64,000 nucleotides of DNA from Rhipicephalus microplus (taxonomy: Eukaryota > Arthropoda > Arachnida > Ixodida > Ixodidae). This document shows positions 1-64,000 of this stretch, piece by piece (the first letter of the stretch is position 1; each line of letters begins with the position of its first letter). The stretch spans positions 310,001-374,000 of the forward strand of contig NW_027464602.1 in the NCBI RefSeq assembly GCF_043290135.1, in the 5' to 3' direction. Both the position numbers and the translations under genes were made by a program. Under the pieces are notes generated by a model. That model ran no database searches and was not told where the DNA came from. It saw nothing but the letters and a program-made list of their open reading frames with translations.

Positions 1-61
1 GCTCGAACCTCCAACTTTTCGGTTAACAACCGATCACGCTAGCCAATTGCGCCACGGAGAC
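1..61 (-). tRNA. tRNA-Asn(GTT)-like unit, 3' part cut by window edge
   Basis: Starts inside the T loop, so the 3' acceptor strand and half of the T stem lie outside the window. The anticodon loop reads TTGTTAA (U at position 32 instead of C) and the anticodon is GTT. The A-box region TGGCGCAATTGG is intact. Confidence 0.5.
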
Positions 62-134
62 AGTCCTGCTTCACTCTCACCACCATCGTAACATATATTC
101 AAAGCTATCAGCCCAAAGAAAAAAAGCGCCGCAC

Positions 135-208
135 CACAACCGTGTGGGCTCGAACCTCCAACTTTTCGGTTAACAGCCGATCACGCTAGCGAATCGCGCC
201 ACGGAGAC
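135..208 (-). tRNA. tRNA-Asn(GTT)-like unit
   Basis: 74-nt cloverleaf-like sequence with CTGTTAA loop and B-box GGTTCGAGCCC. The D loop differs from the majority (CGATTCGCTA). The 3' acceptor strand derives from CACAACCG on the plus strand, which weakens pairing with GTCTCCG. A T7 run lies at 119-125. Confidence 0.5.
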
Positions 209-282
209 AGTCCTGCTTCACTCTGACCACCATCATAACATATCTTCAAAGCTATCAGCCCAAAGAAAAAAAAGCGCCGCAC

Positions 283-356
283 CACCACCGGGTGGGCTCG
301 AACATCCAACCTTTCGGTTAACAGCCGATTGCGCTAGCCAATTGCCCCACGGAGAC
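283..356 (-). tRNA. tRNA-Asn(GTT)-like unit, GGGC D-stem variant
   Basis: The anticodon GTT and the B-box core TTCGAGCCC are present. The 5' D-stem strand is GGGC instead of GCGC, and base 26 is A. This variant goes with the neighbouring spacer form carrying CATTTCTTC. A T8 run lies at 266-273. Confidence 0.45.
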
Positions 357-432
357 AGTGGTGCTCCACTGTCACCACCGTCAGAACATTTCTTCAGAGC
401 TATCACCCCAAAGAAAAAAAAAAGCGCCGCAC

Positions 433-506
433 CACCACCAGTTGCGCTCGAACCTCCAACCTTTCGGTTAACAGCCGATCGCGCTTGCCAATTGCGCCAC
501 GAAGAC
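433..506 (-). pseudogene. tRNA-Asn-like unit with broken T stem
   Basis: The 3' strand of the T stem is GCAAC instead of CCACC, leaving about two of five pairs with GGAGG. The B box becomes GGTTCGAGCGC, departing from the conserved terminal CC. The anticodon loop is still CTGTTAA. The terminator is long, T10 at 414-423. The same subfamily recurs next to the GGGC D-stem variant throughout the array. Confidence 0.5.
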
Positions 507-578
507 AGTCCTGCTCCACTCTCACCACCATCATAACATATCCTCAAAGCTATTACCGCAAAGAAAAAAGCAACACAC

Positions 579-652
579 CACTCCCGGAAGGGCTCGAAAC
601 TCCAACCTTTCGGTTAACAGCCGATCGCGCTAGCCCATTGCGCTACGGATGC
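579..652 (-). pseudogene. Class-B tRNA-Asn-like unit, altered 5' acceptor
   Basis: Short-trailer class with T6 at 564-569 and an AACACACCACTCCCGG-type 3' flank on the plus strand. The 5' acceptor reads GCATCCG, followed by TA instead of TG. The T53 change gives GTTTCGAGCCC at the B box. The anticodon remains GTT. Confidence 0.45.
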
Positions 653-727
653 AGTCTTGCTCCACTCTCACCATCATCAGAACATATCTTCAAAGCTATC
701 AACCCAAAGAAAAAAAAAGCGCCGCAC

Positions 728-801
728 CACCACTGGGTGGGCTCGAACCTCCAACTTTTCGGTTAACAGCCGATCACGCTAGCCAATTGCGCCACGGAGA
801 C
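728..801 (-). tRNA. tRNA-Asn(GTT)-like unit, near consensus
   Basis: The D stem GCGC/GCGT, CTGTTAA loop and B box GGTTCGAGCCC are intact. The anticodon stem has the usual A27-A43 mismatch and the T stem the usual A51-A63 mismatch. T9 at 710-718 would stop Pol III. Confidence 0.55.
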
Positions 802-874
802 AGTCCTGCTCCACTCTCACCACCATCAGAACATATCTTCAAAGCTATCAGCCCACAGAAAAAAAGCGCCGCAC

Positions 875-948
875 CACCACCGCGTGGGCTCGAACCTCCA
901 ACTTTTCGGTTAACAGCCGATCACGCTAGTCAATTGCGCCACGGAGAC
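875..948 (-). tRNA. tRNA-Asn(GTT)-like unit
   Basis: The anticodon GTT and B box are intact, and the D loop reads AATTGACTA. The T stem has a C to G change on its 3' strand (GCGTGG context on the plus strand). T7 at 859-865. Confidence 0.5.
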
Positions 949-1021
949 AGTCCTGCTCTGCTCTCACCACCATCAGAACATATATTCAAAGCTATCAGCC
1001 CAAAGAAAAAAAGCGCCGCAC

Positions 1022-1095
1022 CACCACCGGGTGGGCTCGAACCTGCAACTTTTCGGTTAACAGCCGATCACGCTAGTCAATTGCGCCACGGAGAC
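1022..1095 (-). tRNA. tRNA-Asn(GTT)-like unit, GCAGG T-stem variant
   Basis: The 5' T-stem strand is GCAGG, adding a second mismatch (C50-C64) to the array-wide A51-A63. The B-box core, A box and GTT anticodon are kept. T7 at 1006-1012. Confidence 0.48.
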
Positions 1096-1168
1096 AGTCC
1101 TGCTTCAGTCTCACCACCATCAGAACATATCTTCAAAGCTATCAGCACAAAGAAAAAAAGCGCCGCAC

Positions 1169-1242
1169 CACCACCGGGTGGGCTCGAACCTGCAACTTTT
1201 CGGTTAACAGCCGATCACGCTAGTCAATTGCGCCACGGAGAC
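1169..1242 (-). tRNA. tRNA-Asn(GTT)-like unit, tandem sister of the previous copy
   Basis: Shares the GCAGG T-stem change and AATTGACTA D loop with the copy 147 bp away, so the pair looks like a recent local duplication of one unit. T7 at 1153-1159. Confidence 0.48.
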
Positions 1243-1314
1243 AGTCCTGCTTCAGTCTCACCACCATCAGAACATATCTTCAAAGCTATCAGCGCAAAGA
1301 AAAAAGCAACACAC

Positions 1315-1388
1315 CACTCCAGGGAGGGCTCGAAACTCCAACCTTTCGGTTAACAGCCGATCGCGCTAGCCAATGGCGCCACGGAGAC
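1315..1388 (-). pseudogene. Class-B tRNA-Asn-like unit
   Basis: Representative of the class-B subfamily. The T6 terminator is at 1300-1305. The 3' acceptor strand reads CTGGAGT, giving two mismatches and several wobbles with GTCTCCG. In the T stem, U63 now pairs with A51, repairing the mismatch seen in most units. G53 has become T, which opens the last pair and changes the B box to GTTTCGAGCCC. The anticodon GTT is kept. Confidence 0.5.
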
Positions 1389-1445
1389 AGTCCTGCTCCA
1401 CTCTTACCACCTTTAGAACATATCTTCAAAGCTATCAGCCCAAAG

Positions 1446-1453
1446 AAAAAAAA
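1446..1453 (-). terminator. Pol III T-run terminator of the reference unit
   Basis: Eight T on the minus strand begin 9 nt beyond the tRNA-like 3' end. Four or more T normally suffice for RNA polymerase III. Every unit parsed has a run at this offset, 6-10 T long. Confidence 0.65.
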
Positions 1454-1473
1454 GCGCCGCACCACCAACGGGT

Positions 1474-1484
1474 GGGCTCGAACC
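1474..1484 (-). promoter_or_regulatory. Pol III B box of the reference unit
   Basis: Minus-strand GGTTCGAGCCC is a perfect match to the tRNA B-box pattern GGTTCGANNCC. It is kept in many units and lost in the subfamilies with GCTCAAAC on the plus strand. Confidence 0.65.
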
Positions 1485-1517
1485 TCCAACTTTCCGGTTA
1501 ACAGCCGATCACGCTAG

Positions 1518-1529
1518 CCAATTGCGCCA
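1518..1529 (-). promoter_or_regulatory. Pol III A box of the reference unit
   Basis: Minus-strand TGGCGCAATTGG covers tRNA positions 8-19 and fits the general A-box pattern of tRNA genes. The same 12-mer is present in most units, or differs by one or two bases. Confidence 0.6.
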
Positions 1530-1567
1530 CGGAGACAGTCCTGCTCCACTCTCACCACCATCAGAAC

Positions 1568-1571
1568 ATAT
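1568..1571. repeat. Target-site duplication, left copy (ATAT)
   Basis: ATAT directly before the LTR matches ATAT after the other LTR at 6814-6817. Removing the element and one copy restores the normal spacer GAACATATCTTCAAAG. Confidence 0.85.
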
Positions 1572-1743
1572 TGTTACGCCTACGAGGGGTTTATTCGAAG
1601 CAGACGTAACGGTCGACTCGACGGTATACCGCAGTGAACGCGAAGCAGCGAGCTCTTGCCACGCACCGAACGTCCTCTTCTTCTGCTACCACCATGTTCC
1701 CCGCTACACAGGTGCACATACCTAAATTACACATGTGGTAACA
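1572..1743 (-). repeat. 3' LTR
   Basis: 172 bp, base-for-base identical to 6642-6813 in my reading. The ends form a short inverted repeat (TGTTAC/GTAACA). A minus-strand AATAAA at 1590-1595 is a plausible polyadenylation signal. I see no clear TATA box. Confidence 0.92.
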
Positions 1744-1754
1744 CTTCCCTCCGC
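1744..1754 (-). other. Polypurine tract
   Basis: The minus strand reads GCGGAGGGAAG directly upstream of the 3' LTR, the expected place and composition for the plus-strand primer of reverse transcription. Confidence 0.75.
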
Positions 1755-1777
1755 GCAGACGAAGCCCACTGGGCGAG

Positions 1778-3736
1778 TCAAACAGTCTCTCGAGGAATAA
1801 AGCGCTTCAAACGTGCAACATGGACAAGTTCAGTTTTTGCAGACCGTCGGCCGTTTGAATGGAGACGCGCTATGCGGTAAACTAAATCACTGATACGGTC
1901 TGCAACAAGATAAGGTCCCGCATTGTGCGCTAGCAGTTTCTCGCTCAAACCGCGTTTTCTAGTTGGTGTCCACAGCAACACTAGGTCGCCGCGATTGTAC
2001 GTCACGTGTCGGCGTCGGCGGTCAAAATGTGCCTTCGAGCGATCTTGCGAAGCAAGAGTGCGCAAATAAGCAAGGCGTCTAGCTTCTTCTGCCCGACAGA
2101 TGATCTCGGATATGCAGGGATCACGGTGGTCCAAACACGGGAAGATGGTATTCAGGGTATGACGAGGTGGTCGAGCATATAGAAGAAAGAAAGGACTGTA
2201 GCCGGTAGTTTCATGCTGAGCGGTGTTGAATGCATATGTGATAAAGGGTAGAATACTGTCCCAGTCCTTATGATCGGATGCAACATACATAGACAGCATG
2301 TTCGAGAGAGTTCTGTTCGTTCGTTCAGTTAGACCGTTCGTTTGGGGATGGTATGGCGTAGAGTGCCGAAACCTTGAAGCACAGACACGAAGCATCTCTT
2401 CCATCACGTCTGCTGTGAATTGTCGGCCACGGTCACTGATTACGATTTTGGGAGGTCCATGTCGAAGAATTACAAAACGTAGCATGAAGGAAGACACATC
2501 GGCTGCAGTTGCCGATGGTATGGCAGCTGTCTCGCAGTACCTTGTTAAATGGTCGGTGCAAACGACTATCCAGCGATTTCCATCACACGACCGGGGAAAG
2601 GGTCCAAGGAGGTCAATCCCGACTTGTTCGAATGGAGCTCTAGGGGGCGGCACCGGATGTAATCGCCCTAAAGGAGCACTTGTTGGGCGCTTATGACGTT
2701 GACACTCGTTACAGCTAGACACGTATTGTTCCGTCGTCTGGCGCATTTTGGGCCAGTAGAATCTTTCTTGAAGACGGCACAGAGTTTTCGCTGTGCCTAG
2801 ATGACCGGATGTTGGGTCATCATGCATAGCCTGCAAAACATAAACGCGAAGACTCTTCGGAACAACCAGAAGATATCGTGAGCCGGTGTTGGTGTAGCTC
2901 TTTTTGTACACTAGCCCGTCTCGGATGCAGAAGCGCGTAGGCGATGATTTTGGTTTGGTAGCAAGAAGCTGTTGTACGGTGCTGTCCCTTTGTTGCTCAT
3001 CCTTAAAGGTCTTGTTATCGGGAAACGGGTGGTCGAGTGATGCAATGTAGGTATCGAAGGTGTCCGCGTCACATTCAATCGTTGGAAGCGGCAGTCGCGA
3101 AAGACAATCTGCGTCAGCGTGACGTCGGCCGCTTTTATAGGAAACCGTGAAGTCATATTCTTGTAGACGAAGTGCCCAGCGTGCCAGCCGACCAGATGGG
3201 TCACGCAGGTTGACCAACCAGCAGAGAGAATGATGGTCTGTCACGACGGTAAAGGGGCGTCCGTACAGGTAGGACCGGAAGCGCTGCACTGCAAAGACTA
3301 CTGCAAGGCATTCTTGCTCTGTGACAGTGTAGTTACGCTCGGACTTGCTGAGCGAGCGACTTGCATACGCTACGACGTGTTCTTGATTATCCAAGCGTTG
3401 AACCAGGAGAGCACCTACACCAATACCACTGGCGTCTGTGTGAATCTCAGTGGGAGCGAGAGGATTGAAGTGGCGAAGAATCAGATGGGACGTCAAAAGA
3501 AACTTCAACTCCGAAAAAGCAGACTCGCATTCCGGGGTCCAGTCAAACTGCGCACCTTTCTGAAGCAGACACGTGAGCGGGTATGCGATATTGGCAAAGC
3601 CAGGAATGAATCGGCGAAAGTATGAACAAAGTCCCAAAAAGCTTCGCAGTTCTTTCACCGAGCTTGGCTGCTTAAATGCCTCCACTGCGGCCGTCTTGGC
3701 GGGATCCGGTCTTATGCCTTCTTTGTTTACTAAGTG
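1778..3736 (-). pseudogene. pol: pol, 3' portion: RNase H and integrase, cut off by an in-frame stop
   Basis: Same reading frame as the RT segment but separated from it by one TGA at 3737-3739. Seventeen open codons precede the first Met (3685); the following 635 residues are numbered from that Met. RNase H: catalytic-type D84 (TDASG), E124 and D150 (VTDHHSL). Integrase zinc finger: H288, H295, C325, C328. Catalytic core: D358, D418 and E454, with 35 residues between the last two as in the D,D35E family. A GPY motif at 590-592 lies in the C-terminal module that follows the core in many Gypsy integrases. The stop codon is a TGA at 1778-1780, just inside the polypurine tract. These domains copy the RNA and insert the cDNA. 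Without readthrough of the internal stop, this half would not be translated as part of Gag-Pol. Confidence 0.85.
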
Positions 3737-3739
3737 TCA
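3737..3739 (-). other. In-frame TGA splitting pol
   Basis: The plus strand reads TCA, so the minus-strand codon is TGA. The frame stays open on both sides and the family's sequence continues without a shift, so this is a point nonsense change rather than an indel. It falls between the RT thumb region and the segment leading to RNase H. Confidence 0.85.
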
Positions 3740-5305
3740 AAGGACGAGTGTTTGGCGCTCTCCAAAACGACATTTCGTTGAGTTCAGCACCAAGCGTGCT
3801 TTGCTTAGACAGTCCAGTACGAGACCAAGGCGTGTGTTGTGCTCACAAAAGGTGCGCCCAAAAATTACAACGTCGTCCAAGTAACACATACACACTTCCC
3901 ACTTCAATCCACGTAGAATGTTGTTCATAAATCGCTCAAAAGTTGCGGGCGCGTTGCAGAGTCCGAACGGCATCACATTGAATTCAAATAGTCCGTCTGT
4001 TGTAACAAATGCCGTCTTCTCCTTGTCTTCCTCGTGCATTGGAATCTGCCAGTAGCCTAACCTCAGATCCACAGACGAAAAGTAAGAGGCCGATGATAGA
4101 CAGTCGATAGCATCATCAATCCGCGGGAGTGGGTATACGTCTTTTTTAGTGATGGCGTTGAGACGGCGGTAATCAACACAAAATCGCCATGTACCATCTT
4201 TCTTCTTCACTAGAATTACTGGAGCGGCCCACGGACTACATGATTCTTGAATTACATTTTGCTTGAGCATTTCGCAAACCTGTTCATTGATCACTGCGCG
4301 TTCGGAAGGTGATACACGATATGGTTTCTGTCGGAGAGGTCTGTGAGATGTCGTGTCGATTCGGTGCTTTATACGAGAAGCAGGGAATGACGATGAATCT
4401 TGCTGTGCGAAATCAAAAATACCAGCATGTTTGCGCAGAATACTCGCCAGTTCATTACGTTCCTTGGTGCTGAGTGACTTATCAATCATAGCCATAATGG
4501 TGGCGTCCCTGGCGTGCAGATTATCGCAACGGGTCTTATCCGGGGAATCATTGCTTTCTGCGAGGGTGGCAAGCGACAATACTTGGTGTTCACGAATCTC
4601 TGCAAGTTTCAGACCCTTCGGCAGCACTGTAGGTTCATTAGAGCAGTTAATCGCCCATAAACCAGTATGCCCTTGCGCAACCGATAATGTACAGTAGGGT
4701 ATTAAAACTGTCTTCTTTATGCAACTGAGATGCACGGGCTCCACAGTTGCGTCAAATGTTTTCTCGCTTGCAGGTGAACAGGCAACAGGGACACATTTTG
4801 CAGACAACGGCGGCACAGTTGTGTCCACAGACACGCAAAGAGCACTTTCTTGAGAGGGCGAGTTTTCCATAAACGAAACTGGGATATCAGAATCTACTGT
4901 AATTTGTCCTGTGCGGCAATCAACAGTAGCACCACATAGCTTCAAGAAATCGAGTCCCAGAATGACGTCGTGCGTAGTATGAGGGAGAACAGCAAACTCC
5001 GCGACAAAGTTCTGGCATGCCAAACTAACAGTCACAGCGCAGACACCAACAGGTTGTAACACCTCTCCGCTCACTCCACGAAACGTATCAGGACGATCCC
5101 AACGAAACATAACCTTTCGTCCAAGAAGGCGGGTGAAAAGTAAACTCATCACTGACACGCTTGCACCTGTGTCCACCAACGCCATCGTCGGTACACCATC
5201 GATAATCACTCGAACCTTATTTCTAAGCATGGAAGCTAACGGAGGTATATCTGTTGAAATCGAGGAATGTCCGGCGACCTCACCTCCAACGGCCGCGCCG
5301 GCTAG
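3737..5305 (-). CDS. pol: pol, 5' portion: aspartic protease and reverse transcriptase
   Basis: Likely reached by -1 frameshift from gag; the frame is already open across the gag stop. Numbered from the first Met (5230), 497 residues: protease active site D20-T-G in VDTGAS; RT fingers with VKKKDGTWRFCVDYRRLN; palm VDLRLGYWQIPM and MPFGLCNAPATF; catalytic YLDD at about 450-453, a usual Gypsy form of YxDD. It processes Gag-Pol and makes cDNA. It ends at the in-frame TGA rather than continuing into RNase H, so it is shorter than expected for the family. Initiation at the Met instead of frameshifting cannot be excluded. Confidence 0.88.
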   Translation of the reverse strand, partial: LAGAAVGGEVAGHSSISTDIPPLASMLRNKVRVIIDGVPTMALVDTGASVSVMSLLFTRLLGRKVMFRWDRPDTFRGVSGEVLQPVGVCAVTVSLACQNFVAEFAVLPHTTHDVILGLDFLKLCGATVDCRTGQITVDSDIPVSFMENSPSQESALCVSVDTTVPPLSAKCVPVACSPASEKTFDATVEPVHLSCIKKTVLIPYCTLSVAQGHTGLWAINCSNEPTVLPKGLKLAEIREHQVLSLATLAESNDSPDKTRCDNLHARDATIMAMIDKSLSTKERNELASILRKHAGIFDFAQQDSSSFPASRIKHRIDTTSHRPLRQKPYRVSPSERAVINEQVCEMLKQNVIQESCSPWAAPVILVKKKDGTWRFCVDYRRLNAITKKDVYPLPRIDDAIDCLSSASYFSSVDLRLGYWQIPMHEEDKEKTAFVTTDGLFEFNVMPFGLCNAPATFERFMNNILRGLKWEVCMCYLDDVVIFGRTFCEHNTRLGLVLDCLSKARLVLNSTKCRFGERQTLVL

Positions 5306-6534
5306 TTTTCCGTAAGAGGCGAGGAGTGGCGGCGCCGAGGAGACGGTGATCGGTTGGCACGAGGGGCAGGTGGTGGTGTCACACTGCGGTCAGAGGCCGG
5401 AGATTGGTTTCGTAGCGGTCCTGGGATCTCGTAAGACGCGCTTCCCGGGAATGTCGGTGCTCGGGTAAGGCCAGAACGGTTAAATCTCGGTGATCGGTCG
5501 TACCTTGGCGGCTGCCGGTAGTTGCAATACCTGGCAATGTGTCCTTCGAAGCCACAGTTGTAGCAGACTGGTAGAGGACGCTCGCTGAACCAATGCTGAG
5601 ACCGCTCAGCTGTGAAGGGTCGGTGACGAGCTTGCTGAGCGGGGGCTGCCCACCTCTGTGTGGCGGGGCCGTGCCGAAGGCGTTGGCCATATCGCTGGTC
5701 GGCCGTGAATGAGTCACGACGTGGCCTCGGATTTCCAATTTCGCTGATGTCTGCCACACATACCGATGGTGGCAAAGTAGCTGATGGTGCCGCCGTGTAG
5801 TAGGGTGGATTGGTAGGTGGATGAGGAATGGTTTTGTCGACCCTACCACCTTGTCGCTGCAGCTCTTCACGCACAATTGCCCGAATAGTAGCCGCAAGGT
5901 CGGTGGGCGGGCTCACGTCGACGCTGGCAACCGTTGTCACATTTGCCAGCCTACCAAATTTCGGGGCGATGCGACGAGTCTTCAAATTTTCAAACGTGCG
6001 GCATTGGCGTTGGACGTCGGAGGCAGAGGTGAGGTCATCCCTGCCTATCAGAAAATTGTAAACGTCTTCCGCTATGCCTTTCAATAGGTGTCCGACCCTG
6101 TCTTCTTCGGACATCTGCGGGTTTATAATCTTGCAAAGCTTAAGGACGTCCTCTATATAAGCAGTGCAGGTTTCTCCAGGAGTCTGGGCTCTTCCAGCAA
6201 GAGTCCGCTCCGCGCTTTTCTTTTTTGAGTCGGAGTCACCAAAACACTTCTTGAGTTCTTGAGCAAAAAGAGCCCATGTTGTCAAGGACTCTTCGTGGTT
6301 TTCATACCACATCAGTGCAGTGTCCGTGAGAAACAGCGCGACGTTTTCCAGCTGATCGATAGAGTTCCAGTGATTGTACCGGCTCACCCTTTTGTAGTGC
6401 GTTAGCCACGCGTCCACATCTTCTCCTGCCATTCCCGCGAACGAGCGGGGTTCCATGTAGTGATGCCGGGGTGTAGTCAGTGTAGATTGACGCGAAGTCG
6501 AGGCGGTTGATTCCTGACCTTCGCTCTGGGTCAT
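5302..6534 (-). CDS. gag: gag polyprotein
   Basis: From the first ATG (6534), 410 residues ending at TAG (5302-5304). The frame is open back to 6639 but without an ATG, and that stretch overlaps the primer-binding site, so the ATG is preferred. The N-terminal half carries the retrotransposon gag (capsid-like) pattern DVDAWLTHYKRVSRYN...ALFLTDTALMWYENH. The C-terminal part is basic and rich in Pro, Arg and Ser. One CCHC zinc knuckle, CYNCGFEGHIARYC, sits at about residues 324-337 and would bind RNA. Role: forms the cytoplasmic particle in which the RNA is reverse-transcribed. Confidence 0.88.
   Translation of the reverse strand: MTQSEGQESTASTSRQSTLTTPRHHYMEPRSFAGMAGEDVDAWLTHYKRVSRYNHWNSIDQLENVALFLTDTALMWYENHEESLTTWALFAQELKKCFGDSDSKKKSAERTLAGRAQTPGETCTAYIEDVLKLCKIINPQMSEEDRVGHLLKGIAEDVYNFLIGRDDLTSASDVQRQCRTFENLKTRRIAPKFGRLANVTTVASVDVSPPTDLAATIRAIVREELQRQGGRVDKTIPHPPTNPPYYTAAPSATLPPSVCVADISEIGNPRPRRDSFTADQRYGQRLRHGPATQRWAAPAQQARHRPFTAERSQHWFSERPLPVCYNCGFEGHIARYCNYRQPPRYDRSPRFNRSGLTRAPTFPGSASYEIPGPLRNQSPASDRSVTPPPAPRANRSPSPRRRHSSPLTEN
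5305..5311 (-). promoter_or_regulatory. Candidate -1 frameshift site at the gag-pol overlap
   Basis: GGAAAAC immediately precedes the gag TAG; the pol frame is -1 relative to gag and open here. The heptamer is only near the canonical X XXY YYZ form, since its first three bases are not identical. I did not identify a pseudoknot downstream. Confidence 0.4.
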
Positions 6535-6621
6535 GACGACTGTTGTCGGCGGCAGACCGGCAAGACGACGGCTCCGGCGAACTCCGAACAGCTGTGGCTC
6601 CGTGGTACGTCGACGTGTCGT

Positions 6622-6638
6622 ACCCAGCACCTCCACCA
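6622..6638 (-). other. Candidate primer-binding site
   Basis: Three bases after the 5' LTR the minus strand reads TGGTGGAGGTGCTGGGT. A TGG start complements the CCA end of a tRNA. I could not assign the primer tRNA; it does not match the tRNA-Asn 3' end of the surrounding array. Confidence 0.5.
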
Positions 6639-6641
6639 CTC

Positions 6642-6813
6642 TGTTACGCCTACGAGGGGTTTATTCGAAGCAGACGTAACGGTCGACTCGACGGTATACC
6701 GCAGTGAACGCGAAGCAGCGAGCTCTTGCCACGCACCGAACGTCCTCTTCTTCTGCTACCACCATGTTCCCCGCTACACAGGTGCACATACCTAAATTAC
6801 ACATGTGGTAACA
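6642..6813 (-). repeat. 5' LTR
   Basis: 172 bp, identical to the 3' LTR. AATAAA lies at 6660-6665 on the minus strand. It should carry the element's promoter, but no core motif is obvious. Confidence 0.92.
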
Positions 6814-6817
6814 ATAT
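6814..6817. repeat. Target-site duplication, right copy (ATAT)
   Basis: Directly follows the LTR; the interrupted spacer then resumes with CTTCAAAGCTATCAACCC. Confidence 0.85.
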
Positions 6818-6857
6818 CTTCAAAGCTATCAACCCAAAGAAAAAAAAAGCGCCGCAC

Positions 6858-6931
6858 CACCACTGGGTGGGCTCGAGCCTCCAACTTTTCGGTTAACAGC
6901 CGATCACGCTAGCCAATTGCGCCACGGAGAC
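6858..6931 (-). tRNA. tRNA-Asn(GTT)-like unit, first beyond the retroelement
   Basis: CTGTTAA loop, B-box AGGCTCGAGCCC context (T54 changed to C) and intact A box. T9 at 6840-6848. Its 3' flank is the spacer that the element interrupts. Confidence 0.48.
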
Positions 6932-7004
6932 AGTCCTGCTCCACTCTCACCACCATCAGAACATATCTTCAAAGCTATCAGCCCACAGAAAAAAAGCGCC
7001 GCAC

Positions 7005-7078
7005 CACCACCGCGTGGGCTCGAACCTCCAACTTTTCGGTTAAGAGCCGATCACGCTAGTCAATTGCGCCACGGAGAC
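7005..7078 (-). pseudogene. tRNA-like unit with CTT (Lys-type) anticodon
   Basis: The plus-strand loop TTAAGAG gives the minus-strand loop CTCTTAA, so the anticodon at 7042-7044 is CTT instead of GTT. The rest matches the paralogous GTT unit near 28.4 kb. One base change therefore shifts the nominal identity from Asn to Lys. T7 at 6989-6995. Confidence 0.55.
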
Positions 7079-7152
7079 AGTCCTGCTTCACTCTCACCAC
7101 CATCAAAACATATCTTCAAAGCTATCAGCCCAAAGAAAAAAAAGCGCCGCAC

Positions 7153-7226
7153 CACCACCGGGTTGGCTCAAACTACCAACTTTTCGGTTAACAGCCGATC
7201 ACGCTAGCGAATCGCGCCACGGAGAC
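7153..7226 (-). pseudogene. tRNA-Asn-like unit lacking C56
   Basis: The T loop reads TTTGAGC, so the near-invariant C56 of tRNAs and of the B box is T (CpG to TpG). T-stem strands are GGTAG/CAACC, four of five pairs. The GTT anticodon is intact. T8 at 7136-7143. Confidence 0.5.
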
Positions 7227-7299
7227 AGTCCTGCTCCCCTCTCACCACCATCAGAACATATCTTCAAAGTTATCAGCCCAAAGAAAAAAAGCGCCGAAC

Positions 7300-7373
7300 C
7301 ACCACCGTGTGGGCTCGAACCTCCAACTTTTCGGTTAACAGCCGATCACGCTAGCCCATTGCGCCACGGAGAC
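7300..7373 (-). tRNA. tRNA-Asn(GTT)-like unit
   Basis: The A and B boxes and GTT anticodon are intact, and the D loop reads AATGGGCTA. The T stem loses its outer pair (plus-strand CGTGTGGG). T7 at 7284-7290. Confidence 0.48.
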
Positions 7374-7447
7374 AGTCCTGCTTCACTCTCACCACCATCA
7401 TAACATATCTTCAAAGCTATCAGCCCAAAGAAAAAAAAGCGCCGCAC

Positions 7448-7521
7448 CACCACCGGGTGGGCTCGAAACTCCAACCTTTCGGTTAACTGCCGATCGCGCT
7501 AGCCAATGGCGCCACGGAGAC
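7448..7521 (-). pseudogene. tRNA-Asn-like unit lacking U33
   Basis: The anticodon loop is CAGTTAA: U33, nearly universal because it makes the U-turn, is A. The anticodon triplet is still GTT. T53 gives a class-B-like B box. T8 at 7431-7438. Representative of a large subfamily with TTAACTGCC on the plus strand. Confidence 0.5.
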
Positions 7522-7595
7522 AGTCCTGCTCCACTCTTACCACCATTAGAACATATCTTCAAAGCTATCAGCCCAAAGAAAAAAAAGCGCCGCAC

Positions 7596-7669
7596 CACCA
7601 ACGGGTGGACTCGAACCTTCAACTATCCGGTTAACAGCCGATCACGCTAGCCAATTGCGCCACGGAGAC
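7596..7669 (-). tRNA. tRNA-Asn(GTT)-like unit, GAGTCC B-box variant
   Basis: B box GGTTCGAGTCC still fits the consensus. CTGTTAA loop; the 3' anticodon strand carries CCGGA. T8 at 7579-7586. Confidence 0.5.
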
Positions 7670-7743
7670 AGTCCTGCTCCACTCTCACCACCATCAGAAC
7701 ATATCTTCAAAGCTATCAACACAAAGGAAAAAAAGCGCCCCAG

Positions 7744-7817
7744 CATCACCGGGTGGGCTCGAACTTCCAACCTTTCGGTTAACAGCCGATCGCGCTAGCC
7801 AGCTGCGCCAAGGAGAC
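7744..7817 (-). tRNA. Class-C tRNA-Asn(GTT)-like unit
   Basis: The A box TGGCGCAGCTGG fits the consensus very well, and the B box is AGTTCGAGCCC. The 3' acceptor CGGTGAT allows a U2-A71 pair that most units lack, but T7-C66 is mismatched. The trailer is the CAGCATCACC form, with T7 at 7728-7734. Representative of class C. Confidence 0.52.
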
Positions 7818-8280
7818 AGTCGTGCTCCACTCTCACCACCATCAGAACATATCTTCAAAGCTATCAGCGCAAAGAAAAAAGCAACACACCACTCCAGGGA
7901 GGGCTCGAAACTCCAACCTTTCGGTTAACAGCCGATCGCGCTAGCCAATGGCGCCACGGAGACAGTCCTGCTCCACTCTTACCACCATTAGAACATATCT
8001 TCAAAGCTATCAGCCCAAAGAAAAAAAAGCGCCGCACCACCGACGGGTGGGCTTGAACCTCCAACTTTCCGGTTAACAGCCGATCACGCTAGCCAATTGC
8101 GCCACGGAGACAGTCCAGCTCCACTCTCAACACCATCAGAACATATCTTCAAAGCTATCAGCCCAAAGAAAAAAAAGTGCCGCACCACCCCCGGGTGGGC
8201 TCGAGCCTCCAACTTTTCGGTTAACAGCCGATCACGCTAGCCAATTGCGCCACGGAGACAGTCCTGCTCCACTCTCACCA

Positions 8281-9230
8281 CCATCAGAACATATCTTCAA
8301 AGCTATCAGCCCACAGAAAAAAAAGCGCCGCACAACCACCGGGTGGGCTCGAACCTCCAACTTTTCGGTTAACAGCCGATCACGCTAGCCAATTGCGCCA
8401 CGGAGACAGTCCTGCTTCACTCTCACCACCATCATAACATATCTTCAAAGCTATTAGCCCAAAGAAAAAAAAGCGCCGCACCACCACCGGGTGGGCTCAA
8501 ACTACTGCTTTTCGGTTAACAGCCGATCACGCTAGCGAATTGCGCACGGAGACAGTCCTGCTCCACTCTCACCACCATCAGAACATATATTCAAAGCTAT
8601 CAGCCCAAAAAAAAGCGCCGCACCACCACCGTGTGGGCTCGAACCTCCAACTTTTCGGTTAACAGCCGATCACGCTAGCCAATTGCGCCACGGAGACAGT
8701 CCTGCTTCACTCTCACCACCATCATACCATATCTTCAAAGCTATCAGCCCAAAGAAAAAAAAGCGCCGCACCACCACCGGGTGGGCTCGAAACTCCAACC
8801 TTTCGGTTAACTGCCGATCGCGCTAGCCAATGGCGCCACGGAGACAGTCCTGCTCCACTCTTACCACCATTAGAACATATCTTCAAAGCTATCAGCCCGA
8901 AGAAAAAAAGCGCCGCACCACCAACGGGTGGACTCGAACCTCCAACTTTCCGGTTAACAGCCGATCACGCTAGCCAATTGCGCCACGGAGACAGTCCTGC
9001 TCCACTCTCACCACCATCAGAACTTATCTTCAAAGCTATCAGCACAAAGAAAAAAAAAGCGCCCCAGCATCACCGGGTGGGCTCGAACTTCCAACCTTTC
9101 GGTTAACAGCCAATCGCGCTAGCCAGCTGGGCCAAGGAGACAGTCGTGCTCCACTCTCACCACCATCAGAACATATCTTCAAAGCTATCAGCGCAGAGAA
9201 AAAAGCAACACACCACCACCGGGTGGGCTC
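8281..9230. repeat. Higher-order block, copy 1 (offset 5743)
   Basis: About six and a half units matching 14024-14973 in unit order, including the CATACCATATC spacer, the C56-loss unit with ACTACTGC, and the CAGCTGGGCC class-C variant. Confidence 0.75.
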
Positions 9231-10535
9231 AAACATCCAACTTTTCGGTTAACAGCCGACCACGCTAGCGAATTGCGCCACGGAGACAGTCCTGCTCCAC
9301 TCTCACCACCATCAGAACATATATTCAAAGCTATCAGCCCAAAAAAAAGCGCCGCACCACAACCGTGTGGGCTCGAACCACCAACTTTTCGGTTAACAGC
9401 CGATCACGCTAGCCAATCGCGCCACGGAGACAGTCCTGCTTCACTCTCACCACCATCATGACATATCTTCAAAGCTATCAGCCCAAAGAAAAAAAAGCGC
9501 CGCACCACCACCGGGTGGGCTCGAAACTCCAACCTTTCGGTTAACTGCCGATCGCGCTAGCCAATGGCGCCACGGAGACAGTCCTTCTCCACTCTTACCA
9601 CCATTAGAACATATCTTCAAAGCTATCAGCCCAAAGAAAAAAAAAGCGCCGCACCACCAACGGGTGGTCTCGAACCTCCAACTTTCCGGTTAACAGCCGA
9701 TCACGCTAGCCAATTGCGCCACGGAGACAGTCCTGCTCCACTCTCACCACCATCAGAACATATCTTCAAAGCTATCAGCGCAAAGAAAAAAGCAACACAC
9801 CACTCCAGGAGGGCTCGAAACTCCAACCTTTCGGTTAACAGCCGATCGCGCTAGCCAATGGCGCCACGGAGACAGTCCTGCTCCACTCTCACCACCATCA
9901 GAACATATCTTCAAAGCTATCAGCACAAAAAAAAAGCGCCCCAGCATCACCGGGTGGGCTCGAACTTCCAACCTTTCGGTTAACAGCCGATCGCGCTAGC
10001 CAACTGCGCCAACGAGACAGTCGTGCTCCACTCTCACCACCATCAGAACATATCTTCAAAGCTATCAGCCCAAAGAAAAAAAAGCGCCGCACCACCACCG
10101 GGTGGGCTCGAGCATCCAACCTTTCGGTTAACAGCCGATCGCGCTAGCCAATTGCCCCACGGAGACAGTAGTGCTCCACTCTCACCACCGTGAGAACATT
10201 TCTTCAGAGCTATCACCCCAAAGAAAAAAAAAGCGCCGCACCACCACCGGTTGCGCTCGAACCTCCAACCTTTCGGTTAACAGCCGATCGCGCTACCCAA
10301 TTGCGCCACGAAGACAGTCCTGCTCCACTCTCACCACCATCAGAACATATCTTCAAAGCTATCAGCGCAAAGAAAAAAGCAACACACTACTCCCGGGAGG
10401 GCTCGAAACTCCAACTTTTCGGTCAACAGCCGATCGCGCTAGCCAATTGCGCCACGGAGACAGTACTGCTCCACTCTCACCACCATCAGAACATATCTTC
10501 AAAGCTATCGGCCCAAAGAAAAAAAAGTGCCATAC

Positions 10536-10609
10536 TACCACCGGGTGGGCTCGAACCTCCGACCTTTTGGTTAACAGCCCATCGCGCTAGCCAATTGCGC
10601 CATGGAGAC
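10536..10609 (-). pseudogene. Class-D tRNA-Asn-like unit
   Basis: Anticodon stem ATGGG/CCAAA: C29 to G and G41 to A break a middle pair, so only three of five pairs remain. GTT anticodon and B box GGTTCGAGCCC are intact. Discriminator A. Representative of class D, which recurs at the same place in each 1.4-kb module. Confidence 0.5.
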
Positions 10610-11124
10610 AGTCCTGCACCACTCTCACCACCATCAGAACATATCTTCAAAGCTATCAGCCCAAAGAAAAAAAAGCGCCGCACCACCACCGGGTGGGCTC
10701 GAACTTCCAACCTTTCGGTTAACAGCCGATCGCGCTAGCCAACTGCGCCAAGGAGACAGTCGTGCTCCACTCTCACCACCATCAGAACATATCTTCAAAG
10801 CTATCAGCGCAAAGAAAAAAGCAACACACCACTCCAGGAGGGCTCGAAACTCCAACCTTTCGGTTAACAGCCGATCGCGCTAGCCAATGGCGCCACGGAG
10901 ACAGTCCTGCTCCACTCTTACCACCATTAGAACAAATCTTCAAAGCTATCAGCAGAAAGAAAAAAAAGCGCCGCACCACCAACGGGTGGGCTCGAACCTC
11001 CAACTTTCCGGTTAACAGCCGATCACGCTAGCCAATTGCGCCACGGAGACAGTCCTGCTCCACTCTCACCACCATCAGAACATATCTTCAAAGCTATCAG
11101 CCCAAAGAAAAAAAAGCGCCCCAC

Positions 11125-11198
11125 CACCACCGGGTGGGCTCGAGCCTCCAACTTTTCGGTTAACCGCCGATCACGCTAGCCAATTGCGCCACGGAGAC
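11125..11198 (-). pseudogene. tRNA-Asn-like unit with G33
   Basis: The anticodon loop reads CGGTTAA, so U33 is G while GTT is retained. A second, independent loss of U33 in the array, and again carried along by module duplication. Confidence 0.5.
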
Positions 11199-12610
11199 AG
11201 TCCTGCTCCACTCTCACCACCATCAGAACATATCTTCAAAGCTATCAGCCCACAGAAAAAAAAGCGCCGCACCATCACCGGGTGGGCTCGAACCTCCAAC
11301 TTTTCGGTTAACAACCGATCACGCTAGCCAATTGCGCCACGGAGACAGTCCTGCTTCACTCTCACCACCATCGTAACATATCTTCAAAGCTATCTGCCCA
11401 AAGAAAAAAAAGCGCCGCACCACCACCGGGTGGGCTCAAACTACCAACTTTTCGGTTAACAGCCGACCACGCTAGCGAATTGCGCCACGGAGACAGTCCT
11501 GCTCCGCTCTCACCACCATCAGAACATATATTCAAAGCTATCAGCCCAAAGAAAAAAAGCGCCGCACCACAACCGTGTGGGCTCGAACCTCCAACTTTTC
11601 GGTTAACAGCCGATCACGCTAGCCAATCGCGCCCCGGAGACAGTCCTGCTTCACTCTCACCACCATCATAACATATCTTCAAAGCTATCAGCCCAAAGAA
11701 AAAAAAGCGCCGCACCACCACCGGGTGGGCTCGAACATCCAACCTTTCGGTTAACAGCCGATTGCGCTAGCCAATTGTCCCACGGAGACAGTGGTGCTCC
11801 ACTCTCACCACCGTCAGAACATTTCTTTAGAGCTATCACCCCAAAGAAAAAAAAAGCGCCGCACCACCACCAGTTGCGCTCGAACCTCCAACCTTTCGGT
11901 TAACAGCCGATCGCGCTAGCCAATTGCGCCACGAAGACAGTCCTGCTCCACTCTCACCACCATCAGAACATATCCTCAAAGCTATTAACGCAAAGAAAAA
12001 AGCAACACACCACTCCCGGAAGGGCTCGAAACTCCAACCTTTCGGTTAACAGCCGATCGCGCTAGCCCATTGCGCCACGGAGACAGTACTGTTCCACTCT
12101 CACCACCATCAGAACATATCTTCAAAGCTATTAGCCCAAAGAAAAAAAAGCGCCATACCACCACCGGGTGGGCTCGAACCTCCGACCTTTTGGTTAACAG
12201 CCCATCGCGCTAGCCAATTGCGCCATGAAGACAGTCCTGCACCACTCTCACCACCATCACAACATTCTTCAAAGCTATCAGCCCAAAGAAAAAAAAGCGC
12301 CGCACCACCACCGGGTGGGCTCGAACCTGCAACTTTTCGGTTAACAGCCGATCACGCTAGTCAATTGCGCCACGGAGACAGTCCTGCTTCAGTCTCACCA
12401 CCATCAGAACATATCTTCAAAGCTATCAGCACAAAGAAAAAAAAGCGCCCCAGCATCAACGGGTGGGCTCGAACTTCCAACTATTCGGTTAACAGCCGAT
12501 CGCGCTATCCAACTGCGCCAAAGAAACAGTCGTGCTCCACTCTCACCACCATCAGAACATATCTTCAAAGCTATCAGCGCAAAGAAAAAAGCAACACACC
12601 ACTCCAGGGA

Positions 12611-13993
12611 GGGCTCGAAACTCCAACTTTTCGGTCAACAGCCGATCGCGCTAGCCAATTGCGCCACGGAGACAGTACTGCTCCACTCTCACCACCATCA
12701 GAACATATCTTCAAAGCTATCGGCCCAAAGAAAAAAAGTGCCATACTACCACCGGGTGGGCTCGAACCTCCGACCTTTTGGTTAACAGCCCATCGCGCTA
12801 GCCAATTGCGCCATGGAGACAGTCCTGCACCTCTCTCACCACCATCAGAACATATCTTCAAAGCTATCAGCCCAAAGAAAAAAAAGCGCCGCACCACCAC
12901 CGGGTGGGCTCGAACTTCCAAACTTTCGGTTAACAGCCGATCGCGCTAGCCAACTGCGCCAAGGAGACAGTCGTGCTCCACTCTCACCACCATCAGAACA
13001 TATCTTCAAAGCTATCAGCGCAAAGAAAAAAGCAACACAACACTCCAGGAGGGCTCGAAACTCCAACCTTTCGGTTAACAGCCGATCGCGCTAGCCAATG
13101 GCGCCACGGAGACAGTCCTGCTCCACTCTTACCACCATTAGAACAAATCTTCAAAGCTATCAGCAGAAAGAAAAAAAAAGCGCCGCACCACCAACGGGTG
13201 GGCTCGAACCTCCAACTTTCCGGTTAACAGCCGATCACGCTAGCCAATTGCGCCACGGAGACAGTCCTGCTCCACTCTCACCACCATCAGAACATATCTT
13301 CAAAGCTATCAGCCCAAAGAAAAAAAAGCGCCGCACCACCACCGGGTGGGCTCGAGCCTCCAACTTTTCGGTTAACCGCCGATCACGCTAGCCAATTGCG
13401 CCACGGAGACAGTCCTGCTCCACTCTCACCACCATCAGAACATATCTTCAAAGCTATCAGCCCACAGAAAAAAAAGCGCCGCACCACCATTGGGTGGGCT
13501 TGAACCTCCAACTTTTCGGTTAACAACCGATCACGCTAGCCAATTGCGCCACGGAGACAGTCCTGCTTCACTCTCACCACCATCGTAACATATCTTCAAA
13601 GCTATCAGCCCAAAGAAAAAAAAAGCGCCGCACCACCACCGGGTGGGCTCAAACTACCAACTTTTCGGTTAACAGCCGACCACGCTAGCGAATTGCGCCA
13701 CGGAGACAGTCCTGCTCCGCTCTCACCACCATCAGAACATATATTCAAAGCTATCAGCCCAAAGAAAAAAAGCGCCGCACCACATCCGTGTGGGCTCGAA
13801 CCTCCAACTTTTCGGTTAACAGCCGATCACGCTAGCCAATCGCGCCACGGAGACAGTCCTGCTTCACTCTCACCACCATCATAACATATCTTCAAAGCTA
13901 TCAGCCCAAAGAAAAAAAAGCGCCGCACCACCACCGGGTGGGCTCGAACATCCAACCTTTCGGTTAACAGCCGATTGCGCTAGCCAATTTCCC
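12611..13993. repeat. 1.4-kb module, copy 2
   Basis: Offset 2211-2213 from copy 1, i.e. 15 units. It diverges at about 13995, where GTCTTGCTCATC replaces the usual spacer. Confidence 0.75.
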
Positions 13994-14023
13994 CACGGAG
14001 ACAGTCTTGCTCATCTCTCACCA

Positions 14024-14973
14024 CCATCAGAACATATCTTCAAAGCTATCAGCCCACAGAAAAAAAAGCGCTGCACAACCACCGGGTGGGCTCGAACCTC
14101 CAACTTTTCGGTTAACAGCCGATCACGCTAGCCAATTGCGCCACGGAGACAGTCCTGCTTCACTCTCACCACCATCATAACATATCTTCAAAGCTATTAG
14201 CCCAAAGAAAAAAAAGCGCCGCACCACCACCGGGTGGGCTCAAACTACTGCTTTTCGGTTAACAGCCGATCACGCTAGCGAATTGCGCACGGAGACAGTC
14301 CTGCTCCACTCTCACCACCATCAGAACATATATTCAAAGCTATCAGCCAAAAAAAAAGCGCCGCACCACCACCGTGTGGGCTCGAACCTCCAACTTTTCG
14401 GTTAACAGCCGATCACGCTAGCCAATTGCGCCACGGAGACAGTCCTGCTTCACTCTCACCACCATCATACCATATCTTCAAAGCTATCAGCCCAAAGAAA
14501 AAAAAGCGCCGCACCACCACCGGGTGGGCTCGAAACTCCAACCTTTCGGTTAACTGCCGATCGCGCTAGCCAATGGCGCCACGGAGACAGTCCTGCTCCA
14601 CTCTTACCACCATTAGAACATATCTTCAAAGCTATCAGCCCGAAGAAAAAAAGCGCCGCACCACCAACGGGTGGACTCGAACCTCCAACTTTCCGGTTAA
14701 CAGCCGATCACGCTAGCCAATTGCGCCACGGAGACAGTCCTGCTCCACTCTCACCACCATCAGAACTTATCTTCAAAGCTATCAGCACAAAGAAAAAAAA
14801 AGCGCCCCAGCATCACCGGGTGGGCTCGAACTTCCAACCTTTCGGTTAACAGCCAATCGCGCTAGCCAGCTGGGCCAAGGAGACAGTCGTGCTCCACTCT
14901 CACCACCATCAGAACATAACTTCAAAGCTATCAGCGCAGAGAAAAAAGCAACACACCACCACCGGGTGGGCTC
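14024..14973. repeat. Higher-order block, copy 2 (offset 5743)
   Basis: Partner of 8281-9230, with scattered single-base differences. The same block order returns near 19.4 and 24.4 kb. Confidence 0.75.
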
Positions 14974-16293
14974 AAACATCCAACTTTTGGGTTAACAGCC
15001 GATCACGCTAGCCAATTGCGCCACGGAGACAGTCCTGCTCCACTCTCACCACCATCAGAACATATCTTCAAAGCTATCAGCCCACAGAAAAAAAAGCGCC
15101 GCACCACCACCGGGTGGGCTCGAACCTCCAACTTTTCGGTTAACAACCGATCACGCTAGCCAATTGCGCCACGGAGACAGTCCTGCTTCACTCTCACCAC
15201 CATCATAACATATCTTCAAAGCTATCAGCCCAAAGAAAAAAAAAGCGCCGCACCACCACCGGGTGGGCTCAAACTACCACCTTTTCGGTTAACAGCCGAC
15301 CACGCTAGCGAATTGCGCCACGGAGACAGTCCTGCTCCACTCTCACCACCATCAGAACATATATTCAAAGCTATCAGCCCAAAAAAAAGCGCCGCACCAC
15401 AACCGTGTGGGCTCGAACCTCCAACTTTTCGGTTAACAGCCGATCACGCTAGCCAATCGCGCCACGGAGACAGTCCTGCTTCACTCTCACCACCATCATG
15501 ACATATCTTCAAAGCTATCAGCCCAAAGAAAAAAAAGCGCCGCACCACCACCGGGTGGGCTCGAAACTCCAACCTTTCGGTTAACTGCCGATCGCGCTAG
15601 CCAATGGCGCCACGGAGACAGTCCTTCTCCACTCTTACCACCATTAGAACATATCTTCAAAGCTATCAGCCCAAAGAAAATAAAAAGCGCCGCACCACCA
15701 ACGGGTGGACTCGAACCTCCAACTTTCCGGTTAACAGCCGATCACGCTAGCCAATTGCGCCACGGAGACAGTCCTGCTCCACTCTCACCACCATCAGAAC
15801 ATATCTTCAAAGCTATCAGCGCAAAGAAAAAAGCAACACACCACTCCAGGAGGGCTCGAAACTCCAACCTTTCGGTTAACAGCCGATCGCGCTAGCCAAT
15901 GGCGCCACGGAGACAGTCCTGCTCCACTCTCACCACCATCAGAACATATCTTCAAAGCTATCAGCACAAAGAAAAAAAGCGCCCCAGCGTCACCGGGTGG
16001 GCTCGAACCTGCAACTTTTCGGTCAACAGCCGATCACGCTAGTCAATTGCGCCACGGAGACAGTCCTGCTTCAGTCTCACCACCATCAGAACATATCTTC
16101 AAAGCTATCAGCACAAAGAAAAAAAAGCGCCCCAGCATCAACGGGTGGGCTCGAACTTCCAACTATTCGGTTAACAGCCGATCGCGCTATCCAACTGCGC
16201 CAAAGAGACAGTCGTGCTCCACTCTCACCACCATCAGAACATATCTTCAAAGCTATCAGCGCAAAGAAAAAAGCAACACACCACTCCAGGGAG

Positions 16294-17676
16294 GGCTCGA
16301 AACTCCAACTTTTCGGTCAACCGCCGATCGCGCTAGCCAATTGCGCCACGGAGACAGTACTGCTCCACTCTCACCACCATCAGAACATATCTTCAAAGCT
16401 ATCGGCCCAAAGAAAAAAAAGTGCCATACTACCACCGGGTGGGCTCGAACCTCCGACCTTTTGGTTAACAGCCCATCGCGCTAGCCAATTGCGCCATGGA
16501 GACAGTCCCGCACCACTCTCACCACCATCAGAACATATCTTCAAAGCTATCAGCCCAAAGAAAAAAAAGCGCCGCACCACCACTGGGTGGGCTCGAACTT
16601 CCAACCTTTCGGTTAACAGCCGATCGCGCTAGCCAACTGCGCCAAGGAGACAGTCGTGCTCCACTCTCACCACCATCAGAACATATCTTCAAAGCTATCA
16701 GCGCAAAGAAAAAAGCAACACACCACTCCAGGAGGGCTCGAAACTCCAACCTTTCGGTTAACAGCCGATCGCGCTAGCCAATGGCGCCACGGAGACAGTC
16801 CTGCTCCACTCTTACCACCATTAGAACAAATCTTCAAAGCTATCAGCAGAAAGAAAAAAAAAGCGCCGCACCACCAACGGGTGGGCTCGAACCTCCAACT
16901 TTCCGGTTAACAGCCGATCACGCTAGCCAATTGCGCCACGGAGACAGTCCTGCTCCACTCTCACCACCATCAGAACATATCTTCAAAGCTATCAGCCCAA
17001 AGAAAAAAAAGCGCCGCACCACCACCGGGTGGGCTCGAGCCTCCAACTTTTCGGTTAACCGCCGATCACGCTAGCCAATTGCGCCACGGAGACAGTCCTG
17101 CTCCACTCTCACCACCATCAGAACATATCTTCAAAGCTATCAGCCCCCAGAAAAAAAAGCGCCGCACCACCACCGGGTGGGCTCGAACCTCCAACTTTTC
17201 GGTTAACAACCGATCACGCTAGCCAATTGCGCCACGGAGACAGTCCTGCTTCACTCTCACCACCATCGTAACATATCTTCAAAGCTATCAGCCCAAAGAA
17301 AAAAAAAAGCGCCGCACCACCACCGGGTGGCCTCAAACTACCAACTTTTCGGTTAACAGCCGACCACGCTAGCGAATTGTGCCACAGAGACAGTCCTGCT
17401 CCGCTCTCACCACCATCAGACAATATATTCAAAGCTATCAGCCCAAAGAAAAAAAGCGCCGCACCACAACCGTGTGGGCTCGAACCTCCAACTTTTCGGT
17501 TAACAGCCGATCACGCTAGCCAATCGCGCCACGGAGACAGTCCTGCTTCACTCTCACCACCATCATAACATATCTTCAAAGCTATCAGCCCAAAGAAAAA
17601 AAAGCGCCGCACCACCACCGGGTGGGCTCGAACATCCAACCTTTCGGTTAACAGCCGATTGCGCTAGCCAATTGCC
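16294..17676. repeat. 1.4-kb module, copy 3
   Basis: Offset 3683 (25 units) from copy 2. Differs by a TTGACCGCC-type change in its first unit and a CACAGAGACAG substitution near 17384. Confidence 0.75.
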
Positions 17677-20600
17677 CCACGGAGACAGTGGTGCTCCACT
17701 CTCACCACCGTCAGAACATTTCTTCAGAGCTATCACCCCAAAGAAAAAAAAGCGCCGCACCACCACCGGGTGGGCTGGAACATCCAACCTTTCGGTTAAC
17801 AGCCGATTGCGCTAGCCAATTGCCCCACGGAGACAGTGGTGCTCCACTCTCACCACCGTCAGAACATTTCTTCAGAGCTATCACCCCAAAGAAAAAAAAA
17901 GCGCCGCACCACCACCAGTTGCGCTCGAACCTCCAACCTTTCGGTTAACAGCCGATCACGCTAGCCAATTGCGCACGGGAGACAGTCCTGCTCCACTCTC
18001 ACCACCATCAGAACATATCTTCAAAGCTATCAACACAAAGAAAAAAAAGCGCCCTAGCATCACCGGGTGGGCTCGAACTTCCAACCTTTCGGTTAACAGC
18101 CGATCGCGCTAGCCAGCTGCGCCAAGGAGACAGTCGTGCTCCACTCTCACCACCATCAGAACATATCTTCAAAGCTATCAGCCCAAAGAAAAAAAAGCGC
18201 CGCACCACCAACGGGTGGGCTCGAACCTCCAACTTTCCGGTTAACAGCCGATCACGCTAGCCAATTGCGCCACGGAGACAGTCCTGCTCCACTCTCAACA
18301 CCATCAGAACATATCTTCAAAGCTATCAGCCCAAAGAAAAAAAAGCGCCGCACCACCCCCGGGTGGGCTCGAGCCTCCAACTTTTCGGTTAACAGCCGAT
18401 ACGCTAGCCAATTGCGCCACGGAGACAGTCCTGCTCCACTCTCACCACCATCAGAACATATCTTCAAAGCTATCAGCCCACAGAAAAAAAAAGCGCCGCA
18501 CAACCACCGGGTGGGCTCGAACCTCCAACTTTTCGGTTAACAGCCGATCACGCTAGCCAATTGCGCCACGGAGACAGTCCTGCTTCACTCTCACCACCAT
18601 CATAACATATCTTCAAAGCTATTAGCCCAAAGAAAAAAAAGCGCCGCACCACCACCGGGTGGGCACAAACTACTGCTTTTCGGTTAACAGCCGATCACGC
18701 TAGCGAATTGCGCACGGAGACAGTCCTGCTCCCCTCTCACCACCATCAGAACATATATTCAAAGCTATCAGCCCAAAAAAAAAGCGCCGCACCACCACCG
18801 TGTGGGCTCGAACCTCCAACTTTTCGGTTAACAGCCGATCACGCTAGCCAATTGCGCCACGGAGACAGTCCTGCTTCACTCTCACCACCATCATACCATA
18901 TCTTCAAAGTTATCAGCCCAAAGAAAAAAAAGCGCCGCACCACCACCGGGTGGGCTCGAAACTCCAACCTTTCGGTTAACTGCCGATCGCGCTAGCCAAT
19001 GGCGCCACGGAGACAGTCCTGCTCCACTCTTACCACCATTAGAACATATCTTCAAAGCTATCAGCCCGAAGAAAAAAAGCGCCGCACCACCAACGGGTGG
19101 ACTCGAACCTCCAACTTTCCGGTTAACAGCCGATCACGCTAGCCAATTGCGCCACGGAGACAGTCCTGCTCCACTCTCACCACCATCAGAACTTATCTTC
19201 AAAGCTATCAGCACAAAGAAAGAAAAGCGCCCCAGCATCACCGGGTGGGCTCGAACTTCCAACCTTTCGGTTAACAGCCAATCGCGCTAGCCAGCTGGGC
19301 CAAGGAGACAGTCGTGCTCCACTCTCACCACCATCAGAACATATCTTCAAAGCTATCAGCGCAGAGAAAAAAGCAACACACCACCACCGGGTGGGCTCAA
19401 ACATCCAACTTTTCGGTTAACAGCCGATCACGCTAGCCAATTGCGCCACGGAGACAGTCCTGCTCAACTCTCACCACCATCAGAACATATCTTCAAAGCT
19501 ATCAGCCCACAGAAAAAAAAGCGCCGCACCAACACCGGGTGGGCTCGAACCTCCAACTTTTCGGTTAACAACCGATCACGCTAGCCAATTGCGCCACTGA
19601 GACAGTCCTGCTTCACTCTCACCACCATCATAACATATCTTCAAAGCTATCAGCCCAAAGAAAAAAAAGCGCCGCACCACCACCGGGTGGGCTCAAACTA
19701 CCAACTTTTCGGTTAACAGCCGACCACGCTAGCGAATTGCGCCACGGAGACAGTCCTGCTCCACTCTCACCACCATCAGTACATATATTCAAAGCTATCA
19801 GTCCAAAAAAAAAGCGCCGCACCACAACCGTGTGGGCTCGAACCTCCAACTTTTCGGTTAACAACCGATCACGCTAGCCAATCGCGCCACGGAGACAGTC
19901 CTGCTTCACTCTCACCACCATCATGACATATCTTCAAAGCTATCAGCCCAAAGAAAAAAAAGCGCCGCACCACCACCGGGTGGGCTCGAAACTCCAACCT
20001 TTCGGTTAACTGCCGATCGCGCTAGCCAATGGCGCCACGGAGACAGTCCTGCTCCACTCTTACCACCATTAGAACATATCTTCAAAGCTATCAGCCCAAA
20101 GAAAAAAAAAGCGCCGCACCACCAACGGGTGGACTCGAACCTCCAACTTTCCGGTTAACAGCCGATCACGCTAGCCAATTGCGCCACGGAGACAGTCCTG
20201 CTCCACTCTCACCACCATCAGAACATATCTTCAAAGCTATCAGCGCAAAGAAAAAAGCAACACACCACTCCAGGAGGGCTCGAAACTCCAACCTTTCGGT
20301 TAACAGCCGATCGCGCTAGCCAATGGGGCCACGGAGACAGTCCTGCTCCACTCTCACCACCATCAGAACATATCTTCAAAGCTATCAGCACAAAGAAAAA
20401 AAGCGCCCCAGCATCACCGGGTGGGCTCGAACTTCCAACCTTTCGGTTAACAGCCGATCACGCTAGCCAACTGCGCCAACGAGACAGTCGTGCTCCACTC
20501 TCACCACCATCAGAACATATCTTCAAAGCTATCAGCCCAAAGAAAAAAAAGCGCCGCACCACCACCGGGTGGGCTCGAGCATCCAACCTTTCGGTTAACA

Positions 20601-21200
20601 GCCGATCGCGCTAGCCAATTGCCCCACGGAGACAGTAGTGCTCCACTCTCACCACCGTCAGAACATTTCTTCAGAGCTATCACCCCAAAGAAAAAAAAGC
20701 GCCGCACCACCACCGGTTGCGCTCGAACCTCCAACCTTTCGGTTAACAGCCGATCGCGCTAGCCAATTGCGCCACGAAGACAGTCCTGCTCCACTCTCAC
20801 CACCATCAGAACATATCTTCAAAGCTATCAGCGCAAAGAAAAAAGCAACACACTATTCCCTGGAGGGCTCGAAACTCCAACCTTTCGGTCAACAGCCGAT
20901 CGCGCTAGCCAATTGCGCCACGGAGACAGTACTGCTCCACTCTCACCACCATCAGAACATATCTTCAAAGCTATCGGCCCAAAGAAAAAAAAGTTCCATA
21001 CTACCACCGGGTGGGCTCGAACCTCCGACCTTTTGGTTAACAGCCCATCGCGCTAGCCAATTGCGCCATGGAGACAGTCCTGCACCACTCTCACCACCAT
21101 CAGAACATATCTTCAAAGCTATCAGCCCAAAGAAAAAAAGCGCCGCACCACCACCGGGTGGGCTCGAACTTCCAACCTTTCGGTTAACAGCCGATCGCGC
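16294..21200. repeat. About 5.01-kb higher-order repeat, copy 1
   Basis: About 34 units, followed almost directly by a second copy at 21307-26190. Landmarks match at offsets of 5011-5016. Confidence 0.75.
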
Positions 21201-21306
21201 TATCCAACTGCGCCAAAGAGACAGTCGTGCTCCACTCTCACCACCATCAGAACATATCTTCAAAGCTATCAGCGCAAAGAAAAAAGCAACACACCACTCC
21301 AGGGTG

Positions 21307-22540
21307 GGCTCGAAACTCCAACTTTTCGGTCAACCGCCGATCGCGCTAGCCAATTGCGCCACGGAGACAGTACTGCTCCACTCTCACCACCATCAGAACA
21401 TATCTTCAAAGCTATCGGCCCAAAGAAAAAAAAGTGCCATACTACCACCGGGTGGGCTCGAACCTCCGACCTTTTGGTTAACAGCCCATCGCGCTAGCCA
21501 ATTGCGCCATGGAGACAGTCCTGCACCACTCTCACCACCATCAGAACATATCTTCAAAGCTATCAGCCCAAAGAAAAAAAAGCGCCGCACCACCACCGGG
21601 TGGGCTCGAACTTCCAACCTTTCGGTTAACAGCCGATCGCGCTAGCCAACTGCGCCAAGGAGACAGTCGTGCTCCACTCTCACCACCATCAGAACATATC
21701 TTCAAAGCTATCAGCGCAAAGAAAAAAGCAACACACCACTCCAGGAGGGCTCGAAACTCCAACCTTTCGGTTAACAGCCGATCGCGCTAGCCAATGGCGC
21801 CACGGAGACAGTCCTGCTCCACTCTTACCACCATTAGAACAAATCTTCAAAGCTATCAGCAGAAAGAAAAAAAAGCGCCGCACCACCAACGGGTGGGCTC
21901 GAACCTTCAACTTTCCGGTTAACAGCCGATCACGCTAGCCAATTGCGCCACGGAGACAGTCCTGCTCCACTCTCACCACCATCAGAACATATCTTCAAAG
22001 CTATCAGCCCAAAGAAAAAAAAGCGCCGCACCACCACCGGGTGGGCTCGAGCCTCCAACTTTTCGGTTAACCGCCGATCACGCTAGCCAATTGCGCCACG
22101 GAGACAGTCCTGCTCCACTCTCACCACCATCAGAACATATCTTCAAAGCTATCAGCCCACAGAAAAAAAAGCGCCGCACCACCACCGGGTGGGCTCGAAC
22201 CTCCAACTTTTCGGTTAACAACCGATCACGCTAGCCAATTGCGCCACGGAGACAGTCCTGCTTCACTCTCACCACCATCGTAACATATCTTCAAAGCTAT
22301 CAGCCCAAAGAAAAAAAAAAGCGCCGCACCACCACCGGGTGGCCTCAAACTACCAACTTTTCGGTTAACAGCCGACCACGCTAGCGAATTGCGCCACAGA
22401 GACAGTCCTGCTCCGCTCTCACCACCATCATAACATATCTTCAAAGCTATCAGCCCAAAGAAAAAAAAGCGCCGCACCACCACCGGGTGGGCTCGAACAT
22501 CCAACCTTTCGGTTAACAGCCGATTGCGCTAGCCAATCGC
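21307..22540. repeat. 1.4-kb module, copy 4, one unit shorter
   Basis: Offset 5013 from copy 3 at its start but 4865 at its end. The difference of 148 bp equals one unit, so one whole unit was gained or lost within the module. Confidence 0.72.
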
Positions 22541-25500
22541 CCCACGGAGACAGTGGTGCTCCACTCTCACCACCGTCAGAACATTTCTTCAGAGCTATCA
22601 CCCCAAAGAAAAAAAAGCGCCGCCCCACCACCGGGTGGGCTCGAACATCCAACCTTTCGGTTAACAGCCGATTGCGCTAGCCAATTGCCCCACGGAGACA
22701 GTGGTGCTCCACTCTCACCACCGTCAGAACATTTCTTCAGAGCTATCACCCCAAAGAAAAAAAAAGCGCCGCACCACCACCAGTTGCGCTCGAACCTCCA
22801 ACCTTTCGGTTAACAGCCGATCACGCTAGCCAATTGCGCCACGGAGACAGTCCTGCTCCACTCTCACCACCATCAGAACATATCTTCAAAGCTATCAACA
22901 CAAAGAAAAAAAAGCGCCCCAGCATCACCGGGTGGGCTCGAACTTCCAACCTTTCGGTTAACAGCCGATCGCGCTAGCCAGCTGCGCCAAGGAGACAGTC
23001 GTGCTCCACTCTCACCACCATCAGAACATATCTTCAAAGCTATCAGCGCAAAGAAAAAAGCAACACACCACTCCAGGGAGGGCTCGAAACTCCAACCTTG
23101 CGGTTAACAGCCGATCGCGCTAGCCAATGCAATGGCGCCACGGAGACAGTCCTGCTCCGCTCTTACCACCATTAGAACATATCTTCAAAGCTATCAGCCC
23201 AAAGAAAAAAAAGCGCCGCACCACCAACGGGTGGGCTCGAACCTCCAACTTTCCGGTTAACAGCCGATCACGCTAGCCAATTGCGCCACGGAGACAGTCC
23301 TGCTCCACTCTCAACACCATCAGAACATATCTTCAAAGCTATCAGCCCAAAGAAAAAAAAGCGCCGCACCACCCCCGGGTGGGCTCGAGCCTCCAACTTT
23401 TCGGTTAACAGCCGATACGCTAGCCAATTGCGCCACGGAGACAGTCCTGCTCCACTCTCACCACCATCAGAACATATCTTCAAAGCTATCAGCCCACAGA
23501 AAAAAAAGCGCCACACAACCACCGGGTGGGCTCGAACCTCCAACTTTTCGGTTAACAGCCGATCACGCTAGCCAATTGCGCCACGGAGACAGTCCTGCTT
23601 CACTCTCACCACCATCATAACATATCTTCAAAGCTATTAGCCCAAAGAAAAAAAAGCGCCGCACCACCACCGGGTGGGCTCAAACTACTGCTTTTCGGTT
23701 AACAGCCGATCACGCTAGCGAATTGCGCACGGAGACAGTCCTGCTCCCCTCTCACCACCATCAGAACATATATTCAAAGCTATCAGCCCAAAAAAAAGCG
23801 CCGCACCACCACCGTGTGGGCTCGAACCTCCAACTTTTCGGTTAACAGCCGATCACGCTAGCCAATTGCGCCACGGAGACAGTCCTGCTTCACTCTCACC
23901 ACCATCATACCATATCTTCAAAGCTATCAGCCCAAAGAAAAAAAAGCGCCGCACCACCACCGGGTGGGCTCGAAACTCCAACCTTTCGGTTAACTGCCGA
24001 TCACGCTAGCCAATGGCGCCACGGAGACAGTCCTGCTCCACTCTTACCACCATTAGAACATATCTTCAAAGCTATCAGCCCGAAGAAAAAAAGCGCCGCA
24101 CCACCAACGGGTGGACTCGAACCTCCAACTTTCCGGTTAACAGCCGATCACGCTAGCCAATTGCGCCACGGAGACAGTCCTGCTCCACTCTCACCACCAT
24201 CAGAACTTATCTTCAAAGCTATCAGCACAAAGAAAAAAAAGCGCCCCAGCATCACCGGGTGGGCTCGAACTTCCAACCTTTCGGTTAACAGCCAATCGCG
24301 CTAGCCAGCTGGGCCAAGGAGACAGTCGTGCTCCACTCTCACCACCATCAGAACATATCTTCAAAGCTATCAGCGCAGAGAAAAAAGCAACACACCACCA
24401 CCGGGTGGGCTCAAACATCCAACTTTTCGGTTAACAGCCGATCACGCTAGCCAATTGCGCCACGGAGACAGTCCTGCTCCACTCTCACCACCATCAGAAC
24501 ATATCTTCAAAGCTATCAGCCCACAGAAAAAAAAGCGCCGCACCACCACCGGGTGGGCTCGAACCTCCAACTTTTCGGTTAACAACCGATCACGCTAGCC
24601 AATTGCGCCACTGAGACAGTCCTGCTTCACTCTCACCACCATCATAACATATCTTCAAAGCTATCAGCCCAAAGAAAAAAAAGCGCCGCACCACCACCGG
24701 GTGGGCTCAAACTACCAACTTTTCGGTTAACAGCCGACCACGCTAGCGAATTGCGCCACGGAGACAGTCCTGCTCTACTCTCACCACCATCAGAACATAT
24801 ATTCAAAGCTATCAGCCCAAAAAAAAGCGCCGCACCACAACCGTGTGGGCTCGAACCTCCAACTTTTCGGTTAACAGCCGATCACGCTAGCCAATCGCGC
24901 CACGGAGACAGTCCTGCTTCACTCTCACCACCATCATGACATATCTTCAAAGCTATCAGCCCAAAGAAAAAAAAGCGCCGCACCACCACCGGGTGGGCTC
25001 GAAACTCCAACCTTTCGGTTAACTGCCGATCGCGCTAGCCAATGGCGCCACGGAGACAGTCCTGCTCCACTCTTACCACCATTAGAACATATCTTCAAAG
25101 CTATCAGCCCAAAGAAAAAAAAGCGCCGCACCACCAACGGGTGGACTCGAACCTCCAACTTTCCGGTTAACAGCCGATCACACTAGCCAATTGCGCCACG
25201 GAGACAGTCCTGCTCCACTCTCACCACCATCAGAACATATCTTCAAAGCTATCAGCGCAAAGAAAAAAGCAACACACCACTCCAGGAGGGCTCGAAACTC
25301 CAACCTTTCGGTTAACAGCCGATCGCGCTAGCCAATGGGGCCACGGAGACAGTCCTGCTCCACTCTCACCACCATCAGAACATATCTTCAAAGCTATCAG
25401 CACAAAGAAAAAAAGCGCCCCACCATCACCGGGTGGGCTCGAACTTCCAACCTTTCGGTTAACAGCCGATCGCGCTAGCCAACTGCGCCAACGAGACAGT

Positions 25501-26190
25501 CGTGCTCCACTCTCACCACCATCAGAACATATCTTAAAGCTATCAGCCCAAAGAAAAAAAAGCGCCGCACCACCACCGGGTGGGCTCGAGCATCCAACCT
25601 TTCGGTTAACAGCCGATCGCGCTAGCCAATTGCCCCACGGAGACAGTAGTGCTCCACTCTCACCACCGTCAGAACATTTCTTCAGAGCTATCACCCCAAA
25701 GAAAAAAAAGCGCCGCACCACCACCGGTTGCGCTCGAACCTCCAACCTTTCGGTTAACAGCCGATCGCGCTAGCCAATTGCGCCACGAAGACAGTCCTGC
25801 TCCACTCTCACCACCATCAGAACATATCTTCAAAGCTATCAGCGCAAAGAAAAAAGCAACACACTACTCCCGGGAGGGCTCGAAACTCCAACTTTTCGGT
25901 CAACAGCCGATCGCGCTAGCCAATTGCGCCACGGAGACAGTACTGCTCCACTCTCACCACCATCAGAACATATCTTCAAAGCTATCGGCCCAAAGAAAAA
26001 AAAGTTCCATACTACCACCGGGTGGGCTCGAACCTCCGACCTTTTGGTTAACAGCCCATCGCGCTAGCCAATTGCGCCATGGAGACAGTCCTGCACCACT
26101 CTCACCACCATCAGAACATATCTTCAAAGCTATCAGCCCAAAGAAAAAAAAGCGCCGCACCACCACCGGGTGGGCTCGAGCCTCCAACTT
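21307..26190. repeat. About 5.01-kb higher-order repeat, copy 2
   Basis: Tandem partner of 16294-21200. Private differences include a 5-bp duplication at 23125-23134 and the missing unit near 22.4 kb. Confidence 0.75.
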
Positions 26191-29100
26191 TTCGGTTAAC
26201 CGCCGATCACGCTAGCCAATTGCGCCACGGAGACAGTCCTGCTCCACTCTCACCACCATCAGAACATATCTTTAAAGCTATCAGCCCACAGAAAAAAAAG
26301 CGCCGCACCACCACCGGGTGGGCTCGAACCTCCAACTTTTCGGTTAACAACCGATCACGCTAGCCAATTGCGCCACGGAGACAGTCCTGCTTCACTCTCA
26401 CCACCATCGTAACATATCTTCAAAGCTATCAGCCCAAAGAAAAAAAAAGCGCCGCACCACCACCGGGTGGGCTCAAACTACCAACTTTTCGGTTAACAGC
26501 CGACCACGCTAGCGAATTGCGCCACGGAGACAGTCCTGCTCCGCTCTCACCACCATCAGAACATATATTCAAAGCTATCAGCCCAAAGAAAAAAAGCGCC
26601 GCACCACAACCGTGTGGGCTCGAACCTCCAACTTTTCGGTTAACAGCCGATCACGCTAGCCAATCGCGCCACGGAGACAGTCCTGCTTCACTCTCACCAC
26701 CATCATAACATATCTTCAAAGCTATCAGCCCAAAGAAAAAAAAGCGCCGCACCACCACCGGGTGGGCTCGAACATCCAACCTTTCGGTTAACAGCCGATT
26801 GCGCTAGCCAATTGCCCCACGGAGACAGTGGTGCTCCACTCTCACCACCGTCAGAACATTTCTTCAGAGCTATCACCCCAAAGAAAAAAAAGCGCCGCAC
26901 CACCACCAGTTGCGCTCGAACCTCCAACCTTTCGGTTAACAGCCGATCGCGCTAGCCAATTGCGCCACGAAGACAGTCCTGCTCCACTCTCACCACCATC
27001 AGAACATATCCTCAAAGCTATTACCGCAAAGAAAAAAGCAACACACCCCTCCCGGAAGGGCTCGAAACTCCAACCTTTCGGTTAACAGCCGATCGCGCTA
27101 GCCCTTTGCGCTACGGATGCAGTCTTGCTCCACTCTCACCATCATCAGAACATATCTTCAAAGCTATCAGCGCAAGGAAAAAAAAGCGCTTCACCACCAC
27201 CAGGTGGGCTCGAACCTCCAACCTTTCGGTTAACAGCCGATCGCGCTAGCCAATTGCGCCGCGGAGACAGTCTTGCTCCACTCTCACCACCATCAGAACA
27301 TATCTTCAAAGCTATCAGCGCAAAGAAAAAAGCAACACACCACTCCCGGGAGGGCTCGAAACTCCAACCTTTCGGTCAACAGCCGATCGCGCTAGCCAAT
27401 TGCGCCACGGAGACAGTACTGTTCCACTCTCACCACCATCAGAACATATCTTCAAAGCTATCAGCCCAAAGAAAAAAAAGCGCCATACCACCACCGGGTG
27501 GGCTCGAACCTCCGACCTTTTGGTTAACAGCCCATCGCGCTAGCCAATTGCGCCATGAAGACAGTCCTGCACCGCTCTCACCACCATCACAACATTCTTC
27601 AAAGCTATCAGCCCAAAGAAAAAAAAACGCCGCACCACCACCGGGTGGGCTCGAACCTGCAACTTTTCGGTTAACAGCCGATCACGCTAGTCAATTGCGC
27701 CACGGAGACAGTCCTGCTTCAGTCTCACCACCATCAGAACATATCTTCAAAGCTATCAGCACAAAGAAAAAAAAGCGCCCCAGCATCAACGGGTGGGCTC
27801 GAACTTCCAACTATTCGGTTAACAGCCGATCGCGCTATCCAACTGCGCCAAAGAGACAGTCGTGCTCCAATCTCACCACCATCAGAACATATCTTCAAAG
27901 CTATCAGCGCAAAGAAAAAAGCAACACACCACTCCAGGGAGGGCTCGAAACTCCAACCTTTCGGTTAACAGCCGATCGCGCTAGCCAATGGCGCCACAGA
28001 GACAGTCCTGCTCCACTCTTACCACCTTTAGAACATATCTTCAAAGCTATCAGCCCAAAGAAAAAAAAGCGCCGCACCACCAACGGGTGGGCTCGAACCT
28101 CCAACTTTCCGGTTAACAGCCGATCACGCTAGCCAATTGCGCCACGGAGACAGTCCTGCTCCACTCTCACCACCATCAGAACATATCTTCAAAGCTATCA
28201 ACCCAAAGAAAAAAAAGCGCCGCACCACCACTGGGTGGGCTCGAGCCTCCAACTTTTCGGTTAACAGCCGATCACGCTAGCGAATTGCGCCACGGAGACA
28301 GTCCTGCTCCACTCTCACCACCATCAGAACATATCTTCAAAGCTATCAGCCCACAGAAAAAAAGCGCCGCACCACCACCGCGTGGGCTCGAACCTCCAAC
28401 TTTTCGGTTAACAGCCGATCACGCTAGTCAATTGCGCCACGGAGACAGTCCTGCCTCACTCTCACCACCATCAAAACATATCTTCAAAGCTATCAGCCCA
28501 AAGAAAAAAAAAGCGCCGCACCACCACCGGGTTGGCTCAAACTACCAACTTTTCGGTTAACAGCCGATCACGCTAGCGAATCGCGCCACGGAGACAGTCC
28601 TGCTCCCCTCTCACCACCATCAGAACATATCTTCAAAGTTATCAGCCCAAAGAAAAAAAGCGCCGAACCACCACCGTGTGGGCTCGAACCTCCAACTTTT
28701 CGGTTAACAGCCGATCACGCTAGCCCATTGCGCCACGGAGACAGTCCTGCTTCACTCTCACCACCATCATAACATATCTTCAAAGCTATCAGCCCAAAGA
28801 AAAAAAAGCGCCGACCACCACCGAGTGGGCTCGAAACTCCAACCTTTCGGTTAACTGCCGATCGCGCTAGCCAATGGCGCCACGGAGACAGTCCTGCTCC
28901 ACTCTTACCACCATTAGAACATATCTTCAAAGCTATCAGCCCAAAGAAAAAAAAGCGCCGCACCACCAACGGGTGAACTCGAACCTCCAACTATCCGGTT
29001 AACAGCCGATCACGCTAGCCAATTGCGCCACGGAGACAGTCCTGCTCCACTCTCACCACCATCAGAACATATCTTCAAAGCTATCAACACAAAGAAAAAA

Positions 29101-29589
29101 AAGCGCCCCAGCATCACCGGGTGGGCTCGAACTTCCAATCTTTCGGTTAACAGCCGATCGCGCTAGCCAGCTGCGCCAAGGAGACAGTCGTGCTCCACTC
29201 TCACCACCATCAGAACATATCTTCAAAGCTATCAGCGCAAAGAAAAAAGCAACACACCACTCCAGGGAGGGCTCGAAACTCCAACCTTTCGGTTAACAGC
29301 CGATCGCGCTAGCCAATGGCGCCACGGAGACAGTCCTGCTTCACTCTTACCACCATTAGAACATATCTTCAAAGCTATCAGCCCAAAGAAAAAAAAGCGC
29401 CGCACCACCAACGGGTGGGCTCGAACCTCCAACTTTCCGGTTAACAGCCGATCACGCTAGCCAATTGCGCCACGGAGACAGTCCTGCTCCACTCTCAACA
29501 CCATCAGAACATATCTTCAAAGCTATCAGCCCAAAGAAAAAAAAGCGCCGCACCACCCCCGGGTGGGCTCGAGCCTCCAACTTTTCGGT

Positions 29590-30614
29590 TAACAGCCGAT
29601 CACGCTAGCCAATTGCGCCACGGAGACAGTCCTGCTCCACTCTCACCACCATCAGAACATATCTTCAAAGCTATCAGCCCACAGAAAAAAAAGCGCCGCA
29701 CAACCACCGGGTGGGCTCGAACCTCCAACTTTTCGGTTAACAGCCGATCACGCTAGCCAATTGCGCCACGGAGACAGTCCTGCTTCACTCTCACCACCAT
29801 CATAACATATCTTCAAAGCTATTAGCCCAAAGAAAAAAAAGCGCCGCACCACCACCGGGTGGGCTCAAACTACTGCTTTTCGGTTAACAGCCGATCACGC
29901 TAGCGAATTGCGCACGGAGACAGTCCTGCTCCACTCTCACCACCATCAGAACATATATTCAAAGTTATCAGCCCAAAAAAAGCGCCGCACCACCACCGTG
30001 TGGGCTCGAACCTCCAACTTTTCGGTTAACAGCCGATCACGCTAGCCAATTGCGCCACGGAGACAGTCCTGCTTCACTCTCACCACCATCATACCATATC
30101 TTCAAAGCTATCAGCCCAAAGAAAAAAAAGCGCCGCACCACCACCGGGTGGGCTCGAAACTCCAACCTTTCGGTTAACTGCCGATCGCGCTAGCCAATGG
30201 CGCCACGGAGACAGTCCTGCTCCACTCTTACCACCATTAGAACATATCTTCAAAGCTATCAGCCCGAAGAAAAAAAGCGCCGCACCACCAACGGGTGGAC
30301 TCGAACCTCCAACTTTCCGGTTAACAGCCGATCACGCTAGCCAATTGCGCCACGGAGACAGTCTTGCTCCACTCTCACCACCATCAGAACATATCTTCAA
30401 AGCTATCAGCGCAGAGATAAAAGCAACACACCACTCCAGGAGGGCTCGAAACTCCAACCTTTCGGTTAACAGCCGATCGCGCTAGCCAATGGCGCCACGG
30501 AGACAGTCCTGCTCCACTCTTACCACCATTAGAACATATCTTCAAAGCTATCAGCAGAAAGAAACAAAAGCGCCGCACCACCATTGGGTGGGCTCGAACC
30601 TCCAACTTTCCGGT
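29590..30614. repeat. 1025-bp tandem duplication, copy 1
   Basis: Seven units; includes the diagnostic GCGCAGAGATAAAAGC and AAGAAACAAAAGC homopolymer variants. Confidence 0.75.
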
Positions 30615-31715
30615 TAACAGCCGATCACGCTAGCCAATTGCGCCACGGAGACAGTCCTGCTCCACTCTCACCACCATCAGAACATATCTTCAAAGCTATC
30701 AGCCCACAGAAAAAAAAGCGCCGCACAACCACCGGGTGGGCTCGAACCTCCAACTTTTCGGTTAACAGCCGATCACGCTAGCCAATTGCGCCACGGAGAC
30801 AGTCCTGCTTCACTCTCACCACCATCATAACATATCTTCAAAGCTATTAGCCCAAAGAAAAAAAAGCGCCGCACCACCACCGGGTGGGCTCAAACTACTG
30901 CTTTTCGGTTAACAGCCGATCACGCTAGCGAATTGCGCACGGAGACAGTCCTGCTCCACTCTCACCACCATCAGAACATATATTCAAAGTTATCAGCCCA
31001 AAAAAAGCGCCGCACCACCACCGTGTGGGCTCGAACCTCCAACTTTTCGGTTAACAGCCGATCACGCTAGCCAATTGCGCCACGGAGACAGTCCTGCTTC
31101 ACTCTCACCACCATCATACCATATCTTCAAAGCTATCAGCCCAAAGAAAAAAAAGCGCCGCACCACCACCGGGTGGGCTCGAAACTCCAACCTTTCGGTT
31201 AACTGCCGATCGCGCTAGCCAATGGCGCCACGGAGACAGTCCTGCTCCACTCTTACCACCATTAGAACATATCTTCAAAGCTATCAGCCCGAAGAAAAAA
31301 AGCGCCGCACCACCAACGGGTGGACTCGAACCTCCAACTTTCCGGTTAACAGCCGATCACGCTAGCCAATTGCGCCACGGAGACAGTCTTGCTCCACTCT
31401 CACCACCATCAGAACATATCTTCAAAGCTATCAGCGCAGAGATAAAAGCAACACACCACTCCAGGAGGGCTCGAAACTCCAACCTTTCGGTTAACAGCCG
31501 ATCGCGCTAGCCAATGGCGCCACGGAGACAGTCCTGCTCCACTCTTACCACCATTAGAACATATCTTCAAAGCTATCAGCAGAAAGAAACAAAAGCGCCG
31601 CACCACCATTGGGTGGGCTCGAACCTCCAACTTTCCGGTTAACAGCCGATCACGCTAGCCAATTGCGCCACGGAGAGAGTCCTGCTCCACTCTCACCACC
31701 ATCAGAACATATCTT
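30615..31715. repeat. 1025-bp tandem duplication, copy 2
   Basis: Direct tandem neighbour of the previous block with the same rare homopolymer variants. One difference is GGAGAGAGTCC near 31675. Confidence 0.75.
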
Positions 31716-33259
31716 CAAAGCTATCAGCCCAAAGAAAAAAAAGCGCCGCACCACCACCGGGTGGGCTCGAGCCTCCAACTTTTCGGTTAACCGCCGATCA
31801 CGCTAGCCAATTGCGCCACGGAGACAGTCCTGCTTCACTCTCACCACCATCATAACATATCTTCAAAGCTATCAGCCCAAAGAAAAAAAAGCGCCGCACC
31901 ACCACCGGGTGGGCTCAAACTACCAACTTTTCGGTTAACAGCCGACCACGCTAGCGAATTGCGCCACGGAGACAGTCCTGCTTCACTCTCACCACCATCA
32001 TAACATATCTTCAAAGCTATCAGCCCAAAGAAAAAAAAGCGCCGCACCACCACCGGGTGGGCTCGAAACTCCAACCTTTCGGTTAACTGCCGAACGCGCT
32101 AGCCAATGGCGCCACGGAGACAGTCCAGCTCCACTCTTACCACCATTAGAACATATCTTCAAAGCTATCAGCCCAAAGAAAAAAAAAGCGCCGCACCACC
32201 AACGGGTGGACTCGAACCTCCAACTTTCCGGTTAACAGCCGATCACGCTAGCCAATTGCGCCACGGAGACAGTCCTGCTCCACTCTCACCACCATCAGAA
32301 CATATCTTCAAAGCTATCAGCGCAGAGAAAAAAGAAACACACCACCACCGGGTGGGCTCAAACATCCAACTTTTCGGTTAACAGCCGATCACGCTAGCCA
32401 ATTGCGCCACGGAGACAGTCCTGCTCCACTCTCACCACCATCAGAACATATCTTCAAAGCTATCAGCCCACAGAAAAAAAGCGCCGCGCAACCACCGGGT
32501 AGGCTCGAACCTCCAACTTTTCGGTTAACAGCCGATCGCGCTAGCCAATTGCGCCACGGAGACGGTCCTGCTCCACTCTCACCACCATAAGAACATATCT
32601 TCAAAGCTATCAGCCCAAAGAAAAAAAAGCGCCGCACCACCACCGGGTGGGCTCGAACATCCAACCTTTCGGTTAACAGCCGATTGCGCTAGCCAATTGC
32701 CCCACGGAGACAGGGGTGCTCCACTCTCACCACCGTCAGAACATTTCTTCAGAGCTATCACCCCAAATAAAAAAAAAGCGCCGCACCACCACCGGTTGCG
32801 CTCGAACCTCCAACCTTTCGGTTAACAGCCGATCGCGCTAGCCAATTGCGCCACGAAGACAGTCCTGCTCCACTCTCACCACCATCAGAACATATCCTCA
32901 AAGCTATTACCGCAAAGAAAAAAGCAACACACCACTCCCGGAAGGGCTCGAAACTCCAACCTTTCGGTTAACAGCCGATCGCGCTAGCCCATTGCGCTAC
33001 GGATGCAGTCTTGCTCCACTCTCACCATCATCAGAACATATCTTCAAAGCTATCAGCGCAAGGAAAAAAAAAGCGCTGCACCACCACCACGTTGGCTCGA
33101 ACCTCCAACCTTTCGGTTAACAGCCGATCGCGCTAGCCCATTGCGCCACGGAGACAGTCTTGCTCCACTCTCACCACCATCAGAACATATCTTCAAAGCT
33201 ATCAGCGCAAAGAAAAAAGCAACACACCACTCCCGGGAGGGCTCGAAACTCCAACCTTT

Positions 33260-35090
33260 CGGTCAACAGCCGATCGCGCTAGCCAATTGCGCCACGGAGA
33301 CAGTACAGTTCCACTCTCATCACCATCAGAACATATCTTCAAAGCTATCAGCCCAAAGAAAAAAAAGCGCCATACCACCACCGGGTGGGCTCGAACCTCC
33401 GACCTTTTGGTTAACAGCCCATCGCGCTAGCCAATTGCGCCATGAAGACAGTCCTGCACCACTCTCACCACCATCACAACATTCTTCAAAGCTATCAGCC
33501 CAAAGAAAAAAAAGCGCCGCACCACCACCGGGTGGGCTCGAACCTCCAACTTTTCGGTTAACAGCCGATCACGCTAGCCAATTGCGCCACGGAGACAGTC
33601 CTGCTTCAGTTTCACCACCATCAGAACATATCTTCAAAGCTATCAGCACAAAGGAAAAAAAGCGCCCCAGCATCAACGGGTGGGCTCGAACTTCCAACCT
33701 TTCGGTTAACAGCCGATCGCGCTATCCAACTGCGCCAAGGAGACAGTCGTGCTCCACTCTCACCACCATCAGAACATATCATCAAAGCTATCAGCGCAAA
33801 GAAAAAAGCAACACACCACTCCAGGGAGGGCTCGAAACTCCAACCTTTCGGTTAACAGCCGATCGCGCTAGCCAATGGCGCCATGGAGACAGTCCTGCTC
33901 CACTCTTACCACCTTTAGAACATATCTTCAAAGCTATCAGCCCAAAGAAAAAAAGCGCCGCATCACCAACGGGTGGGCTCGAACCTCCAACTTTCCGGTT
34001 AACAGCCGATCACGCTAGCCAATTGCGCCACGTAGACAGTCCTGCTCCACTCTCACCACCATCAGAACATATCTTCAAAGCTATCAACCCAAAGAAAAAA
34101 AAGCGCCGCACCATCACTGGGTGGACTCGAGCCTCCAACTTTTCGGTTAACAGCCGATCACGCTAGCCAATTGCGCCACGGAGACAGTCCTGCTCCACTC
34201 TCACCACCATCAGAACATATCTTCAAAGCTATCAGCCAACAGAAAAAAAGCGCCGCACCACCACCGCGTGGGCTCAAACCTCCAACTTTTCGGTTAACAG
34301 CCGATCACGCTAGTCAATTGCGCCACGGAGACAGTCCTGCTTGACTCTCACCACCATCATAACATATCTTCAAAGCTATCAGCCCAAAGAAAAAAAAAGC
34401 GCTGCACCACCACCGGGTGGGCTCAAACTACCAACTTTTCGGTTAACAGCCGATCACGCTAGCGAATCGTGCCACGGAGACAGTCCTGCTCCCCTCTCAC
34501 CACCATCAGAACATATCTTCAAAGTTATCAGCCCAAAGAAAAAAAGCGCCGAACCACCACCGTGTGGGCTCGAACCTCCAACTTTTCGGTTAACAGCCGA
34601 TCACGCTAGCCCATTGCGCCACGGAGACAGTCCTGCTTCACTCTCACCACCATCATAACATATCTTCAAAGCTATCAGCCCAAAGAAAAAAAAGCGCCGC
34701 ACCACCACCGGGTGGGCTCGAAACTCCAACCTTTCGGTTAACTGCCGATCGCGCTAGCCAATGGCGCCACGGAGACAGTCCTGCTCCACTCTTACCACCA
34801 TTAGAACATATCTTCAAAGCTATCAGCCCAAAGAAAAAAAAAGCGCCGCACCACCAACGGGTGGACTCGAACCTCCAACTATCCGGTTAACAGCCGATCA
34901 CGCTAGCCAATTGCGCCACGGAGACAGTCCTGCTCCACTCTCACCACCATCAGAACATATCTTCAAAGCTATCAGCACAAAGAAAAAAAAGCGCCCCAGC
35001 ATCACCGGGTGGGCTCGAACTTCCAACCCTTCGGTTAACAGCCGATCGCGCTAGCCAGCTGCGCCAAGGAGACAGTCGTGCTCCACTCTC
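33260..35090. repeat. 10.6-kb-offset block, copy 1
   Basis: About 12 units with the rare GTACAGTTCCACTCTCATC spacer and CATATCATC variant; matches 43874-45704 at offset 10614. Confidence 0.75.
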
Positions 35091-35284
35091 ACCACCATCA
35101 GAACATATCTTCAAAGCTATCAGCGCAAAGAAAAAAGCAACACACCACTCCAGGGAGGGCTCGAAACTCCAACCTTTCGGGTAACAGCCGATCGCGCTAG
35201 CCAATGGCGCCACGGAGACAGTCCTGCTCCACTCTTTCCACCATTAGAACATATCTTCAAAGCTATAAGCCCACAGAAAAAAAA

Positions 35285-37199
35285 GCGCCGCACAACCACT
35301 GGGTGGGCTCGAACCTCCAACTTTTCGGTTAACAGCCGATCACGCTAGCCAATTGCGCCACGGAGACAGTCCTGCTTCACTCTCACCACCATCATAACAT
35401 ATCTTCAAAGCTATTAGCCCAAAGAAAAAAAAAGCGCCGCACCACCACCGGGTGGGCTCAAACTACCAACTTTTCGGTTAACAGCCGATCACGCTAGCGA
35501 ATTGCGCACGGAGACAGTCCTGCTCCACTCTCACCACCATCAGAACATATATTCAAAGCTATCAGCCCAAAGAAAAAAAGCGCCGCACCACCACCGTGTG
35601 GGCTCGAACCTCCAACTTTTCGGTTAACAGCCGATCACGCTAGCCAATTGCGCCACGGAGACAGTCCTGCTTCACTCTCACCACCATCATACCGTATCTT
35701 CAAAGCTATCAGCCCAAAGAAAAAAAAGCGCCGCACCACCACCGGGTGGGCTCGAAACTCCAACCTTTCGGTTAACTGCCGATCGCGCTAGCCAATGGCG
35801 CCACGGAGACAGTCCTGCTCCACTCTTACCACCATTAGAACATATCTTCAAAGCTATCAGCCCGAAGAAAAAAAAAGCGCCGCACCACCAACGGGTGGAC
35901 TAGAACCTCCAACTTTCCGGTTAACAGCCGATCACGCTAGCCAATTGCGCCACGGAGACAGTCCTGCTCCACTCTCACCACCATCAGAACTTATCTTCAA
36001 AGCTATCAGCACAAAGAAAAAAAAGCGCCCCAGCATCACCGGGTGGGCTCGAAATTCCAACCTTTCGGTTAACAGCCAATCGCGCTAGCCAGCTGGGCCA
36101 AGGAGACAGTCGTGCTCCACTCTCACCACCATCAGAACATATCTTCAAAGCTATCAGCCCACAGAAAAAAAAGCGCCGCACCACCACCGGGTGGGCTCGA
36201 ACCTCCAACTTTTCGGTTAACAACCGATCACGCTAGCCAATTGCGCCACGGAGACAGTCCTGCTTCACTCTCACCACCATCATAACATATCTTCAAAGCT
36301 ATCAGCCCAAAGAAAAAAAGCGCCGCACCACCACCGGGTGGGCTCAAACTACTGCTTTTCGGTTAACAGCCGATCACGCTAGCGAATTGCGCACGGAGAC
36401 AGTCCTGCTCCACTCTCACCACCATCAGAACATATATTCAAAGCTATCAGCCCAAAGAAAAAAAAGCGCCGCACCACCACCCGGTGGGCTCGAACCTCCA
36501 ACTTTTCGGTTAACAGCCGATCACGCTAGCCAATTGCGCCACGGAGACAGTCCTGCTTCACTCTCACCACCATCATACCATATCTTCAAAGCTATCAGCC
36601 CAAAGAAAAAAAAAGCGCCGCACCACCACCGGGTGGGCTCGAAACTCCAACCTTTCGGTTAACTGCCGATCGCGCTAGCCAATGGCGCCACGGAGACAGT
36701 CCTGCTCCACTCTTACCACCATTAGAACATATCTTCAAAGCTATCAGCCCGAAGAAAAAAAGCGCCGCACCACCAACGGGTGGACTCGAACCTCCAACTT
36801 TCCGGTTAACAGCCGATCACGCTAGCCAATTGCGCCACGGAGACAGTCTTGCTCCACTCTCACCACCGTCAGAACATATCTTCAAAGCTATCAGCGCAGA
36901 AATAAAAGCAACACACCACTCCAGGAGGGCTCGAAACTCCAACCTTTCGGTTAACAGCCGATCGCGCTAGCCAATGGCGCCACGGAGACAGTTCTGCTCC
37001 ACTCTCACCATTAGAACATATCTTCAAAGCTATCAGCAGAAAGAAACAAAAGCGCCGCACCACCAACGGGTGGGCTCGAACCTCCAACTTTCCGGTTAAC
37101 AGCCGATCACGCTAGCCAATTGCGCCACGGAGACAGTCCTGCTCCACTCTCACCACCATCAGAACATATCTTCAAAGCTATCAGCCCAAAGAAAAAAAA
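35285..37199. repeat. 1915-bp tandem duplication, copy 1
   Basis: Thirteen units, directly followed by a second copy; both begin at GCGCCGCACAACCACTGGG. Confidence 0.78.
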
Positions 37200-40146
37200 G
37201 CGCCGCACAACCACTGGGTGGGCTCGAACCTCCAACTTTTCGGTTAACAGCCGATCACGCTAGCCAATTGCGCCACGGAGACAGTCCTGCTTCACTCTCA
37301 CCACCATCATAACATATCTTCAAAGCTATTAGCCCAAAGAAAAAAAAAGCGCCGCACCACCACCGGGTGGGCTCAAACTACCAACTTTTCGGTTAACAGC
37401 CGATCACGCTAGCGAATTGCGCACGGAGAAAGTCCTGCTCCACTCTCACCACCATCAGAACATATATTCAAAGCTATCAGCCCAAAGAAAAAAAGCGCCG
37501 CACCACCACCGTGTGGGCTCGAACCTCCAACTTTTCGGTTAACAGCCGATCACGCTAGCCAATTGCGCCACGGAGACAGTCCTGCTTCACTCTCACCACC
37601 ATCATACCGTATCTTCAAAGCTATCAGCCCAAAGAAAAAAAAGTGCCGCACCACCACCGGGTGGGCTCGAAACTCCAACCTTTCGGTTAACTGCCGATCG
37701 CGCTAGCCAATGGCGCTACGGAGACAGTCCTGCTCCACTCTTACTACCATTAGAACATATCTTCAAAGCTATCAGCCCGAAGAAAAAAAAGCGCCGCACC
37801 ACCAACGGGTGGACTCGAACCTCCAACTTTCCGGTTAACAGCCGATCACGCTAGCCAATTGCGCCACGGAGACAGTCCTGCTCCACTCTCACCACCATCA
37901 GAACTTATCTTCAAAGCTATCAGCACAAAGAAAAAAAAAGCGCCCCAGCATCACCGGGTGGGCTCGAAATTCCAACCTTTCGGTTAACAGCCAATCGCGC
38001 TAGCCAGCTGGGCCAAGGAGACAGTCGTGCTCCACTCTCACCACCATCAGAACATATCTTCAAAGCTATCAGCCCACAGAAAAAAAAGCGCCGCACCACC
38101 ACCGGGTGGGCTCGAACCTCCAACTTTTCGGTTAACAACCGATCACGCTAGCCAATTGCGCCACGGAGACAGTCCTGCTTCACTCTCACCACCATCATAA
38201 CATATCTTCAAAGCTATCAGCCCAAAGAAAAAAAAGCGCCGCACCACCACCGGGTGGGCTCAAACTACTGCTTTTCGGTTAACAGCCGATCACGCTAGCG
38301 AATTGCGCACGGAGACAGTCCTGCTCCACTCTCACCACCATCAGAACATATATTCAAAGCTATCAGCCCAAAGAAAAAAAAGCGCCGCACCACCACCCGG
38401 TGGGCTCGAACCTACAACTTTTCGGTTAACAGCCGATCACGCTAGCCAATTGCGCCACGGAGACAGTCCTGCTTCACTCTCACCACCATCATACCATATC
38501 TTCAAAGCTATCAGCCCAAAGAAAAAAAAGCGCCGCACCACCACCGGGTGGGCTCGAAACTCCAACCTTTCGGTTAACTGCCGATCGCGCTAGCCAATGG
38601 CGCCACGGAGACAGTCCTGCTCCACTCTTACCACCATTAGAACATATCTTCAAAGCTATCAGCCCGAAGAAAAAAAGCGCCGCACCACCAACGGGTGGAC
38701 TCGAACCTCCAACTTTCCGGTTAACAGCCGATCACGCTAGCCAATTGCGCCACGGAGACAGTCTTGCTCCACTCTCACCACCGTCAGAACATATCTTCAA
38801 AGCTATCAGCGCAGAAATAAAAGCAACACACCACTCCAGGAGGGCTCGAAACTCCAACCTTTCGGTTAACAGCCGATCGCGCTAGCCAATGGCGCCACGG
38901 AGACAGTCCTGCTCCACTCTCACCATTAGAACATATCTTCAAAGCTATCAGCAGAAAGAAACAAAAGCGCCGCACCACCAACGGGTGGGCTCGAACCTCC
39001 AACTTTCCGGTTAACAGCCGATCACGCTAGCCAATTGCGCCACGGAGACAGTCCTGCTCCACTCTCACCACCATCAGAACATATCTTCAAAGCTATCAGC
39101 CCAAAGAAAAAAAAGCGCCGCACCACCACCGGGTGGGCTCGAGCCTCCAACTTTTCGGTTAACCACCGATCACGCTAGCCAATTGCGCCACGGAGACAGT
39201 CCTGCTCCACTCTCACCACCATCAGAACATATCTTCAAAGCTATCAGCCCACAGAAAAAAAAGCGCCGCACCACCACAGAGTGGGCTCGAACCTCCATCT
39301 TTTCGGTTAACAACCGATCACGCTAGCCAATTGCGCCACGGAGACAGTCCTGCTTCACTCTCACCACCATCATAACATATCTTCAAAGCTATCAGCCCAA
39401 AGAAAAAAAAAGCGCCGCACCACCACCGGGTGGGCTCAAACTACCAACTTTTCGGTTAACAGCCGACCACGCTAGCGAATTGCGCCACGGAGACAGTCCT
39501 GCTTCACTCTCACCACCATCATAACATATCTTCAAAGCTATCAGCCCAAGGAAAAAAAAGCGCCGCACCACCACCGGGTGGGCTCGAAACTCCAACCTTT
39601 CGGTTAACTGCCGAACGCGCTAGCCAATGGCGCCACGGAGACAGTCCAGCTCCACTCTTACCACCATTAGAACATATCTTCAAAGCTATCAGCCCAAAGA
39701 AAAAAAAAGCGCCGCACCACCAACGGGTGGACTCGAACCTCCAACTTTCCGGTTAACAGCCGATCACGCTAGCCAATTGCGCCACGGAGACAGTCTTGCT
39801 CCACTCTCACCACCGTCAGAACATATCTTCAAAGCTATCAGCGCAGAAATAAAAGCAACACACCACTCCAGGAGGGCTCGAAACTCCAACCTTTCGGTTA
39901 ACAGCCGATCGCGCTAGCCAATGGCGCCACGGAGACAGTCCTGCTCCACTCTCACCATTAGAACATATCTTCAAAGCTATCAGCAGAAAGAAACAAAAGC
40001 GCCGCACCACCAACGGGTGGGCTCGAACCTCCAACTTTCCGGTTAACAGCCGATCACGCTAGCCAATTGCGCCACGGAGACAGTCCTGCTCCACTCTCAC
40101 CACCATCAGAACATATCTTCAAAGCTATCAGCCCAAAGAAAAAAAA
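37200..40146. repeat. About 2.95-kb tandem duplication, copy 1
   Basis: Twenty units; its first 1915 bp is itself the second copy of the preceding duplication, so the events are nested. It carries the CTCTCACCATTAG spacer deletion and GCAGAAATAAAAGC variants. Confidence 0.78.
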
Positions 40147-43091
40147 GCGCCGCACAACCACTGGGTGGGCTCGAACCTCCAACTTTTCGGTTAACAGCCG
40201 ATCACGCTAGCCAATTGCGCCACGGAGACAGTCCTGCTTCACTCTCACCACCATCATAACATATCTTCAAAGCTATTAGCCCAAAGAAAAAAAAAGCGCC
40301 GCACCACCACCGGGTGGGCTCAAACTACCAACTTTTCGGTTAACAGCCGATCACGCTAGCGAATTGCGCACGGAGACAGTCCTGCTCCACTCTCACCACC
40401 ATCAGAACATATATTCAAAGCTATCAGCCCAAAGAAAAAAAGCGCCGCACCACCACCGTGTGGGCTCGAACCTCCAACTTTTCGGTTAACAGCCGATCAC
40501 GCTAGCCAATTGCGCCACGGAGACAGTCCTGCTTCACTCTCACCACCATCATACCGTATCTTCAAAGCTATCAGCCCAAAGAAAAAAAAGCGCCGCACCA
40601 CCACCGGGTGGGCTCGAAACTCCAACCTTTCGGTTAACTGCCGATCGCGCTAGCCAATGGCGCTACGGAGACAGTCCTGCTCCACTCTTACCACCATTAG
40701 AACATATCTTCAAAGCTATCAGCCCGAAGAAAAAAAAGCGCCGCACCACCAACGGGTGGACTCGAACCTCCAACTTTCCGGTTAACAGCCGATCACGCTA
40801 GCCAATTGCGCCACGGAGACAGTCCTGCTCCACTCTCACCACCATCAGAACTTATCTTCAAAGCTATCAGCACAAAGAAAAAAAAGCGCCCCAGCATCAC
40901 CGGGTGGGCTCGAAATTCCAACCTTTCGGTTAACAGCCAATCGCGCTAGCCAGCTGGGCCAAGGAGACAGTCGTGCTCCACTCTCACCACCATCAGAACA
41001 TATCTTCAAAGCTATCAGCCCACAGAAAAAAAAGCGCCGCACCACCACCGGGTGGGCTCGAACCTCCAACTTTTCGGTTAACAACCGATCACGCTAGCCA
41101 ATTGCGCCACGGAGACAGTCCTGCTTCACTCTCACCACCATCATAACATATCTTCAAAGCTATCAGCCCAAAGAAAAAAAAGCGCCGCACCACCACCGGG
41201 TGGGCTCAAACTACTGCTTTTCGGTTAACAGCCGATCACGCTAGCGAATTGCGCACGGAGACAGTCCTGCTCCACTCTCACCACCATCAGAACATATATT
41301 CAAAGCTATCAGCCCAAAGAAAAAAAAGCGCCGCACCACCACCCGGTGGGCTCGAACCTCCAACTTTTCGGTTAACAGCCGATCACGCTAGCCAATTGCG
41401 CCACGGAGACAGTCCTGCTTCACTCTCACCACCATCATACCATATCTTCAAAGCTATCAGCCCAAAGAAAAAAAAGCGCCGCACCACCACCGGGTGGGCT
41501 CGAAACTCCAACCTTTCGGTTAACTGCCGATCGCGCTAGCCAATGGCGCCACGGAGACAGTCCTGCTCCACTCTTACCACCATTAGAACATATCTTCAAA
41601 GCTATCAGCCCGAAGAAAAAAAGCGCCGCACCACCAACGGGTGGACTCGAACCTCCAACTTTCCGGTTAACAGCCGATCACGCTAGCCAATTGCGCCACG
41701 GAGACAGTCTTGCTCCACTCTCACCACCGTCAGAACATATCTTCAAAGCTATCAGCGCAGAAATAAAAGCAACACACCACTCCAGGAGGGCTCGAAACTC
41801 CAACCTTTCGGTTAACAGCCGATCGCGCTAGCCAATGGCGCCACGGAGACAGTCCTGCTCCACTCTCACCATTAGAACATATCTTCAAAGCTATCAGCAG
41901 AAAGAAACAAAAGCGCCGCACCACCAACGGGTGGGCTCGAACCTCCAACTTTCCGGTTAACAGCCGATCACGCTAGCCAATTGCGCCACGGAGACAGTCC
42001 TGCTCCACTCTCACCACCATCAGAACATATCTTCAAAGCTATCAGCCCAAAGAAAAAAAAGCGCCGCACCACCACCGGGTGGGCTCGAGCCTCCAACTTT
42101 TCGGTTAACCGCCGATCACGCTAGCCAATTGCGCCACGGAGACAGTCCTGCTCCACTCTCACCACCATCAGAACATATCTTCAAAGCTATCAGCCCACAG
42201 AAAAAAAAGCGCCGCACCACCACAGAGTGGGCTCGAATCTCCAACTTTTCGGTTAACAACCGATCACGCTAGCCAATTGCGCCACGGAGACAGTCCTGCT
42301 TCACTCTCACCACCATCATAACATATCTTCAAAGCTATCAGCCCAAAGAAAAAAAAAGCGCCGCACCACCACCGGGTGGGCTCAAACTACCAACTTTTCG
42401 GTTAACAGCCGACCACGCTAGCGAATTGCGCCACGGAGACAGTCCTGCTTCACTCTCACCACCATCATAACATATCTTCAAAGCTATCAGCCCAAAGAAA
42501 AAAAAGCGCCGCACCACCACCGGGTGGGCTCGAAACTCCAACCTTTCGGTTAACTGCCGAACGCGCTAGCCAATGGCGCCACGGAGACAGTCCAGCTCCA
42601 CTCTTACCACCATTAGAACATATCTTCAAAGCTATCAGCCCAAAGAAAAAAAAGCGCCGCACCACCAACGGGTGGACTCGAACCTCCAACTTTCCGGTTA
42701 ACAGCCGATCACGCTAACCAATTGCGCCACGGAGACAGTCTTGCTCCACTCTCACCACCGTCAGAACATATCTTCAAAGCTATCAGCGCAGAAATAAAAG
42801 CAACACACCACTCCAGGAGGGCTCGAAACTCCAACCTTTCGGTTAACAGCCGATCGCGCTAGCCAATGGCGCCACGGAGACAGTCCTGCTCCACTCTCAC
42901 CATTAGAACATATCTTCAAAGCTATCAGCAGAAAGAAACAAAAGCGCCGCACCACCAACGGGTGGGCTCGAACCTCCGACTTTCCGGTTAACAGCCGATC
43001 ACGCTAGACAATTGCGCCACGGAGACAGTCCTGCTCCACTCTCACCACCATCAGAACATATCTTCAAAGCTATCAGCCCAAAGAAAAAAAA
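40147..43091. repeat. About 2.95-kb tandem duplication, copy 2
   Basis: Contiguous with copy 1; landmarks shift by 2946. Its last 1031 bp (42061-43091) is repeated once more from 43092. Confidence 0.78.
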
Positions 43092-43800
43092 GCGCCGCAC
43101 CACCACCGGGTGGGCTCGAGCCTCCAACTTTTCGGTTAACCGCCGATCACGCTAGCCAATTGCGCCACGGAGACAGTCCTGCTCCACTCTCACCACCATC
43201 AGAACATATCTTCAAAGCTATCAGCCCACAGAAAAAAAAGCGCCGCACCACCACAGAGTGGGCTCGAACCTCCAACTTTTCGGTTAACAACCGATCACGC
43301 TAGCCAATTGCGCCACGGAGACAGTCCTGCTTCACTCTCACCACCATCATAACATATCTTCAAAGCTATCAGCCCAAAGAAAAAAAAAGCGCCGCACCAC
43401 CACCGGGTGGGCTCAAACTACCAACTTTTCGGTTAACAGCCGACCACGCTAGCGAATTGCGCCACGGAGACAGTCCTGCTTCACTCTCACCACCATCATA
43501 ACATATCTTCAAAGCTATCAGCCCAAAGAAAAAAAAGCGCCGCACCACCACCGGGTGGGCTCGAAACTCCAATCTTTCGGTTAACTGCCGAACGCGCTAG
43601 CCAATGGCGCCACGGAGACAGTCCAGCTCCACTCTTACCACCATTAGAACATATCTTCAAAGCTATCAGCCCAAAGAAAAAAAAAGCGCCGCACCACCAA
43701 CGGGTGGACTCGAACCTCCAACTTTCCGGTTAACAGCCGATCACGCTAGCCAATTGCGCCACGGAGACAGTCCTGCTCCACTCTCACCACCATCAGAACA
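43092..43800. repeat. Partial third copy at 1031-bp offset
   Basis: Repeats 42061-42769 (seven-unit period, incomplete), including the CACAGAGTGGG variant. It then switches to other units near 43.8 kb. Confidence 0.72.
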
Positions 43801-43873
43801 TATCTTCAAAGCTATCAGCGCAGAGAAAAAAGCAACACACCACCACCGGGTGGGCTCAAACATCCAACTTTTC

Positions 43874-45704
43874 GGTCAACAGCCGATCGCGCTAGCCAAT
43901 TGCGCCACGGAGACAGTACAGTTCCACTCTCATCACCATCAGAACATATCTTCAAAGCTATCAGCCCAAAGAAAAAAAAGCGCCATACCACCACCGGGTG
44001 GGCTCGAACCTCCGACCTTTTGGTTAACAGCCCATCGCGCTAGCCAATTGCGCCATGAAGACAGTCCTGCACCACTCTCACCACCATCACAACATTCTTC
44101 AAAGCTATCAGCCCAAAGAAAAAAAAGCGCCGCACCACCACCGGGTGGGCTCGAACCTCCAACTTTTCGGTTAACAGCCGATCAAGCTAGCCAATTGCGC
44201 CACGGAGACAGTCCTGCTTCAGTTTCACCACCATCAGAACATATCTTCAAAGCTATCAGCACAAAGAAAAAAAAGCGCCCCAGCATCAACGGGTGGGCTC
44301 GAACTTCCAACCTTTCGGTTAACAGCCGATCGCGCTATCCAACTGCGCCAAGGAGACAGTCGTGCTCCACTCTCACCACCATCAGAACATATCATCAAAG
44401 CTATCAGCGCAAAGAAAAAAGCAACACACCACTCCAGGGAGGGCTCGAAACTCCAACCTTTCGGTTAACAGCCGATCGCGCTAGCCAATGGCGCCATGGA
44501 GACAGTCCTGCTCCACTCTTACCACCTTTAGAACATATCTTCAAAGCTATCAGCCCAAAGAAAAAAAAGCGCCGCATCACCAACGGGTGGGCTCGAACCT
44601 CCAACTTTCCGGTTAACAGCCGATCACGCTAGCCAATTGCGCCACGGAGACAGTCCTGCTCCACTCTCACCACCATCAGAACATATCTTCAAAGCTATCA
44701 ACCCAAAGAAAAAAAAGCGCCGCACCATCACTGGGTGGACTCGAGCCTCCAACTTTTCGGTTAACAGCCGATCACGCTAGCCAATTGCGCCACGGAGACA
44801 GTCCTGCTCCACTCTCACCACCATCAGAACATATCTTCAAAGCTATCAGCCAACAGAAAAAAAGCGCCGCACCACCACCGCGTGGGCTCAAACCTCCAAC
44901 TTTTCGGTTAACAGCCGATCACGCTAGTCAATTGCGCCACGGAGACAGTCCTGCTTGACTCTCACCATCATCATAACATATCTTCAAAGCTATCAGCCCA
45001 AAGAAAAAAAAAGCGCCGCACCACCACCGGGTGGGCTCAAACTACCAACTTTTCGGTTAACAGCCGATCACGCTAGCGAATCGCGCCACGGAGACAGTCC
45101 TGCTCCCCTCTCACCACCATCAGAACATATCTTCAAAGTTATCAGCCCAAAGAAAAAAAGCGCCGAACCACCACCGTATGGGCTCGAACCTCCAACTTTT
45201 CGGTTAACAGCCGATCACGCTAGCCCATTGCGCCACGGAGACAGTCCTGCTTCACTCTCACCACCATCATAACATATCTTCAAAGCTATCAGCCCAAAGA
45301 AAAAAAAGCGCCGCACCACCACCGGGTGGGCTCGAAACTCCAACCTTTCGGTTAACTGCCGATCGCGCTAGCCAATGGCGCCACGGAGACAGTCCTGCTC
45401 CACTCTTACCACCATTAGAACATATCTTCAAAGCTATCAGCCCAAAGAAAAAAAAGCGCCGCACCACCAACGGGTGGACTCGAACCTCCAACTATCCGGT
45501 TAACAGCCGATCACGCTAGCCAATTGCGCCACGGAGACAGTCCTGCTCCACTCTCACCACCATCAGAACATATCTTCAAAGCTATCAGCACAAAGAAAAA
45601 AAATCGCCCCAGCATCACCGGGTGGGCTCGAACTTCCAACCTTTCGGTTAACAGCCGATCGCGCTAGCCAGCTGCGCCAAGGAGACAGTCGTGCTCCACT
45701 CTCA
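43874..45704. repeat. 10.6-kb-offset block, copy 2
   Basis: Partner of 33260-35090; the match ends at an irregular junction near 45705. Confidence 0.75.
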
Positions 45705-47239
45705 CGATTAGAACATATCTTCAAAGCTATCAGCGCAAATCCAACTTTTCGGTTAACAGCCGATCACGCTAGCCAATCGCGCCACGGAGACAGTCCTGCT
45801 CCACTCTCAACACCATCAGAACATATCTTCAAAGCTATCAGCCCAAAGAAAAAAAAAGCGCCGCACCACCCCTGGGTGGGCTCGAGCCTCCAACTTTTCG
45901 GTTAACAGCCGATCACGCTAGCCAATTGCGCCACGGAGACAGTCCTGCTCCACTCTCACCACCATCAGAACATATCTTCAAAGCTATCAGCCCACAGAAA
46001 AAAAAGCGCCACACAACCACTGGGTGGGCTCGAACCTCCAACTTTTCGGTTAACAGCCGATCACGCTAGCGAATTGCGCACGGAGACAGTCCTGCTCCAC
46101 TCTCAACACCATCAGAACATATCTTCAAAGCTATCAGCCCAAAGAAAAAAAAAGCGCCGCACCACCCCCGGGTGGGCTCGAGCCTCCAACTTTTCGGTTA
46201 ACAGCCGATCACGCTAGCCAATTGCGCCACGGAGACAGTCCTGCTCCACTCTCACCACCATCATAACATATCTTCAAAGCTATTAGCCCAAAGAAAAAAA
46301 AAGCGCCGCACCACCACCGGGTGGGCTCAAACTACCAACTTTTCGGTTAACAGCCGATCACGCTAGCGAATTGCGCACGGAGACAGTCCTGCTCCACTCT
46401 CACCACCATCAGAACATATATTCAAAGCTATCAGCCCAAAGAAAGAAAGCGCCGCACCACCACCGTGTGGGCTCGAACCTCCAACTTTTCGGTTAACAGC
46501 CGATCACGCTAGCCAATTGCGCCACGGAGACAGTCCTGCTTCACTCTCACCACCATCATACCGTATCTTCAAAGCTATCAGCCCAAAGAAAAAAAAGCGC
46601 CGCACCACCACCGGGTGGGCTCGAAACTCCAACCTTTCGGTTAACTGCCGATCGCGCTAGCCAATGGCGCCACGGAGACAGTCCTGCTCCACTCTTACCA
46701 CCATTAGAACATATCTTCAAAGCTATCAGCCCGAAGAAAAAAAAGCGCCGCACCACCAACGGGTGGACTCGAACCTCCAACTTTCCGGTTAACAGCCGAT
46801 CACGCTAGCCAATTGCGCCACGGAGACAGTCCTGCTCCACTCTCACCACCATCAGAACTTATCTTCAAAGCTATCAGCACAAAGAAAAAAAAAGCGCCCC
46901 AGCATCACCGGGTGGGCTCGAAATTCCAACCTTTCGGTTAACAGCCAATCGCGCTAGCCAGCTGGGCCAAGGAGACAGTCGTGCTCCACTCTCACCACCA
47001 TCAGAACATATCTTCAAAGCTATCAGCCCAAAGAAAAAAAAAGCGCCGCACCACCACCGGGTGGGCTCAAACTACCAACTTTTCGGTTAACAGCCGACCA
47101 CGCTAGCGAATTGCGCCACGGAGACAGTCCTGCTCCACTATCACCACCATCAGAACATATATTCAAAGCTATCAGCCCAAAGAAAAAAAAAGCGCCGCAC
47201 CACCACCGGGTGGGCTCGAAACTCCAACTTTCCGGTTAA

Positions 47240-49390
47240 CAGCCGATCACGCTAGCCAATTGCGCCACGGAGACAGTCCTGCTCCACTCTCACCACCATC
47301 AGAACATATCTTCAAAGCTATCAGCCCACAGAAAAAAAGCGCCGCGTAACCACCGGGTAGGCTCGAACCTCCAACTTTTCGGTTAACAGCCGATCGCGCT
47401 AGCCAATTGCGCCACGGAGACAGTCCTGCTCCACTCTCACCACCATAAGAACATATCTTCAAAGCTATCAGCCCAAAGAAAAAAAAGCGCCGCACCACCG
47501 GGTGGGCTCGAACATCCAACCTTTCGGTTAACAGCCGATCGCGCTAGCCAATTGCCCCACGGAGACAGTGGTGCTCCACTCTCACCACCGTCAGAACATT
47601 TCTTCAGAGCTATCACCCCAAAGAAAAAAAAAGCGCCGCACCACCACCGGTTGCGCTCGAACCTCCAACCTTTCGGTTAACAGCCGATCGCGCTAGCCAA
47701 TTGCGCCACGAAGACAGTCCTGCTCCACTCTCACCACCATCAGAACATATCCTCAAAGCTATCACCGCAAAGAAAAAAGCAACACACCACTCCCGGAAGG
47801 GCTCGAAACTCCAACCTTTCGGTTAACAGCCGATCGCGCTAGCCCATTGCGCTACGGATGCAGTCTTGCTCCACTCTCACCATCATCAGAACATATCTTC
47901 AAAGCTATCAGCGCAAGGAAAAAAAAGCGCTGCACCACCACCAGGTGGGCTCGAACCTCCAACCTTTCGGTTAACAGCCGATCGCGCTAGCCAATTGCGC
48001 CATGAAGACAGTCCTGCACCCCTCTCACCACCATCACAACATATCTTCAAAGCTATCAGCCCAAAGAAAAAAAAGCGCCGCACCACCACCGGGTGGGCTC
48101 GAACCTCCAACTTTTCGGTTAACAGCCGATCGCGCTAGCCAACTGCGCCAAGGAGACAGTCGTGCTCCACTGTCACCACCATCAGAACATATCTTCAAAG
48201 CTATCAGCGCAAAGAAAAAAGCAACACACCACTCCAGGGAGGGCTCGAAACTCCAACCTTTCGGTTAACAGCCGATCGCGCTAGCCAATGGCGCCACGGA
48301 GACAGTCCTGCTCCACTCTTACCACCTTTAGAACATATCTTCAAAGCTATCAGCCCAAAGAAAAAAAAGCGCCGCACCACCAACGGGTGGGCTCGAACCA
48401 CCAACTTTTCGGTTAACAGCCGATCACGCTAGCGAATTGCGCACGGGGACAGTCCTGCTCCACTCTCACCACCATCAGAACATATATTCAAAGCTATCAG
48501 CCCAAAGAAAAAAAGCGCCGCACCACCACCGTGTGGGCTCGAACCTCCAACTTTTCGGTTAACAGCCGATCACGCTAGCCAATTGCGCCACGGAGACAGT
48601 CCTGCTTCACTCTCACCACCATCATACCGTATCTTCAAAGCTATCAGCCCAAAGAAAAAAAAGCGCCGCACCACCACCGGGTGGGCTCGAAACTCCAACC
48701 TTTCGGTTAACTGCCGATCGCGCCAGCCAATGGCGCCACGGAGACAGTCCTGCTCCACTCTTACCACCATTAGAACATATCTTCAAAGCTATCAGCCCGA
48801 AGAAAAAAAAGCGCCGCACCACCAACGGGTGGACTCGAACCTCCAACTTTCCGGTTAACAGCCGATCACGCTAGCCAATTGCGCCACGGAGACAGTCCTG
48901 CTCCACTCTCACCACCATCAGAACTTATCTTCAAAGCTATCAGCACAAAGAAAAAAAAAGCGCCCCAGCATCACCGGGTGGGCTCGAAATTCCAACCTTT
49001 CGGTTAACAGCCAATCGCGCTAGCCAGCTGGGCCAAGGAGACAGTCGTGCTCCACTCTCACCACCATCAGAACATATCTTCAAAGCTATCAGCCCACAGA
49101 AAAAAAAGCGCCGCACCACCACCGGGTGGGCTCGAACCTCCAACTTTTCGGTTAACAACCGATCACGCTAGCCAATTGCGCCACGGAGACAGTCCTGCTT
49201 CACTCTCACCACCATCATAACATATCTTCAAAGCTATCAGCCCAAAGAAAAAAAAAGCGCCGCACCACCACCGGGTGGGCTCAAACTACCAACTTTTCGG
49301 TTAACAGCCGACCACGCTAGCGAATTGCGCCACGGAGACAGTCCTGCTCCACTCTCACCACCATCAGAACATATATTCAAAGCTATCAGC
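47240..49390. repeat. 2360-bp-offset block, copy 1
   Basis: Sixteen-unit offset to 49600-51750. Includes a 3-bp shortened acceptor flank (GCACCACCGGGTGGG) and the CATAAGAAC spacer. Confidence 0.78.
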
Positions 49391-51930
49391 CCAAAGAAAA
49401 AAAAAGCGCCGCACCACCACCGGGTGGGCTCGAAACTCCAACTTTCCGGTTAACAGCCGATCACGCTAGCCAATTGCGCCACGGAGACAGTCCTGCTCCA
49501 CTCTCACCACCATCAGAACATATCTTCAAAGCTATCAGCGCAGAGATAAAAGCAACACACCACCACCGGGTGGGCTCAAACATCCAACTTTTCGGTTAAC
49601 AGCCGATCACGCTAGCCAATTGCGCCACGGAGACAGTCCTGCTCCACTCTCACCACCATCAGAACATATCTTCAAAGCTATCAGCCCACACAAAAAAAGC
49701 GCCGCGCAACCACCGGGTAGGCTCGAACCTCCAACTTTTCGGTTAACAGCCGATCGCGCTAGCCAATTGCGCCACGGAGACAGTCCTGCTCCACTCTCAC
49801 CACCATAAGAACATATCTTCAAAGCTATCAGCCCAAAGAAAAAAAAGCGCCGCACCACCGGGTGGGCTCGAACATCCAACCTTTCGGTTAACAGCCGATC
49901 GCGCTAGCCAATTGCCCCACGGAGACAGTGGTGCTCCACTCTCACCACCGTCAGAACATTTCTTCAGAGCTATCACCCCAAAGAAAAAAAAAGCGCCGCA
50001 CCACCACCGGTTGCGCTCGAACCTCCAACCTTTCGGTTAACAGCCGATCGCGCTAGCCAATTGCGCCACGAAGACAGTCCTGCTCCACTCTCACCACCAT
50101 CAGAACATATCCTCAAAGCTATCACCGCAAAGAAAAAAGCAACACACCACTCCCGGAAGGGCTCGAAACTCCAACCTTTCGGTTAACAGCCGATCGCGCT
50201 AGCCCATTGCGCTACGGATGCAGTCTTGCTCCACTCTCACCATCATCAGAACATATCTTCAAAGCTATCAGCGCAAGGAAAAAAAAGCGCTGCACCACCA
50301 CCAGGTGGGCTCGAACCTCCAACCTTTCGGTTAACAGCCGATCGCGCTAGCCAATTGCGCCATGAAGACAGTCCTGCACCCCTCTCACCACCATCACAAC
50401 ATATCTTCAAAGCTATCAGCCCAAAGAAAAAAAAGCGCCGCACCACCACCGGGTGGGCTCGAACCTCCAACTTTTCGGTTAACAGCCGATCGCGCTAGCC
50501 AACTGCGCCAAGGAGACAGTCGTGCTCCACTGTCACCACCATCAGAACATATCTTCAAAGCTATCAGCGCAAAGAAAAAAGCAACACACCACTCCAGGGA
50601 GGGCTCGAAACTCCAACCTTTCGGTTAACAGCCGATCGCGCTAGCCAATGGCGCCACGGAGACAGTCCTGCTCCACTCTTACCACCTTTAGAACATATCT
50701 TCAAAGCTATCAGCCCAAAGAAAAAAAAGCGCCGCACCACCAACGGGTGGGCTCGAACCACCAACTTTTCGGTTAACAGCCGATCACGCTAGCGAATTGC
50801 GCACGGGGGCAGTCCTGCTCCACTCTCACCACCATCAGAACATATATTCAAAGCTATCAGCCCAAAGAAAAAAAGCGCCGCACCACCACCGTGTGGGCTC
50901 GAACCTCCAACTTTTCGGTTAACAGCCGATCACGCTAGCCAATTGCGCCACGGAGACAGTCCTGCTTCACTCTCACCACCATCATACCGTATCTTCAAAG
51001 CTATCAGCCCAAAGAAAAAAAAGCGCCGCACCACCACCGGGTGGGCTCGAAACTCCAACCTTTCGGTTAACTGCCGATCGCGCTAGCCAATGGCGCCACG
51101 GAGACAGTCCTGCTCCACTCTTACCACCATTAGAACATATCTTCAAAGCTATCAGCCCGAAGAAAAAAAAGCGCCGCACCACCAACGGGTGGACTCGAAC
51201 CTCCAACTTTCCGGTTAACAGCCGATCACGCTAGCCAATTGCTCCACGGAGACAGTCCTGCTGCACTCTCACCACCATCAGAACTTATCTTCAAAGCTAT
51301 CAGCACAAAGAAAAAAAAAGCGCCCCAGCATCACCGGGTGGGCTCGAACTTCCAACCTTTCGGTTAACAGCCAATCGCGCTAGCCAGCTGGGCCAAGGAG
51401 ACAGTCGTGCTCCACTCTCACCACCATCAGAACATATCTTCAAAGCTATCAGCCCACAGAAAAAAAAGTGCCGCACCACCACCGGGTGGGCTCGAACCTC
51501 CAACTTTTCGGTTAACAACCGATCACGCTAGCCAATTGCGCCACGCAGACAGTCCTGCTTCACTCTCACCACCATCATAACATATCTTCAAAGCTATCAG
51601 CCCAAAGAAAAAAAAAGCGCCGCACCACCACCGGGTGGGCTCAAACTACCAACTTTTCGGTTAACAGCCAACCCCGCTAGCGAATTGCGCCACGGAGACA
51701 GTCCTGCTCCACTCTCACCACCATCAGAACATATATTCAAAGCTATCAGCCCAAAGAAAAAACGCGCCGCACCACAACCGTGTGCGCTCGAACCTCCAAC
51801 TTTTCGGTTAACAGCCGATCACGCTAGCCAATCGCGCCACGGAGACAGTCCTGCTTCACTCTCACCACCATCATAACATATCTTCAAAGCTATCAGCCCA
51901 AAGGAAAAAAAGCGCCGCACCACCACCGGG
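48430..51930. repeat. 3838-bp-offset block, copy 1
   Basis: About 24 units matching 52270-55770; landmark offsets 3838-3840, i.e. 26 units. Confidence 0.75.
49600..51750. repeat. 2360-bp-offset block, copy 2
   Basis: Partner of 47240-49390 with few differences (for example CACACAAAAAAAGC near 49690). It is also part of the 3838-bp pair. Confidence 0.78.
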
Positions 51931-52269
51931 TGGGCTCGAAACTCCAACTTTTCGGTTAACAGCCGATCACGCTAGCCAATTGCGCCACGGAGACAGTCCT
52001 GCTCCACTCTCACCACCATCAGAACATATCTTCAAAGCTATCAGCCCACAGAAAAAAAAGCGCCACACAACCACTGGGTGGGCTCGAACCTCCAACTTTT
52101 CGGTTAACAGCCGATCACGCTAGCCAATTGCGCCACGGAGACAGTCCTGCTTCACTCTCACCACCATCATAACATATCTTCAAAGCTATTAGCCCAAAGA
52201 AAAAAAAAGCGCCGCACCACCACCGGGTGGGCTCAAACTACCAACTTTTCGGTTAACAGCCGATCACGC

Positions 52270-55200
52270 TAGCGAATTGCGCACGGAGACAGTCCTGCTC
52301 CACTCTCACCACCATCAGAACATATATTCAAAGCTATCAGCCCAAAGAAAAAAAGCGCCGCACCACCACCGTGTGGGCTCGAACCTCCAACTTTTCGGTT
52401 AACAGCCGATCACGCTAGCCAATTGCGCCACGGAGACAGTCCTGCTTCACTCTCACCACCATCATACCGTATCTTCAAAGCTATCAGCCCAAAGAAAAAA
52501 AAGCGCCGCACCACCACCGGGTGGGCTCGAAACTCCAACCTTTCGGTTAACTGCCGATCGCGCTAGCCAATGGCGCCACGGAGACAGTCCTGCTCCACTC
52601 TTACCACCATTAGAACATATCTTCAAAGCTATCAGCCCGAAGAAAAAAAAGCGCCGCACCACCAACGGGTAGACTCGAACCTCCAACTTTCCGGTTAACA
52701 GCCGATCACGCTAGCCAATTGCGCCACGGAGACAGTCCTGCTCCACTCTCACCACCATCAGAACTTATCTTCAAAGCTATCAGCACAAAGAAAAAAAAGC
52801 GCCCCAGCATCACCGGGTGGGCTCGAAATTCCAACCTTTCGGTTAACAGCCAATCGCGCTAGCCAGCTGGGCCAAGGAGACAGTCGTGCTCCACTCTCAC
52901 CACCATCAGAACATATCTTCAAAGCTATCAGCCCACAGAAAAAAAAGCGCCGCACCACCACCGGGTGGGCTCGAACCTCCAACTTTTCAATTAACAACCG
53001 ATCACGCTAGCCAATTGCGCCACGGAGACAGTCCTGCTTCACTCTCACCACCATCATAACATATCTTCAAAGCTATCAGCCCAAAGAAAAAAAAAGCGCC
53101 GCACCACCACCGGGTGGGCTCAAACTACCAACTTTTCGGTTAACAGCCGACCACGCTAGCGAATTGCGCCACGGAGACAGTCCTGCTCCACTCTCACCAC
53201 CATCAGAACATATATTCAAAGCTATCAGCCCAAAGAAAAAAAAAGCGCCGCACCACCACCGGGTGGGCTCGAAACTCCAACTTTCCGGTTAACAGCCGAT
53301 CACGCTAGCCAATTGCGCCACGGAGACAGTCCTGCTCCACTCTCACCACCATCAGAACATATCTTCAAAGCTATCAGCGCAGAGATAAAAGCAACACACC
53401 ACCACCGGGTGGGCTCAAACATCCAACTTTTCGGTTAACAGCCGATCACGCTAGCCAATTGCGCCACGGAGACAGTCCTGCTCCACTCTCACCACCATCA
53501 GAACATATCTTCAAAGCTATCAGCCCACAGAAAAAAAGCGCCGCGCAACCACCGGGTAGGCTCGAACCTCCAACTTTTCGGTTAACAGCCGATCGCGCTA
53601 GCCAATTGCGCCACGGAGACAGTCCTGCTCCACTCTCACCACCATAAGAACATATCTTCAAAGCTATCAGCCCAAAGAAAAAAAAGCGCCGCACCACCGG
53701 GTGGGCTCGAACATCCAACCTTTCGGTTAACAGCCGATCGCGCTAGCCAATTGCCCCACGGAGACAGTGGTGCTCCACTCTCACCACCGTCAGAACATTT
53801 CTTCAGAGCTATCACCCCAAAGAAAAAAAAGCGCCGCACCACCACCGGTTGCGCTCGAACCTCCAACCTTTCGGTTAACAGCCGATCGCGCTAGCCAATT
53901 GCGCCACGAAGACAGTCCTGCTCCACTCTCACCACCATCAGAACATATCCTCAAAGCTATCACCGCAAAGAAAAAAGCAACACACCACTCCCGGAAGGGC
54001 TCGAAACTCCAACCTTTCGGTTAACAGCCGATCGCGCTAGCCCATTGCGCTACGGATGCAGTCTTGCTCCACTCTCACCATCATCAGAACATATCTTCAA
54101 AGCTATCAGCGCAAGGAAAAAAAAGCGCTGCACCACCACCAGGTGGGCTCGAACCTCCAACCTTTCGGTTAACAGCCGATCGCGCTAGCCAATTGCGCCA
54201 TGAAGACAGTCCTGCACCCCTCTCACCACCATCACAACATATCTTCAAAGCTATCAGCCCAAAGAAAAAAAAGCGCCGCACCACCACCGGGTGGGCTCGA
54301 ACCTCCAACTTTTCGGTTAACAGCCGATCGCGCTAGCCAACTGCGCCAAGGAGACAGTCGTGCTCCACTGTCACCACCATCAGAACATATCTTCAAAGCT
54401 ATCAGCGCAAAGAAAAAAGCAACACACCACTCCAGGGAGGGCTCGAAACTCCAACCTTTCGGTTAACAGCCGATCGCGCTAGCCAATGGCGCCACGGAGA
54501 CAGTCCTGCTCCACTCTTACCACCTTTAGAACATATCTTCAAAGCTATCAGCCCAAAGAAAAAAAAGCGCCGCACCACCAACGGGTGGGCTCGAACCACC
54601 AACTTTTCGGTTAACAGCCGATCACGCTAGCGAATTGCGCACGGGGACAGTCCTGCTCCACTCTCACCACCATCAGAACATATATTCAAAGCTATCAGCC
54701 CAAAGAAAAAAAGCGCCGCACCACCACCGTGTGGGCTCGAACCTCCAACTTTTCGGTTAACAGCCGATCACGCTAACCAATTGCGCCACGGAGACAGTCC
54801 TGCTTCACTCTCACCACCATCATACCGTATCTTCAAAGCTATCAGCCCAAAGAAAAAAAAGCGCCGCACCACCACCGGGTGGGCTCGAAACTCCAACCTT
54901 TCGGTTAACTGCCGATCGCGCTAGCCAATGGCGCCACGGAGACAGTCCTGCTCCACTCTTACCACCATTAGAACATATCTTCAAAGCTATCAGCCCGAAG
55001 AAAAAAAAGCGCCGCACCACCAACGGGTGGACTCGAACCTCCAACTTTCCGGTTAACAGCCGATCACGCTAGCCAATTGCTCCACGGAGACAGTCCTGCT
55101 GCACTCTCACCACCATCAGAACTTATCTTCAAAGCTATCAGCACAAAGAAAAAAAAAGCGCCCCAGCATCACCGGGTGGGCTCGAACTTCCAACCTTTCG

Positions 55201-55770
55201 GTTAACAGCCAATCGCGCTAGCCAGCTGGGCCAAGGAGACAGTCGTGCTCCACTCTCACCACCATCAGAACATATCTTCAAAGCTATCAGCCCACAGAAA
55301 AAAAAGTGCCGCACCACCACTGGGTGGGCTCGAACCTCCAACTTTTCGGTTAACAACCGATCACGCTAGCCAATTGCGCCACGCAGACAGTCCTGCTTCA
55401 CTCTCACCACCATCATAACATATCTTCAAAGCTATCAGCCCAAAGAAAAAAAAAGCGCCACACCACCACCGGGTGGGCTCAAACTACCAACTTTTCGGTT
55501 AACAGCCGACCCCGCTAGCGAATTGCGCCACGGAGACAGTCCTGCTCCACTCTCACCACCATCAGAACATATATTCAAAGCTATCAGCCCAAAGAAAAAA
55601 CGCGCCGCACCACAACCGTGTGCGCTCGAACCTCCAACTTTTCGGTTAACAGCCGATCACGCTAGCCAATCGCGCCACGGAGACAGTCCTGCTTCACTCT
55701 CACCACCATCATAACATATCTTCAAAGCTATCAGCCCAAAGGAAAAAAACCGCCGCACCACCACCGGGTG
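52270..55770. repeat. 3838-bp-offset block, copy 2
   Basis: Partner of 48430-51930. A private TTTTCAATTAAC change near 52987 destroys one anticodon stem. Confidence 0.75.
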
Positions 55771-58526
55771 GGCTCGAAACTCCAACCTTTCGGTTAACTG
55801 CCGATCGCGCTAGCCAATGGTGCCACGGAGACAGTCCTGCTCCACTCTTACCACCATTAGAACATATCTTCAAAGCTATCAGCCCAAAGAAAAAAAAGCG
55901 CCGCACCACCAACGGGTGGGCTCGAACCTCCAGCTTTCCGGTTAACAGCCGATCACGCTAGCCAATTGCGCCACGGAGACAGTCCTGCTCCACTCTCACC
56001 ACCATCAGAACATATCTTCAAAGCTATCAACCCAAAGAAAAAAAAGCGCCGCACCACCACTGGGTGGGCTCGAGCCTCCAAATTTTCGGTTAACAGCCGA
56101 TCACGCTAGCCAATTGCGCCACGGAGACAGTCCTGCTCCGCTCTCACCACCATCAGAACATATCTTCAAAGCTATCAGCCCACAGAAAAAAAGCGCCGCA
56201 CCACCACCGCGTGGGCTCGAACCTCCAACTTTTCGGTTAACAGCCGATCACGCTAGTCAATTGCGCCACGGAGACAGTCCTGCTTCACTTTCACCACCAT
56301 CATAACATATCTTCAAAGCTATCAGCCCAAAGAAAAAAAAAGCGCCGCACCACCACCGGGTGGGCTCAAACTACCAACTTTTCGGTTAACAGGCGATCAC
56401 GCTAGCGAATTGCGCCACGGAGACAGTCCTGCTCCACTCTCAACACCATCAGAACATATCTTCAAAGCTATCAGCCCAAAGAAAAAAAAGCGCCGCACCA
56501 CCCCCGGGTGGGCTCGAGCCTCCAACTTTTCGGTTAACAGCCGATCACGCTAGCCAATTGCGCCACGGAGACAGTCCTGCTCCACTCTCACCACCATCAG
56601 AACATATCTTCAAAACTATCAGCCCACAGAAAAAAAAGCGCCGCACCACCACTGGGTGGGCTCGAACCTCCAACTTTTCGGTTAACAGCCGATCACGCTA
56701 GCCAATTGCGCCACGGAGACAGTCCTGCTTCACTCTTACCACCATCATAACATATCTTCAAAGCTATTAGCCCAAAGAAAAAAAAAAGCGCCGCACCACC
56801 ACCGGGTGGGCTCAAACTACCAACTTTTCGGTTAACAGCCGATCACGCTAGCGAATTGCGCACGGAGACAGTCCTGCTCCACTCTCACCACCATCAGAAC
56901 ATATATTCAAAGCTATCAGCCCAAAGAAAAAAAGCGCCGCACCACCACCGTGTGGGCTCGAACCTCCAACTTATCGGTTAACAGCCGATCACGCTAGCCA
57001 ATTGCGCCACGGAGACAGTCCTGCTTCACTCTCACCACCATCATACCATATCTTCAAAGCTATCAGCCCAAAGAAAAAAAAGCGCCGCACCACCACCGGG
57101 TGGGCTCGAAACTCCAACCTTTCGGTTAACTGCCGATTGCGCTAGCCAATGGCGCCACGGAGACAGTCCTGCTCCACTCTTACCACCATTAGAACATATC
57201 TTCAAAGCTATCAGCCCAAAGAAAAAAAAGCGCCGCACCACCAACGGGTGGACTCGAACCTCCAACTTTCCGGTTAACAGCCGATCACGCTAGCCAATTG
57301 CGCCACGGAGACAGTCCTGCTCCACTCTCACCACCATCAGAACTTATCTTCAAAGCTATCAGCACAAAGAAAAAAAAAGCGCCCCAGCATCACCGGGTGG
57401 GCTCGAATTTCCAACCTTTCGGTTAACAGCCAATCGCGCTAGCCAGCTGGGCCAAGGAGACAGTCGTGCTCCACTCTCACCACCATCAGAACATATCTTC
57501 AAAGCTATCAGCGCAGAGAAAAAAGCAACACACCACCACCGGGTGGGCTCAAACATCCAACATTTCGGTTAACAGCCGATCACGCTAGCCAATTGCGCCA
57601 CGGAGACCGTCCTGCTCCACTCTCACCACCATCAGAACATATCTTCAAAGCAATCAGCCAACAGAAAAAAAGCGCCGCGCAACCACCGGGTAGGCTCGAA
57701 CCTCCAACTTATCAGTTAACAGCCGATCGCGCTAGCCAATTGCGCCACGGAGACAGTCCTGCTCCACTCTCACCACCATAAGAACATATCTTCAAAGCTA
57801 TCAGCCCAAAGAAAAAAAAGCGCCGCACCACCACCGGGTGGGCTCGAACATCCAACCTTTCGGTTAACAGCCGATCGCGCTAGCCAATTGCCCCACGGAG
57901 ACAGTGGTGCTCCACTCTCACCACCGTCAGAACATTTCTTCAGAGCTATCACCCCAAAGAAAAAAAAAGCGCCGCACCACCACCGGTTGCGCTCGAACCT
58001 CCAACCTTTCGGTTAACAGCCGATCGCGCTAGCCCATTGCGCCACGGAGACAGTCTTGCTCCACTCTCACCACCATCAGAACATATCTTCAAAGCTATCA
58101 GCGCAAAGAAAAAAGCAACACACCACTCCCGGGAGGGCTCGAAACTCCAACCTTTCGGGTCAACAGCCGATCGCGCTAGCCAATTGCGCCACGGAGACAG
58201 TACTGCTCTACTCTCACCACCATCAGAACATATCTTCAAAGCTATCAACCCAAAGAAAAAAAAAGCGCCGCACCACCACCGCGTGGGCTCGAACCTCCAA
58301 CTTTTCGGTTAACAGCCGATCACGCTAGTCAATTGCGCCACGGAGACAGTCCTGCTTCACTCTCACCACCATCATAACATATCTTCAAAGCTATCAGCCC
58401 AAAGAAAAAAAAAGCGCCGCACCACCACCGGGTGGGCTCAAACTACCAACTTTTCGGTTAACAGCCGATCACGCTAGCGAATTGCGCCACGGAGACAGTC
58501 CTGCTCCCCTCTCACCACCATCAGAA
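54747..58526. repeat. 5474-bp-offset block, copy 1
   Basis: Matches 60221-64000 with no difference in the places compared, including rare variants such as CTAACCAATTGC, GACCCCGCTAGC, TCAAAACTATC and TTTCGGGTCAAC. 5474 bp is about 37 units. Confidence 0.82.
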
Positions 58527-60220
58527 CATATCTTCAAAGTTATCAGCCCAAAGAAAAAAAGCGCTGAACCACCAACGTGTGGGCTCGAACCTCCAACTTT
58601 TCGGTTAACAGCCGATCACGCTAGCCCATTGCGCCACGGAGACAGTCCTGCTTCACTCTCACCACCATCATAACATATCTTCAAAGCTATCAGCCCAAAG
58701 AAGAACAAGCGCCGCACCACCACTGGGTGGGCTCGAAACTCCAACCTTTCGGTTAACTGCCGATCGCGCTAGCCAATGGCGCCACGGAGACAGTCCTGCT
58801 CCACTCTTACCACCATTAGAACATATCTTCAAAGCTATCAGCCCAAAGAAAAAAAAAGCGCCGCACCACAAACGGGTGGACTCGAACCTCCAACTATCCG
58901 GTTAACAGCCGATCACGCTAGCCAATTGGGCCACGGAGACAGTCCTGCTCCACTCTCACCACCATCAGAACATATCTTCAAAGCTATCAGCACAAAGAAA
59001 AAAAAGCGCCCCAGCATCACCGGGTGGGCTCGAACTTCCAACCTTTCGGTTAACAGCCGATCGCGCTAGCCAGCTACGCCAAGGAGACAGTCGTGCTCCA
59101 CTCTCACCACCATCAGAACCTATCTTCAAAGCTATTAGCGCAAAGAAAAAAGCAACACACCACTCCAGGGAGGGCTCGAAACTCCAACCTTTCGGTTAAC
59201 AGCCGATCGCGCTAGCCAATGGCGCCACGGAGACAGTCCTGCTCCACTTTTACCACCATTAGAACATATCTTCAAAGCTATCAGCCCAAAGAAAAAAAAG
59301 CGCCGCACCACCAACGGGTGGGCTCGAACCTCCAACTTTCCGGTTAACAGCCGATCACGCTAGCCAATTGCGCCACGGAGACAGTCCTGCTCCACTCTCA
59401 ACACCATCAGAACATATCTTCAAAGCTATCAGCCCAAAGAAAAAAAAGCGCCGCACCACCCCCGGGGGGGCTCGAGCCTCCAACTTTTCGGTTAACAGCC
59501 GATCACGCTAGCCAATTGCGCCACGGAGACAGTCCTGCTTCACTCTCACCAACATCATAACATATCTTCAAAGCTATCAGCCCAAAGAAAAAAAAGCGCC
59601 GCACCACCACCGGGTGGGCTCAAACTACCAACTTTTCGGTTAACAGCCGATCACGCTAGCGAATTGCGCACGGAGACAGTCCTGCTCCACTCTCACCACC
59701 ATCAGAACATATATTCAAAGCTATCAGCCCAAAGAAAAAAAGCGCCGCACCACCACCGTGTGGGCTCGAACCTCCAACTTTTCGGTTAACAGCCGATCAC
59801 GCTAGCCAATTGCGCCACGGAGACAGCCCTGCTTCACTCTCACCACCATCAGAACATATCTTCAAAGCTATCAACCCAAAGAAAAAAAAGCGCCGCACCA
59901 CCACCGAGTGGGCTCGAGCCTCCAACATTTCGGTTAACAGCCGATCACGCTACCCAATTGCGCCACGGAGACAGTCCTGCTCCACTCTCACCACCATCAG
60001 AACATATCTTCAAAGCTATCAGCCCACAGAAAAAAAAGCGCCGCACCACCACCGGGTGGGCTCGAACCTCCAACTTTTCGGTTAACAGCCGTTCACGCTA
60101 GCCAATTGCGCCACAGAGACAGTCCTGCTTCACTCTCACCACCATCATAACATATCTTCAAAGCTATCAGCCCAAAGAAAAAAAAAGCGCCGCACCACCA
60201 CCGGGTGGGCTCAAACTACC

Positions 60221-63200
60221 AACTTTTCGGTTAACAGCCGATCACGCTAACCAATTGCGCCACGGAGACAGTCCTGCTTCACTCTCACCACCATCATACC
60301 GTATCTTCAAAGCTATCAGCCCAAAGAAAAAAAAGCGCCGCACCACCACCGGGTGGGCTCGAAACTCCAACCTTTCGGTTAACTGCCGATCGCGCTAGCC
60401 AATGGCGCCACGGAGACAGTCCTGCTCCACTCTTACCACCATTAGAACATATCTTCAAAGCTATCAGCCCGAAGAAAAAAAAGCGCCGCACCACCAACGG
60501 GTGGACTCGAACCTCCAACTTTCCGGTTAACAGCCGATCACGCTAGCCAATTGCTCCACGGAGACAGTCCTGCTGCACTCTCACCACCATCAGAACTTAT
60601 CTTCAAAGCTATCAGCACAAAGAAAAAAAAAGCGCCCCAGCATCACCGGGTGGGCTCGAACTTCCAACCTTTCGGTTAACAGCCAATCGCGCTAGCCAGC
60701 TGGGCCAAGGAGACAGTCGTGCTCCACTCTCACCACCATCAGAACATATCTTCAAAGCTATCAGCCCACAGAAAAAAAAGTGCCGCACCACCACTGGGTG
60801 GGCTCGAACCTCCAACTTTTCGGTTAACAACCGATCACGCTAGCCAATTGCGCCACGCAGACAGTCCTGCTTCACTCTCACCACCATCATAACATATCTT
60901 CAAAGCTATCAGCCCAAAGAAAAAAAAAGCGCCACACCACCACCGGGTGGGCTCAAACTACCAACTTTTCGGTTAACAGCCGACCCCGCTAGCGAATTGC
61001 GCCACGGAGACAGTCCTGCTCCACTCTCACCACCATCAGAACATATATTCAAAGCTATCAGCCCAAAGAAAAAACGCGCCGCACCACAACCGTGTGCGCT
61101 CGAACCTCCAACTTTTCGGTTAACAGCCGATCACGCTAGCCAATCGCGCCACGGAGACAGTCCTGCTTCACTCTCACCACCATCATAACATATCTTCAAA
61201 GCTATCAGCCCAAAGGAAAAAAACCGCCGCACCACCACCGGGTGGGCTCGAAACTCCAACCTTTCGGTTAACTGCCGATCGCGCTAGCCAATGGTGCCAC
61301 GGAGACAGTCCTGCTCCACTCTTACCACCATTAGAACATATCTTCAAAGCTATCAGCCCAAAGAAAAAAAAGCGCCGCACCACCAACGGGTGGGCTCGAA
61401 CCTCCAGCTTTCCGGTTAACAGCCGATCACGCTAGCCAATTGCGCCACGGAGACAGTCCTGCTCCACTCTCACCACCATCAGAACATATCTTCAAAGCTA
61501 TCAACCCAAAGAAAAAAAAGCGCCGCACCACCACTGGGTGGGCTCGAGCCTCCAAATTTTCGGTTAACAGCCGATCACGCTAGCCAATTGCGCCACGGAG
61601 ACAGTCCTGCTCCGCTCTCACCACCATCAGAACATATCTTCAAAGCTATCAGCCCACAGAAAAAAAGCGCCGCACCACCACCGCGTGGGCTCGAACCTCC
61701 AACTTTTCGGTTAACAGCCGATCACGCTAGTCAATTGCGCCACGGAGACAGTCCTGCTTCACTTTCACCACCATCATAACATATCTTCAAAGCTATCAGC
61801 CCAAAGAAAAAAAAAGCGCCGCACCACCACCGGGTGGGCTCAAACTACCAACTTTTCGGTTAACAGGCGATCACGCTAGCGAATTGCGCCACGGAGACAG
61901 TCCTGCTCCACTCTCAACACCATCAGAACATATCTTCAAAGCTATCAGCCCAAAGAAAAAAAAGCGCCGCACCACCCCCGGGTGGGCTCGAGCCTCCAAC
62001 TTTTCGGTTAACAGCCGATCACGCTAGCCAATTGCGCCACGGAGACAGTCCTGCTCCACTCTCACCACCATCAGAACATATCTTCAAAACTATCAGCCCA
62101 CAGAAAAAAAAGCGCCGCACCACCACTGGGTGGGCTCGAACCTCCAACTTTTCGGTTAACAGCCGATCACGCTAGCCAATTGCGCCACGGAGACAGTCCT
62201 GCTTCACTCTTACCACCATCATAACATATCTTCAAAGCTATTAGCCCAAAGAAAAAAAAAAGCGCCGCACCACCACCGGGTGGGCTCAAACTACCAACTT
62301 TTCGGTTAACAGCCGATCACGCTAGCGAATTGCGCACGGAGACAGTCCTGCTCCACTCTCACCACCATCAGAACATATATTCAAAGCTATCAGCCCAAAG
62401 AAAAAAAGCGCCGCACCACCACCGTGTGGGCTCGAACCTCCAACTTATCGGTTAACAGCCGATCACGCTAGCCAATTGCGCCACGGAGACAGTCCTGCTT
62501 CACTCTCACCACCATCATACCATATCTTCAAAGCTATCAGCCCAAAGAAAAAAAAGCGCCGCACCACCACCGGGTGGGCTCGAAACTCCAACCTTTCGGT
62601 TAACTGCCGATTGCGCTAGCCAATGGCGCCACGGAGACAGTCCTGCTCCACTCTTACCACCATTAGAACATATCTTCAAAGCTATCAGCCCAAAGAAAAA
62701 AAAGCGCCGCACCACCAACGGGTGGACTCGAACCTCCAACTTTCCGGTTAACAGCCGATCACGCTAGCCAATTGCGCCACGGAGACAGTCCTGCTCCACT
62801 CTCACCACCATCAGAACTTATCTTCAAAGCTATCAGCACAAAGAAAAAAAAAGCGCCCCAGCATCACCGGGTGGGCTCGAATTTCCAACCTTTCGGTTAA
62901 CAGCCAATCGCGCTAGCCAGCTGGGCCAAGGAGACAGTCGTGCTCCACTCTCACCACCATCAGAACATATCTTCAAAGCTATCAGCGCAGAGAAAAAAGC
63001 AACACACCACCACCGGGTGGGCTCAAACATCCAACATTTCGGTTAACAGCCGATCACGCTAGCCAATTGCGCCACGGAGACCGTCCTGCTCCACTCTCAC
63101 CACCATCAGAACATATCTTCAAAGCAATCAGCCAACAGAAAAAAAGCGCCGCGCAACCACCGGGTAGGCTCGAACCTCCAACTTATCAGTTAACAGCCGA

Positions 63201-64000
63201 TCGCGCTAGCCAATTGCGCCACGGAGACAGTCCTGCTCCACTCTCACCACCATAAGAACATATCTTCAAAGCTATCAGCCCAAAGAAAAAAAAGCGCCGC
63301 ACCACCACCGGGTGGGCTCGAACATCCAACCTTTCGGTTAACAGCCGATCGCGCTAGCCAATTGCCCCACGGAGACAGTGGTGCTCCACTCTCACCACCG
63401 TCAGAACATTTCTTCAGAGCTATCACCCCAAAGAAAAAAAAAGCGCCGCACCACCACCGGTTGCGCTCGAACCTCCAACCTTTCGGTTAACAGCCGATCG
63501 CGCTAGCCCATTGCGCCACGGAGACAGTCTTGCTCCACTCTCACCACCATCAGAACATATCTTCAAAGCTATCAGCGCAAAGAAAAAAGCAACACACCAC
63601 TCCCGGGAGGGCTCGAAACTCCAACCTTTCGGGTCAACAGCCGATCGCGCTAGCCAATTGCGCCACGGAGACAGTACTGCTCTACTCTCACCACCATCAG
63701 AACATATCTTCAAAGCTATCAACCCAAAGAAAAAAAAAGCGCCGCACCACCACCGCGTGGGCTCGAACCTCCAACTTTTCGGTTAACAGCCGATCACGCT
63801 AGTCAATTGCGCCACGGAGACAGTCCTGCTTCACTCTCACCACCATCATAACATATCTTCAAAGCTATCAGCCCAAAGAAAAAAAAAGCGCCGCACCACC
63901 ACCGGGTGGGCTCAAACTACCAACTTTTCGGTTAACAGCCGATCACGCTAGCGAATTGCGCCACGGAGACAGTCCTGCTCCCCTCTCACCACCATCAGAA
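60221..64000. repeat. 5474-bp-offset block, copy 2 (runs off window)
   Basis: Partner of 54747-58526. The breakpoint lies inside a tRNA-like unit near 60221, where the flank changes from GCTCAAACTACC to the shared sequence. Confidence 0.82.
63897..63970 (-). pseudogene. Last complete tRNA-Asn-like unit in window, C56 lost
   Basis: TTTGAGC T loop, GTT anticodon, T9 at 63879-63887. Its twin lies 5474 bp upstream. The window ends in its spacer. Confidence 0.5.

Follow-up and report, generated by a model that had tools for sequence, protein, structure and literature searches.

The 64-kb window (the whole stretch of DNA analysed) most probably consists of satellite DNA whose monomer, judged from its sequence, would be a tRNA-Asn(GTT) pseudogene with a short trailer, a T-run and about 57 bp of flank, and which would be neutral rather than kept for tRNA supply. 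It contains 399 units of about 147-148 bp, all in one orientation and head-to-tail, in agreement with an earlier note on this DNA that had estimated about 400 tandem units. According to TRF, the units form two blocks of one array, with 10.7 copies of period 147 and 388 copies of period 148 (Table 1), and the monomer repeats without any second internal region separating the copies, a point that bears on the TRIM elements Helenus and Ajax with their tRNA-like LTRs. The note had also let the array run over positions 1 to 64,000; both window ends do fall within the array, and 399 is thus the number of units inside the window only, but 1572-6813 is a retroelement, the sole interruption of the array.

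An anticodon-arm anchor found 400 places in the whole window, one of which (5382-5529, 47% identity, inside the retroelement) was false. Of the remaining 399, 397 are at least 70% identical to the consensus, one is a short unit and one is cut by the left window edge. Counts based on 397 units exclude the false and the truncated unit, and both are included in the sets of 399 rows used for distinct rows, identity by lag and T-runs.

Table 1 Features located in the 64-kb window
Feature	Positions	Strand	Details
Array block 1	1..1571	-	About 10.7 units of 147 bp; passes the left window edge; TRF and tRNA calls
tRNA-like copy, among the five best	579..652	-	48.3 bits; equal scores at 32933, 47788, 50148 and 53986
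tRNA-Asn(GTT)-like 74-mer, example of a consensus-type unit	728..801	-	RF00005, 37.4 bits
Ty3/gypsy LTR element	1572..6813	-	In the spacer of a unit; protein domains and nearest named proteins
Array block 2	6814..64000	-	388 units, period 148 bp; passes the right window edge; TRF and unit tiling
Unit called tRNA-Lys, anticodon CTT	7004..7079	-	Sole non-GTT anticodon among 397 units
Truncated 105-bp unit	45687..45791	-	68% identity to the consensus
3821-bp segmental duplicate	60180..64000	-	Copy of 54706-58526 with 99.9% identity; offset, 5474 bp (37 units)

The likeness of each unit to tRNA-Asn was found by two kinds of search. ARAGORN with default settings called 200 tRNAs, all on the minus strand, of which 199 were Asn-GTT and one was Lys-CTT; looser thresholds gave 298 or 362 calls, and none was made at the default threshold in any of 10 dinucleotide-shuffled windows. 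Rfam release 15 returned 255 matches at the gathering score (top score, 48.3 bits), and every one of the 150 listed was a minus-strand match to RF00005 (tRNA). Most of these listed matches covered the full model (1-71 of 71), indicating that the likeness extends beyond the two promoter boxes. The proposal that every unit has, on its minus strand, a 74-nt sequence resembling tRNA-Asn(GTT) was thus borne out, and neither of the objections raised beforehand, namely that a covariance model might fail to score the units as tRNA or that the similarity might be confined to the promoter boxes, proved justified. Of 397 units, 396 have the GTT anticodon. The consensus differs from the Drosophila and human tRNA-Asn at 9 and 11 of 74 positions, respectively. 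No second RNA at the gathering score was found in the spacer when positions 650-1250 were searched against Rfam with E up to 1, where four hits were to tRNA and a fifth stayed far under its gathering score. The window thus holds many short non-coding units in a long head-to-tail series, as expected of a satellite, and tRNA-related sequence in the unit (Rfam, ARAGORN), as expected of a tRNA-derived one.

In 395 of 399 rows, a T-run of at least 4 nt comes after the tRNA (unit positions 71-105), which preserves the arrangement of a Pol III gene; TTTT is absent from the first 72 nt in every row. The T-run lies about 9 nt downstream of the tRNA, which makes a tRNA gene or pseudogene a more likely founder than a SINE with a transcribed body, since such a T-run is expected to halt Pol III ahead of any SINE body. 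This matters for the strongest competing explanation, a tandemised SINE with a tRNA-Asn head, of which the monomer would be the whole or a part; we consider it rather unlikely, and a SINE head less likely as founder than a tRNA-Asn pseudogene. The position of the T-run speaks against a SINE body, though the T-run could postdate the founding of the array. In addition, visual inspection of the consensus strand showed neither an A-rich nor a microsatellite tail. Precedents for such an origin are reported in squamate reptiles, where satellites (sSats) of about 70-290 nt per unit, with up to hundreds of copies (nearly 950 at a locus) and often alternating subvariants, are derived from tRNA-related SINEs, and where the tRNA portion of a gecko SINE is matched by a minor variant with an average unit of 151 nt. 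The tick array resembles them in unit size, copy number and tRNA-related sequence, whereas the reptile satellites have a known source SINE and the tick unit has a T-run directly behind the tRNA. Ticks do have an abundant SINE, Ruka, but it is described as similar to serine tRNA, not asparagine tRNA.

The tRNA part of the units is damaged. A full set of 21 stem pairs is reached by none of the 397 units (maximum 19, mean 16.8); indels in the tRNA part may slightly depress the pair count in some units. With gaps scored as pairing failures, T4-T70, A28-A44 and A52-A64 are non-standard pairs in 90%, 98% and 79% of the units, respectively, and from these three shared mismatches it appears that the common ancestor of most units was probably defective already. 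Among 246 distinct rows, the tRNA part showed 1.62 alleles per site versus 1.53 in the spacer and a mean divergence of 0.063 versus 0.047; the permutation P for a tRNA part as low or lower was 0.76 for alleles per site and 0.90 for divergence. Stem covariation beyond that of shuffles was absent among 159 distinct tRNA rows (16.723 pairs, compared with 16.707 after shuffling; 156 of 500 shuffles equal or better). As points against a neutral satellite, variation is lower in the anticodon loop than elsewhere (divergence 0.029, 0.86 alleles per site), and GTTAACC (35-41) has the lowest divergence (0.008) of 142 windows of 7 nt; some spacer windows are nearly as low, for example, ATAGCTT (0.011). 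Positions 26 and 46, which we take to be members of a tertiary base triple in tRNA, are strongly linked (0.63 bits, 246 distinct rows). This linkage was not taken as a sign of function, because an equally strong link (0.67 bits) joins the pair 78/97, which is outside the tRNA with the T-run between its two positions. The earlier term "genes" therefore does not suit these units, given that no cloverleaf is intact, the tRNA part is not more conserved than the spacer and the stems do not covary.

The same variation bears on the idea that the array is a satellite bound by Pol III and TFIIIC and selected for a role in chromatin (barrier, clustering or heterochromatin seeding), for which only the boxes and the terminator would matter. 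Box A-like and box B-like motifs and the T-run do recur about every 148 bp, and a human tRNA variable number tandem repeat at 1q23.3 has been implicated as a boundary element and is described as having LTR elements at its edges; it resembles the tick array in being a tandem repeat that contains tRNA genes and differs in its 7.3-kb unit and 9-43 copies. However, mean divergence is 0.063 in box A and 0.087 in box B, both above the 0.046 of the spacer, despite slightly fewer alleles per site in box B (1.45) than in the spacer (1.53), and about a quarter of the 397 units have a change at G53 of the T arm, with a similar share changed at G54. We regard such a role as improbable.

A working bank of tRNA-Asn genes, similar to the tRNA arrays of Entamoeba, might be suggested by the near-universal GTT anticodon, the less variable anticodon loop and the T-runs behind the tRNA. 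The missing pairs and the lack of constraint lead us to reject it as highly improbable: 21 of 21 pairs are formed in 0 of 397 units, and in place of a gene part more conserved than its spacer, only the anticodon loop is clearly lower. Additionally, the top Rfam score is 48.3 bits, and the box B core GGTTCGAGCCC occurs exactly at only 121 places in the window. Entamoeba also has tandemly arrayed tRNA sequences, with up to five genes per unit and, as reported, no clear evidence of pseudogene copies, unlike the single defective tRNA per unit found here. A 2026 preprint on D. andersoni, which might be cited in favour of a gene bank, reports a 20-30-fold expansion of tRNA genes in ticks after a score cut-off and a confidence filter; the increase is uniform across isotypes and therefore does not point to an Asn-only array.

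The units differ from one another by about 11% on average, gaps counted, and 256 of the 399 rows are distinct. A simple higher-order repeat was not found, as identity was flat (0.885-0.901) across lags 1-60, and this reading was dropped; segmental duplications were seen instead, with runs of 25, 23 and 22 units of at least 98% identity at lags 37, 26 and 20, respectively. The interrupting Ty3/gypsy element is young; its LTRs (172 bp each, 1572-1743 and 6642-6813) are 100% identical, and a 4-bp target duplication, ATAT, can be read at 1568-1571 and 6814-6817. Near-identical multi-unit blocks might hint at an artefact in which assembly enlarged a short tRNA cluster, but this is scarcely credible in view of the divergence among units, the distinct rows and the presence of a young LTR element with a clean target duplication.

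Taken from this one array, the identity of the founder and the neutrality of the family can be stated as follows. A tRNA-Asn(GTT) pseudogene with its own Pol III-type terminator, the T-run, would have founded the array, blocks would have grown by unequal exchange and segmental duplication, and the array would be maintained as a neutral satellite rather than for tRNA production. Some units may be weakly transcribed by Pol III into RNAs of about 90 nt that would be unable to fold as a proper tRNA.

The array had also been called unusual, which is right only in part, since amphibians and reptiles are known to have satellites related to tRNA. PolIII/TAN of the newt Cynops pyrrhogaster carries a tRNA-like sequence in every tandem unit, as the tick array does; its unit is about 360 nt, it can be transcribed in vitro and, according to the title of a cited reference, it originates from tRNA-Glu. 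It differs in isoacceptor and vertebrate host from the tick unit of 148 bp, in which a T-run lies about 9 nt past the end of the tRNA. Rana/polIII of green frogs is likewise described as an abundant tandem repeat (about 250 nt) with tRNA similarity, which amounts to 64% over 64 nt, whereas most of the listed Rfam matches in the tick array span the whole tRNA model.

Among the top-ranked matches listed in a literature search that covered mostly openly available papers, none described a satellite of tRNA-Asn from ticks or any other arthropods. The RMR repeats are satellites of Rhipicephalus ticks. In Ixodes scapularis, ISR-1, ISR-2 and ISR-3 are also abundant tick tandem repeats; ISR-2, which lies in near-terminal heterochromatin, differs in its unit of 95-99 bp, and the word tRNA is absent from the main text of the ISR paper. 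A gapped spacer-to-box-A pattern is matched exactly 166 times within the window, against 0 expected; this pattern and a 24-base spacer pattern each gave 0 matches in prokaryote and viral contig collections, where none were expected.

Satellites derived from tRNA are a known kind, to which the present array adds a case, apparently in a tick and hence a chelicerate, in line with the arthropod genome suspected in the note. It is a long shot that Pol III still reads these hundreds of defective tRNA-Asn units, the array being a dense landing zone for TFIIIC and Pol III or giving rise to small RNAs that resemble tRNA-Asn, and that such arrays add to the very high tRNA-like gene counts reported for ticks. 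A single block of this type yields 200-362 automatic ARAGORN calls depending on the threshold and can thus skew tick tRNA gene counts. The array probably shows, in an arthropod, how a tRNA gene became satellite DNA, and because the whole tRNA and the T-run are still readable, this change can be traced unit by unit.

The window is filled by a single array with a period of 147-148 bp, which lies in two blocks (1-1571 and 6814-64000; TRF) on either side of a Ty3/gypsy LTR element. Cutting at the anticodon arm gave 400 anchors, one of which was a false match within this retroelement and was left out, leaving 399 true units. Of these, 397 were 70% or more identical to the consensus, and the remaining two were a truncated unit and one cut at the window edge. 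Except at the truncated unit and the retroelement, unit spacing was 142-153 bp.

ARAGORN called 200 tRNAs in the window (199 Asn-GTT and one Lys-CTT), every one on the minus strand, and none in ten shuffled windows. Rfam returned 255 matches at the gathering score; the 150 listed were all tRNA and all on the minus strand. The units were thus scored as tRNA by a covariance model, and the similarity extended beyond the two Pol III internal promoter boxes.

Features of the array and of its consensus unit (unit positions are numbered along the minus-strand consensus)
Feature	Position	Strand	Basis or remark
Ty3/gypsy-type LTR retrotransposon interrupting the array	1572-6813	-	domain matches and LTRs
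Unit called tRNA-Lys, anticodon CTT	7004-7079	-	ARAGORN; the 1 of 397 units departing from GTT
Truncated unit	45687-45791	-	105 bp; lone exception in the regular array
tRNA-like part	unit 1-74		minus-strand consensus
Short trailer	unit 75-83		minus-strand consensus
T-run	unit 84-91		minus-strand consensus
Rest of unit	unit 92-148		minus-strand consensus

The consensus carried TGGCGCAATTGG in the box A region and GGTTCGAGCCC in the box B region, both of which we take to be similar to the Pol III internal promoter boxes. The box B word occurred 121 times exactly in the window and 392 times with up to two substitutions. Within positions 71-105, the longest T-run, a Pol III-type terminator, reached at least 4 nt in 395 and at least 6 nt in 377 of the 399 rows. 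A tRNA gene is ordinarily arranged in this way, with a T-run about 9 nt downstream; the simpler founder is therefore a tRNA-Asn gene or pseudogene together with its own flanking DNA. The head of a SINE is a less likely one, because a T-run at this distance is expected to truncate the SINE transcript.

With stem positions taken from the Rfam alignment, full cloverleaf pairing (21 pairs) was found in 0 of 397 units, which had 12-19 stem pairs (mean 16.8). Three pairs were broken in most units, namely 4/70 (TT in 336), 28/44 (AA in 370) and 52/64 (AA in 314). Because most units carry this identical damage, their ancestor was most likely already defective. Standard pairs in a minority of units at 52/64 (AT in 43, TA in 39) and 4/70 (TG in 37) may represent either an older condition or subsequent change. 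Additionally, stem pairing was no better than in shuffled columns (156 of 500 shuffles were as good; 159 distinct tRNA rows). The units do not look like working tRNAs. The earlier note, which described about 400 tandem tRNA-Asn(GTT)-like genes, had correctly seen a real and clear structure, but on the evidence here the array is a satellite of tRNA pseudogenes and not a tRNA gene array.

Site by site, the tRNA part varied no less than the spacer (1.62 vs 1.53 alleles per site), and its divergence was 0.063 vs 0.047 in the spacer (246 distinct rows). The anticodon GTT was retained in 396 of 397 units, and the anticodon loop, with 0.86 alleles per site, varied less than the rest. Of all 7-nt windows in the unit, GTTAACC (positions 35-41) diverged least (0.008), although no unit had an intact cloverleaf. 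Selection on this region was not inferred, because the spacer window ATAGCTT was nearly as invariant (0.011). Positions 26 and 46 of the tRNA part, which presumably match tRNA positions 25 and 45 in a tertiary base triple, were tightly linked (T/A in 221 and C/G in 148 of 397 units). Their mutual information of 0.63 bits ranked second among all site pairs, and the next-best partner of site 26 reached only 0.20 bits (246 distinct rows). The pair 78/97, outside the tRNA, was linked as strongly.

Of the 399 rows, 256 were distinct. Mean pairwise identity was 0.89 (gaps counted), and neighbouring units (0.885) were not more similar than distant ones. Runs of units recurred at set lags, counted in units (25 units at lag 37, 23 at lag 26 and 22 at lag 20), and 54706-58526 matched 60180-64000 over 3821 bp at 99.9% identity. 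Such runs and the long duplicate are as expected if, as satellite biology suggests, multi-unit blocks were repeatedly duplicated and unequally exchanged as the array grew.

The retroelement encodes reverse transcriptase, RNase H, integrase and protease domains, with gag and zinc-knuckle matches slightly under the Pfam cut-offs; its pol is split by one in-frame stop (3737-3739). Its 172-bp LTRs are 100% identical and are bordered by a 4-bp target duplication (ATAT), indicating a recent insertion into the spacer of a unit. Among the best 120 of 2003 protein matches to a 652-aa pol piece, the top five showed 66-81% identity. Of these matches, the closest assigned to an organism belonged to Rhipicephalus ticks, one with 66% identity over 99% of the query and one with 64% over 81%; the spider Trichonephila and two other tick genera, Nuttalliella and Amblyomma, followed at about 50%. 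These named matches point to a chelicerate host, most probably a hard tick.

Tandem repeats bearing tRNA sequences are already known as a kind, since examples exist in the newt (PolIII/TAN, ~360 nt, transcribed in vitro), Xenopus (OAX), Rana (Rana/polIII, ~250 nt) and Hydromantes (Hy/polIII, ~200 nt, tRNA origin termed questionable), all described in PMC10702118, whose main subject is reptile SINE-derived satellites of up to nearly 950 units. Entamoeba arrays and a human 7.3-kb repeat also contain tRNA genes. Among the literature matches listed, no compact single-tRNA-Asn satellite with a near-universal T-run was found in a chelicerate; one may nevertheless have been published already. According to a Dermacentor andersoni preprint, predicted tRNA genes in ticks are 20-30-fold above those of other Acari and insects, an increase uniform over isotypes after filtering (PMC13105059). 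Arrays like the present one would inflate unfiltered tRNA counts, but an increase spread evenly over isotypes is not in itself a sign of them.
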